The notes under the pieces were generated by a model, which was given only the letters and a program-made list of their open reading frames with translations, was not told where the DNA came from and did no database searches. Below, piece by piece: positions 1 to 64,000 of a stretch of 64,000 nucleotides of DNA. Both the position numbers and the translations under genes were made by a program. This DNA is from Megascapheus bottae (Eukaryota; Chordata; Mammalia; Rodentia; Geomyidae), in contig JANJXV010000266.1 in NCBI GenBank assembly GCA_024803745.1, positions 186,001 to 250,000 on the forward strand. Reading direction: 5' to 3'. Every line of letters starts with the position of its first letter. The first letter of the stretch is position 1.

Positions 1-204
1 GAAAACCTAAGGTAATTTTGTACTCATTCTTCAGGATACATTCAGGATACTTTGACAACAGTTCTAAATTATGTTTCCTCTAATGGAGATGACATTCCAA
101 ACTTACACAGTAATTGTAAGTGGATAAACCATCCAGAATAGAATATATATCATTATTGGAAATAGGATCTACAAATCACTAAACAGTGAGTTTATAATGG
201 AAAC

Positions 205-470
205 CTGGCACTAGGTGCAATGTTTCATGCCTGTAATCTTAAAATATTCAGGAGGAAGAAATCTAAGAATTCTAATTTGAAGCCAGCAATGGCATAAAAA
301 TTGCCATGAAACTCTATAACTCCAAGTAAGCCCTCAAAAATGTTAGTGGAGTGTCAAGAGTTTGACTTTGTTGTTCAGTTCTTGCCTAGCATGCATGAAG
401 ACCTATGCATGTAAGTGGAGCTGGGACTCAAACTGGTATTTTTCTATCCTTGAGCAAGACAGCTAAGTTT
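205..470 (+). mobile_element. Degraded B1-like and ID-like SINE pieces
   Basis: The stretch 205-345 keeps fragments such as 'catgcctgtaatctt' and 'gaagccagcaatgg'. The stretch 380-470 keeps 'cttgcctagcatgcatgaag' and 'gagctgggactcaaactgg'. Both are strongly diverged from cleaner copies further right, so the boundaries are approximate. Confidence 0.35.
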
Positions 471-631
471 ATGCCATAGAAAATGAATCCAGAGCTGGGG
501 AAGAGTCAACCATGGAGCCAGTGAGAAATGAGAAAAAATATTTAATACATAACATGTGAGTAGGATGTCTGCGAACTTAAACAATGATGACACAGCATAA
601 GCAATAATTCTCTACTGTTTCTAATTTACAG

Positions 632-721
632 GGCCCTGTGTTCCCAAACCTGTATTAATTGACAAGCTAGAGCACTGTGCAGAACTCTGGATAGGAAATT
701 CCTCTGACAAGAATATCACAG
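632..721 (+). pseudogene. KRAB-B box exon of a KRAB zinc-finger gene
   Basis: A pyrimidine-rich stretch ending in ACAG at 628-631 is followed by 90 bases and then a consensus donor, GTGAGT, at 722. Read from 634 the exon gives PCVPKPVLIDKLEHCAELW and continues to NIT. This has the layout of the KRAB B box: a Pro/Lys-Pro start, I/L-x-x-L-E, then E-L/P-W. It ends with one base of a split codon, which fits the two bases (AT) that open the last exon at 2688, so the splice phase is consistent. KRAB domains recruit TRIM28 to repress transcription, often at retroelements. The KRAB-A exon would lie upstream, outside or at the very left edge of the window. The exon itself is undamaged, but the downstream finger exon is broken, so the locus is called a pseudogene. 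Confidence 0.72.
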
Positions 722-861
722 GTGAGTGAATGCATCTTCATATTGATGTTGGAGCCTGAGCCACATTGGTAAGTTCATGTTGTGATGTACTGAGCAATAA
801 TATTCTTAGTTACCCTAAATCCTGTGTGGAACCTATGGAATTCTTTGTGAATGAATCAAGA

Positions 862-1035
862 ATCATTTTCTTTTCCCAAGCCTATGCTTGGTCTCAGGGC
901 CTGAGCATGGTCCTTGGGTTTTCTCAAGGCTAGCTCTCTACTTCTTGAGTCATAGCACCACTTCTGGCTTTTTCTTTGTATGTAGTACCAAGGAACTGAA
1001 CCAGGTCTTTGTGCATGCTAGCCCAAACCCCCGGC
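862..1035 (-). mobile_element. ID-like SINE, minus strand
   Basis: It reads as the reverse complement of the common family: 'ctcagggcctgagcatggtc' and 'gctagctctctacttcttga', then 'ctttgtatgtagtaccaagg' and 'tctttgtgcatgctagccc'. The order matches a dimeric ID-like element lying on the minus strand. Confidence 0.7.
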
Positions 1036-1135
1036 ACCAAGAATCATAGGGTGATATGATGAATTCTATGGGGCAGTAGAGTTAAAGTTAGATTTCTCTG
1101 TAGAAATCACTGTGAAACAAAATAAAATGAGAAAG

Positions 1136-1364
1136 CCATGAGCCCGTGGCTCATGCCTGTAATCCTAGCTACTTAGGAGGCTGAGATCTGAGGATCAAGG
1201 TTCAAAGACTGACCTATCACAAAAACACCTTAGACTCTTCTCTCCAATGAACCAATAGAAAATGAGAAGTGGGGTTGAGGCTAAAGACATAGGGCAGTAG
1301 CCTTGAGCTGAAGAGCTCCGGAAGGACAGCCAGGTCTAGAATTCAAGTCCCATGACCACAAAAC

Positions 1365-1367
<3 letters not shown>
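1136..1367 (+). mobile_element. B1-like + ID-like composite SINE
   Basis: The left half is 'ggctcatgcctgtaatccta' followed by gctacttaggaggctgagatctg. The right half is 'gtagccttgagctgaagagc' followed by ccaggtctagaattcaagtccc. It ends directly in the GAAA microsatellite, which probably grew from its A-rich tail. Confidence 0.75.
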
Positions 1368-1428
<61 letters not shown>

Positions 1429-1450
1429 CAGAAAGAAAGAAAGAAAGATA
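1365..1450. repeat. (GAAA)n microsatellite
   Basis: About 20 tandem GAAA units with one GACA interruption near 1428. It lies at the tail of the SINE at 1136-1367. Confidence 0.95.
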
Positions 1451-1584
1451 TTTCATTTGTTTAAAACTAAGACTATAAATGATTGAGCAAACAAGGAATA
1501 AGTCAGGGCATTATTCTCTGATAAGGATAATATCTTTATGCTGGTAGGAAGAGACTGGTATTCAGAACCAGACCTTTCCACCAG

Positions 1585-1772
1585 AAATTGAGCCTAGTGG
1601 TAGAGTGCTTGCCTAGCATGCACAAAGACACAGGTTTGATTCCTTATGACCACATACATAGAAAAAGCCAGAAGTAATGACTTCATTGGTAGGGTACTAG
1701 TCTTCAAAAAACCCAAGGACAGTGGTTAGGTCCTAAGTTCAAACCCAGGAATGGAAGGAAAAAAAAACAACA
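1585..1772 (+). mobile_element. ID-like dimeric SINE
   Basis: It contains 'gcctagtggtagagtgcttg', 'cctagcatgcacaaagac' and an A-rich linker at about 1658, then a second half with 'ggtagggtactagtcttc'. It ends with 'aaacccaggaatgg' and an A-rich tail. Confidence 0.75.
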
Positions 1773-2099
1773 AAGTTTCAATCAACATAAGAAAATTAAC
1801 TAGACAATGAGCTGGGGATTTTCTGGTCTTCCATGGTTCTGAGGGACAGGAGTGTTAGAAAAGGAATTTTTATAAGACTTCAAATGGAAAGAAACAAATT
1901 TCGAAATTCCCACAAATACCTAAATTGAGACTTTAGTGAGAAGTTGTAACTGAACGGATATAGGGGTAAGTCATTACTCTCAAGAATCGTTCTTGCTTGG
2001 ATCAAAGGCAAACAGACATATACACCAAACTTGTGGCTGCTGAATCTAGAAAAAATTCGTGTTCCTCACTTAATGGTTAATAAGCAAACAGCATTGAAA

Positions 2100-2268
2100 C
2101 TGGGTAAGGTAATCCTATCTGCTACTCAGGACCTGAGACTCTTATCTGTAGTTAACTCTAGAAAAGAGTATGTGGGGCTGTAGCTCAAGGATAGGGGTTA
2201 TAGTCTTCTGCTGAAGTGTTCAGGGACAGGACCGAGGCCTATGAACTACAAAAAAAAGAAAAGAAAAG
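2100..2268 (+). mobile_element. Degraded B1-like/ID-like SINE
   Basis: 'ctactcaggacctgagactc', 'ctcaaggataggggttatag' and 'gctgaagtgttcagggacag' are recognisable and in the usual order. The element is followed by an A/G-rich tail. Confidence 0.5.
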
Positions 2269-2687
2269 AGAAGAAAGTTTTAAAAAGATGCAAAACAGCA
2301 CAGTATTTAGATTATTTCTCAAAAATAAAAGAAAGGCAGCTATTCCTCAATGTATAAACAAAACAGTATTTGAAAAAAAACAGCTGCAGGTATATTATAG
2401 GTAGTACTCAGCTTAAAACTGTAGCAATACATAGATGGGTAATTTCAATAAATATTTCCTGTGATATAAAAAGAGAACTAAAACACAGAAAAACATTATT
2501 GGTCATTGTAAAATATCATTTTCTTAATATGTTAGGGAGAAAAGCATATATTTCTCACAAATCAATTTCCACTTTTATATTTTAAAATATCTAACACTTA
2601 GGATGGGAAAGTAAAGTCATTACCTTTACAGTAAGGAATATTTTTATCTCATGTATGTTTGTGTCTTTTTTCTATGACTCATTTTAG

Positions 2688-4660
2688 ATGTCCAGGTAAT
2701 GGAAAATGTGTTCAAGACCTGCCAGGAAAGTCCACATGAATGTCTTTGTGAAGTAGCAGTTGCAAGTAGTATCGAAGTGGAGGAAAACGTGAGATTAGCA
2801 ACAACTTTAAATTTGAGCTCTACACATAATCCAGAGCTGATTAGTAATAACGGTAACAATTTAGGGGTGAGGACTGAGGAGTTCATTAAGTGTCAGAACA
2901 TGCTTCTGTCTCCTAAGCCTGATGAGATGCATGCTGCATATAGATCTCGTATGTCTCCTGGTCTTAAAAAATCCATCGGCTATTCAGAGCATTTTATTCA
3001 TGATTGTGACAGTCCAAAAGATCTGCAGTATCATAATTCTGTTCTCCCTGCCCAAGAAATTCTTCAGCGAGGGAGGAAAACTGCTAAATGTACTGTGTGA
3101 TGAAAAATATTGTACTTAACGCCGACCATCACTACACATCCGAAAATGTACACAGGAGAGACTCCTCATACATGTAGTGAATGTGAGAAATCTTTCAGTA
3201 ATGAAATACGCCTTACAATACCTCAGAGCAAATATCCTGAGATATGTGATGCGTACATCAAGTGTGAAAATTAATTTCTGAGAAGTCAGACCTGACGCTC
3301 CAACCTCGATCTCCAAGAGAAGACAAACCCTATGAATATGAGGAACGTAATAAAATTTCTGCCCAGAATTCAGCAATCAGCACACATCAGAGATCTCACA
3401 CAGAAGAGAAATCTTATGAATGGGATAAATGTGGGAAGACTTTTAGACTGAAATCATACCTCACTTTGCACCAGAGAAGACACACAGAAGAGAAACCTTA
3501 TGAATGTAACAAATGTGAAAAGTCTTTCACCCAGAAGATACACCTTCGAGTTCATCAAATAACACACACAGGAGAGAGAAATCTTATAAGTGTAATGAAT
3601 GTGGAAAGTCTTTCCAAGGGAAGGGAAAACTTCGTGTTCATCAGAGAATACACACAGGAGTGAAACCTTATGAATGTAACCAATGTGTAAAGTCTTTCCG
3701 ACAGAAATCTTCCCTCAAATTGCATCAAAGAACACACACAGGAGAGAAACCTTATGTGTGCAACAAATGTGGAAAGACCTTCAAGTGGAAGTCATATCTT
3801 GATGGGCATAATAGAACACACACAGGAGAGAAAACTTATGCATGTAGTGAATGCGGAAAGTCTTTCAAATGGAAGGTAAAACTCCATGTTCATCAGAGAA
3901 TATACTCAGGAGAAACACCTTATGAGTGTAACATATGTGGAAAGTCCTTCACACAGAAGCCAAACCTCAACATGCATAAGACAATTCAAACAGGAGAAAA
4001 ACCTTATGAAGGTAACCGATATGGAAAGTCTTTCAAATGGAAGTCTTCCCTCAAATTGCAGCAGAGAACACACACAGGAGAGAAACAAATGTGGTAAGAC
4101 CTTCAGATGGAAGTCACATTACAGGAGGCATAACAGAATTCACACATATTAGAAACCCTAGGAATATAACCAAAGTTGAAAGTCTTTCGTGCAGTATTCA
4201 CCCTTCAGGAAGCGTAAGAGAGTTCACACATATGAGAAGCCTTAGCAATGTAATAAATACGAAAGACTTTTTAGTCTGTGGAAGAAAACTCAGCTTGTGT
4301 CACAGAACCAACACAAGATAAAACCCTTAATGAATGTAGCAAATGGTCAGTCTTTTCCCCAGAAGGCACAAGTCAAGATTTATCACTAAACACCCACAGG
4401 ATAGAATCCTATGAATAAAATGAAAGGGAAATTTTTTTGAAGAACTCATAGTTGAGTTTGCATGATACCACACAGACACAGGATAAAAATCGTATGAATA
4501 TAAGAATATGAAAAATCCATCATGAACGCATGACTAAGTATAAAATGCACATAGGAGAGAAAAACCTTATGAATATTACAAATGTGGAAAGTGTTTAACC
4601 TGGAAGGCATACTTCTGTGTTCATCACAAACCTGATTCCCATAGAAGAAAAGAAAACTAA
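2688..4660 (+). pseudogene. Decayed last exon of a KRAB C2H2 zinc-finger gene
   Basis: An acceptor (ATTTTAG, ending 2687) precedes an exon read in phase from the KRAB-B exon. A linker of about 136 codons runs open to TGA at 3098-3100, before any finger. C2H2 fingers with H-T-G-E-K-P-Y linkers follow in changing frames. A worn one starts near 3145, and two lie at about 3405-3575 (K-C-G-K-T-F; H-Q-R-R-H). There is a frameshift near 3578, then a better-preserved run at 3586-4081. Finger residues there include C-N-K-C-G-K-T-F-K-W-K and C-S-E-C-G-K-S-F. One finger at 4003-4081 has lost its zinc-binding cysteines (E-G-N-R-Y-G-K). Another frameshift falls near 4085, and still more degraded fingers trail to about 4660. 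In this family the array binds DNA in the nucleus. With the stop before the fingers and several frameshifts, it cannot make a full product. Confidence 0.8.
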
Positions 4661-4892
4661 TGAATAGAACAAATGTGCAATGACTTTTAATCAGAAGTCA
4701 GTCTTCAGTACATTTCACAACATACACAATAGAGAAATTCTGAGTAATGAAAAACATTTAGCTATATATAGAATCTCTGTATATGGGAGCATTAGGGTAA
4801 GTCTTCTAAACAAAGTCAACCTTCAGCAAGCATTAAGAGCACTCACAGAAGAAATAATAGCATGTAGGAAAACCTTTGTCAGGAACCTCTAA

Positions 4893-5066
4893 AAGCTGAC
4901 TGTGTGGCTTAGTGGTAGAGTGCTAACCTATCAAGGATGAAGGCCTGGGTTAGATTCCTCAATACTACGTGAAAAGAGCAAGCCAGATGCAGCACTGTTG
5001 TTCAAATGGTAGAGTGCTAACCATGAGCAAAAGTAGCTCAGGCCCTGAGTTCAAGCCTAAGGATTG

Positions 5067-5068
<2 letters not shown>
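4893..5068 (+). mobile_element. ID-like dimeric SINE
   Basis: 'cttagtggtagagtgctaac', 'gatgaaggcctgggttagat' and 'caggccctgagttcaagcct' appear in order. The element runs into a long GA microsatellite at its tail. Confidence 0.65.
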
Positions 5069-5146
<78 letters not shown>

Positions 5147-5240
5147 GAAAGAGAGAGAGAAAGAGAGAAAAGAGAGAGAAACAGGAACTTCTAAATTTTA
5201 CAGAGATAGAGAAGGAGAGAGAGAAGGAGACAGAAACTAA
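5069..5240. repeat. (GA)n microsatellite, imperfect at its right end
   Basis: A pure GA tract covers about 5071-5134, then AAAG/GAGA variants and a GA-rich stretch to 5240. The open reading frame of Arg-Glu repeats that it creates has no coding meaning. Confidence 0.95.
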
Positions 5241-5254
5241 TTTCTAAACTTTAC

Positions 5255-5650
5255 AGTCTTTCTATTTCCTTACAAATTCGTCTATGTCATTCTTTCTGAC
5301 AGAAGCACAGAATTCCATTGTGTAAAAATACCATATTTGATCTACTCATCAACTGACGGGCATCTGGGTTGGTTCCATACCTTTGTTATAGTAAATAGTG
5401 CTGTGATAAATGTTATTGTTCTAGTGAATTTAGTGTGTCCTATCTGGACGATTGGCAAGTAGTGAAATTGCTGGATCACAGGGGAGCACTATGTTTAGTC
5501 TTTTTGGGATACTGCCATAGTGCTTTCCATAGTGGTTGAACGAGTTTGCAATCCCACCAGCAGTGTAGTAGTGATCCCTCCTGGCCACATCCCCTCCAGC
5601 ATACGTTATTAGATTTCTGGATCTTGGCCATTCTAACTGGAGTGAGGAGG
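5255..5650 (-). mobile_element. L1 fragment, ORF2 C-terminal part, minus strand
   Basis: Read on the minus strand it matches the end of ORF2 in the array L1s. Shared blocks include the 'ccagttagaatggcc', 'ggttgaacgagtttgc' (reverse complement), 'cacaatggaattct' and 'agaaagaatgacat' stretches. It stops near the position equivalent to 42,100 of L1-2, without a 3' UTR. An L1 piece in the opposite orientation starts 30 bases away, suggesting an inverted insertion. Confidence 0.75.
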
Positions 5651-5679
5651 AAAAGGGAAAGAGGAACTGAAACTTTCTC

Positions 5680-6152
5680 TCCTTACAGATGACATGATTC
5701 TGTATTTAAAGAACCCTATAGACTCTACTCCGAAGCTGCTTGAGCTGATATAAAACTTTCGTAAGGTAGCAGGCTATAAAATTAACCCTCAATGTCAACT
5801 GCCTTCCTATATGCCAACAAATGAGAGGAATGAGGCAAGAATCAGGATAGCAACTCATTTTGCTATCAAAGAAAATAAAATACCTAGGAATTAACTTAGA
5901 ATGTAAAGCACTTTTTGATGGAACTATAAACCCTGGAGAAGGAAATTAACGCAGAACTGAGGAAATGCAAAAACCTATGCTCCTGGTTTGGAAGAAGTAA
6001 TATTGTAAAAATGGCAATCTTGATAAGGACTATCTACAAATTCAGTGCAATAATCATCAATATCCCAATGTCATTCTTTAAAGAAACAGAAGAGGAAATC
6101 CAAAATTTCACTTGGAATAATAAAAGACCCCTTATAGTCTGTCTTCTGGCAT
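5680..6152 (+). mobile_element. L1 fragment, reverse transcriptase part of ORF2, plus strand
   Basis: It is homologous to about 40,435-40,905 of L1-2, beginning at 'actttctctcc' and 'agatgacatgattctg' (the FADD region, here changed upstream) and ending at 'aataataaaagacccc'. Indels and stops are frequent. Together with the minus-strand piece to its left it has the look of a twin-priming inversion with about 800 bases of ORF2 missing between the two parts. Confidence 0.75.
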
Positions 6153-6520
6153 GATACATAATGTTTAATCTCACCTTCTCCACCAAAATCTCACCTTTCT
6201 CATTGAGATATAGGTGGCCCTGTTTACTAGCAGCAAAGGCTCAAACGCGCAGTTTCAGGTGTCACCACTGCCTCTGTTACTGGGTAGATCCAACTCTGTC
6301 ATCGATTCTGAGGTCTGCTCTGGGAGTCTTGGTCACAAGTTGTTCTGTGGCATCTGCTGCCAGCCTGTGCCTATTTGCTTCCTTTTCCTCCAGCAGCCTA
6401 CAACAGGGAATGAAGTTCACTCGCGGATGCTCTCCTTCATATGCAGGGCAGGATGAGCCCAACCCTCCCTCATCTTCCTCTTCCAATTTTTGGGAAAAAA
6501 TATGCTGGCAGAAGTCCTCA
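6153..6520. other. No recognisable feature
   Basis: Unique-looking, moderately GC-rich sequence. The overlapping open frames here do not resemble a known family and show no splice context, so I assign nothing. Confidence 0.5.
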
Positions 6521-6740
6521 GGTGTGGCGCATGGCTGATCCACACTTTTAATCCAGGCTGGTCAGGAGGCTGAGATCTGAGTATGGAAGTTCCAAGTCAC
6601 CTAGAACAGGAAAGTCTGATAGATTCTTACTACCAAAAATAAAAACAGCTGGGAATGGAATTTGGGCTCAAGTGGTAAAGGGCTGGTCTTGAGTACAAAT
6701 GCTTAGTGCCCAGGCCCTGAGTTCAGGCTCCAGCACTGCC
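6521..6740 (+). mobile_element. B1-like + ID-like composite SINE
   Basis: 'aatccaggctggtcaggagg' is followed by ctgagatctgag, then 'caagtggtaaagggctggtc' and 'ccaggccctgagttcaggct'. The usual order is kept, with scattered mutations. Confidence 0.6.
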
Positions 6741-7689
6741 AACAACCTCACTTTAGTGAGATTTTAGCTTTATCCATGTAGGCACATCTCACTGGAATCT
6801 TTGCTGGTAGAGATAGTCTTCATAATTTTGTCTCAAGGTAAAGGTCCTCCTGGGGTAGTAGACAAAAGGTGTCATGGAGAGAGGAGCCCCACTTGCTCCA
6901 GGTTTGAAGATAGCATAGGTCAAGCCAGCATGGAGTTGGCACATCAGTCTTTTTCCTAGCACCACCTACCAGTGAATGTCAAATGACAGTGATTGTTGTG
7001 GGATTGTGTGATTGAAGTGCCCCATTAAGGGCAGTGTTAGCACATCCAAACTTGGATACCAGGAATGCTGAAATCTCAAAGCTAAGATTTCTGTTGGCTA
7101 CAGAAATGCTGGTGTGTCTGTGATTCACTAAAAGTTCAGGTGCAAAGATTCTGAAGCTTGATGCCATGTGTTTATTCCATTTAGTAAAATTATTTTAATG
7201 CACTGTATAAGTTAAAACATTTGATAAGAGTCAGGGGTAGTGAAAACATTGTCCTTGAATTCAGGTGTCTGGCAGGGTAATGGGGGGGGTGTTGGTGGCT
7301 GGGACTATGAAGCTGGAGCTGCTATCAAACCATGGATCATGTTCCTCTTTGTCTGGGAGAAATGACTCCAAAGATGAAATTTGAATGGTGAGGAAAAGAT
7401 GACGATGTACTCAGGAAATTTCTCCTAAACAAATGCTCATGTGGAAGTGGGATGGGGGCTGGGCATGTCTGAGGCAGAGCTTAAGGGGGCTTCTCATGGC
7501 GTTGAGAACGTTCCTTGCGACTTCAGGCATGCAGCAGGGTGCTTTAGATGACCATTGTGAGATGGATGGAATAAGACTGGAGACAAGATTAATGCTGGGA
7601 TCTTGCAATGCTCTTGCATGAGTGGCTGGTGGCTCACCTGAAAGAACTAGTTATGTCTAAAAAAGAAATCAGGAATTTATTTTATTAGA
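6741..7689. other. Non-coding sequence, nothing assigned
   Basis: No repeat family, splice-bounded exon or conserved motif recognised. It contains a short poly-G run near 7282-7289 ('ggggggg'). Confidence 0.45.
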
Positions 7690-7910
7690 TAATACCTGTA
7701 ATCCGAGGCATATTCAGGATCCTGATCTTAGTATTGTGGTTTAAAACCAACCCAGCAAAGGGAAAAATGCATGAGACTCATACTCCCAGTTTAGAGCAAG
7801 AACAAAGATTGAAGTAGAGCTGTGGCTCAAGAGCTAGAATGCTACCTTGAGCAAAGAACAGCTAAGAAAAAGGTCCAGGTTTTGAGTTCAAGGCCAGGAA
7901 TGAAAGAAGG
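7690..7910 (+). mobile_element. Degraded B1-like + ID-like SINE
   Basis: 'acctgtaatccgaggcatat' is followed by a decayed middle, then 'agctgtggctcaagagctag' and 'caggttttgagttcaaggcc' and an A/G-rich tail. Confidence 0.5.
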
Positions 7911-9137
7911 AAGGTAAAAAAAGAGAAGTATGTGAGGAAGGGAAATATATAAAAGAAAAAGAGAAGGAAGTAGAAATTTAAAACTAGAGAATATTTAAAA
8001 GTCATCAGTCCTTCTAAGAAAAGTGTTGGAGTATGGGTTCTATATGTGGTGAACTGGAAGCCCAGCAGTGACTTGTTAACCAAAGAGTCACCATGATGAG
8101 CAAAGGATAGAAATCTGCATGAGCCTCTTAGCGGATGGAGTGACAGAAGAGAACCTCAGCTCCCATCCCATAGTTAGAAGTATATAGAGATGGGGAAGTT
8201 GGCATCACCTTGATGTCATTGTGTCCATGGAGACTGGAAGCCATGGCTCTGTGAAAGCACAATGTTCTTGTTACTGAGCTGAGAGGCTGAGGAGACCCAG
8301 GTCCTGGCCATGAAGAAATCAGAGTGGCAGCAGAGCAACTCTGCTGCAGTGTGTGCCTGCTTGGCTGTTCTTATTCTGTGGTGGATCAGGCCGGAGCGGG
8401 TGATAGTAACTGTTTTGTGGTCACAAGCCCTTCACCAAGAGCTTCCTCTGGGATCCTCATAAGCTAGAGGGTGGCTGGTGGTGGGATGTGTGTGGGGTGG
8501 AAGTGACAGAGGGATGGACGCATGGCAAGGTGGGTGAAGAGATGAGAGGAATGTTGAGAGCCCAGTTCATTGGTTTCCAAGGTTAATGGGTGGGAGGTAG
8601 AGAGGCATGATGGAGGAATGATGGAGGCAGGGGAAGGTGGTGACAGAGTGAGGCCATCTGTAGTGCCAGCCTGGCCATCATCTGAAGCCCATAGGCAGCT
8701 TCCTGATCCTTCACTTAGTCCTGCTCCTTGTTGAGGGAATGTCACGTGTACCCAGAGCTAGGGGTGGGGCAATGTTAGTAGCACCTGGAGAACCATTGGC
8801 CTCTACCTGGGTGAGGGGTGGTTATGGCTCCCATGCTGGGTGGCCTGATAGCTATGGAACAGATCTCTCCTTAGATACCACAGTCAGTGGCTGCTCTCCA
8901 TCTAGGGTTAGGGCACCTGCTCAGCCATCAGGACACCCCATGCAGGACAGAGCCCTACAATTCAGATGGCAGCACAGGGGTGAAGATGATCTCACCGTAG
9001 CCCTAGTTACATGGCTGTCCCTGCATGCAGGACAGGATGAGCTGGGGAAAGATGTTCTCTGTGTTTTTCCACAGCCTATCCCGGCCTCTTCTTGTGTCTG
9101 ATTAGACCAAGAGAGTACCAGGTTCCCTCTCATAGTC
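7911..9137. other. Non-coding sequence, nothing assigned
   Basis: The right part (8,450-9,100) is GC-richer, with several GGTGG and ATGGAGG repeats. Open frames on both strands have no recognisable domain, and no exon can be supported. Confidence 0.45.
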
Positions 9138-9285
9138 CTGGTTCTTTTTCTTTTACAGTCATGAGGCTTGAACTCAGGTCCTGGGTACTGTCCCTGAGCT
9201 CTTTTGCTCAAGGTTGATGCTCTACCATTTGAACCATAGTGCCATTTCCAGATTTTCCTTTTCATGTGGATCTCTGATATGTCCA
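9138..9285 (-). mobile_element. ID-like SINE half, minus strand
   Basis: It begins with a T-rich tail (tttttcttttacag), then 'gaggcttgaactcaggtcct', 'gagctcttttgctcaaggtt' and 'ctaccatttgaaccatagtg'. These are reverse complements of the ID-like right half. Confidence 0.6.
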
Positions 9286-11045
9286 GTGCTGTGCCTGCAG
9301 GGAGGCACTCACCCCACAGACAGAGCCACCTCTGCCGTGACTGTGACTGCCCACAACCCTCACACCCACTCCTTGCACACCCCTCGACTCCAGTTTTAGC
9401 TCCTCTTGGACTGGGTGTCCAGCCTACCCCTTCCTACACTCACAAAGGGTCTACAATTGTCTTCCCAGGGTCCTTTCTTCTGCCAGCCAGAGTACAGACT
9501 GTGCATATCTTGACGATCACAGAGCTCAAAGCCAAAGGCTGAGATGAAGAAGGGGGTGACCCAGTAGCTGCACAGGGCCCATGGATCATCCTGTGCATCC
9601 CCCAGCCTGTGACTTCCCCTACCCCCTTGGCAGGGAAGCTCCATGCCCACATCCTGATCCCTTGTCCCCTCCAATTCCATTCTCCCTTGGATTTTGCAGA
9701 CTGTCTACCATCAGGATCTAAAATTCTATTCATCACTTTATGTCCTTATCACTGATTTGCTACTTGGGCAGGATCTCCCCGTGCCTGGAGAGTGGGCATG
9801 TCATGTACTCTCTGTGGAGAAGTTGCCAAGGAGAAGTAATATGCACTTCATGTGAGTGTTGGACAGGGCAGGAGGGCTCCCTAGGATCAGAAGCCACAGG
9901 AGGGGTGCAGATGGGGGAATGCTAGGGGCCCCAGGGGACAGTGGGAGTTAGGGCACAGTTGGGTCCTTCTGCAGGGTTGACACCGCTTCACAAACCCAAC
10001 AGAATGAGGTTCACATTACAGATGTCAGAGACAGTGCAGATTGCCAATGGGCGCAGGGGTCACTGTCAATCCCAGATGCTGGCTGCATGCTGGGATGCAC
10101 GCAGAGATGTTTTCAAGATCAGATAATGAGGATGTTGCAGGGTGTAACCATTCTTTTCAGATGGCTCTCTTGCTCTCTTGAGTTTCATCTCTATCTTTGG
10201 CTTTTTCTTGGCAGTTAACTGGAAATGAGAGTTTCATGGACTATCCTTTCTGGACTGGCTTCAAACAGAAGCTATGCACAGTTTTCAAACCATACCCTAC
10301 TGTAGAAGGGAAGCTTGATCTGGTGCTTAACTGGGTTGCACTTTGGCTCCGTTTGCTATGCCTCACGGGAGGGGGCTCATCATTTGTAGACTAAGATCTC
10401 ATGACCTTCAAAGCCAAATGCTACCTGAAAGTTCAGGGTCCCAGCCTATGTGTTGGGCAGGGGTGAATACATTCACTGTTATGCTGGGTCATCAACCCAT
10501 GTTTTAAGCTGGAAGTAGGCAGTGCCACATTTGATAAGAACATCTGCCAGAGATTGTCACCTCATGAAAGCAGATTCTAAATTTGTATTCCATTTCCTGT
10601 GGTGGAGAAATCCCCTCCAACTTAGACAGGCTCACATCCACCTGCAGGTCACACTCCTAATGCACCCTTGAGTGTCCTCATGGTATTGGGATCTAAGTTT
10701 GTAGGGAATGCTGCTTTAGTCCATGAATTAGCTGGACAAGTGATGACAAACGTGTTGTGGATTAATATGAGAACAATATAAGAAGCCCTGGAGGAGCATC
10801 AACCTGACCCTCTGTGGTGCTATAAATCTGATAGGATGTTCCAGACTGAGAAACAATCACATGGCTTTGTGTTTGGCATCCAGACAAGTGAGTGCATGTC
10901 TTAGCTGTCAGCCAATACAGAGGAGGACATGAATAAGTGGGTGGAAAGCATCTGTCAGACCCCTGTCTGGGGGCAGGTGGAGAGAACATAGGAAGGTAGA
11001 TACCATGGCTGTGGTGGGGCCAAAAAAAAGGGTAAAAGAGGCAAA
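9286..11045. other. Non-coding sequence, nothing assigned
   Basis: Moderate GC, no repeat family recognised. Open frames up to 98 codons occur on both strands. None shows a family motif or a convincing acceptor/donor pair. Confidence 0.45.
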
Positions 11046-11240
11046 GGAACCAGGTACTGGTAGCTCAAGACTGTCATCCTAGCTACTCAGGAGTTTGAGA
11101 TCTGAGGATCACAATTCAAAGCCAGCCCAGGACAGAAACTCCATGAGACTCTTATCTGCAATAAACTACTGAATGCAAGAAGCTCAAGCTCAGTGACAGC
11201 ATCCAGGCCTAGCGTTCAAAACCCAGGACTGGCAGAAAAA
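11046..11240 (+). mobile_element. B1-like + ID-like composite SINE
   Basis: 'catcctagctactcaggagt' is followed by ttgagatctgaggatcac, then 'tccatgagactcttatctgc' and a shortened ID-like part with 'agcgttcaaaacccaggact'. Confidence 0.65.
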
Positions 11241-12059
11241 AGTATCAAAGGACAAGAAGCTGGCCAAAAGTTAGAGGGACTCTATCTTGACAAACAATAC
11301 AATGATAAGTTGCACTCAGAAGACTTGCACAAAATCTGGAAACGCGTGAGACCTATCTATGTATGTTTCCTGTTTGTCTAAATATATATGTTTATGCATT
11401 TATATATTAGTATAGAGAGACAGATCAATACATATGACTATACATATATACATAGCCAGACACTTATGGGTGGGTGGTATACTGTGTGAGAGTTTGTGTT
11501 TGTGTTTTGTGGATGGCTATCTCTGTTTAAGAAAGATAGAAAATATGTCAATATCTTTAAAAAAACTTGATAAAATACAGAGAGACCTAAGCTCTTGAGG
11601 GAATCGGAAATGACAAGATTATTCACAGGCACGTTTATCCTTATGGATTCCTCAGCAAGTTTTAATTTTTTTCATTATTTTCTTTCTTTTTTTGAACCAG
11701 TGCTAAGGATTTCTCTCAGGGACCAGGTGCTGCCAATTACTAATTTTCTCATGGCTGCTACAAGAGGAACTGAGCCACAGTTCCACTTTTGCCTTATTTA
11801 TTCGTGCTTAACTGAAGATAAAGATTTCTATCAGTGACTTTCTTTCAGGGGCTGGATTCTAACGAGGATCCCCAGACCTCAGGCTTCTCTATAGCTACAA
11901 TTAACAATATGAGAACCCAGCACTGGGTTCCAATGCACAGGGCAAGAAATTGAGGGAATCTCTCAACTCCAATTAGCTATAATAAGCTACAAGTGAAAGA
12001 CCAATACCTTTGAGGAAAAGATGCTGAGGGTTATCACACAGGCCCTATGAGTAAGCCCT
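11241..12059. other. AT-rich non-coding sequence
   Basis: It includes a TA/CATA-rich patch at 11,380-11,460. A faint SINE-like trace near 11,690-11,720 is too weak to call. Confidence 0.45.
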
Positions 12060-12121
12060 AAACACTGTACACATGTGTGCATGCACACATTGGCAGATAC
12101 ACACACACATGCACACACACA
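12060..12121. repeat. Imperfect (CA)n/(TG)n repeat
   Basis: Alternating CA/TG purine-pyrimidine sequence with interruptions, for example 'acacacacacatgcacacac' at its right end. Confidence 0.8.
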
Positions 12122-12292
12122 ATATCTCAGGCAATATTGTATTTTGAATTAATATCCAAAGATTGGACAACAGGATAGCAAGTAATAAAATCTGTTTTTC
12201 TTGTCTACATTGAGGGAAAGGGATAAGTCACAAGATGCAGAAGCAAAGAATTCAGAGGCAAATGCTGTGAGTGAATAACTTGTAAAAAGCAC

Positions 12293-12325
12293 ATTTCTTT
12301 TCTTTTCTTTTCTTTTGTTTTTTCT
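12293..12325. repeat. (TTTTC)n tract
   Basis: Repeated CTTTT units at the T-rich end of the minus-strand SINE that follows. It is not conserved in the array spacers, where the equivalent place is non-repetitive. Confidence 0.7.
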
Positions 12326-12498
12326 GGCGCTTGAACTCAGGGCCTGAGCACTGCTCTTGGCTTTTCCCAAGTCTAGCCCTCTGCCACTTGAGCCACATTG
12401 CCATATGGATTTTTATATCTGTGTGATATTAAGGACTCAAACCTAGATCTTCATGGATGCTAGGCAAGCACTCTACCACTGGGCCAAAGTCTAAACCC
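12312..12498 (-). mobile_element. ID-like dimeric SINE, minus strand
   Basis: 'cgcttgaactcagggcctga', 'agtctagccctctgccactt', 'cttcatggatgctaggcaag' and 'cactctaccactgggccaaa' read as the inverted element from tail to head. Its counterpart in the spacers (for example 28,797-28,985) is on the plus strand. Confidence 0.8.
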
Positions 12499-12729
12499 CG
12501 ATTAAGTATTTATAAATAGTCATCATCATCATATCAAAATATCCTTTCTCCTACAAAGAATGAACACTTATCTATGTCTGTAAGACTTTTTTTATGTCAC
12601 CAATGCTTCTGTGATTTTCCCACTTGCATTTTTACAGATGACAGCACAGATATTCATCAGGAAGAAAAATAGATTAGGATAGAGAAACCTAACAACGTCC
12701 TAGTAGATTGAAGTGAAAAATATGTGCAA

Positions 12730-12920
12730 GATGGCCTGGGTCTTTCATCTATTTGTAGAGTGCTTGGCTACCACACAAAAAGAGTCCGGTTTGATTCTGC
12801 AGTACCATATACATAGAAAACTCTGGAAGTGGTGCTGTGGCTTGGTGGGACAGCTATAGCCTAAAGAAAGCCTAAGAACAATGGTCAGGCTCTGAGGTCA
12901 AGTCCCAGGACTAGCAAAAA
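12730..12920 (+). mobile_element. ID-like dimeric SINE
   Basis: 'tttgtagagtgcttggctac', 'gtccggtttgattctgcagt' and 'gtcaagtcccaggactagca' lead to an A-tail at 12,917. Its counterpart in the spacers is the minus-strand element at about 28,362-28,555 and equivalents. Confidence 0.75.
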
Positions 12921-13548
12921 AAAATGTGCAAGAGGCAAAATGCAAGCTGAGAAGGCACTGTGAAGCAAAATGTCTTGTGAAGTCTAAGGGGAATAGTGAC
13001 AGTTAAGTTTGGATCTTACCTAAGAAAGGCTCCTTGAGCCTGAGACCAGGCTAGCACTTACGCCTAGTTAATGACTTGGGATTTGAACAAAAAGGTGTGC
13101 TGTTTACTACATCCATATGTGAGGTGGGAAGGGAGATTCAGCCTCCAGTATGTCTTTGGGGAGCTCTTCTGTGAGCAAGGAGCTATGGTCATTGGGCCTT
13201 GAAATGTGACCCTACCTCCCTCACAATGGAACAGAATATGGAACCCTGGTAACCAAGCCACTGTATGTGACAACCAGCTCAAGTCAACTCCCTTGGCCTG
13301 TGGCTCAGGAGGAAGAAAGATGTTGCTGTGCTGTTGCCAAAGGTCAGGAGGCTCGGATCTCAGGCATGAGAGATATGGATGTCTCACTTGAAGAAGTAGA
13401 TGCTGGATCAGGGCCAAGACAAAATTCCAGTATATCAGGAATTTCTCTAGGAAGAAAGCCAGGAAACTCCAGGGAAACTCAGATGAGGTATATTGAGAGG
13501 AAACCTATTTGAACCCATCATCCTGCCCACAAACTACAACCTTCTTGT

Positions 13549-13866
13549 GTGCTTTCAAGTGACTATACTGAGATTAGAGTGTGTCATTTCCAATCTACTC
13601 TATACCAATTCCTCAGTGTGAAGTGTGGTCCCATTCCTACGTTTGAAATATCCACTGTTTTGCCAATACAGTGTGATGGTAAGTCAGCTCAGACTCTGAA
13701 TGAGCCTTGTAACCTATGGATCCTGGAGGAAGGCCTGTTGGAGATGCTGCTGACAAAGCTGATCCCTGCCTACCAGAAAGGTGATCTCTTTTATGTGGGA
13801 AACTTCCTGCACAATTTCAAATAGTGGAGGACAATGTAGTAGTTGCTGGAAATTCTCTTGAAAAAG
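13549..13866 (+). pseudogene. RasGEF-N-like exon of a RalGDS-related gene, broken
   Basis: The frame from 13,549 to TAG at 13,822-13,824 contains ILEEGLLEMLLTKLIPAYQ followed by KGDLFYVGNFLHNF. This fits the RasGEF N-terminal domain pattern of RalGDS/RGL proteins: a Gly-x-Leu-Glu helix, then an aliphatic helix, then G-D-L/x-Y-V-x-x-F-L. A shifted frame continues with LLEILLKK, matching the next helix of the fold. It is followed by GTGAGT (13,866), which looks like a splice donor. Two in-frame stops and a frameshift lie between the parts. Intact relatives are guanine-nucleotide exchange factors for Ral GTPases. The frame opens with GTG and no ATG precedes it, so the true 5' end is unknown. The array spacers are homologous to the sequence immediately upstream, and the homology ends within a few bases of this exon. 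Confidence 0.6.
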
Positions 13867-14299
13867 TGAGTGTTCCCCCTCCAAACCCATGTTTGCTCAC
13901 CACTCCTGGCCAAGCCTTGGAATACTTGGCTCCTCTCTGAGCCTGTTTGGTTCACTGGGGTGTTCACAGGGGAGCTAAGCATGATACAAGTGCACAAACT
14001 ACTTCATTATGACTGGGACACCATGCCATTTCATTTCCCTCACAAGCTACTGGAGTCTCAACAGTGTGCTTACTGAGAAGTTGGATTTCAGGCATGAGTA
14101 AGTGGCTCCCAACTGCAGCCCTCACCTAGGTGACATCCTAGGCAATCCCATTTCCCAGTAAGAAATGAGGTGTCAGTACTAATGGCGGAGGCCTGTGAAA
14201 TACTGGAGTCAGAGGAAAAGCTGGGGGCTGAATCACTTTTGAGCCATCAGGGAGGGATTGTGATAGCTTTGCCTGTTAGAACCTGAAAGCATTTACATT
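13867..14299. other. Intron-like sequence after the RasGEF-N-like exon
   Basis: Nothing recognised. It follows a GTGAGT donor-like site, consistent with intronic sequence of the decayed locus. Confidence 0.4.
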
Positions 14300-14525
14300 T
14301 TGGTGTGTGGTCCAGTGCTGCCACTTGAACCTGAACCCAGGTCTAAATGCAATCCCTTTGGTGTTCAAAAATTAGCACTGTACCATTTGAGTCATAGGTC
14401 AAGTTCTGGCTTTTTGCTGCCTAATTGAAGACAAGTGCCTTTAGACTTTTACTGACTGGACTGGCTTTCCACTGTGATCTTCAGAGCTCACCCTGCTGGG
14501 TGGCTAAGATTAGAGGAATGAGCAT
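14300..14525 (-). mobile_element. Degraded SINE, minus strand
   Basis: 'gccacttgaacctgaaccca', 'ctgtaccatttgagtcatag' and 'caagttctggctttttgctg' are inverted ID-like pieces. A B1-like remnant follows ('gtgatcttcagagctcaccc', 'gtggctaagattagaggaat'). Confidence 0.5.
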
Positions 14526-14789
14526 TTAGTTCTTTATTTAGAGCATTCACTTATTGATTTATTTAGAGCATTTACTTAGTTAATTTAAGGTGCGTTTACT
14601 TTGGACAGATGCATAGAGGCCTCTCTCAGAAGCTTCTGGAAGTGGGGTGTAAAAGTCATCCTGTTCTCGAGTGTCTCTTACCCCCCTCCCAGCACATAAG
14701 TGCACATCTCTGCAGGACAGCCACAGCATTAGAGTCCTGCAAGAAAGCGGCTTTGGTAAAAGGCTCAGGATGGAGAGAGAGGGCTCTCA

Positions 14790-15110
14790 CTTTCCTTGTA
14801 CCGAATGTGCCCACAGCATCATGTGTTCCATCTATACGATGTGAATGGACTTCTACCCCAGTAATTTCTACGAGTTCAAGAACTGCCACACCCTGACACA
14901 ACTCAAGCTCTATATGAGGCTCCACATGCCGGCTTTGGACCTGCTCTTCTAAACACATACTTTTTGACCAGCTGGAGGAATGTGCGACCAGTAAGACCAA
15001 GAAAAAGTAGAAGTCCTGGTGTGGGTGCCTCAGAGCCTGTGAGTAGGAAGCCCATGTGGTCTAGATATTGGTTGGCCCTTACTTCTACAGAGCTTGGCAA
15101 AATGCCCTTT
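14790..15110 (+). pseudogene. Possible RasGEF catalytic/linker remnant
   Basis: One frame around 14,845-14,945 reads NFYEFKNCHTLTQLKLYMRL and then HMPALDLLF before a stop. This loosely recalls the end of the RasGEF domain of RalGDS-like proteins, where an Asn-Phe-x-x-x-Lys segment is followed by T-Q-I-K-L-L and a short loop. A different frame near 15,030-15,100 gives SRKPMWSRYWLALTSTELG, again only loosely like the Ser-rich linker that follows that domain. Stops and frame changes separate the parts. The placement 1 kb after the RasGEF-N-like exon supports the idea, but the similarity is judged by eye and may be wrong. Confidence 0.35.
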
Positions 15111-15183
15111 ATGGGTGGTGTCAGCCAGGTAATGTCTGTCCTCTGAAAGGACTCTGGAATAAGCACTCATTAGAAAGACCCTA

Positions 15184-15980
15184 CACCTCCTCAGTGTTCA
15201 GTCCAAACTCCAGTTCTACAGGTTCCTCCATTAGATCCTCATGGAAGTTGAGTGACACTTCAACTTGCAGAGTCCACTCTGTCCACTCTGTACCTATTTC
15301 CATTCTTAGCTTTGGGTCACCGTGGAAGAGCTCATCCTGAACTCCGGATGAAAAACCCACCAATGGAGCTGGTGACAGATGGAGACTGAGAATCATCACT
15401 GCACTCCAGAAAGCATGGGCCTTCTGTAGAAATTACCAAACAGGTTTAGAGTCCTATGGATATATCTTTTGCTCTGAACCCCATGTGTGACACAGTTGAA
15501 CCTGCAGATACTATGGAGGAAGAAAAAGAGCAGCCAGATTTCCTTCCGTTTCCTTTCACACTCCACCCAGAGTCAGTCCATCTGAGTCAGAGTAACACTC
15601 CACTTATTGTGCAAGCTGAAGGGGCACACGCTGGGCTCATGGAAAATGTCCCCATGGGAAACAGCAAGTGTACTCTCAATACTGGATTCATTGGAGGAAA
15701 ATGAATCCATCCTCACAGAATATCCAGACCCATCCATCTCACTAAAAGAGACTCAATCTCCATTCGACAAACCAGAATCCATCCCCCTCTTAACTCAGGA
15801 AGGACATTCTGTTTCTCATGAGGAAGGAGACCCTTCTGAGGACTCGGAAGTAGAATTACTGTCTGAAGGCAACTTGGAGGCCAGTCTGGATTTAGAGCTT
15901 CCCTGTCCCCTTCCTAAAAAGACGTCTCTTTATCTTGCTCTCATGATTCTTGTCAAGTATTCATTGTATTTACTTTGCTA
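15184..15980 (+). pseudogene. Unassigned Ser/acidic-rich coding remnant, 3' end of locus
   Basis: A Ser-rich frame (15,184-15,340; SSSTGSSIRSSWKLSD) is followed by a frame with an ATG at 15,456 (MDISFALNPMCDTVEPADTM), open to 15,704. An overlapping shifted frame is open to 15,981. The last frame is rich in Glu/Asp/Ser/Pro and ends with a hydrophobic stretch (SLYLALMILVKYSLYLLC) before TAA... The two long frames overlap by about 100 bases, which looks like one coding tail split by a frameshift. ATTAAA at about 15,984 could be a polyadenylation signal. I do not recognise the protein family. By position it may be the 3' end of the RalGDS-like locus, but it could be a separate gene remnant. Confidence 0.4.
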
Positions 15981-15984
15981 ACTA

Positions 15985-16404
15985 TTAAACTCTCATTGTT
16001 AATATTATGGTGTGCAGTTCTTCAGTGCTTATTATACTGTGTTTTATTTTCCACTTATAATGTGAGACCTCAGACACATAGGTCCTGGGTGGGCCAAAAA
16101 CCAGACAGGTCTGGTCCCATAGAAGACAACCTTACTGGATATACAGGGAACTATGAAATGCATGGAATCACCAGGATTCCAGGCCAGGCCTCCATGGAAA
16201 GACAAGTCAGCTACCAAAGCTGAAGGACAGAGCAGATGCCTGGAAATGTGTTTTGTCAATCGGGAGAAGTGCCAGAGTAACTGTAATATTATGTGGGACT
16301 CTGTTCTGTGAGTTCAAGTCTGTTTATATATCCATTGTGCTTTGTACAAATATTTAAGAAAATTAAAACTCCACAATAGCATCAAAAATCTACTTTGGCT
16401 TTTA
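15985..16404. other. Non-coding sequence, nothing assigned
   Basis: AT-rich flank downstream of the possible poly(A) signal, with no repeat or gene recognised. Confidence 0.4.
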
Positions 16405-16590
16405 ATGTTGCCTAGTTGTAGAGTGCTCGCCTAGTATACAAGAAGACCTTGATTCAATTCCTCGACACTGCATACACAGAAAAAGCAGATGGGGCACTGT
16501 TGCTCAGGTGTAAGAGTGCCACCCTTGAACAAATGTGGCCAAGGACAGTTCCTGGTCCCTCAGTTCAAGCCGCAGGACTAGCCAAACAAG
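16405..16590 (+). mobile_element. ID-like dimeric SINE
   Basis: 'gcctagttgtagagtgctcg', 'gaccttgattcaattcctcg', 'gcactgttgctcaggtgtaa' and 'cagttcaagccgcaggacta' occur in family order, followed by an A-rich end. Confidence 0.7.
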
Positions 16591-16974
16591 AAATCATACC
16601 ATTTTCCACACATTTGGAAATAAATCTGATTTATCTAACCCTACTTCTTTTTTGCCAGTCCAGGGTGTGTGCCACCAAGCCAAACTACTGGCCTCCAACC
16701 TTACTATTTTTAATCATTTAATTTTTTTACATAATCATATTTCATGCTGTCTGTATTAATAGCATAAACAGTATGCTTAGTGTAATAATGTTAAAGGTAA
16801 AACATAAGAAATTAATAACAAAAATTCCTTTTATATTAGTTTTATAGCATTACTACAATTTTATGAGAAAAATTACTTAGAATGTTTATTTTAGAGTTCA
16901 AGTAATCCATTTTGATAAATATATCAACCTACATCATTTATTTGAACACATTTTAAACTATTTTTTTCAGGAAT
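16591..16974. other. AT-rich non-coding sequence
   Basis: No feature recognised. Confidence 0.4.
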
Positions 16975-17125
16975 GAAAATACATATATATTTGTTGTAAA
17001 TGAAATTTATGACTTGGGGGGAAAGGAAAGAGAAAATGGGGGAGGGGGTAACAGTGTTTACAAGAAATGTACTCATTACATATGTAACAGCAATCTCTTT
17101 GTATATCACCTTGAACAACAAATTT
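16975..17125 (+). mobile_element. Old L1-type 3' end
   Basis: A G/A-rich tract ('gaaaatgggggagggggtaa') is followed by 'acaagaaatgtactcattac', 'atgtaacagcaatctctttg' and 'tatatcaccttgaacaac'. This parallels the 3' ends of the better L1 copies (G-rich tract, '-agaagtaatgca-', '-gtaacccctctatacattac-', then A-rich), but is more diverged. A similar copy lies at 23,580-23,702. Confidence 0.45.
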
Positions 17126-17162
17126 TTTGAAAAGTACAATAAGTTTAAATGTCTACTTTGGG

Positions 17163-17385
17163 CAGAATTTTTTTTTGCCAGTACTGGGCTTAGACTCAGG
17201 ACCTGAGCACGATCCTTGTTTTTGTTTTTGTTTATTCTTAAGGCGCAAGTTCTATCACATGTGCCTCAGCACCACTTTCATCTTTTTTTATCAATGTTGT
17301 GCTGAGGAATTGAACTTGGGTCTTCATTCATGCTCGGCAAGAACGCTTCCACTAGGCTTAACTTATGGCCCCAGTGGGAAGGAAG
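17163..17385 (-). mobile_element. ID-like dimeric SINE, minus strand
   Basis: A T-tail at 17,167-17,176, 'gccagtactgggcttagact', 'caggacctgagcacgatcct', 'gtgctgaggaattgaacttg' and 'cttcattcatgctcggcaag' are in inverted family order. Confidence 0.65.
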
Positions 17386-17479
17386 TTTTCCATAAAATAT
17401 GTAGGAAATATGTACACTAAGGAAAAGCCATCAAAAATAGAAGAAAAATTATATACTTAGATAACAACATGCCAGTATT

Positions 17480-17860
17480 ATGGCAGATCTCTGTAATTCT
17501 AGCTTCAAGAGTGGCCTATTTGGACCGGGAGTTGGCTGGCTCAAGTAAAGTGCTATCCTTGAGCAAGCCCTAGGATAGTGCTCTGGCCATGAGTTGAAGC
17601 CATAGGACATGCAAAAAATAATAATTTAATGCCCGTGACTGGTGGCTCACCCTGGTAATCCTAGCTAACCTGGAGGATCGAGGTTCAAAGACGGCCCAGG
17701 CATAAAAATCTGTGAGAATCTTATTTCCAAATAATCCAGAAAATTCAAAATGACAATGTGCCTCAAGTGGTAGAGCTCTTGCCTTGAGCTTAAGAGCTTA
17801 AGGTAAACATCCAGGCCCAGAGTTCAAGCCCCATGAGTGAAAAAAAGAAAAAGAAAAAGA
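17480..17860 (+). mobile_element. Two adjacent SINE copies
   Basis: A shortened element at 17,480-17,615 (with 'gctatccttgagcaagccct') is followed at 17,630-17,860 by a fuller B1-like + ID-like composite. The composite has 'ggtggctcaccctggtaatc', 'cctcaagtggtagagctctt' and 'ccaggcccagagttcaagcc', with an A/G-rich tail. Confidence 0.65.
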
Positions 17861-17872
17861 AAGCCCTTATCT

Positions 17873-18165
17873 AAGGCTGGAGTGCACACTAGTGGTAGTT
17901 TGCTTGCCTAGTATGCACAAAGCCCTGTGTTCAATTACTCTGTACCACTTACACCAAAAAAAAGCTGGAAATGATCTCAGAAGGTTGGGTTCTGAGGATC
18001 ACAGTTCAAAGCCAGGCCAGACACTAAAGTGCATGAAACTGTTTCTTCCACTTAAGCACCAGAAAACCAGAAGTGACACTGTGGCTCAAGGTGTTTAAGG
18101 TTGTAGCCTTGAGCTGAAGAGCCCAGGGACACTGCCCAGGTGCACAATTAAAGTCTTACAACCAA
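17873..18165 (+). mobile_element. ID-like half joined to B1-like + ID-like SINE
   Basis: 17,873-17,965 is the ID-like first half ('ggtagtttgcttgcctagta'). 17,966-18,165 carries a truncated B1-like part ('ggttgggttctgaggatcac') and an ID-like end ('gttgtagccttgagctgaag'). Confidence 0.55.
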
Positions 18166-18170
18166 AAGAG

Positions 18171-18272
18171 TGACAGAGAGAGAGAGACAGAGACAGAGAG
18201 AGAGACAGAGAGACAGAGAGACAGACAGGCAGACAGACAGAGACAGACAGACAGCGAGACAGAGACAGAGAC
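18171..18272. repeat. (GACA/GAGA)n microsatellite
   Basis: Mixed GACAGAGA and GACAGACA units between two SINE copies. Confidence 0.9.
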
Positions 18273-18277
18273 ATCAA

Positions 18278-18505
18278 ACAGTCAGGCACTGCTGGCTGAA
18301 GCGTGTAATTCTACCTACTATGGAGGCTGAGATTGGAGGATCTTGGTTCAAAGCCCAAAGCCAGCCTGGACACATATGTTTGTGAGACTTACATCACCAA
18401 TTAACTACCAGAAACCAAAAATGGAGCTGTAGAGGAAGAGCGCTAGCCTTGAGCTGAAGAGGTCAGGGACAGTCCAGGCCCAAAGTCCAAGCAACATGAC
18501 GAATC
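18278..18505 (+). mobile_element. B1-like + ID-like composite SINE
   Basis: 'actatggaggctgagattgg', 'ggatcttggttcaaagccca', 'gagcgctagccttgagctga' and 'gtccaggcccaaagtccaag' are in the usual order, with an A-rich end. Confidence 0.7.
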
Positions 18506-18552
18506 AATAATAAAACAAAAGAAGATAGCTAATAGTAATGATGAATAATTTT

Positions 18553-18830
18553 GGGCTGGGAGTTTGGCCTAGTGGTAGAGTGCTTGCCTAGCATGCACGA
18601 AGACCTGGGTTCAATTCCTCAATATCACATACATAGAAAAATGCTGAAAGTGGTGCTGAGGCTGAAGTGGTAGAGCCCTAGCCTTGAGAAAATATAAGGA
18701 CAGTGCTCAGTCCCTGAGTTGAAGCCCAGGACTGGCCAAATCAAAAGTAGTAGAGCACTGGCATTGAACTGAAGATCTGAGGAACAGCCCAGGCACAGAG
18801 TTCAAGCACCGCAAACAACAACAACAAAAT
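18553..18830 (+). mobile_element. ID-like dimeric SINE plus partial second copy
   Basis: One of the cleanest copies: 'ggcctagtggtagagtgctt', 'gcctagcatgcacgaagacc' and 'tgggttcaattcctcaatat', then the second half to 'gaagcccaggactggccaaa' (18,745). A third partial half follows ('gtagtagagcactggcattg') and ends in an AAC-rich tail. Confidence 0.8.
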
Positions 18831-19184
18831 CTATGAAATGGCAGTGGTGGATTTAAGCTAAGCAAAAATAGAGTAGAAATTGGTAAAATACATATTTGTG
18901 TGTAAGCAAAATAGCCAGACTTATGCATTAGAACAGGATAGCAACTTGAAAAAAGATTTTGTTTTCCATCTCACTAGGTCCTGTCTCTTAATTTATTCAA
19001 GTAAGTAAAATGCTGGGTTTTATAATCATTGCTCTGAATATTAGAAAATCATAATATCTCTCATTAACCAACAAAGACCAGGAACTGGGGCTTCGTTGAA
19101 ATGGCAGAGTATCAGGCAAGAGAAGAAAAAATTGAAGTAAGAACTTGAAGTTCTTGATCCAGAACCTGCATAGTAACAGAGCAG
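18831..19184. other. AT-rich non-coding sequence
   Basis: No feature recognised. Confidence 0.4.
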
Positions 19185-19395
19185 CAGCCTGGTGATGGTA
19201 CCTCACACCTATAATCTTAGCTACTCAGGAGGCTAAGATCTGAGAATCAAAGTTTAAAGCCAGCCAAAGTACCCAGTTAACTGCCAGAAAAACCAGAAGT
19301 GGCACTGTGGCTCACAGATTAAAGCACTAGCCTTGAGCTGAAGAGCTCAGGGACAGTGCCCAGGCCCAGAGTTCAAGCCCCACAATTGACAAAAA
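19185..19395 (+). mobile_element. B1-like + ID-like composite SINE, well preserved
   Basis: 'cctggtgatggtacctcaca', 'tataatcttagctactcagg', 'taaagcactagccttgagct', 'gaagagctcagggacagtgc' and 'ccaggcccagagttcaagcc' define both halves clearly. A short middle deletion is present after 'agccaaagtacc'. Confidence 0.8.
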
Positions 19396-19616
19396 TCAAA
19401 CAAGCAAACAAAACTCACAAAGAAGCCTGCAGACCACAGTGGTTCTGCTGAGTCTCTTCTCTATGGGGATCAGGAAACATTTCACTTTTTCTGTCTCTTC
19501 CCATCTCAACATTCATACTAAAATAAGACTGTGTTGAAAGTTTCAATTTATAAAAATGTTTTTCATGAAGCACCCTGAAATATTCATCGCTTATATCTCA
19601 ATTGAAGATAGTTGAT

Positions 19617-19712
19617 TTGGGGCTGCATTGGTAGAGTGCTAGCCTTGAGCAGAAAAGGTCAGGGATAGAGCTGAAGCACTCAGTTGAAGACCCAGTGCCA
19701 ACACACAAAAGA
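19617..19712 (+). mobile_element. Single ID-like SINE half
   Basis: 'ggggctgcattggtagagtg' is followed by ctagccttgagcagaaaagg and 'cactcagttgaagacccagt', with an A-rich end. Confidence 0.55.
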
Positions 19713-19804
19713 AATTATGCACTTTATACATATTTTCTAATTTCTTAATGAATTTTTCAGTCTGTATAAATATAGGGTACATTCCTTGTTACTTAAGTAA
19801 GATT

Positions 19805-20155
19805 GCTCTTTTTTTTCTTTTTGCCAGTCCTACGGCTTGGACTCAGGGCCTAGACATTTTCATTGGACTCGCTTGCCCAAGGTGAGTGCTCTGCCTCTTG
19901 AAACACAGCGCCACTTCTAGCTTTTTTCTGAATATGCGGTACCGGTGAATAGAACCTAGGTCTTCATGCATTCTAGGTGAGCACTCTACCATTAGGCTAC
20001 ATTCCCAGGCAGTGAGATTCCTCTTACAGTCATTGTATGTTCACAGAGTTTGATCTCACACACTGTAGGGCCCTGGTTGGCTTTGACCTGTGATCCTAAG
20101 CCCTGAGCCTCCTAAGTAGCTGAAATTAAGTTGTGAGCCAGCATGATGGCTTCCA
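19805..20155 (-). mobile_element. SINE(s), minus strand
   Basis: A T-tail at 19,808-19,823, 'ggacctgagca'-like 'ggactcagggcctagacatt', 'cttcatgcattctaggtgag' and 'cactctaccattaggctaca' form an inverted ID-like dimer (to about 20,012). An inverted B1-like piece follows ('gagcctcctaagtagctgaa', 20,107-20,126). Confidence 0.6.
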
Positions 20156-20211
20156 TTCTTTTTTCTACAAAAATATATGTAGTTATCTAAAATATATCTA
20201 TAGCTGAAAAA

Positions 20212-21312
20212 ATGAATCTCTCCCAAACAAATCTTCAAAGAAACAACCATCCTATTAAAAGGTGGGCTAAAGACTTAAAAGAGTATTCTCTGAAGAAAAA
20301 ATTAAAATGGGCTTTAGACACATGAAGAAATGCTCCATATCTCTAGCAATAAGGGAAATGAAAATCAAAACAACTTTGAGATTCCACCTGACTCCAGTCA
20401 GAATGGCCATTATCAAAAAATCTAATAAGAGATACTGGTGGGGAAGTGACCAGGGGGGATCACACCTACACTGTTGGTGTGAGTGTAAACTCGTTCAACC
20501 ACTAGGGAAAGCAGTGTGGTGGTTCCTCAAAAGACTGAACATAGAGCTCCCCTATGATCCAGCAAATCCAATACTTGGCATCTACCCAATTGTCCAGAAA
20601 AAAGGACATACTAAAGCCACTACCACAATGATGCTCATTGCAGCACTATTTACCATAGCAAAGATATGAAACCAACCCAGATGCCACTCAGTAGATGACT
20701 GAATCAAGAAGATGTGGTACTTATACACAATGGAATGCTATGCTGCCATCAGAAGGAATGACATCGCCCCATTTGTAAGGAAATGGAAAGACTTGGAAAA
20801 ATTCATATTAAGTGAAGCAGCCAGACCCAAAGAAACATAAGCTCAATGGTTTCCCTCATTTGTAATAATTAGTTCACATCTAGGACTCTCCTAGCAGAGG
20901 ATTACAATAACTCAAAAACCTAGGTATATAAGGTCATATAGGATGAGACTAAATGAAAGGATCTCTAGGATATGGGAACAAGAGCTATATCTTGTGTCAT
21001 CGTTGCTCTTAATCTTGTGTGATTTTTGTCCTTAATCTACTATGTTATTTCTCATCTCTTATTTTGCCCTTTGGTTAATGTCAGATTGTTACTGTATCTG
21101 ATTTTTCCCTGGCATATTGTATATATGTTTATTTGTTTATGTCAAATAGGAAAGGGAAGGGGGGAAACAAGATGATTGGGAAGGGGAGGGGAGAGGGAAC
21201 TGGGGACAAAAACATGTGGAGTGGAATAAATGTGTGAGAAGTAATGCAGTCCACTACCTGTAAATGTAATCGTAACCCCTCTATACATTACCCTGAAAAT
21301 AAAAAAGAGACT
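20212..21312 (+). mobile_element. L1 3' portion (end of ORF2 + 3' UTR)
   Basis: Homologous to the last ~330 codons of ORF2 and the 3' UTR of the array L1s. 'cacatgaagaaatgctccat' and the open stretch 20,307-20,669 encode the C-terminal Cys-rich region. One metal-ligand position is changed (K-R-Y-W-W-G-S-D-Q-G-G in place of [10 protein letters not shown]). ORF2 ends near 20,871. The 3' UTR has G/A-rich tracts at 21,150-21,200 and ends at '-ccctgaaaataaaaaag-'. Confidence 0.85.
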
Positions 21313-21314
21313 AT

Positions 21315-21387
21315 CAAAATATCTGTAGAAAATGAGGTTGGATGATGGAAACAACCAGATGCCCTACTACAAAAAATGTGATACACG

Positions 21388-21437
<50 letters not shown>

Positions 21438-22008
21438 CACACACACACAATGGAATGATACATAGCCAACCGACAAGATAAAATAATGGCATTCTCGGGG
21501 AAGTGGATGAAAAGGAAAAAAATCATATTAAGTGAAGTAAGCCAAACTCAAAGGAACATAGGCCCAAGAGTCTCCCTCATTTGTCAAATTCAGTAGAAAC
21601 CTTGGGCTCTGCTACCAGAGATTTACAATAGAACAAAATCTAGAGACATCGTGACAAATAGTATGACACTAAATGTAAGGACCTCCAAGATAAAGAAACA
21701 AAACTCATATAATGAGTGATTGTTGTCCTTAATGAACTATGTGATCTCTTATCTCTTTTGCTATCCTTTGGTTATATCATATTGTTGCAATATTTCACCT
21801 TGTTTTCTGATATATTTCATATGTGCCTAATTGGTTATTTGAAATTGGATAGGGAAGGGGGGAAATGAACATGAATGGGGGTAGGGAAAGGGAAATGGGG
21901 ACCATATCATTACATGGGGTATCAAAGTTTGAGAAGTAATGCACCTTCTATCTGGTGAATATAATGTAACCCTTCTATAAATTACAATAAATATAAATAC
22001 ATAAAAAG
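21315..22008 (+). mobile_element. Second L1 3' end with internal (CA)n
   Basis: It begins in the ORF2 tail ('gatgatggaaacaacca', compare 'gatatggaaccaaccca' in the array). The (CA)n tract replaces part of that tail, and 'attaagtgaagtaagccaaa' then resumes. The 3' UTR runs through 'gatagggaaggggggaaatg' to an A-rich end at about 22,005. Confidence 0.75.
21384..21452. repeat. (CA)n microsatellite
   Basis: About 30 CA units with a few CG and AA interruptions, inside the L1 tail at 21,315-22,008. Confidence 0.95.
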
Positions 22009-22014
22009 AAGATC

Positions 22015-22440
22015 TGCACAGAAAAAAATAATAATGGCATTTTTGGGGTAGTGGATGAAATTAGAGTGAATCCTGTTGAGTGAGATAAGTCAAGACCAAG
22101 GAACAAAAGGTACATGATATCCTTAATATATGGATATTAGTTTCAAACAGTAGTAGAGCGATGATTGAATAGTTGATACCCAAAGTTCTGGACATAATTT
22201 TGGAGATATAAACATAACTACATAGACATAAAAATCTAGGATAGACTATACACTCTATAGACATGTGTTTTATTATAGATTAATCTGTATCTATGACATA
22301 CAAAGACTCAGCTTAATTTTTACTATATTCTAAAATCTATGTGCCAGTGATTGTATAGCGATTCCCTTCTTGAATACTTGTTGGTTAAACACGACATTTG
22401 AAATATGATGTAAAATTCAATGTTAATAAATTTTTTAAAA
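22015..22440 (+). mobile_element. Older L1 3' end
   Basis: 'aataatggcatttttggggt' and 'gtggatgaaattagagtgaa', then 'ctgttgagtgagataagtca', fit the ORF2 tail and 3' UTR of older mammalian L1 subfamilies. It ends in an A-rich stretch near 22,440 and has no G/A-rich tract like the two copies to its left. Confidence 0.6.
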
Positions 22441-22834
22441 AAGAGGCTAGAGGTAAATACCACTAATGTACTTGCTCTAAGTGGTACAGAAATTTTCTTA
22501 ATGAATCAAGGGTTTTTATTACATCTTTATGCAATTATTTTAGTTCTGAGTGTTCTACACTCAATGATACTTCTGGAAAGATGATATAGCTGACTGTGTA
22601 GATGGTATGAAGACATACTGGCTTAAACGTAGAATAAAGCATTGGTAAGTGGCTGTTAGCTGTCCAGATTCTACTGGAATATGTGGAATGAATTTATTAA
22701 GCACAATGCAGGCTCTTAGTCAGATCAGGATCAAGATTATGTGGTTCCATCAGATGAATGAGGAAAGATCAGAAAAATCTACTAAGATATCCAGATATAC
22801 TTTTTAAACTAAGGTATCTGGACTCCTTTATTTG
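22441..22834. other. AT-rich non-coding sequence
   Basis: No feature recognised. Confidence 0.4.
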
Positions 22835-23290
22835 TTTCTTGGTGGGGAGGTTGAACTTTGGACCTGGGCAAGGTCTCTTAGTTCATTTTCCTCAAGGCTA
22901 ATGCTGTACCAGTTTTAGCCACAACTCCACTTAGTTTTTGGGTGGATAAGTGGAGAGTAGAATCTTACAGTTTTTTTTGTTTTCATTTTTTTTGCTTGCA
23001 AAGGCTTTGAATCACCTTCTACCTGGCTAGTAGAAAGACAATGATGACCCTCCAGCGCCTGGCTAGTGATTTTTTGAAAACTGGACTTTATTCCAAATCA
23101 CATAACTGGTTCCTAGCAAAGTTTTGAAGACTGACTTAAATGTGACAGATTTTTGTCACTTGGAGACACTCTGTGCTGAACGTTAGAAATCTACCAGCTG
23201 AGTCACAGTGGCAATTCCAGTTTTTTGTTTATGTGGTGCTGAGGAATGGAATCCAGGGTTTCATACATGCTAGGCAAGCTTCATTTTCAG
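22835..23290 (-). mobile_element. Degraded SINE pieces, minus strand
   Basis: 22,840-22,945 holds 'gttgaactttggacctgggc' and 'gctaatgctgtaccagtttt'. 23,195-23,290 holds 'gctgagtcacagtggcaatt' and 'catacatgctaggcaagctt'. Both read as inverted ID-like halves, separated by unassigned sequence. Confidence 0.4.
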
Positions 23291-23579
23291 CCCAAGGATT
23301 TATGTTTTGTTTTTTCAGTGTTGTTGCTTCTAAGGTACTGTATGATGTTCTTTCATTTTCTTTGCTTTTTACCTCTTTTCTTCTTTTTCCCTTTAGTTTT
23401 ATTCTCTGTAGTCACTGTGTTGAATTCGGGTACCCTGTGTCTTGTACATAGGTTTATGTGATTTGGGGAATGGAGAGGGTATAATAAAATGGTAAAAAAA
23501 AAAACAAAGGAAAAAGGGTGAACCAATTGAACAGTGATACTTGGAAGACACTAAACGGAAATGAACTGAACAATCTGGG
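23291..23579. other. T-rich then A-rich non-coding sequence
   Basis: Long T-rich stretch at 23,300-23,410. Nothing assigned. Confidence 0.4.
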
Positions 23580-23702
23580 TGGAGAGGGGGCTGAGGGTAG
23601 GAAAACAGAAAAAAATGAGGGAGGGGATAACAATTTTCTTAAGAAATATGTTCATTACTTATGTAACCGTATGCCAACTACATATTGACTTAACAAAATA
23701 AA
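23580..23702 (+). mobile_element. Old L1-type 3' end, related to the one at 16,975
   Basis: 'aaaaaatgagggaggggata', 'aagaaatatgttcattactt' and 'atgtaaccgtatgccaacta' parallel 17,030-17,120, with an A-rich end at 23,700. The family assignment is tentative. Confidence 0.45.
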
Positions 23703-23721
23703 TTAACTTAAAAACTAATTT

Positions 23722-23945
23722 AGCCGGGTATGGTGGCTCACACTTGTAAATGTAGCTACTCAAGAGGCTGGAATCCAAGGATAGCAGTTCAAAGTTAGCC
23801 TGGGCACTGAAGTCCATGTGACTCTTATCTCCAATTAACCACCAGAAACCCAGAAGTGGCCCTATGGCTCAAGGGATAGGGCAGTAGTCTTGAGCTGAAA
23901 AGCTCAGTGACAAGACCCAGGTGCAGAATTGCAGTCCCATGACTT
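23722..23945 (+). mobile_element. B1-like + ID-like composite SINE
   Basis: It starts 'gccgggtatggtggctcaca', the classic B1/7SL-type head. It continues 'tgtagctactcaagaggctg' and 'gactcttatctccaattaac', then 'gggcagtagtcttgagctga'. Confidence 0.8.
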
Positions 23946-23954
23946 GAATGATGA

Positions 23955-24185
23955 ATGATACTAGCCAGGCTCTGTGCTCTCACACTTGGAATCCTATCTA
24001 CACAGAATCAGGTTTGAATCCAGCCCCAAAAAATTGCATGATATTCTGATTTACAGTTCATTACCAAAAATCTGGAAGTGGAGCTGTGGATAAAGTGGTA
24101 GAACACTAGCCTGAAGCAAAAAAAACTTCTAAGGACAGTTCCCAGGCCCTGGGTTCAAGTCCCAGGACTTGCATAAAACAACAAA
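23955..24185 (+). mobile_element. B1-like + ID-like composite SINE
   Basis: A decayed B1-like part ('acacttggaatcctatctac') is followed by 'gtggagctgtggataaagtg', 'aggccctgggttcaagtccc' and 'aggacttgcataaaacaaca'. Confidence 0.65.
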
Positions 24186-24877
24186 ATGTGACGCTGAGTC
24201 CTCCATCATTTGGTGTTATACTTCAATATTCTTGATATGCGTCTAAGAAATTAAGTCCCTAGCAAATACTCTCCCCTGAAATTCTGCTTCATAGCTGATT
24301 CATAGAATTTCAGCATCATTACTATCACCTACCAGTTAGCATAGCAGTCTACTACTGAAAATTTGAAGAAAACTTTTGAGTAATCCTAATAAATCTGTGT
24401 ATCATGTGCACACACATCAAATCAGCAGGAGCTATGTTCTACTATTATATAAATGTATTTAATCCCTTCTTGACTTAATGAGCCTTAAAGAGTAAAACAT
24501 ATGAAGTAGTTATGAAACTAACAGTCACCATTCTTCTACCTAATATTGTAATATAAGTTTATAAATGCAAGGACTATTCTGAAGTGTGCAGAAGATAGCT
24601 TCTAATTATAATATTCTCATGAAGTATAGTTTTTAAGAAACATGTTGCTTGCTTTGGGAAAGCAAAGGCAAGGAAAAATGATATAAGTAAGTTCCCTATT
24701 TATCAGAAGGAAAATACTATTGGGTTTAGATCAACTTCATTCATTCCGTGCTGATGAAACAAATATTTGCAATTCCTGAGGCCAATCACTTCATTGTGAC
24801 GCACAATCAGCCAGCTTAGATCAATCTTCCAAAAAAGGAAAGGAACAAATGAGAAGCAATTAAGGTTTCCAAAATGA
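24186..24877. other. AT-rich non-coding sequence
   Basis: No feature recognised. Confidence 0.4.
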
Positions 24878-24960
24878 ACCAGGTGGTGGTGGCAGCTCAC
24901 ACTTGTAATTCTATCTACTCAAGGCCTGAAATCCAAGGATCTGGATTAAGTCTGTCTGGG
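24878..24960 (+). mobile_element. B1-like SINE fragment
   Basis: 'accaggtggtggtggcagct' is followed by cacacttgtaattctatctactcaagg, with the right part lost. Confidence 0.45.
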
Positions 24961-25279
24961 ATGAAGATATTACTGTCTGTAACATCATCTCTGTTATCAC
25001 AGCCCAGCTGATACACTCTGCCCAACAGGTTCCAAACACCAAAGTCCATCTCCTATCTGAAATACTACCAAACGTACTCACATATTATTTCCTCTTTGGG
25101 AGATAGTTGAAACATGTACCAGAAACATTTCCCTGGCTTCAGAGTGGAAGTGGAAATATATACTCACTAGAATCCCATCTAGTAAATTACAGTCAATCAT
25201 CGTTCCTCACATCTTGTTAGTTAAATTGAACAATGAGTGTTTGGATCAGAAGCAATGTGTATGAGCATACATGTTGTAA
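24961..25279. other. Non-coding sequence left of the array
   Basis: Nothing recognised. It is not the inverted continuation of the 13.55 kb locus, so the duplicated segment does not extend to here. Confidence 0.45.
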
Positions 25280-25435
25280 AAGTACTGTAATCCTAGCTAC
25301 TCAAGATAAGCTGAGAACTGAGGATTCCAGTTTAAAATCAGCCACGCAATACATTCCATAAGATTTTTACCTCTAATTAACCAGCAAAAAACAGAGCGTT
25401 GAATTGTGCTTAAAATGCCACAGCCCAAAGCTTTG
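25280..25435 (+). mobile_element. Decayed B1-like + ID-like SINE at the array edge
   Basis: 'actgtaatcctagctactca', 'agataagctgagaactgagg' and 'ttttacctctaattaaccag' are visible. The ID-like half is almost lost. It lies next to the 5' break of L1-0. Confidence 0.5.
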
Positions 25436-25461
25436 CATTAAAGTACTAGGGGGTAGCATTC

Positions 25462-27329
25462 AGGATGCCCACTCCCTCCACTCCTTTTTAACATAGTACT
25501 AGAATTCCTAGGCAGTGCAATAAGGCAAGAAGCAAGCATAAAGGGGATCCAAGTAGGGAAAGAGGAAATAAAACTATCCCTCTTTGCCGATGACATGATT
25601 CTGTATTTAAAGAATCCTATAGACTCTACTCCCAAGCTCCTTGAGCTGATTCAAAGATTTGGAAGGGTAACAGGCCATAAAATCAACCCTCACAAATCAA
25701 CTACCTTACTTTATGCCAACACTGAGAGGAACGAGGCAATAATCAGGAAAGAAATTCCTTTTACAGTAGCCTCAAAGAAAATAAAGTACCTAGCAATTAG
25801 CTTAACTAAGAATGTAAAGGACCGTTTAGATGAAAACTTTAAAACCCTAAAAAAGGAAATAAAAGCAGAACTAAGGAAAGGGAAAAACCTCCCATGCTCC
25901 TGGATTGGAAGAATCAACATTGTGAAAATGACAATCTTGCCAAGGGCTATCTACAAATTCAATGTAATACCCATCAACATCCCAATGTCATTCTTTAAAG
26001 AAATAGAAGAGGCAATTCAAAATTTCATATGGAATAATAAAAGACCCCGTATAGCAAAAATACTTCTTAGCAGAAAGAACAGCGCTGGAGGAATTTCAAT
26101 TCCAAACTTAAGACTCTATTACAGAGCTATAATTCTCAAAACAGCTTGGTACTGGCACAAGAACCGGCCTGAAGTCCATTGCCGTAGAATTGCAGACCCA
26201 GATATTAAACCACAGACCTATGGCCACATAATCTTTGACCAGGGAGCTAAAAAATAGAATGGAAGAAAGATAGCCTCTTCAACAAGTTGTGCTGGCAGAA
26301 CTGGTTAAACACCTGCAGAAAAATAAGTTGGATCCTTCTTTGTCCCCTTGCACTAGAATTAACTCCAAATGGATCAAAGACGTGGAGGTAAAAGCTGACA
26401 CACTGAAAAGTTTACAGGAAGGAATAGGAGATACACTAGGCCTCCTTGGCACAGGTCGAAACTTTCTTAATTAGGACCAAGAATCACAACAAATCAGAGA
26501 AAGGCTGGATAAGTGGGACTGCATTAAACTGCAGAGCTTTTGTATGGCAACGGATATAGCTAGTAAACTAATCAGGAAGCCTACAGAGTGGGAGAATATC
26601 TTCACCACCCAAACAACGGACAAAGGCCTCATATCTAAAATATATCAACAACTCAAAAAATTGAATCACTCCAAGACTCACCTCCAAAGTAACACCCATC
26701 CCATTACAAAATGGGCCAAAGAATTAAAGAGAGTCTTCTCTGAAGAAGAAACAAAAATGGCCTATAGACACATGAAGAAATGCTCAACATCTCTGGTCAT
26801 AAAAGAAATGCAAATCAAAACAAGTCTAAGATTCCACCTAACTCCAGTTAGAATGGCCAGGATCAGGAAAACGAATGACAACAGATGCTGGAGGGGATGT
26901 GGTCAGGAGGGATCACTACTACACTGTTGGTGGGAGTGCAAACTCGTTCAACCACTATGGAAAGCAGTGCGGCAGTGCCTCAAAACGCTAAACATACAAC
27001 TCCCCTATGACCCAGCAATTCCAGTACTTGGCATTTACCCAACAATCCAGAAACAAGGGCATACTAAACCCACTAGCACAACAATGTTCATTGCAGCACT
27101 ATTCACCATAGCAAAGATATGGAACCAACCCAGAAGTCCCTCAGTTGATGAGTGGATCAACAAGTTGTGGTATTTGTACACAATGGAATTCTATGCTGCT
27201 GTCAGAAAGAATGACATCGCCCCATTTGTTAGGAAATGGAAAGACTTAGAACAAATCATATTAAGTGAAGTAAGCCAGACTCAAAGGAACTTAGGCTCAG
27301 TGGTTTCCCTCATTCGTCATAATCAGTAG
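25462..27329 (+). pseudogene. Partial L1 ORF2 (reverse transcriptase to C-terminus)
   Basis: It keeps the FADD active-site motif region ('ctctttgccgatgacatg', about 25,581) and the open stretches 25,595-26,257 and 26,544-27,329. The latter carries the C-terminal Cys-His cluster (C-W-R-G-C, then H-C-W-W-E-C) and then the conserved end S-V-V-S-L-I-R-H-N-Q. Breaks are at 26,255 (AAA to TAG, private) and 26,472-26,474 (TAG after N-F-L-N, also found in L1-5 only). It has no endonuclease and no ORF1, and is not functional. Confidence 0.85.
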
Positions 27330-27729
27330 AAACCTTGGGCTCTACTAGCAGAGATTGTCAATAGAGCAAAAGGCCATATATAAGGCCATATAATGTGAAG
27401 TTAATTGAAAGGACCTCCAGGATATTGACACAAAAGCCATGTAATGAATGATTGTTGTCCTTAATGTACTATGTTGTCTCTCATCTCGCTTGCTGTCCCT
27501 TGGTTATCCCATATTGGTATAGTATCTCACTTTGTTATCTGATATATTGAATTTGTTTGTATTTGGATATTTGAAATTTGATAGGGAAGGGGGGAAAACC
27601 AAGAAGGGAAGGGGGGAAATGGGTACCAAGACATGTGAAAGGGTATCAATGTATGTGAATTAATGCACCTTCTATCTGGCAAATATCATCTAACCCTTTT
27701 ACTAATTACAATAAAAAAATGAAAAAAAA
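25462..27729 (+). mobile_element. L1-0, truncated L1 at the left edge of the tandem array
   Basis: Homology to the array L1s begins abruptly at 'aggatgcccactc' (25,462), inside the reverse-transcriptase part of ORF2. It runs through the ORF2 end (TAG 27,327-27,329) and the 3' UTR to the A-rich tail. The junction of that tail with the spacer at 27,730 ('gaaagttgtag') is the same as in every later unit. Its 3' UTR lacks the G-tract 'gacgggtggggg' found in L1-1 to L1-4, reading '-aagaagggaaggggggaaa-' instead. It is either a separately truncated first insertion or a partial unit cut by the array boundary. Confidence 0.88.
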
Positions 27730-29103
27730 GAAAGTTGTAGTGTGTGGGGAGGATGATGGGGTCAAATACATTTCTTCTTAGAAATTTACCTCATCTGGTT
27801 GCCCTGGATTTTCCTGGCCTTTTTCTTAGAGAAAGTTCTGTTATACTGGATTTGTGGCTTGGCAATGATCTAGCATGTACATCTTCGAGTAAGACATCCA
27901 CAACTTTCATGCCTGAGACTCGAGTTTCCTGACCTTTGGCAACAGCACAGCAACATCTTTCTTCCTCCTGAGCCACAGGCCAAGTGAGCTGGCTTGAGCT
28001 GGTTGTTAGTTACAGTGACTTGGTTACCAGAGTTCCATATTCTGTTCCATTGTGAGGGAGGCAGGGTCACCTTTCAGGGCCCAATGACCAAAGATCCTTG
28101 CTCACAAAAGACCTCACCAAAGACATACTGGAGGCTGAATCTCTCCTCCAATCTCACAATATACATGTGGATGTAGTATACAGCACACCTTATTTGTCCT
28201 ATCCCAATGTCTTCCACTAGGCCCAACTACCAGTCTGGTCTCAGGCTCAAGGAGCCTTTCTTAGGTAAGATCCAAACTTAAGGGTCAATATTGCCCTCAT
28301 CCTTTACAAAACATTTGCTTCACAGTGCCTTCTCTGCCTGCATTTTGCCCCTGGTCAAATTTTTTTGTTTTTGCTAGTCTTGGGACTTGACCTCAGAGTG
28401 TGAACATTGTTCTTGGGCTTTCTTTAGGCTTTAGCTGTCCCACCGAGCCACAGCACAGATTGCAGCGTTTTCTATGCATGTGGTAATGAGGAATCAAACC
28501 TGAGGCTTACTGCTTGGTAGCCAAGGACTCTCCCACTAGGTCAAACGCACAGGGCATCTTGCACATATTTTTGACGTCAATCTACTAGGATATTATTAGG
28601 GTTCTGTATCCTAATCAATTTTTTCCTGATGATTAGCTTTGCTGTCATGTGTAAAAAATGCAGGAGGGAAAAACACAGAAGAATTAGTGAAATTAAAAAA
28701 AAGCATTAGACACAGTTAAGTGTTCATTCTTTGTAGGAGAAAGGATATTTGGATATGATGATGATGATGATGATGACTTTATAATTACTATGTCAGGGTT
28801 GAGAGTTTGGCATAGTGGTAGAGTGCTTGCCTAGCATCCATGAAGATCTGGGTTTGATTGCTCAGTACCACATAGATAGAAAATCTAGATGTGGCACTGT
28901 GGCTCAAGTGGCAGAGGGCTAGACTTGAGAAAACCCGAGGAGAGTGCTCAGGCCCTGAATTCAAGCCCCAAGACTGGCAGAAAGATCAAAGAAAATAAAA
29001 ATGCTTTTTACGAGCTAATTCACTCACAGCATTTGCTTCTGAAATCTTCGCTTCTGCATCTTGTGAAATACCGCTTTCCCTCAACGTAGACAAGAAAAAC
29101 AGA
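27730..29103. repeat. Array spacer 0, non-L1
   Basis: 1.37 kb between the A-tail of L1-0 and the 5' end of L1-1. It aligns to the reverse complement of 12,190-13,546. It contains an inverted ID-like SINE (about 28,362-28,555, minus), a short GAT triplet run (28,754-28,775) and a plus-strand ID-like SINE (28,797-28,985). Open frames of 60-66 codons appear on both strands in all spacers and at 13.2-13.4 kb. The ones checked start at GTG rather than ATG, and no coding role is supported. Confidence 0.88.
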
Positions 29104-29653
29104 TCCATCCCATGGTCCACTGTGAGGCCACTGGTTGGGCTAAGAGCTAGTCGTGCAGCAACACATAAGTTTTATTCTAATACTTTCCAAACTTTGTACT
29201 CAAATATGCTACCTACTTACCAACTTAGGTCAGTTATCCTTATGCTATAACTTTTCTTCATTACTACAATATTCTTACACTCCTACGTTAATCCTCTTGC
29301 ACCTCCCCTGACCTCTCTCATTCTTTTTTTCTATCTCTGGACCTCTGCTCGTCTTTCAACCCTTATACTGCACGAATCTACACTTGATGGCTGTTGAGCA
29401 ATATTGTATATGTAGGTGGTTAATTATTCTCTAGGCTCAGAGGGACTTAAAGACAATAGAGATTGGATTGAGAGGCTTATTGTTTTGGGTATAAATCGCT
29501 TATCAGTGGTTGTATTAGGCTGGTCTGTAAGTGCACAAAAAGAAAGAGTGATAATACCAATCAAAACTTGTGAACATCTAGTGTCTGCCAGCTACAGAGG
29601 TCTAGGTTGGTTATATCTAAAAAAGTATAGTCGTATTTAGTAGTAATCTTGCT

Positions 29654-29669
29654 CCCATTTTCAAATGGG
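29654..29669 (+). promoter_or_regulatory. Short hairpin overlapping the ORF1 start codon
   Basis: CCCATTT-TC-AAATGGG is a perfect 7-bp inverted repeat with a 2-base loop. The ORF1 ATG (29,665-29,667) lies in its right arm. It is unchanged at the ORF1 start of all five units. A 2-base loop is tight for RNA, so a functional role is only a possibility. Confidence 0.4.
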
Positions 29670-30848
29670 CAGAACAAGAAACTCAAGAAAAATGTCAAAT
29701 CAAGAAACAACATCCCCCACCCAACGTAAACAGACAATGGAACAGTCACTGGCAAACCTAGAGGAGAGTCTTCCAATTGCTACACAAATGCAATTGATAA
29801 ACATCATTAATGAAAAATGTGAAAATATAAAGAAAGAGATAATGGAGGAAGCCATACCTGAACAAGAGGAAAGCAAAAACAAGGTGATAAGTGAAAAAGA
29901 AGAAGCCATAAAGGAGGCCATAATAAAGGTTTTTCAAAGAAAGATGGATGAATTCAAAGAATCCACAAATAAAAACGTGACCAAACTCCAGCAAATGTCC
30001 AAAGAAAATAAAGCTACTGAGCTAACCACTCAAAAGGAAATCAAGGAGATAAAGAAATCCATTCATGATCTAAAACAAGAGACGCAAGGCATAAAAAGTG
30101 AGCAATTAGAAGCAAGGGAGATGAAAAATAAAGTAGATAGCTTTGATAGCAGGTTAGACATTGCAGAGGAGAGAATTTCCGTGGCTGAAGATAATTTAGG
30201 TATTATAAAGAACAGAAAATGAGTCAATCCAAATCTAGGAAATATGAGAGAGCGCTTCAGGAGGTCCAAGATACAATTAGGAAGCCTAATTTAAGGCTAG
30301 TTGGTATTGAGGAGGGCGTGGAGAAAGAGGTCAATGGTATTGGAAATATACTTCAGGGAATCATCTCAGAGAATTTCCCAAATATCCAGAAGGGCAGGCC
30401 CATCCAGATACGAGAAGCTTTTAGAACCCCAAACAGACCTGACCAGAAAAGAACATCCCACCGCAACATTGTGATCCGAACTGGAACAATAGAAACGAAA
30501 GGAAAGATCCCAAAGGCAGCCAGGGAAAAGGGATCAGTAACCTACAAAGGCAAACCAATCAGAATAACCCCAGATTTCTCAGCAGAGACCATGCAAGCAC
30601 GAAGTGACTGGAAGCATATATGTCATGCCCTTATATCAAATAACTACCAACCAAGAATACTGTAGCCAGCTAAGCTCTCATTCATAACTGAGGGAAAAAT
30701 AAAAACATTCCATTCCAGGGAAAAGCTGCAACAATATCTCGAAACAAAACCAACACTACAGAGAATTCTCAAAGATGCTCTATACATAGAAAACCAAAAT
30801 AAATGCAATAAAGGGAAAGAAATGGCACCTAAACAGCATACCATCTAA
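29665..30848 (+). pseudogene. L1 ORF1, broken (unit 1)
   Basis: L1 ORF1 encodes an RNA-binding chaperone that trimerises through a coiled coil and coats L1 RNA. The first 185 codons start MGRTRNSRK and form a heptad-rich, Lys/Glu-rich coiled coil. A frameshift near 30,212-30,222 ends this frame at TGA. The next frame (30,219-30,665) holds the RNA-recognition and C-terminal domains (N-L-R-L-V-G, E-N-F-P-N-I, A-R-E-K-G, R-P-I-Q-I). A TAG at 30,663-30,665 sits where relatives have Tyr before P-A-K-L-S-F. The frame then stays open to TAA at 30,846-30,848. Both lesions recur in every unit, so they predate the array. Differences here include T-Q-G-I-K (E-T-Q-G) and G-I-E-E-G against G-T-E-E-G elsewhere. 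Confidence 0.87.
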
Positions 30849-30896
30849 GGACCACAAGAACTGTCAAGACACAGGCCCTACTAAAAGCTTTTAAAA

Positions 30897-33800
30897 ATGG
30901 TAGGAACTAATAAATATCTCTCAATCCTAACTCTCAATATCAATGGACTTTACTCTCCAATTAAACGGCATAGGTTGTCTAGTTGGATCAAAAAGCAAGA
31001 GCCATCGTTCTGCTGACTTCGAGAGACACATCTTACCCAAAAACAATCATCTTTTGAAAGTGAGAGGTTGGAATAAACTCTATCAAGCTAACTGTCCCCA
31101 TAAACAGGCTAGAGTTGCCATCCTCATATCAGATACAATAGACTTCAAACGAAAATTAGTAAGAAAAGACAAAGAAGGTTACTACATACTACTAAAGGGA
31201 TCTTTCCTCCCGGAAGACATAACAATCCTAAATATTTACACACCCAATCCCGGAGCTCCAAACTTCATCAAGCAAACTTTACTTACACTGAAACCATACA
31301 TAGATCGAAACACAGTGATTGTTGGTGATTTTAACACACCACTCTCACCTATGGACAGATCAACAAGGCAAAAACTCAACAGAGAATCCTTAGAACTGAA
31401 CAACTATATAGACCAACTAGATCTAACAGACATCTGCAGAATATTCCACCCAGTAACACCACAATATACGTTTTTCTCAGCAGCACATGGAACATTTTCC
31501 AAAATAGACCACATCTTAGGCCATAAAGCAAACCTGGACAGATTCAGAAACACTGAAATTATTCCATGCACACTCTCAGACCATAAAGGCATCAAATTGG
31601 AGCTGAACACACATCTCCACCAAAGAAAACCCTGTAACTCATGGAGACTGAACCACACATTTTTGAATCAAAAACAATGGGTAATCGAAGAGATCAGAAC
31701 AGATATCCAACTGTTTATGAAATTTAACAATTAGGAGCACACAAATATCAACTCCTTAGGGACACAACAAAGGCAGTACTCAGAGGAAAATTTATAGCGC
31801 TGAGTGCTTACAACAGCAAGTTGGAAAAATGGCAAACCAACTAGTTAATGTCTCACCTTAACCTCCTGGAAAAAGAGCAACAAACCAACCCTAAACCCAT
31901 TAGGAGAAAGCAAGTTATTAAAATCAAAGCAGAATTAAATGATTTGGAATAAAAAAAAACTATAGAAAGAATCAACAAAACAAGGAGTTGGTTCTTGAAA
32001 GAATTAACAAAATTGACAAGCCCTTAGCAAATCTTACCAAAAAAAGAAGAGAGCATATCGAAATAAACAAAATCGCAGATGAAAATGGTAATATCACGAC
32101 AGAAATTACCAAGATCCAGAATATCATGAGGGAATACTTCTCAAACCTTTACGCCAACAAATTTGAGAATCTAGAAGAAATGGATGAATTCCTAGACAAT
32201 ATTAACATACACACACTGAACCAAGAAGAGCTAACCCAACTCAACAGGCCTATTTCAAGCTCTGAAATAGAAATGGAAATTAGACAACTTCCACTTAAAA
32301 AGAGCCCAGGGCCAGATGGATTCACAGCTGAATTCTATAAGGTCTTCAAAGCAGAGCTCACACCAATACTCCTCAAGCTCTTCAACGAAATTGAAAATGA
32401 AGGTTCTTTACTAAACTGATTCTGTGAAGCCAGCATATCCCTCATCCCCAAAGTAGACAGAGATTCATCAAAGAAAGAGATCTATAGACCCATTTCTTTC
32501 ATGAACCTCGATGCAAAACTTCTCAACAAAATACTGGCCAACCGTCTACAACAACTCATCAAAAAAAATATACACTATGATCAAACTGGATTCATCACAG
32601 GGAGGCAAAGCTGGTTCAACATACACAAATCAATTAATATAATTCAACACAACAACAGGAGCAGGGATAAAATCACATGATTGTCTCAATAGATGCGGAA
32701 AAGGCATTTGACAAGATCCAAAACCCCTTTATGTTAAAAGATGTGGAGAAACTAGGAATCCATGGAACATTTCTCAATGTAATAAAGGCTGTGTATGAGA
32801 AACCCACTGCTAGTATTATACTTAATGGTGAAAATCTAAAGCCATTCCCTCTAAAATCAGGAACGAGACAAGGATGCCCACTCTATCCACTCCTTTTTAA
32901 CGTAGTACTAGAATTCCTAGGCAGTGCAATAAGGCAAGAAGCAAGCATAAAGGGAATCCAAGTAGTGAAAGAGGAAATAAAACTATCCCTCTTTGCAGAT
33001 GACATGATTCTGTATTTAAAGAATCCTATAGACTCTACTCCCAAGCTCCTTGAGCTGATTCAAAACTTTGGAAGGGTAGCAGGCCATAAAATCAACCCTC
33101 ACAAATCAACTGCCTTACTTTACGCCAACACTGAGAGGAACGAGGCAATAATCAGGAAAGAAAATCCTTTCACAATAGCCTCAAAGAAAATAAAGTACCT
33201 AGCAATTAGCTTAACTAAGAATGTAAAGGACCGTTTAGATGAAAACTTTAAAAACCTAAAAAAGGAAATTAAAGCAGAACATAGGAAATGGAAAAACCTC
33301 CCGTGCTCCTGGATTGGAAGAATCAACATTGTGAAAATGACAATCTTGCCAAGGGCTATCTACAAATTCAATGTAATACCCATCAACATCCCAATGTCAT
33401 ACTTTAAAGACATAGAAGAGGCAATTCAAAATTTCATATGGAATAATGAAAGACCCCGTATAGCAAAAACACTTCTTAGCAGAAAGAACAGCGCTATAGG
33501 AATTTCAATTCCAAACTTAAGGCTCTATTACAGAGCTATAATTCTCAAAACAGCTTGGTACTGGCACAAGAACAGGCCTGAAGTCCAATGGAGTAGAACT
33601 GGAGACCCAGATATTAAACCACAGACCTATGGCCACCTAATCTTTGACCAGGGAGCCAAAAAAATAGAATGGCAGAAAGATAGCCTCTTCAACAAGTTGT
33701 GCTGGCAGAACTGGTTAAACACCTGCAGAAAACTAAAGTTGGATCCTTCTTTGTCACCTTGCACTAGAATTAAATCCAAATGGATCAAAGACGTGGAGGT

Positions 33801-34739
33801 AAAAGCTGACACACTGAAAGTTTACAGGAAGGAATAGGAGATACACTAGGCCTCCTTGGTACAGGTCGAAACTTTCTTAATAAGGACCAAGAATCACAAC
33901 AAATCAGAGAAAGGCTGGATAATTGGGACTGGATTAAAATGCAGAGCTTTTGTATGGCAACGGATATAGCTAGTAAACTAATCAGGAAGCCTACAGAGTG
34001 GGAGAAGATCTTCACCACCCAAACAACGGAACAAGGCCTCATATCTAAAATATATCAACAACTCAAAAAATTGAATCACTCCAAAACTAACCTCCAAAGT
34101 AACACCCATCCCATTACAAAATGGGCCAAAGAATTAAAGAGAGTCTTCTCTGAAGAAGAAACAAAAATGGCCTATAGACACATGAAGAAATGCTCAACAT
34201 CTCTGGTCATAAAAGAAATGCAAATCAAAACAAGTCTAAGATTCCACCTAACTCCAGTTAGAATGGCCAGGATCAGGAAAACGAATGACAACAGATGCTG
34301 GAGGGGATGTGGTCAGGAGGGATCACTACTACACTGTTGGTGGGAGTGCAAACTCGTTCAACCACTATGGAAAGCAGTGCGGCAGTGCCTCAAAACGCTA
34401 AACATACAACTCCCCTATGACCCAGCAATTCCAGTACTTGGCATTTACCCAACAATCCAGAAACAAGGGCATACTAAACCCACTAGCACAACAATGTTCA
34501 TTGCAGCACTATTCACCATAGCAAAGATATGGAACCAACCCAGATGTCCCTCAGTTGATGTGTGGATCAACAGGTTGTGGTATTTGTACACAATGGAATT
34601 CTATGCTGCTGTCAGGAAGAATGACATCGCCCCATTTGTTAGGAAATGGAAAGAATTAGAACAAATCATATTAAGTGAAGTAAGCCAGACTCAAAGGAAC
34701 TTAGGCTGAGTGGTTTCCCTCATTCCTCATAATCAGTAG
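30897..34739 (+). pseudogene. L1 ORF2, broken (unit 1)
   Basis: ORF2 normally encodes an endonuclease, a reverse transcriptase and a Cys-rich C-terminus. It starts ATG at 30,897 (M-V-G-T-N-K-Y-L-S-I-L-T-L-N-I-N-G). Codon 40 is TGA (31,014) and a frameshift in an A-run (31,039-31,043) follows; both are shared by all units. The endonuclease frame is then open to TAG at 31,732 (private) with G-D-F-N-T, S-K-I-D-H and S-D-H-K motifs intact. Several stops and shifts fall in the linker. TGA at 32,417 and a one-base shift at 'atcacatgatt' (about 32,672) precede the reverse-transcriptase frame, which is open 32,677-33,837 with F-A-D-D. A frameshift at 33,825-33,840 ('ctgaaagttt', one A fewer) is private. 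The C-terminal frame 33,939-34,709 keeps the Cys-His cluster and ends at a private TGA. Confidence 0.87.
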
Positions 34740-35015
34740 AAACCTTGGGCTCTACTAGCAGAGATTGTCAATAGAGCAAAAGGCCATATATAAGGCCATA
34801 TAATGTGAAGCTAATTGAAAGGACCTCCAGGATATTGACACAAAAGCCATATAATGAATGATTGTTGTCCTTAATGTACTATGTTGTCTCTCATCTCGCT
34901 TGCTGTCCCTTGGTTATCCCATATTGGTATAGTATCTCACTTTGTTATCTGATATATTGAATTTATTTGTATTTGGATATTTGAAATTTGATAGGGAAGG
35001 GGGGAAAACCAAGAC

Positions 35016-35040
35016 GGGTGGGGGGTGTGGGGTTGGACGG
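35016..35040 (+). other. G-rich tract in the L1-1 3' UTR
   Basis: Runs of G3, G6 and G4 are separated by T and TGT, followed by TTGGACGG. It is one G short of a fourth run, where units 2-4 have GGAGGG. G-rich 3' UTR tracts are a known feature of mammalian L1. Confidence 0.6.
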
Positions 35041-35154
35041 AAATGGGTACCAAGACATGTGAAAGGGTATCAATGTATGTGAATTAATGCACCTTCTATC
35101 TGGCAAATATCATCTAACCCTTTTACTAATTACAATAAAAAAATGAAAAAAAAA

Positions 35155-36554
35155 GAAAGTTGTAGTGTGTGGGGAGGATGATGGGGTCAAATACATTTCT
35201 TCTTAGAAATTTACCTCATCTGGTTGCCCTGGATTTTCCTGGCCTTCTTCTTAGAGAAAGTTCTGTTATACTGGATTTGTGGCTTTTCAATGATCTAGCA
35301 TGTACACCCTCGAGTAAGACATCCACAACTTCCATGCCTGAGACTCGAGTTTCCTGACCTTTGGCAACAGCACAGCAACATCTTTCTTCCTCCTGAGCCA
35401 CAGGCCAAGTGAGCTGGCTTGAGCTGGTTGTTAGTTACAGTGGCTTGGTTACCAGGGTTCCATATTCTGTTCCATTGTGAGGGAGGCAGGGTCACCTTTC
35501 AGGGCCCAATGACCAAAGATCCTTGCTCACAAAAGACCTCACCAAAGAAATACTGAAGGCTGAATCTCTCCTCCAGTCTCACAATATACATGTGGATGTA
35601 GTATACAGCACACCTTATTTTTCCTATCCCAATGTCTTCCACTAGGCCCAACTACCAGTCTGGTCTCAGGCTCAAGGACCCTTTCTTAGGTAAGATCCAA
35701 ACTTAAGGGTCAATATTGCCCTCATCCTTTACAAAACATTTGCTTCACAGTGCCTTCTCTGCCTGCATTTTGCCCCTTGTCGAATTTTTTTTTGTTTATG
35801 CTAGTCTTGGGACTTGACCTCAGAGTGTGAACATTGTTCTTGGGCTTTCTTTAGGCTTTAGCGGTCCCACCGAGACACAGCACCACTTGCAGCGTTTTCT
35901 ATGTATGTGGTAATGAGGAATCAAACCTGAGGCTTACTGCTTGGTAGCCAAGGACTCTCCCACTAGGTCAAACACACAGGGCATCTTGCACATATTTTTG
36001 ACGTCAATCTACTAGGGTATTATTAGGTTTCTGTATCCTAATCAATTTTTTCCTGATGATTAGCTTTGCTGTCATGTGTAAAAAATGCAAGAGGGAAAAA
36101 CACAGAAGAATTAGTGAAATTAAAAAAAAGCATTAGACACAGTTAAGTGTTCATTCTTTGTAGGAGAAAGTATATTTGGATATGATGATGATGATGATGA
36201 TGATGATAATGATGATGATGATGATGACTTTATATTTACTATGTCAGGGTTGATAGTTTGGCATAGTGGTAGAGTGCTTGCCTAGCATCCATGAAGATCT
36301 GGGTTTGATTGCTCAGTACCACATAGATAGAAAATCTAGATGTGGCACTGTGGCTCAAGTGGCAGAGGGCTAGACTTGAGAAAACCCGAGGACAGTGCTC
36401 AGGCCCTGAATTCAAGCCCCAAGACTGGCAGAAAGATCAAAGAAAATAAAAATGCTTTTTACGAGCTAATTCACTCACAGCATTTGCTTCTGAAATCTTC
36501 GCTTCTGCATCTTGTGAAATACCCCTTTCCCTCAACGTAGACAAGAAAAACAGA
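35155..36554. repeat. Array spacer 1, with expanded GAT repeat
   Basis: Same content and order as spacer 0, but about 28 bp longer. The GAT/ATG triplet tract here (36,182-36,231) has about 16 units with one GATAAT interruption, against about 5-8 in the other spacers. This accounts for the longer first period (7,451 against 7,423). Confidence 0.88.
36182..36231. repeat. (GAT)n triplet repeat, long allele
   Basis: About 16 triplets with one AAT interruption. The equivalent tracts are 28,754-28,775, 43,632-43,650, 50,917-50,935 and 58,203-58,221. The diverged ancestor-like site near 12,521-12,534 has a CAT run on the other strand. Confidence 0.9.
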
Positions 36555-37115
36555 TCCATCCCATGGTCCACTGTGAGGCCACTGGTTGGGCTAAGAGCTA
36601 GTCGTGCAGCAACACATAAGTTTTATTCTAATACTTTCCAAAATTTGTACTCAAATATGCTACCTACTTACCAACTTATGTCAGTTATCCATATGCTGTA
36701 ACTTTTCTTCATTACTACAATATTCTTACACTCCTACGTTAATCCTCTTGCACCTCCCCTGACCTCTCTCATTCTTTTTTTCTATCTCTGGACCTCTGCT
36801 TGTCTTTCAACCCTTATACTGCACGGATCTACACTTGATGGCTGTTGAGCAATATTGTATATGTAGGTGGTTAATTATTCTCTAGGCTCAGAGGGACTTA
36901 AAGACAATAGAGATTGGATTGAGAGGCTTATTGTTTTGGGTATAAATCGCTTATCAGTGGTTGTATTAGGCTGGTCTGTAAGTGCTCAAAAAGAAAGAGT
37001 GATAATACCAATCAAAACTTGTGAACATCTAGTTTCTGCCAGCTACAGAGGTCTAGGTTCGTTATATCTGAAAAACTATAATCGTATTTAGTAGTAATCT
37101 TGCTCCCATTTTCAA

Positions 37116-38299
37116 ATGGGCAGAACAAGAAACTCAAGAAAAATGTCAAATCAAGAAACAACATCCCCCACCCAATGTAAACAGACAATGGAACAGTCAC
37201 TGGCAAACCTAGAGGAGAGTCTTCCAATTGCTACACAAATGCAATTGATAAACATCATTAATGAAAAATGTGAAAGTATAAAGAAAGAGATAATGGAGGA
37301 AGCCATACCTGAACAAGAGAAAAGCAAAAACAAGGTGATAAGTGAAAAAGAAGAAGCCATAAAGGAGGCCATAATAAAGGTTTTTCAAAGAAAGATGGAT
37401 GAATTCAAAGAATCCACAAATAAAAACGTGACCAAACTCCAGCAAATGTCCAAAGAAAATAAAGCTACTGAGCTAACCACTCAAAAGGAAATCAAGGAGA
37501 TAAAGAAATCCATACATGATCTAAAACAAGGGATGCAAGGCATCAAAAGTGAGCAATTAGAAGCAAGGGAGATGAAAAATAAAGTAGATACCTTTGATAG
37601 CAGGTTAGACATTGCAGAGGAGAGAATTTCCGTGGCTGAAGATAATTTAGGTATTATAAAGAACAGAAAATGAGTCAATCCAAATCTAGGAAATATGAGA
37701 GAGCGCTTCAGGAGGTCCAAGATACAATTAGGAAGCCTAATTTAAGGCTAGTTGGTACTGAGGAGGGCGTGGAGAAAGAGGTCAATGGTATTGGAAATAT
37801 ACTTCAGGGAATCATCTCAGAGAATTTCCCAAATATCCAGAAGGGCAGGCCCATCCAGATACGAGAAGCTTTTAGAACCCCAAACAGACCTGACCAGAAA
37901 AGAACATCCCACCGCCACATTGTGATCCGAACTGGATCAATAGAAACGAAAGGAAAGATCCTAAAGGCAGCCAGGGAAAAGGGATCAGTAACCTACAAAG
38001 GCAAACCAATCAGAATAACCCCAGATTTCTCAGCAGAGACCATGCTAGCACGAAGTGACTGGAAGCATATATGTCATGCCCTTATATCAAATAACTACCA
38101 ACCAAGAATACTGTAGCCAGCTAAGCTCTCATTCATAACTGAGGGAAAAATAAAAACATTCCATTCCAGGGAAAAGCTGCAACAATATGTCGAAACAAAA
38201 CCAACACTACAGAGAATTCTCAAAGATGCTCTATACAAAGAAAACCAAAATAAATGCAATATAGGGAAAGAAAAGGCACCTAAACAGCATACCATCTAA
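37116..38299 (+). pseudogene. L1 ORF1, broken (unit 2)
   Basis: Same split as in unit 1: coiled-coil frame 37,116-37,673, TGA overlapping the ATG (ATGA) of frame 37,670-38,116, then TAG at 38,114-38,116 before P-A-K-L-S-F, and TAA at 38,297-38,299. Private changes include N-to-S (C-E-S-I-K-K), E-to-K (P-E-Q-E-K-S) and S-to-T (V-D-T-F-D-S), and Q-to-L at E-T-M-L-A-R. Confidence 0.86.
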
Positions 38300-38347
38300 G
38301 GACCACAAGAACTGTCAAGACACAGGCCCTACTAAAAGCTTTTAAAA

Positions 38348-41300
38348 ATGGTAGGAACTAATAAATATCTCTCAATCCTAACTCTCAATATCAATGGACT
38401 TTACTCTCCAATTAAACGGCATAGGTTGTCTAGTTGGATCAAAAAGCAAGAGCCATCGTTCTGCTGACTTCGAGAGACACATCTTACCCAAAAACAATCA
38501 TCTTTTGAAAGTGAGAGGTTGGAATAAACTCTATCAAGATAACTGCCCCCATAAACAGGCTAGAGTTGCCATCCTCATATCAGATACAATAGACTTCAAA
38601 CTAAAATTAGTAAGAAAAGACAAAGAAGGTTACTACATACTACTAAAGGGATCTTTCCTCCCGGAAGACATAACAATCCTAAATATTTACACATCCAATC
38701 CCGGAGCTCCAAACTTCATCAAGCAAACTTTACTTACACTGAAACCATACATAGATCGAAATACAGTGATTGTTGGTGAGTTTAACACACCACTCTCACC
38801 TATGGACAGATCAACAAGGCAAAAACTCAACAGAGAAACCTTAGAACTGAACAACTATATAGACCAACTAGATCTAACAGACATCTGCAGAATATTCCAC
38901 CCAGTAACACCACAATATAAGTTTTTCTCAGCAGCACATGGAACATTTTCCAAAATAGACCACATCTTAGCCCATAAAGCAAACCTGGACAGATTCAGAA
39001 ACACTGAAATTATTCCGTGCACACTCTCAGACCATAAAGGCATCAAATTGGAGCTGAACACACATCTCCACCAAAGAAAACCCTGTAACTCATGGAGACT
39101 GAACCACACATTGTTGAATCAAAAACAATGGGTAATCGAAGAGATCAGAACCGATATCCAACTGTTTATGAAATTTAACAATAAGGAGCACACAAATATC
39201 AACTCCTTAGGGACACAACAAAGGCAGTACTCAGAGGAAAATTTGTAGCGCGGAGTGCCTACAACAGCAAGTTGGAAAAATGGCAAACCAACTAGTTAAT
39301 GTCTCACCTTAACCTCCTGGAAAAAGAGCAACAAACCAACCCTAAACCCATTAGGAGAAAGCAAATTATTTAAATCAAAGCAGAATTAAATGATTTGGAA
39401 TAAAAAAAACTATAGAAAGAATCAACAAAACAAGGAGATGGTTCTTGAAAGAATTAACAAAATTGACAAGCCCTTAGCAAATCTTACCAAAAAAGGAAGA
39501 GAGCATATCGAAATAAACAAAATCGCAGATGAAAATGGTAATATCACGACAGAAATTACCAAGATCCAGAATATCATGAGGGAATACTTCTCAAACCTTT
39601 ACGCCAACAAATTTGAGAATCTAGAAGAAATGGATGAATTCCTAGACAATATTAACATACACACCCTGAACCAAGAAGAGCAAACCCAACTCAACAGGCC
39701 TATTTCAAGCTCTGAAATAGAAATGGAAATTAGACAACTTCCACTTAAAAAGAGCCCAGGGTCAGATGGATTCACAGCTGAATTCTGTAAGGTCTTCAAA
39801 GCAGAGCTCACACCAATACTCCCCAAGCTCTTCAACGAAATTGAAAATGAAGGTTCTTTACTAAACTGATTCTGTGAAGCCAGCATATCCCTCATCCCCA
39901 AACCAGACAGAGATTCATCAAAGAAAGAGATCTATAGACCCATTTCTTTGATGAACATCGATGCAAAACTTCTCAACAAAATACTGGCCAACCATCTACA
40001 ACAACTCATCAAAAAAAATATACACTATGATCAAACTGGATTCATCACAGGGAGGCAAAGCTGGTTCAACATACACAAATCAATTAATATAATTCAACAC
40101 ATCAACAGGAGCAGGGATAAAATCACATGATTGTCTCAATAGATGCGGAAAAGGCATTTGACAAGATCCAAAACCCCTTTATGTTAAAAGATGTGGAGAA
40201 ACTAGGAATCCATGGAACATTTCTCAATGTAATAAAGGCTGTGTATGAGAAACCCACTGCTAGTATTATACTTAATGGTGAAAATCTAAAGCCATTCCCT
40301 CTAAAATCAGGAACGAGACAAGGATGCCCACTCTATCCACTCCTTTTTAACATAGTACTAGAATTCCTAGGCAGTGCAATATGGCAAGAAGCAAGCATAA
40401 AGGGGATCCAAGTAGGGAAAGAGGAAATAAAACTATCCCTCTTTGCAGATGACATGATGCTGTATTTAAAGAATCCTATAGACTCTACTCCCAAGCTCCT
40501 TGAGCTGATTCAAAGCTTTGGAAGGGTAGCAGGCCATAAAATCAACCCTCACAAATCAACTGCCTTACTTTACGCCAACACTGAGAGGAACGAGGCAATA
40601 ATCAGGAAAGAAAATCCTTTCACAATAGCCTCAAAGAAAATAAAGTACCTAGCAATTAGCTTAACTAAGAATGTAAAGGACCGTTTAGATGAAAACTTTA
40701 AAACCCTAAAAAAGGAAATTAAAGCAGAACTAAGGAAATGGAAAAACCTCCCGTGCTCCTGGATTGGAAGAATCAACATTGTGAAAATGACAATATTGCC
40801 AAGGGCTATCTGCAAATTCAATGTAATACCCATCAACATCCCAATGTCATTCTTTAAAGACATAGAAGAGGCAATTCAAAATTTCATATGGAATAATAAA
40901 AGACCCCGTATAGCAAAAACACTTCTTAGCAGAAAGAACAGCGCTGGAGGAATTTCAATTCCAAACTTAAGGCTCTATTACAGAGCTATAATTCTCAAAA
41001 CAGCTTGGTACTGGCACAAGAACAGGCCTGAAGTCCAATGGAGTAGAACTGCGGACCCAGATATTAAACCACAGACCTATGGCCCCCTACTCTTTGACCA
41101 GGGAGCCAAAAAAATAGAATGGAAGAAAGATAGCCTCTTCAACAAGTTGTGCTGGCAGAACTGGTTAAACACCTGCAGAAAACTAAAGTTGGATCCTTCT
41201 TTGTCACCTTGCACTAGAATTAAATCCAAATGGATCAAAGACGTGGAGGTAAAAGCTGACACACTGAAAAGTTTACAGGAAGGAATAGGAGATACACTAG

Positions 41301-42190
41301 GCCTCCTTGGTACAGGTCGTAACTTTCTTAATAAGGACCAGGAATCACAACAAATCAGAGAAAGGCTGGATAAGTGGGACTGCATTAAACTGCAGAGCTT
41401 TTGTATGGCAACGGATATAGCTAGTAAACTAATCAGGAAGCCTACAGAGTGGGAGAAGATCTTCACCACCCAAACAACGGAACAAGGCCTCATATCTAAA
41501 ATATATCATCAACTCAAAAAATTGAATCACTCCAAAACTAACCTCCAAAGTAACACCCATCCCATTCCAAAATGGGCCAAAGACTTAAAGAGAGTCTTCT
41601 CTGAAGAAGAAACAAAAATGGCCTATAGACACATGAAGAAATGCTCAACATCTCTGGTCATAAAAGAAATGCAAATCAAAACAAGTCTAAGATTCCACCT
41701 AACTCCAGTTAGAATGGCCAGGATCAGGAAAACGAATGACAACAGATGCTGGAGGGGATGTGGTCAGGAGGGATCACTACTACACTGTTGGTGGGGGTGC
41801 AAACTCGTTCAACCACTATGGAAAGCAGTGCGGCAGTGCCTCAAAACGCTAAACATACAACTCCCCTATGACCCAGCAATTCCAGTACTTGGCATTTACC
41901 CAACAATCCAGAAACAAGGGCATACTAAACCCACTAGCACAACAATGTTCATTGCAGCACTATTCACCATAGCAAAGATATGGAACCAACCCAGATGTCC
42001 CTCAGTTGATGAGTGGATCAACAAGTTGTGGTATTTGTACACAATGGAATTCTATGCTGCTGTCAGAAAGAATGACATCGCCCCATTTGTTAGGAAATGG
42101 AAAGACTTAGAACAAATCATATTAAGTGAAGTAAGCCAGACTCAAAGGAACTTAGGCTCAGTGGTTTCCCTCATTCATCATAATCAGTAG
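38348..42190 (+). pseudogene. L1 ORF2, broken but with the longest open RT frame (unit 2)
   Basis: The N-terminal nonsense codon and A-run frameshift are shared with unit 1. The endonuclease frame is open to 39,248, with D-to-E in G-D-F-N and G-to-A in D-H-I-L-A-H. Linker frames 39,390-39,869 and 39,948-40,130 follow. The frame 40,127-42,190 (687 codons) is uninterrupted to the natural end. It holds the reverse-transcriptase fingers and palm, F-A-D-D at 40,442-40,453, and the thumb. The C-terminal CX3CX7HX4C cluster is C-W-R-G-C, then H-C-W-W-G-C, with E-to-G just before the last Cys. It is the only unit with the RT-to-C-terminus block intact, but its ATG follows a frameshift, so a product would need internal initiation. 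Confidence 0.87.
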
Positions 42191-42465
42191 AAACCTTGGG
42201 CTCTACTAGCAGAGATTGGCAATAGAGCAAAAGGCCATATATAAGGCCATATAGTGTGAAGCTAATTGAAAGGACCTCCAGGATATTGACACAAAAGCCA
42301 TATAATGAATGATTGTTGTCCTTAATGTACTATGTTGTCTCTCATCTCGCTTGCTGTCCCTTGGTTATCCCATATTGGTATAGTATCTCACTTTGTTATC
42401 TGATATATTGAATTTATTTGTATTTGGATATTTGAAATTTGATAGGGAAGGGGGGAAAACCAAGA

Positions 42466-42492
42466 CGGGTGGGGGGTGTGGGGTTGGAGGGA
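42466..42492 (+). other. G-quadruplex-type tract, L1-2 3' UTR
   Basis: Four G-runs (3, 6, 4 and 3) with loops T, TGT and TTGGA satisfy the simple G3+N1-7 pattern on the plus strand. Confidence 0.6.
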
Positions 42493-42604
42493 AATGGGTA
42501 CCAAGACATGTGAAAGGGTATCAATGTATGTGAATTAATGCACCTTCTATCTGGCAAATATCATCTAACCCTTTTACTAATTACAAAAAAAAAATGAAAA
42601 AAAA

Positions 42605-43978
42605 GAAAGTTGTAGTGTGTGGGGAGGATGATGGGGTCAAATACATTTCTTCTTAGAAATTTACCTCATCTGGTTGCCCTGGATTTTCCTGGCCTTTTTC
42701 TTAGAGAAAGTTCTGTTATACTGGATTTGTGGCTTGGCAATGATCTAGCATGTACATCTTCGAGTAAGACATCCACAACTTCCATGCCTGAGACTCGAGT
42801 TTCCTGACCTTTGGCAACAGCACAGCAACATCTTTCTTCCTCCTGAGCCACAGGCCAAGTGAGCTGGCTTGAGCTGGTTGTTAGTTACAGTGGCTTGGTT
42901 ACCAGGGTTCCATATTCTGTTCCATTGTGAGGGAGGCAGGGTCACCTTTCAGGGCCCAATGACCAAAGATCCTTGCTCACAAAAGACCTCACCAAAGACA
43001 TACTGGAGGCTGAATCTCTTCTCCAGTCTCACAATATACATGTGGATGTAGTATACAGCACACCTTATTTGTCCAATCCCATTGTCTTCCACTAGGCCCA
43101 ACTACCAGTCTGGTCTCAGGCTCAAGGAGCCTTTCTTAGGTAAGATCCAAACTTAAGGGTCAATATTGCCCTCATCCTTTACAAAACATTTGCTTCACAG
43201 TGCCTTCTCTGCCTGCATTTTGCCCCTTGTCGAATTTTTTTTTGTTTTTGCTAGTCTTGGGACTTGACCTCAGAGTGTGAACATTGTTCTTGGGCTTTCT
43301 TTAGGCTTTAGCTGTCCCACCGAGCCACAGCACCACTTGCAGCGTTTTCTATTTATGTGGTAGTGAGGAATCAAACCTGAGGCTTACTGCTTGGTAGCCA
43401 AGGACTCTACCACTAGGTCAAACACACAGTGCATCTTGCACATATTTTTGATGTCAATCTACTAGGATATTTTTAGGTTTCTTTATCCTAATCAATTTTT
43501 CCCTGATGATTAGCTTTGCTGTCATGTGTAAAAAATGCAAGAGGGAAAAACACAGAAGAATTAGTGAAATTAAAAAAAAGCATTAGACACAGTTAAGTGT
43601 TCATTCTTTGTAGGAGAAAGGATATTTGGATATGATGATGATGATGATGACTTTATAATTACTATGTCAGGGTTGAGAGTTTGGCATTGTGGTAGAGTGC
43701 TTGCCTAGCATCCATGAAGATCTGGGTTTGATTCCTCAGTATCACATAGATAGAAAATCTAGATGTGGCACTGTGGCTCAAGTGGCAGAGGGCTAGACTT
43801 GAGAAAACCCGAGGACAGTGCTCAGGCCCTGAATTCAAGCCCCAAGACTGGCAGAAAGATAAAAGAAAATAAAAATGCTTTTTACGAGCTAATTCACTCA
43901 CAGCATTTGCTTCTGAAATCTTCGCTTCTGCATCTTATGAAATACCCCTTTCCCTCAACGTAGACAAGAAAAACAGAT
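42605..43978. repeat. Array spacer 2
   Basis: Same structure as spacer 0, with a short GAT run (43,632-43,650). The inner SINEs sit at about 43,233-43,430 (minus) and 43,672-43,858 (plus). It shares '-ttgtccaatccca-' with spacers 3 and 4, against '-ttgtcctatccca-' in spacer 0, so it groups with the right side of the array. Confidence 0.88.
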
Positions 43979-44538
43979 CCATCCCATGGTACACTGTGAG
44001 GCCACTGGTTTTGCTAAGAGCTAGTCGTGCAGCAACACATAAGTTTTATTCTAATACTTTCCAAACTTTGTACTCAAATATGCTACCTACTTACCAACTT
44101 AGGTCAGTTATCCTTATGCTATAACTTTTCTTCATTACTACAATATTCTTACACTCCTACGTTAATCCTCTTGCACCTCCCCTGACCTCTCTCATTCTTT
44201 TTTTCTATCTCTGGACCTCTGCTCGTCTTTCAACCCTTATACTGCACGGATCTACACTTGATGGCTGTTGAGCAATATTGTATATGTAGGTGGTTAATTA
44301 TTCTCTAGGCTCAGAGGGACTTAAAGACAATAGAGATTGGATTGAGAGGCTTATTGTTTTGGGTATAAATCGCTTATCAGTGGTTGTATTAGGCTGGTCT
44401 GTAAGTGCACAAAAAGAAAGAGTGATAATACCAATCAAAACTTGTGAACATCTAGTGTCTGCCAGCTACAGAGGTCTAGGTTGGTTATATCTGAAAAACT
44501 ATAATAGTATTTAGTAGTAATCTTGCTCCCATTTTCAA

Positions 44539-45722
44539 ATGGGCAGAACAAGAAACTCAAGAAAAATGTCAAATCAAGAAACAACATCCCCCACCCAATG
44601 TAAACAGACAATGGAACAGTCACTGGCAAACCTAGAGGAGAGTCTGCCAAGTGCTACACAAATGCAATTGATAAACATCATTAATGAAAAATGTGAAAAT
44701 ATAAAGAAAGAGATAATGGAGGAAGCCATACCTGAACAAGAGGAAAGCAAAAACAAGGTGATAAGTGAAAAAGAAGAAGCCATAAAGGAGGCCATAATAA
44801 AGGTTTTTCAAAGAAAGATGGATGAATTCAAAGAATCCACAAATAAAAACGTGACCAAACTCCAGCAAATGTCCAAAGAAAATAAAGCTACTGAGCTAAC
44901 CACTCAAAAGGAAATCAAGGAGATAAAGAAATCCATACATGATCTAAAACAAGGGATGCAAGGCATCAAAAGTGAGCAATTAGAAGCAAGGGAGATGAAA
45001 AATAAAGTAGATAGCTTTGGTAGCAGGTTAGACATTGCAGAGGAGAGAATTTCCGTGGCTGAAGATAATTTAGGTATTATAAAGAACAGAAAATGAGTCA
45101 ATCCAAATCTAGGAAATATGAGAGAGCGCTTCAGGAGGTCCAAGATACAATTAGGAAGCCTAATTTAAGGCTAGTTGGTACTGAGGAGGGCGTGGAGAAA
45201 GAGGTCAATGGATTTGGAAATATACTTCAGGGAATCATCTCAGAGAATTTCCCAAATATCCAGAAGGGCAGGCCCATCCAGATGCGAGAAGCTTTTAGAA
45301 CCCCAAACAGACCTGACCAGAAAAGAACATCCCACCGCCACATTGTGATCCGAACTGGATCAATAGAAACGAAAGGAAAGATCCTAAAGGCAGCCAGGGA
45401 AAAGGGATCAGTAACCTACAAAGGCAAACCAATCAGAATAACCCCAGATTTCTCAGCAGAGACCATGCAAGCACGAAGTGACTGGAAGCATATATGTCAT
45501 GCCCTTATATCAAATAACTACCAACCAAGAATAGTGTAGCCAGCTAAGCTCTCATTCATAACTGAGGGAAAAATAAAAACATTCCATTCGAGGGAAAAGC
45601 TGCAACAATATGTCGAAACAAAACCAACACTACAGAGAATTCTCAAAGATGCTCTATACATAGAAAACCAAAATAAATGCAATATAGGGAAAGAAATGGC
45701 ACCTAAACAGCATACCAACTAA
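44539..45722 (+). pseudogene. L1 ORF1, broken (unit 3)
   Basis: The ancestral frameshift and TAG are present (frames 44,539-45,096 and 45,093-45,539, then open to TAA 45,720-45,722). A private I-to-S (L-P-S-A-T) is seen. D-to-G (S-F-G-S-R) and I-to-F (V-N-G-F-G) are shared with units 4 and 5. It lacks R-to-M (T-I-M-K-P) and H-to-R (W-K-R-I-C), which units 4 and 5 share. Confidence 0.86.
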
Positions 45723-45770
45723 GGACCACAAGAACTGTCAAGACACAGGCCCTACTAAAAGCTTTTAAAA

Positions 45771-48700
45771 ATGGTAGGAACTAATAAATATCTCTCAATC
45801 CTAACTCTCAATATCAATGGACTTAACTCTCCAATTAAACGGCATAGGTTGTCTAGTTGGATCAAAAAGCAAGAGCCATCGTTCTGCTGACTTCGAGAGA
45901 CACATCTTACCCAAAAACAATCATCTTTTGAAAGTGAGAGGTTGGAATAAACTCTATCAAGCTAACTGCCCCCATAAACAGGCTAGAGTTGCCATCCTCA
46001 TATCAGATACAATAGACTTCAAACTAAAATTAGTAAGAAAAGACAAAGAAGGTTACTACATACTACTAAAGGGATCTTTCCTCCCAGAACACATAACAAT
46101 CCTAAATATTTACACACCCAATCCCGGAGCTCCAAACTTCATCAAGCAAACTTTACTTACACTGAAACCATACATAGATCGAAATACAGTGATTGTTCGT
46201 GAGTTTAACACACCACTCTCACCTATGGACAGATCAACAAGGCAAAAACTCAACAGAGAAACTTTAGAACTGAACAACTATATAGACCAACTAGATCTAA
46301 CAGACATCTGCAGAATATTCCACCCAGTAACACCACAATATACGTTTTCCTCAGCATCACATGGAACATTTTCTAAAATAGACCACATCTTAGGCCATAA
46401 AACAAACCTGGACAGATTCAGAAACATTGAAATCATTTAATGCACACTCTCAGACCATAGAGGCATCAAATTGGATCGAAAACCCTGTAACTAATGGAGA
46501 CTGAACAACACATTGTTGAATCAAAAACAATGGTTAATAAAAGAGATCAGAACCGATATCCAACTGTTTATGAAATTGAACAATAAGGAGCACACAAATA
46601 TCAACTCCTTAGGGACACAACAAAGGCAGTACTCAGAGGAAAATTTATACCACTGAGTGCCTACAACAGCAAGTTGGAAAAATGGCAAACCAACTAGTTA
46701 ATGTTTCACCTTAACCTCCTGGAAAAAGATCAACAAACCAACCCTAAACCCATTAGGAGAAAGCAAATTATTAAAATCAAAGCAGAATTACATGATTTGG
46801 AATAAAAAAAACTATAGAAAGAATCAACAAAACAAGGAGTTGGTTCTTGAAAGAATTAACAAAATTGACAAGCCCTTAGCAAATCTTACCAAAAAAGAAG
46901 AGAGCATATCGAAATAAACAAAATCGCAGATGAAAATGGTAATATCACGACAGAAATTACCAAGATCCAGAATATCATGAGGGAATACTTCTCAAACCTT
47001 TACGCCAACAAATTTGAGAATCTAGAAGAAATGGATGAATTCCTAGACAATATTAACATACACACACTGAACCAAGAAGAGCTAACCCAACTCAACAGGC
47101 CTATTTCAAGCTCTGAAATAGAAATGGAAATTAGACAACTTCCACTTAAAAAGAGCCCAGGGCCAGATGGATTCACAGCTGAATTCTATAAGGTCTTCAA
47201 AGCAGAGCTCACACCAATACTCCTCAAGCTCTTCAACGAAATTGAAAATGAAGGTTCTTTACTAAACTGATTCTGTGAAGCCAGCATATCCCTCATCCCC
47301 AAACCAGACAGAGATTCATCAAAGAAAGAGATCTATAGACCCATTTCTTTGATGAACATCGATGCAAAACTTCTCAACAAAATACTGGCCAACCGTCTAC
47401 AACAACTCATCAAAAAAAATATACACTATGATCAAACTGGATTCATCACAGGGAGGCAAAGCTGGTTCAACATACAGAAATCAATTAATATAATTCAACA
47501 CAACAACAGGAGCAGGGATAAAATCACATGATTGTCTCAATAGATGCGGAAAAGGCATTTGACAAGATCCAAAACCCCTTTATGTTAAAAGATGTGGAGA
47601 AACTAGGAATCCATGGAACATTTCTCAATGTAATAAAGGCTGTGTATGAGAAACCCACTGCTAGTATTATACTTAATGGTGAAGATCTAAAGCCATTCCC
47701 TCTAAAATCAGGAACGAGACAAGGATGCCCACTCTCTCCACTCCTTTTTAACATAGTACTAGAATTCCTAGGCAGTGCAATAAGGCAAGAAGCAAGCATA
47801 AAGGGGATCCAAGTAGGGAAAGAGGAAATAAAACTATCCCTCTTTGCAGATGACATGATTCTGTATTTAAAGAATCCTATAGACTCTACTCCCAAGCTCC
47901 TTGAGCTGATTCAAAGCTTTGGAAGCGTAGCAGGCCATAAAATCAACCCTCACAAATCAACTGCCTTACTTTACGCCAACACTGAGAGGAACGAGGCAAT
48001 AATCAGGAAAGAAAATCCTTTCACAATAGCCTCAAAGAAAATAAAGTACCTAGCAATTAGCTTAACTAAGAATGTAAAGGACCGTTTAGATGAAAACTTT
48101 AAAACCCTAAAAAAGGAAATTAAAGCAGAACTAAGGAAATGGAAAAACCTCCCGTGCTCCTGGATTGGAAGAATCAACATTGTGAAAATGACAATCTTGC
48201 CAAGGACTATCTACAAATTCAATGTAATACCCATCAACATCCCAATGTCATTCTTTAAAGACATAGAAGAAGCAATTAAAAATTTCATATGGAATAATAA
48301 AAGACCCCGTATAGCAAAAACACTTCTTAGCTGAAAGAACAGCGCTGGAGGAATTTCAATTCCAAACTTAAGGCTCTATTACAGAGCTATAATTCTCAAA
48401 ACAGCTTGGTACTGGCACAAGAACAGGCCTGAAGTCCACTGGAGTAGAACTGCGGACCCAGATATTAAACCACAGACCTATGGCCACCTACTCTTTGACC
48501 AGGGAGCCAAAAAAATAGAATGGAAGAAAGATAGCCTCTTCAACAAGTTGTGCTGGCAGAACTGGTTAAACACCTGCAGAAAACTAAAGTTGGATCCTTC
48601 TTTGTCCCCTTGCACTAGAATTAACTCCAAATGGATCAAAGACGTGGAGGTAAAAGCTGACACACTGAAAAGTTTACAGGAAGGAATAGAAGATACACTA

Positions 48701-49590
48701 GGCCTCCTTGGTACAGGTCGAAACTTTCTTAATAAGGACCAAGAATCACAACAAATCAGAGAAAGGCTGGATAAGTGGGACTGCATTAAACTGCAGAGCT
48801 TTGTATCGCAACGGATATAGCTAGTAAACTAATCAGGAAGCCTACAGAGTGGGAGAAGATCTTCACCACCCAAACAACGGAACAAGGCCTCATATCTAAA
48901 ATATATCAACAACTCAAAAAATTGAATCACTCCAAAACTAACCTCCAAAGTAACACCCATCCCATTACAAAATGGGCCAAAGACTTAAAGAGAGTCTTCT
49001 CTGAAGAAGAAACAAAAATGGCCTATAGACACATGAAGAAATGCTCAACATCTCTGGTCATAAAAGAAATGCAAATCAAAACAAGTCTAAGATTCCACCT
49101 AACTCCAGTTAGAATGGCCAGGATCAGGAAAACGAATGACAACAGATGCTGGAGGGGATGTGGTCAGGAGGGATCACTACTACACTGTTGGTGGGAGTGC
49201 AAACTCGTTCAACCACTATGGAAAGCAGTGCAGCAGTGCCTCAAAACGCTAAACATACAACTCCCCTATGACCCAGCAATTCCAGTACTTGGCATTTACC
49301 CAACAATCCAGAAACAAGGGCATACTAAACCCACTAGCACAACAATGTTCATTGCAGCACTATTCACCATAGCAAAGATATGGAACCAACCCAGATGTCC
49401 CTCACTTGATAAGTGGATCAACAAGTTGTGGTATTTGTACACAATGGAATTCTATGCTGCTGTCAGAAAGAATGACATCGCCCCATTTGTTAGGAAATGG
49501 AAAGACTTAGAACAAATCATATTAAGTGAAGTAAGCCAGACTCAAAGGCACTTAGGCTCAGTGGTTTCCCTCATTCGTCATAATCGGTAG
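45771..49590 (+). pseudogene. L1 ORF2, broken (unit 3)
   Basis: Beyond the ancestral lesions, the endonuclease frame ends early at TAA (46,438-46,440), just before the 21-bp deletion that removes the L-N-T-H-L-H-Q region. The reverse-transcriptase frame 47,528-48,334 keeps F-A-D-D but stops at TGA (48,332-48,334) within L-L-S-R-K. A one-base deletion near 48,800 ('gagctttgtatcg') shifts the frame after L-K/Q-S-F. The C-terminal frame 48,922-49,590 is open. The TGA, the shift and both deletions recur in unit 4. Confidence 0.86.
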
Positions 49591-49753
49591 AAACCTTGGG
49601 CTCTACTAGCAGAGATTGGCAATAGAGCAAAAGGCCATATATAAGGCCATATAATGTGAAGCTAATTGAAAGGACCTCCAGGATATCTGATATATTGAAT
49701 TTATTTGTATTTGGATATTTCAAATTTGATAGGGAAGGGGGGAAAACCAAGAC

Positions 49754-49778
49754 GGGTGGGGGGTGGGGGGTTGGAGGG
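49754..49778 (+). other. G-quadruplex-type tract, L1-3 3' UTR
   Basis: G3-T-G6-T-G6-TTGGA-G3 on the plus strand: four runs with loops of 1, 1 and 5 bases, the strongest version in the array. The same sequence occurs in L1-4 at 57,040-57,064. Confidence 0.65.
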
Positions 49779-49891
49779 AAATGGGTACCAAGACATGTGA
49801 AAGGGTATCAATGTATGTGAATTAATGCACCTTCTATCTGGCAAATATCATCTAACCCTTTTACTAATTACAATAAAAAAATGAAAAAAAA

Positions 49892-51263
49892 GAAAGTTGT
49901 AGTGTGTGGAGAGGATAATGGGGTCAAATACATTTCTTCTTAGAAATTTACCTCATCTGTTTGCCCTGGATTTTCCTGGCCTTCTTCTTAGAGAAAGTTC
50001 TGTTATACTGGATTTGTGGCTTGGCAATGATCTAGCATGTACATCTTCGAGTAAGACATCCACAACTTCCATGCCTGAGACTCGAGTTTCCTGACCTTTG
50101 GCAACAACACAGCAACATCTTTCTTCCTCCTGAGCCACAGGCCAAGTGAGCTGGCTTGAGCTGGTTGTTAGTTACAGTGGCTTGGTTACCAGGGTTCCAT
50201 ATTCTGTTCCATTGTGAGGGAGGCAGGGTCACCTTTCAGGGCCAATGACCAAAGATCCTTGCTCACAAACGACCTCACCAAAGACATACTGGAGGCTGAA
50301 TCTCTCCTCCAGTCTCACAATATACATGTGGATGTAGTATAGAGCACACCTTATTTGTCCAATCCCAATGTCTTCCACTAGGCCCAACTACCAGTCTGGT
50401 CTCAGGCTCAAGGAGCCTTTCTTAGGTAAGATCCAAACTTAAGGGTCAATATTGCCCTCATCCTTTACAAAACATTTGCTTCAGAGTGCCTTCCCTGCCT
50501 GCATTTTGCCCCTTGTCGATTTTTTTTTGTTTTTCCTAGTCTTGGGACTCGACCTCAGAGTGTGAACATTGTTCTTGGGCTTTCTTTAGGCTTTAGCTGT
50601 CCCACCGATCCACAGCACCACTTGCAGCGTTTTCTATTTATGTGGTAATGAGGAATCAAACCTGAGGCTTACTGCTTGGTAGCCAAGGACTCTACCACTA
50701 GGTCAAACACACAGTGCATCTTGCACATATTTTTGATGTCAATCTACTAGGATATTATTAGGGTTCTTTATCCTAATCAATTTTTTCCTGATGATTAGCT
50801 TTGCTGTCATGTGTAAAAAATGCAAGAGGGAAAAACACAGAAGAATTAGTGAAATTAAAAAAAAGCATTAGACACAGTTAAGTGTTCATTCTTTGTAGGA
50901 GAAAGGATATTTGGATATGATGATGATGATGATGACTTTATAATTACTATGTCAGGGTTGAGAGTTTGGCATAGTGGTAGAGTGCTTGCCTAGCATCCAT
51001 GAAGATCTGGGTTTGATTGCTCAGTACCACATAGATAGAAAATCTAGATGTGGCACTGTGGCTCAAGTGGCAGAGGGCTAGACTTGAGAAAACCCGAGGA
51101 CAGTGCTCAGGCCCTGAATTCAAGCCCCAAGACTGGCAGAAAGATCAAAGAAAATAAAAATGCTTTTTACGAGCTAATTCACTCACAGCATTTGCTTCTG
51201 AAATCTTCGCTTCTGCATCTTATGAAATACCCCTTTCCCTCAACGTAGACAAGAAAAACAGAT
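49892..51263. repeat. Array spacer 3
   Basis: Same content as the other spacers. It is nearly indistinguishable from spacer 4, sharing for example '-tagtatagagcacacc-', '-cacaaacgacctcacc-' and '-cttcagagtgccttccc-'. This marks the segment as part of the most recent duplication. Confidence 0.88.
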
Positions 51264-51823
51264 CCATCCCATGGTACATTGTGAGGCCACTGGTTTTGCT
51301 AAGAGCTAGTCGTGCAGCACCACATAAGTTTTATTCTAATACTTTCCAAACTTTGTACTCAAATATGCTACCTACTTACCAACTTATGTCAGTTATCCTT
51401 ATGCTGTAACTTTTCTTCATTACTACAATATTCTTACACTCCTACGTTAATCCTCTTGCACCTCCCCTGACCTCTCTCATTCTTTTTTTCTATCTCTGGA
51501 CCTCTGCTCGTCTTTCAACCCTTATACTGCACGGATCTACACTTGATGGCTGTTGAGCAATATTGTATATGTAGGTGGTTAATTATTCTCTAGGCTCAGA
51601 GGGACTTAAAGACAATAGAGATTGGATTGAGAGGCTTATTGTTTTGGGTATAAATCGCTTATCAGTGGTTGTATTAGGCTGGTCTGTAAGTGCACAAAAA
51701 GAAAGAGTGATAATACCAATCAAAACATGTGAACATCTAGTGTCTGCCAGCTACAGAGGTCTAGGTTGGTTATATCTGAAAAACTATAATCGTATTTAGT
51801 AGTAATCTTGCTCCCATTTTCAA

Positions 51824-53007
51824 ATGGGCAGAACAAGAAACTCAAGAAAAATGTCAAATCAAGAAACAACATCCCCCACCCAATGTAAACAGACAATGGA
51901 ACAGTCACTGGCAAACCTAGAGGAGAGTCTTCCAATTGCTACACAAATGCAATTGATAAACATCATTAATGAAAAATGTGAAAATATAAAGAAAGAGATA
52001 ATGGAGGAAGCCATACCTGAACAAGAGGAAAGCAAAAACAAGGTGATAAGTGAAAAAGAAGAAGCCATAAAGGAGGCCATAATAAAGGTTTTTCAAAGAA
52101 AGATGGATGAATTCAAAGAATCCACAAATAAAAACGTGACCAAACTCCAGCAAATGTCCAAAGAAAATAAAGCTACTGAGCTAACCACTCAAAAGGAAAT
52201 CAAGGAGATAAAGAAATCCATACATGATCTAAAACAAGGGATGCAAGGCATCAAAAGTGAGCAATTAGAAGCAAGGGAGATGAAAAATAAAGTAGATAGC
52301 TTTGGTAGCAGGTTAGACATTGCAGAGGAGAGAATTTCCGTGGCTGAAGATAATTTAGGTATTATAAAGAACAGAAAATGAGTCAATCCAAATCTAGGAA
52401 ATATGAGAGAGCGCTTCAGGAGGTCCAAGATACAATTATGAAGCCTAATTTAAGGCTAGTTGGTACTGAGGAGGGCGTGGAGAAAGAGGTCAATGGATTT
52501 GGAAATATACTTCAGGGAATCATCTCAGAGAATTTCCCAAATATCCAGAAGGGCAGGCCCATCCAGATGCGAGAAGCTTTTAGAACCCCAAACAGACCTG
52601 ACCAGAAAAGAACATCCCACCGCCACATTGTGATCCGAACTGGATCAATAGAAACGAAAGGAAAGATCCTAAAGGCAGCCAGGGAAAAGGGATCAGTAAC
52701 CTACAAAGGCAAACCAATCAGAATAACCCCAGATTTCTCAGCAGAGACCATGCAAGCACGAAGTGACTGGAAGCGTATATGTCATGCCCTTATATCAAAT
52801 AACTACCAACCAAGAATAGTGTAGCCAGCTAAGCTCTCATTCATAACTGAGGGAAAAATAAAAACATTCCATTCGAGGGAAAAGCTGCAACAATATGTCG
52901 AAACAAAACCAACACTACAGAGAATTCTCAAAGATGCTCTATACATAGAAAACCAAAATAAATGCAATATAGGGAAAGAAATGGCACCTAAACAGCATAC
53001 CAACTAA
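51824..53007 (+). pseudogene. L1 ORF1, broken (unit 4)
   Basis: Frames 51,824-52,381 and 52,378-52,824, then TAG, then open to TAA 53,005-53,007. It carries R-to-M (T-I-M-K-P) and H-to-R (W-K-R-I-C), shared only with unit 5, and not the private I-to-S of unit 3. Confidence 0.86.
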
Positions 53008-53055
53008 GGACCACAAGAACTGTCAAGACACAGGCCCTACTAAAAGCTTTTAAAA

Positions 53056-56000
53056 ATGGTAGGAACTAATAAATATCTCTCAATCCTAACTCTCAATATC
53101 AATGGACTTAACTCTCCAATTAAACGGCATAGGTTGTCTAGTTGGATCAAAAAGCAAGAGCCATCGTTCTGCTGACTTCGAGAGACACATCTTACCCAAA
53201 AACAATCATCTTTTGAAAGTGAGAGGTTGGAATAAACTCTATCAAGCTAACTGCCCCCATAAACAGGCTAGAGTTGCCATCCTCATATCAGATACAATAG
53301 ACTTCAAACTAAAATTAGTAAGAAAAGACAAAGAAGGTTACTACATACTACTAAAGGGATCTTTCCTCCCAGAACACATAACAATCCTAAATATTTACAC
53401 ACCCAATCCCGGAGCTCCAAACTTCATCAAGCAAACTTTACTTACACTGAAACCATACATAGATCGAAATACAGTGATTGTTCGTGAGTTTAACACACCA
53501 CTCTCACCTATGGACAGATCAACAAGGCAAAAACTCAACAGAGAAACTTTAGAACTGAACAACTATATAGACCAACTAGATCTAACAGACATCTGCAGAA
53601 TATTCCACCCAGTAACACCACAATATACGTTTTCCTCAGCATCACATGGAACATTTTCTAAAATAGACCACATCTTAGGCCATAAAACAAACCTGGACAG
53701 ATTCAGAAACATTGAAATCATTTAATGCACACTCTCAGACCATAGAGGCATCAAATTGGATCGAAAACCCTGTAACTAATGGAGACTGAACAACACATTG
53801 TTGAATCAAAAACAATGGTTAATAAAAGAGATCAGAACCGATATCCAACTGTTTATGAAATTGAACAATAAGGAGCACACAAATATCAACTCCTTAGGGA
53901 CACAACAAAGGCAGTACTCAGAGGAAAATTTATACCACTGAGTGCCTACAACAGCAAGTTGGAAAAATGGCAAACCAACTAGTTAATGTTTCACCTTAAC
54001 CTCCTGGAAAAAGATCAACAAACCAACCCTAAACCCATTAGGAGAAAGCAAATTATTAAAATCAAAGCAGAATTACATGATTTGGAATAAAAAAAACTAT
54101 AGAAAGAATCAACAAAACAAGGAGTTGGTTCTTGAAAGAATTAACAAAATTGACAAGCCCTTAGCAAATCTTACCAAAAAAGAAGAGAGCATATCGAAAT
54201 AAACAAAATCGCAGATGAAAATGGTAATATCACGACAGAAATTACCAAGATCCAGAATATCATGAGGGAATACTTCTCAAACCTTTACGCCAACAAATTT
54301 GAGAATCTAGAAGAAATGGATGAATTCCTAGACAATATTAACATACACACACTGAACCAAGAAGAGCTAACCCAACTCAACAGGCCTATTTCAAGCTCTG
54401 AAATAGAAATGGAAATTAGACAACTTCCACTTAAAAAGAGCCCAGGGCCAGATGGATTCACAGCTGAATTCTATAAGGTCTTCAAAGCAGAGCTCACACC
54501 AATACTCCTCAAGCTCTTCAACGAAATTGAAAATGAAGGTTCTTTACTAAACTGATTCTGTGAAGCCAGCATATCCCTCATCCCCAAACCAGACAGAGAT
54601 TCATCAAAGAAAGAGATCTATAGACCCATTTCTTTGATGAACATCGATGCAAAACTTCTCAACAAAATACTGGCCAACCGTCTACAACAACTCATCAAAA
54701 AAAAATATACACTATGATCAAACTGGATTCATCACAGGGAGGCAAAGCTGGTTCAACATACAGAAATCAATTAATATAATTCAACACAACAACAGGAGCA
54801 GGGATAAAATCACATGATTGTCTCAATAGATGCGGAAAAGGCATTTGACAAGATCCAAAACCCCTTTATGTTAAAAGATGTGGAGAAACTAGGAATCCAT
54901 GGAACATTTCTCAATGTAATAAAGGCTGTGTATGAGAAACCCACTGCTAGTATTATACTTAATGGTGAAGATCTAAAGCCATTCCCTCTAAAATCAGGAA
55001 CGAGACAAGGATGCCCACTCTCTCCACTCCTTTTTAACATAGTACTAGAATTCCTAGGCAGTGCAATAAGGCAAGAAGCAAGCATAAAGGGGATCCAAGT
55101 AGGGAAAGAGGAAATAAAACTATCCCTCTTTGCAGATGACATGATTCTGTATTTAAAGAATCCTATAGACTCTACTCCCAAGCTCCTTGAGCTGATTCAA
55201 AGCTTTGGAAGCGTAGCAGGCCATAAAATCAACCCTCACAAATCAACTGCCTTACTTTACGCCAACACTGAGAGGAACGAGGCAATAATCAGGAAAGAAA
55301 ATCCTTTCACAATAGCCTCAAAGAAAATAAAGTACCTAGCAATTAGCTTAACTAAGAATGTAAAGGACCGTTTAGATGAAAACTTTAAAACCCTAAAAAA
55401 GGAAATTAAAGCAGAACTAAGGAAATGGAAAAACCTCCCGTGCTCCTGGATTGGAAGAATCAACATTGTGAAAATGACAATCTTGCCAAGGACTATCTAC
55501 AAATTCAATGTAATACCCATCAACATCCCAATGTCATTCTTTAAAGACATAGAAGAAGCAATTAAAAATTTCATATGGAATAATAAAAGACCCCGTATAG
55601 CAAAAACACTTCTTAGCTGAAAGAACAGCGCTGGAGGAATTTCAATTCCAAACTTAAGGCTCTATTACAGAGCTATAATTCTCAAAACAGCTTGGTACTG
55701 GCACAAGAACAGGCCTGAAGTCCACTGGAGTAGAACTGCGGACCCAGATATTAAACCACAGACCTATGGCCACCTACTCTTTGACCAGGGAGCCAAAAAA
55801 ATAGAATGGAAGAAAGATAGCCTCTTCAACAAGTTGTGCTGGCAGAACTGGTTAAACACCTGCAGAAAACTAAAGTTGGATCCTTCTTTGTCCCCTTGCA
55901 CTAGAATTAACTCCAAATGGATCAAAGACGTGGAGGTAAAAGCTGACACACTGAAAAGTTTACAGGAAGGAATAGAAGATACACTAGGCCTCCTTGGTAC

Positions 56001-56876
56001 AGGTCGAAACTTTCTTAATAAGGACCAAGAATCACAACAAATCAGAGAAAGGCTGGATAAGTGGGACTGCATTAAACTGCAGAGCTTTGTATCGCAACGG
56101 ATATAGCTAGTAAACTAATCAGGAAGCCTACAGAGTGGGAGAAGATCTTCACCACCCAAACAACGGAACAAGGCCTCATATCTAAAATATATCAACAACT
56201 CAAAAAATTGAATCACTCCAAAACTAACCTCCAAAGTAACACCCATCCCATTACAAAATGGGCCAAAGACTTAAAGAGAGTCTTCTCTGAAGAAGAAACA
56301 AAAATGGCCTATAGACACATGAAGAAATGCTCAACATCTCTGGTCATAAAAGAAATGCAAATCAAAACAAGTCTAAGATTCCACCTAACTCCAGTTAGAA
56401 TGGCCAGGATCAGGAAAACGAATGACAACAGATGCTGGAGGGGATGTGGTCAGGAGGGATCACTACTACACTGTTGGTGGGAGTGCAAACTCGTTCAACC
56501 ACTATGGAAAGCAGTGCAGCAGTGCCTCAAAACGCTAAACATACAACTCCCCTATGACCCAGCAATTCCAGTACTTGGCATTTACCCAACAATCCAGAAA
56601 CAAGGGCATACTAAACCCACTAGCACAACAATGTTCATTGCAGCACTATTCACCATAGCAAAGATATGGAACCAACCCAGATGTCCCTCACTTGATAAGT
56701 GGATCAACAAGTTGTGGTATTTGTACACAATGGAATTCTATGCTGCTGTCAGAAAGAATGACATCGCCCCATTTGTTAGGAAATGGAAAGACTTAGAACA
56801 AATCATATTAAGTGAAGTAAGCCAGACTCAAAGGCACTTAGGCTCAGTGGTTTCCCTCATTCGTCATAATCGGTAG
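53056..56876 (+). pseudogene. L1 ORF2, broken (unit 4)
   Basis: Endonuclease frame 53,102-53,725 (V-R-E-F-N-T), linker frame 54,262-54,555, reverse-transcriptase frame 54,814-55,620 ending at the same TGA as in unit 3, and C-terminal frame 56,208-56,876. An added A in the run at about 54,689-54,697 breaks the K-K-N-I-H-Y-D frame that is open in units 2, 3 and 5, so that short frame is absent here. Confidence 0.86.
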
Positions 56877-57039
56877 AAACCTTGGGCTCTACTAGCAGAG
56901 ATTGGCAATAGAGCAAAAGGCCATATATAAGGCCATATAATGTGAAGCTAATTGAAAGGACCTCCAGGATATCTGATATATTGAATTTATTTGTATTTGG
57001 ATATTTCAAATTTGATAGGGAAGGGGGGAAAACCAAGAC

Positions 57040-57064
57040 GGGTGGGGGGTGGGGGGTTGGAGGG
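57040..57064 (+). other. G-quadruplex-type tract, L1-4 3' UTR
   Basis: Same G3-T-G6-T-G6-TTGGA-G3 arrangement as in L1-3. Confidence 0.65.
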
Positions 57065-57177
57065 AAATGGGTACCAAGACATGTGAAAGGGTATCAATGT
57101 ATGTGAATTAATGCACCTTCTATCTGGCAAATATCATCTAACCCTTTTACTAATTACAATAAAAAAATGAAAAAAAA

Positions 57178-58549
57178 GAAAGTTGTAGTGTGTGGAGAGG
57201 ATAATGGGGTCAAATACATTTCTTCTTAGAAATTTACCTCATCTGTTTGCCCTGGATTTTCCTGGCCTTCTTCTTAGAGAAAGTTCTGTTATACTGGATT
57301 TGTGGCTTGGCAATGATCTAGCATGTACATCTTCGAGTAAGACATCCACAACTTCCATGCCTGAGACTCGAGTTTCCTGACCTTTGGCAACAACACAGCA
57401 ACATCTTTCTTCCTCCTGAGCCACAGGCCAAGTGAGCTGGCTTGAGCTGGTTGTTAGTTACAGTGGCTTGGTTACCAGGGTTCCATATTCTGTTCCATTG
57501 TGAGGGAGGCAGGGTCACCTTTCAGGGCCAATGACCAAAGATCCTTGCTCACAAACGACCTCACCAAAGACATACTGGAGGCTGAATCTCTCCTCCAGTC
57601 TCACAATATACATGTGGATGTAGTATAGAGCACACCTTATTTGTCCAATCCCAATGTCTTCCACTAGGCCCAACTACCAGTCTGGTCTCAGGCTCAAGGA
57701 GCCTTTCTTAGGTAAGATCCAAACTTAAGGGTCAATATTGCCCTCATCCTTTACAAAACATTTGCTTCAGAGTGCCTTCCCTGCCTGCATTTTGCCCCTT
57801 GTCGATTTTTTTTTGTTTTTCCTAGTCTTGGGACTCGACCTCAGAGTGTGAACATTGTTCTTGGGCTTTCTTTAGGCTTTAGCTGTCCCACCGATCCACA
57901 GCACCACTTGCAGCGTTTTCTATTTATGTGGTAATGAGGAATCAAACCTGAGGCTTACTGCTTGGTAGCCAAGGACTCTACCACTAGGTCAAACACACAG
58001 TGCATCTTGCACATATTTTTGATGTCAATCTACTAGGATATTATTAGGGTTCTTTATCCTAATCAATTTTTTCCTGATGATTAGCTTTGCTGTCATGTGT
58101 AAAAAATGCAAGAGGGAAAAACACAGAAGAATTAGTGAAATTAAAAAAAAGCATTAGACACAGTTAAGTGTTCATTCTTTGTAGGAGAAAGGATATTTGG
58201 ATATGATGATGATGATGATGACTTTATAATTACTATGTCAGGGTTGAGAGTTTGGCATAGTGGTAGAGTGCTTGCCTAGCATCCATGAAGATCTGGGTTT
58301 GATTGCTCAGTACCACATAGATAGAAAATCTAGATGTGGCACTGTGGCTCAAGTGGCAGAGGGCTAGACTTGAGAAAACCCGAGGACAGTGCTCAGGCCC
58401 TGAATTCAAGCCCCAAGACTGGCAGAAAGATCAAAGAAAATAAAAATGCTTTTTACGAGCTAATTCACTCACAGCATTTGCTTCTGAAATCTTCGCTTCT
58501 GCATCTTATGAAATACCCCTTTCCCTCAACGTAGACAAGAAAAACAGAT
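57178..58549. repeat. Array spacer 4
   Basis: Essentially a copy of spacer 3. The first difference I see is just to the right, in the 5' UTR of the next L1 ('catcccttggtac' at about 58,551 against 'catcccatggtac' in unit 4). Confidence 0.88.
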
Positions 58550-59109
58550 CCATCCCTTGGTACATTGTGAGGCCACTGGTTTTGCTAAGAGCTAGTCGTG
58601 CAGCACCACATAAGTTTTATTCTAATACTTTCCAAACTTTGTACTCAAATATGCTACCTACTTACCAACTTATGTCAGTTATCCTTATGCTGTAACTTTT
58701 CTTCATTACTACAATATTCTTACACTCCTACGTTAATCCTCTTGCACCTCCCCTGACCTCTCTCATTCTTTTTTTCTATCTCTGGACCTCTGCTCGTCTT
58801 TCAACCCTTATACTGCACGGATCTACACTTGATGGCTGTTGAGCAATATTGTATATGTAGGTGGTTAATTATTCTCTAGGCTCAGAGGGACTTAAAGACA
58901 ATAGAGATTGGATTGAGAGGCTTATTGTTTTGGGTATAAATCGCTTATCAGTGGTTGTATTAGGCTGGTCTGTAAGTGCACAAAAAGAAAGAGTGATAAT
59001 ACCAATCAAAACATGTGAACATCTAGTGTCTGCCAGCTACAGAGGTCTAGGTTGGTTATATCTGAAAAACTATAATCGTATTTAGTAGTAATCTTGCTCC
59101 CATTTTCAA

Positions 59110-60293
59110 ATGGGCAGAACAAGAAACTCAAGAAAAATGTCAAATCAAGAAACAACATCCCCCACCCAATGTAAACAGACAATGGAACAGTCACTGGCAA
59201 ACCTAGAGGAGAGTCTTCCAATTGCTACACAAATGCAATTGATAAACATCATTAATGAAAAATGTGAAAATATAAAGAAAGAGATAATGGAGGAAGCCAT
59301 ACCTGAACAAGAGGAAAGCAAAAACAAGGTGATAAGTGAAAAAGAAGAAGCCATAAAGGAGGCCATAATAAAGGTTTTTCAAAGAAAGATGGATGAATTC
59401 AAAGAATCCACAAATAAAAACGTGACCAAACTCCAGCAAATGTCCAAAGAAAATAAAGCTACTGAGCTAACCACTCAAAAGGAAATCAAGGAGATAAAGA
59501 AATCCATACATGATCTAAAACAAGGGATGCAAGGCATCAAAAGTGAGCAATTAGAAGCAAGGGAGATGAAAAATAAAGTAGATAGCTTTGGTAGCAGGTT
59601 AGACATTGCAGAGGAGAGAATTTCCGTGGCTGAAGATAATTTAGGTATTATAAAGAACAGAAAATGAGTCAATCCAAATCTAGGAAATATGAGAGAGCGC
59701 TTCAGGAGGTCCAAGATACAATTATGAAGCCTAATTTAAGGCTAGTTGGTACTGAGGAGGGCGTGGAGAAAGAGGTCAATGGATTTGGAAATATACTTCA
59801 GGGAATCATCTCAGAGAATTTCCCAAATATCCAGAAGGGCAGGCCCATCCAGATGCGAGAAGCTTTTAGAACCCCAAACAGACCTGACCAGAAAAGAACA
59901 TCCCACCGCCACATTGTGATCCGAACTGGATCAATAGAAACGAAAGGAAAGATCCTAAAGGCAGCCAGGGAAAAGGGATCAGTAACCTACAAAGGCAAAC
60001 CAATCAGAATAACCCCAGATTTCTCAGCAGAGACCATGCAAGCACGAAGTGACTGGAAGCGTATATGTCATGCCCTTATATCAAATAACTACCAACCAAG
60101 AATAGTGTAGCCAGCTAAGCTCTCATTCATAACTGAGGGAAAAATAAAAACATTCCATTCGAGGGAAAAGCTGCAACAATATGTCGAAACAAAACCAACA
60201 CTACAGAGAATTCTCAAAGATGCTCTATACATAGAAAACCAAAATAAATGCAATATAGGGAAAGAAATGGCACCTAAACAGCATACCAACTAA
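59110..60293 (+). pseudogene. L1 ORF1, broken (unit 5)
   Basis: Frames 59,110-59,667 and 59,664-60,110, TAG, then open to TAA 60,291-60,293. The frame translations are the same as in unit 4, including T-I-M-K-P and W-K-R-I-C. Confidence 0.86.
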
Positions 60294-60341
60294 GGACCAC
60301 AAGAACTGTCAAGACACAGGCCCTACTAAAAGCTTTTAAAA

Positions 60342-63300
60342 ATGGTAGGAACTAATAAATATCTCTCAATCCTAACTCTCAATATCAATGGACTTAACTC
60401 TCCAATTAAACGGCATAGGTTGTCTAGTTGGATCAAAAAGCAAGAGCCATCGTTCTGCTGACTTCGAGAGACACATCTTACCCAAAAACAATCATCTTTT
60501 GAAAGTGAGAGGTTGGAATAAACTCTATCAAGCTAACTGCCCCCATAAACAGGCTAGAGTTGCATTCTCATATCAGATACAATAGACTTCAAACTAAAAT
60601 TAGTAAGAAAAGACAAAGAAGGTTACTACATACTACTAAAGGGATCTTTCCTCCCAGAACACATAACAATCCTAAATATTTACACACCCAATCCCGGAGC
60701 TCCAAACTTCATCAAGCAAACTTTACTTACACTGAAACCATACATAGATCGAAATACAGTGATTGTTCGTGAGTTTAACACACCACTCTCACCTATGGAC
60801 AGATCAACAAGGCAAAAACTCAACAGAGAAACTTTAGAACTGAACAACTATATAGACCAACTAGATCTAACAGACATCTGCAGAATATTCCACCCAGTAA
60901 CACCACAATATACGTTTTCCTCAGCATCACATGGAACATTTTCTAAAACAGACCACATCTTAGGCCATAAAACAAACCTGGACAGATTCAGAAACATTGA
61001 AATCATTTAATGCACACTCTCAGACCATAGAGGCATCAAATTGGATCGAAAACCCTGTAACTAATGGAGACTGAACAACACATTGTTGAATCAAAAACAA
61101 TGGTTAATAAAAGAGATCAGAACCGATATCCAACTGTTTATGAAATTGAACAATAAGGAGCACACAAATATCAACTCCTTAGGGACACAACAAAGGCAGT
61201 ACTCAGAGGAAAATTTATACCACTGAGTGCCTACAACAGCAAGTTGGAAAAATGGCAAACCAACTAGTTAATGTTTCACCTTAACCTCCTGGAAAAAGAT
61301 CAACAAACCAACCCTAAACCCATTAGGAGAAAGCAAATTATTAAAATCAAAGCAGAATTAAATGATTTGGAATAAAAAAAAACTATAGAAAGAATCAACA
61401 AAACAAGGAGTTGGTTCTTGAAAGAAATAACAAAATTGACAAGCCCTTAGCAAATCTTACCAAAAAAGAAGAGAGCATATCGAAATAAACAAAATCGCAG
61501 ATGAAAATGGTAATATCACGACAGAAATTACCAAGATCCAGAATATCATGAGGGAATACTTCTCAAACCTTTACGCCAACAAATTTGAGAATCTAGAAGA
61601 AATGGATGAATTCCTAGACAATATTAACATACACACACTGAACCAAGAAGAGCTAACCCAACTCAACAGGCCTATTTCAAGCTCTGAAATAGAAATGGAA
61701 ATTAGACAACTTCCACTTAAAAAGAGCCCAGGGCCAGATGGATTCACAGCTGAATTCTATAAGGTCTTCAAAGCAGAGCTCACACCAATACTCCTCAAGC
61801 TCTTCAACGAAATTGAAAATGAAGGTTCTTTACTAAACTGATTCTGTGAAGCCAGCATATCCCTCATCCCCAAACCAGACAGAGATTCATCAAAGAAAGA
61901 GATCTATAGACCCATTTCTTTGATGAACATCGATGCAAAACTTCTCAACAAAATACTGGCCAACCGTCTACAACAACTCATCAAAAAAAATATACACTAT
62001 GATCAAACTGGATTCATCACAGGGAGGCAAAGCTGGTTCAACATACACAAATCAATTAATATAATTCAACACATCAACAGGAGCAGGGATAAAATCACAT
62101 GATTGTCTCAATAGATGCGGAAAAGGCATTTGACAAGATCCAAAACCCCTTTATGTTAAAAGATGTGGAGAAACTAGGAATCCATGGAACATTTCTCAAT
62201 GTAATAAAGGCTGTGTATGAGAAACCCACTGGGAGTATTATACTTAATGGTGAAAATCTAAAGCCATTCCCTCTAAAATCAGGAACGAGACAAGGATGCC
62301 CACTCTCTCCACTGCTTTTTAACATAGTACTAGAATTCCTAGGCAGTGCAATATGGCAAGAAGCAAGCATAAAGGGGATCCAAGTAGGGAAAGAGGAAAT
62401 AAAACTATCCCTCTTTGCAGATGACATGATTCTGTATTTAAAGAATCCTATAGACTCTACTCCCAAGCTCCTTGAGCTGATTCAAAGCTTTGGAAGCGTA
62501 GCAGGCCATAAAATCAACCCTCACAAATCAACTGCCTTACTTTATGCCAACACTGAGAGTAACGAGGCAATAATCAGGAAAGAAAATCCTTTCACAATAG
62601 CCTCAAAGAAAATAAAGTACCTAGCAATTAGCTTAACTAAGAATGTAAAGGACCGTTTAGATGAAAACTTTAAAACCCTAAAAAAGGAAATTAAAGCAGA
62701 ACTAATGAAATGGAAAAACCTCCCATGCTCCTGGATTGGAAGAATCAACATTGTGAAAATGACAATCTTGCCAAGGACTATCTACAAATTCAATGTAATA
62801 CCCATCAACATCCCAATGTCATTCTTTAAAGACATAGAAGAAGCAATTCAAAATTTCATATGGAATAATAAAAGACCCCGTATAGCAAAAACACTTCTTA
62901 GCAGAAAGAACAGCGCTGGAGGAATTTCAATTCCAAACTTAAGGCTGTATTACAGAGCTATAATTCTCAAAACAGCTTGGTACTGGCACAAGAACAGGCC
63001 TGAAGTCCACTGGAGTAGAACTGCGGACCCAGATATTAAACCACAGACCTATGGCCACCTACTCTTTGACCAGGGAGCCAAAAAAATAGAATGGAAGAAA
63101 GATAGCCTCTTCAACAAGTTGTGCTGGCAGAACTGGTTAAACACCTGCAGAAAACTAAAGTTGGATCCTTCTTTGTCCCCTTGCACTAGAATTAACTCCA
63201 AATGGATCAAAGACGTGGAGGTAAAAGCTGACACACTGAAAAGTTTACAGGAAGGAATAGAAGATACACTAGGCCTCCTTGGTACAGGTCGAAACTTTCT

Positions 63301-64000
63301 TAATTAGGACCAAGAATCACAACAAATCAGAGAAAGGCTGGATAAGTGGGACTGCATTAAACTGCAGAGCTTTGTATCGCAACGGATATAGCTAGTAAAC
63401 TAATCAGGAAGCCTACAGAGTGGGAGAAGATCTTCACCACCCAAACAACGGAACAAGGCCTCATATCTAAAATATATCAACAACTCAAAAAATTGAATCA
63501 CTCCAAAACTAACCTCCAAAGTAACACCCATCCCATTACAAAATGGGCCAAAGACTTAAAGAGAGTCTTCTCTGAAGAAGAAACAAAAATGGCCTATAGA
63601 CACATGAAGAAATACTCAACATGTCTGGTCATAAAAGAAATGCAAATCAAAACAAGTCTAAGATTCCACCTACTCCAGTTAGAATGGCCAGGATCAGGAA
63701 AACGAATGACAACAGATGCTGCAGGGGATGTGGCCAGAAGGGATCACTACTACATTGTTGATGGGAGTGCAAACTCGTTCAACCACTATGGAAAGCAGTG
63801 CGGCAGTGCTTCAAAGGCTAAACATACAACTCCCCTATGACCCAGCAATTCCAGTACTTGGCATTTACCCAACAATCCAGAAACAAGGGCATACTAAACC
63901 CACTAGCACAACAATGTTCATTGCAGCACTATTCACCATAGCAAAGATATGGAACCAACCCAGATGTCCCTCAGTTGATGAGTGGGTCAACAAGTTGTGG
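60342..64000 (+). pseudogene. L1 ORF2, broken, partial (unit 5)
   Basis: An extra private one-base deletion at about 60,564 ('gttgcattctc' for 'gttgccatcctc') splits the endonuclease frame into 60,388-60,585 and 60,759-61,010. I-to-T in S-K-I-D-H (S-K-T-D-H) changes a conserved endonuclease motif. The reverse-transcriptase frame 62,099-63,307 is longer than in units 3 and 4 (F-A-D-D kept) and ends at TAG after N-F-L-N, a stop otherwise seen only in L1-0. A one-base loss near 63,671 ('cacctactcc') shifts the Cys-rich C-terminal region out of frame. Confidence 0.85.

Follow-up and report, generated by a model that had tools for sequence, protein, structure and literature searches.

Double transposon insertion has reportedly been proposed as a substrate for satellite DNA, going by the title of a Drosophila study by McGurk and Barbash from 2018, and this scheme, in which two insertions seed a satellite, is the one we propose here for a rodent locus. 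The origins of satellite arrays are usually erased by later homogenization. Several mammalian systems come close to the locus described below. Tandem L1PA3 arrays lie on the acrocentric short arms of the orangutan, and the ape composite repeat ACRO is a 6-kb unit with L1 pieces (L1PA10 and L1MB8 annotations among others) whose arrays reach a few hundred kb, according to the accessible part of a preprint (PMC12767296). Excerpts of other reports describe 13 new composite repeats on ape sex chromosomes (PMC11168930), L1-dense arrays of more than 100 kb in mouse, human, dog, and opossum (PMC5848613), and L1 pieces related to satellites of cetaceans, Phodopus, and a seal (PMC9659126), and nonallelic LINE-LINE homologous recombination is called widespread in human in the available text of a further study (PMC4344489). 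Tandem L1 arrays and transposon composite repeats are thus already in print, and the array reported here is not a new kind of system.

We analyzed a window of 64,000 nucleotides from Megascapheus bottae (contig JANJXV010000266.1, positions 186,001 to 250,000; coordinates below are those of the window) that contains a head-to-tail array of L1 and spacer DNA. Like the orangutan arrays, it consists of tandem L1s in a mammal; however, the former are built from a primate L1 family and are acrocentric in the accessible text of PMC12767296, whereas in Megascapheus a dead L1 alternates with a 1.37-kb non-L1 spacer. It has a tandem unit of several kb in common with ACRO and the other ape composites, as far as the available parts of PMC12767296 and PMC11168930 go, but five units are seen here against the few hundred kb of ACRO, and an L1 with ORF1 and ORF2 in place stands against the L1 annotations of ACRO. 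As in the LINE pairs discussed in the excerpted text of PMC4344489, directly oriented L1s serve as crossover substrate and breakpoints fall inside L1; that study concerns copy-number variants and rearrangements between LINE pairs, while the present case is an array. The L1-dense arrays are likewise long mammalian stretches made mostly of L1, but in the part of PMC5848613 available they are defined by a LINE content above 70%, and ours is defined by head-to-tail repetition of one unit. In a literature search that had most subscription papers outside its reach, neither this array nor an L1-plus-spacer unit of such build was found. Because the copies are few and clearly diverged and the left-hand L1 is truncated, individual exchanges can be located, and the idea that two transposons seed a satellite thereby becomes testable at one locus. 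Dead L1s still reshape the genome as a recombination substrate.

A self-alignment of the window, a comparison suggested in an earlier note on this DNA, shows the array running on the plus strand from 25462 to the window end at 64000, with 25462-42289 matching 32871-49690 at 97.5% and 42397-56717 matching 49684-64000 at 99.5%. At its left edge stands a 5'-truncated L1, L0 (25462-27730), which comprises part of ORF2, the 3' end, and an A-rich tail. It is followed by spacer-plus-L1 repeats in the same orientation, U1 to U5, with spacers of 1.37 to 1.40 kb and L1s of 5.91 to 6.05 kb per unit. U1 (27731-35155) has a 1374-bp spacer (27731-29104) and an L1 with broken ORFs (29105-35155); U2 (35156-42605) has a 1400-bp spacer (35156-36555) and an L1 at 36556-42605. 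In U3 (42606-49892), a 1373-bp spacer (42606-43978) precedes an L1 (43979-49892) with a 113-column gap downstream of ORF2 that is common to U4. U4 (49893-57178) is made of a 1371-bp spacer (49893-51263) and an L1 at 51264-57178, and U5 (57179-64000), also with a 1371-bp spacer (57179-58549), has its L1 (58550-64000) cut by the window end.

The sequences AAAGAAAGTTG at the L1 end and AAAAACAGATC at the L1 start each occur five times on the plus strand of the window, at junctions only, which bears out the head-to-tail alternation with identical junctions described in the earlier note. The ORF1 start codons at 29665, 37116, 44539, 51824, and 59110, with periods of 7451, 7423, 7285, and 7286, likewise reproduced its values exactly. 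Its description of the units as full-length L1s holds for the layout only, as both ORFs are broken, and L0 is a fragment that starts inside ORF2. The head-to-tail unit of several kb is that of a macrosatellite; macrosatellites usually have many copies, tens or more, and five units and one fragment are visible in the window. The array is probably best regarded as a composite tandem repeat, a small macrosatellite, of dead L1 and 1.37 kb of non-L1 DNA.

In the history that we propose, L0 and an L1 of nearly full layout, oriented alike, would have flanked a single spacer, and misaligned recombination between these two L1s would have duplicated the spacer and an L1. The L1s would have contributed nothing but homology to these exchanges, and U4, the newest copy, would have arisen by one crossover within L1 between neighboring L1s. 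We hold this history as a whole with good, though not full, confidence.

The latest step is the one most directly recorded. All counts of two-state sites given here (for U4, for the five-unit patterns, and for L0 against U5) were made after dropping gapped sites and those with more than two states. At the 65 such sites among U3, U4, and U5, U4 carries the U5 state 32 times and the U3 state 33 times; it has no substitution of its own and a single private 1-base indel. A single switch fits 64 of the 65 ordered sites, the exception being one base private to U5, and none of 20,000 shuffles did as well. The U4 L1 is U5-like up to 52775 and U3-like from 53277, so that the switch interval (52775-53277, plus strand) lies near the ORF1/ORF2 boundary, between alignment column 2911 (U3 45490, U4 52775, U5 60061) and column 3413 (U3 45992, U4 53277). 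Spacers follow the same division, with 0 differences between U4 and U5 in 1371 sites and 1.60% between U3 and U4. A hybrid unit with one switch between neighbors is what unequal crossover produces, and these data directly support U4 as the footprint of such a crossover inside L1; an assembly mosaic would look alike. The proposal of the earlier note that unequal recombination between L1s amplified the unit therefore has direct support for this latest step, and weaker support for the founding one.

If two L1s founded the array, internal L1s should resemble the right-hand L1 on their left side and L0 on their right side. On the left of columns 6386-6489 it is L0 that stands apart, at 26 sites against 4 for U5; on the right it is U5, at 10 sites against 1 for L0. 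The best single L0/U5 switch fits 36 of 41 sites and was reached by 3 of 50,000 shuffles when the split was refitted in each (Fisher test, 8.7e-6 for a split chosen after seeing the data). This reciprocal switch interval, at 26679-26782 in L0 (63511-63614 in U5; plus strand), is a candidate for the founding crossover, and the private differences of U5 cluster from 63614 on. When L0, U1, U2, and U3 were considered alone, 29 of 1309 left-hand sites and 6 of 837 right-hand sites were private to L0 (P = 0.008). However, the number of private sites also drops across the split in U1 (from 16 on the left to 2 on the right) and in U2 (from 8 to 1), the two sides having 1313 and 398 columns, so the L0 half of the signal may be partly regional. 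Since 9 of the 10 right-hand private states of U5 are derived relative to older L1s, a conversion tract in U5 is possible, and conversion into U5 together with regional differences could mimic the founding signal. The derived states also rule out an older L1 subfamily as the source of the right part of U5. Of the polarized sites, L0 alone has the derived state at 10, and U1 to U5 share it at 2.

Target-site duplications were sought at the same places. Across the internal L1s there is none (the longest common word, 6 bases, was met or exceeded in 184 of 500 control windows), as expected if the internal copies arose as DNA. Around L0, the 5' flank has no more than a 5-base word in common with the spacer start, and their best ungapped match, 12 of 17, was reached by 44 of 500 controls; L0 thus bears no mark of a normal insertion, which makes it necessary to assume a deletion or rearrangement. 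The reciprocal switch and the lack of a duplication across internal L1s suggest, less strongly than the evidence on U4, that two L1s in the same orientation around one spacer founded the array. To this extent the flanking pair postulated in the earlier note gains support, but the L0 5' flank, which shows no clear duplication, speaks against it. The switch hints at U5 as the founding L1 on the right and at an array that may end near 64.5 kb, about 0.5 kb past the window; a much larger copy number is for this reason unsupported. Extrapolated from U4, the L1 of U5 would end near 64.47 kb, or near 64.58 kb without the 113-column gap. Only tentatively can the most specific version be put forward, namely, that the two founding L1s still stand at the ends as L0 and U5, with the founding crossover confined to some 100 bp of ORF2 and the latest to some 500 bp close to the ORF1/ORF2 boundary, and that U4 is young enough for unit number still to vary among living animals.

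The array could instead have been amplified in one step, by a rolling-circle or other mechanism, with a spacer-plus-L1 circle reinserted as an array or with a single L1 landing among spacers that were already in tandem. Arrays from a circle have arbitrary edges, and this one does start inside ORF2, at 25462. U1, U2, and U3 are also about equidistant from each other, at 130 of 7423 sites for U1-U2 (1.75%), 146 of 7284 for U1-U3 (2.00%), and 134 of 7287 for U2-U3 (1.84%). On the other hand, after a single insertion the L1 should be flanked by a target-site duplication, where only the chance-level 6-base word was found, and the hybrid nature of U4 attests to one or more distinct later steps. We consider one-step amplification unlikely and favor recombination between two L1s. 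Exchange appears to have been patchy: of the 51 sites that separate U1 and U2 from U3 to U5, 19 are packed into 400 columns, as in none of 20,000 random placements, a cluster that we infer to be a conversion tract from a more distant L1. A stretch at 46349-46730 in U3, with its equivalents in U4 and U5, is dense in such differences, has a 21-column gap inside it, and looks like a conversion tract from another L1.

An assembler might also have multiplied one or a few L1-plus-spacer units. U4 has the look of a mosaic path through a repeat, since it matches U5 on the left and U3 on the right and departs from them by a single substitution and a single 1-base indel in the whole unit; being nearly identical piecewise to its neighbors, it would be the product of an exchange in the very recent past or of mosaic assembly, which look the same. 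The other copies differ too much for this explanation. U3 and U5 differ at 65 of 6821 sites (0.95%), and L0 differs from U1 to U4 by 2.46 to 2.73% and from U5 by 2.99%. The 231 two-state sites among U1 to U5 fall mostly into tree-like patterns: U1 against the rest (64), U2 alone (51), U1 and U2 against U3 to U5 (51), U5 alone (23), U4 with U5 (16), U3 alone (12), U3 with U4 (8), and other patterns (6). Assemblers do not create such patterns or pairwise differences of 0.95 to 2.99%; thus, L0, U1, U2, U3, and U5 are genuine copies rather than an assembly echo, and expansion by the assembler is improbable as an account of the array.

In all five units the spacer leads into the L1 through one and the same junction, as it would if it were the L1's own 5' region and the unit a 7.4-kb L1 repeated head to tail. 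However, the spacer is not unique. An inverted copy, absent from the earlier note, lies at 12190-13546 on the minus strand (83% alike by blastn with gaps; 15.0 to 15.9% different in ungapped sites). It ends on both sides at the spacer's own edges, where the L1 junctions would be, and has no array L1 beside it. In addition, two stretches of the spacer, SINE-like in U1, have further short, dispersed copies in the window at 66.7 to 87.1% identity and resemble old SINEs. These observations leave little room for the spacer as an L1 5' region and favor non-L1 DNA caught between L1s, and the 560 bp between the L1 start and ORF1, as delimited here, form the putative native 5' region. No long ORF was found in the spacer (the longest stop-free stretch is 72 codons), and a search for structured RNA gave no Rfam match at gathering scores. 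The left flank of the array, left of L0, had no match to the flanks of 12190-13546 at an E value of 1e-8. Short ORFs adjoin the spacer paralog at 13549-15981; three that were tried had no Pfam match, and the one at 13549-13824 had no PDB match.

The array element is assigned to the L1 (LINE-1) family by its ORF2 and layout, with ORF1 upstream of ORF2 and A-rich 3' tails. In Pfam searches, RVT_1 scored above the cutoff in all three ORF2 pieces given and the endonuclease domain PF03372 in one of two, and a 687-amino-acid ORF in the U2 L1 (40127-42190) matched L1 ORF2p of solved structures (E value, 4.4e-279), which marks the window as mammalian. The best 120 of 749 relatives found by protein search were 47 to 63% identical and, where named, mostly mammalian; three non-mammal names among the protein matches listed may be contamination, and no single species stands out among them. 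The letters of the SINEs are at most a tentative hint of a castorimorph rodent. The first ORF1 piece alone (185 amino acids) had no Pfam match. An ORF1-like match was detected at 30255-30605 and at the equivalent places, in five of five units, with the query P0069, whose listed domains include PF02994, presumably L1 ORF1. Its frame, worked out from the match coordinates, differs from that of the ORF1 start in every unit.

The same disabling lesions recur along the array (counts cover U1 to U5; L0 stops short of those columns). ORF2 is interrupted by a TGA at column 4712 in all five units, and a TAG at column 2958, probably premature, is equally constant. A further frame change in ORF2, at columns 4967-4974, was found by tblastn in four of the five, U4 departing with an extra base about 110 columns upstream. 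Both ORF1 and ORF2 are broken in each of the five units, and none of these L1s is therefore competent. All five L1-to-spacer junctions, that of L0 included, are the same, and the A-rich tails are nearly identical. Since the disabled ORFs are common to all five L1s, the unit must have multiplied as DNA rather than by retrotransposition. Repeated retrotransposition into one and the same place is extremely improbable: insertion is the normal way for L1s to multiply, but the common lesions by themselves come near to a refutation, and the shared junctions, the nearly identical tails, and a spacer repeated along with the L1 speak against it as well.

The part of the window to the left of the array contains other repeats. 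C2H2 zinc-finger repeats at 3385-4270 probably represent a pseudogene or a piece of a disrupted copy, since the longest ORF listed there has only 145 amino acids (3660-4097); among six left-part ORFs scanned against Pfam, the zinc-finger one alone matched. At 5255-6137, old L1 pieces of opposite polarity lie back to back, on the minus strand at 5255-5652 and on the plus strand at 5654-6137; such a pair can result from 5' inversion in the course of insertion or from a subsequent rearrangement. A few kb to the left of the array, and oriented as its L1s are, lie two older L1 3' ends (20184-21299 and 21517-21991) that are 77 to 78% like the array L1.
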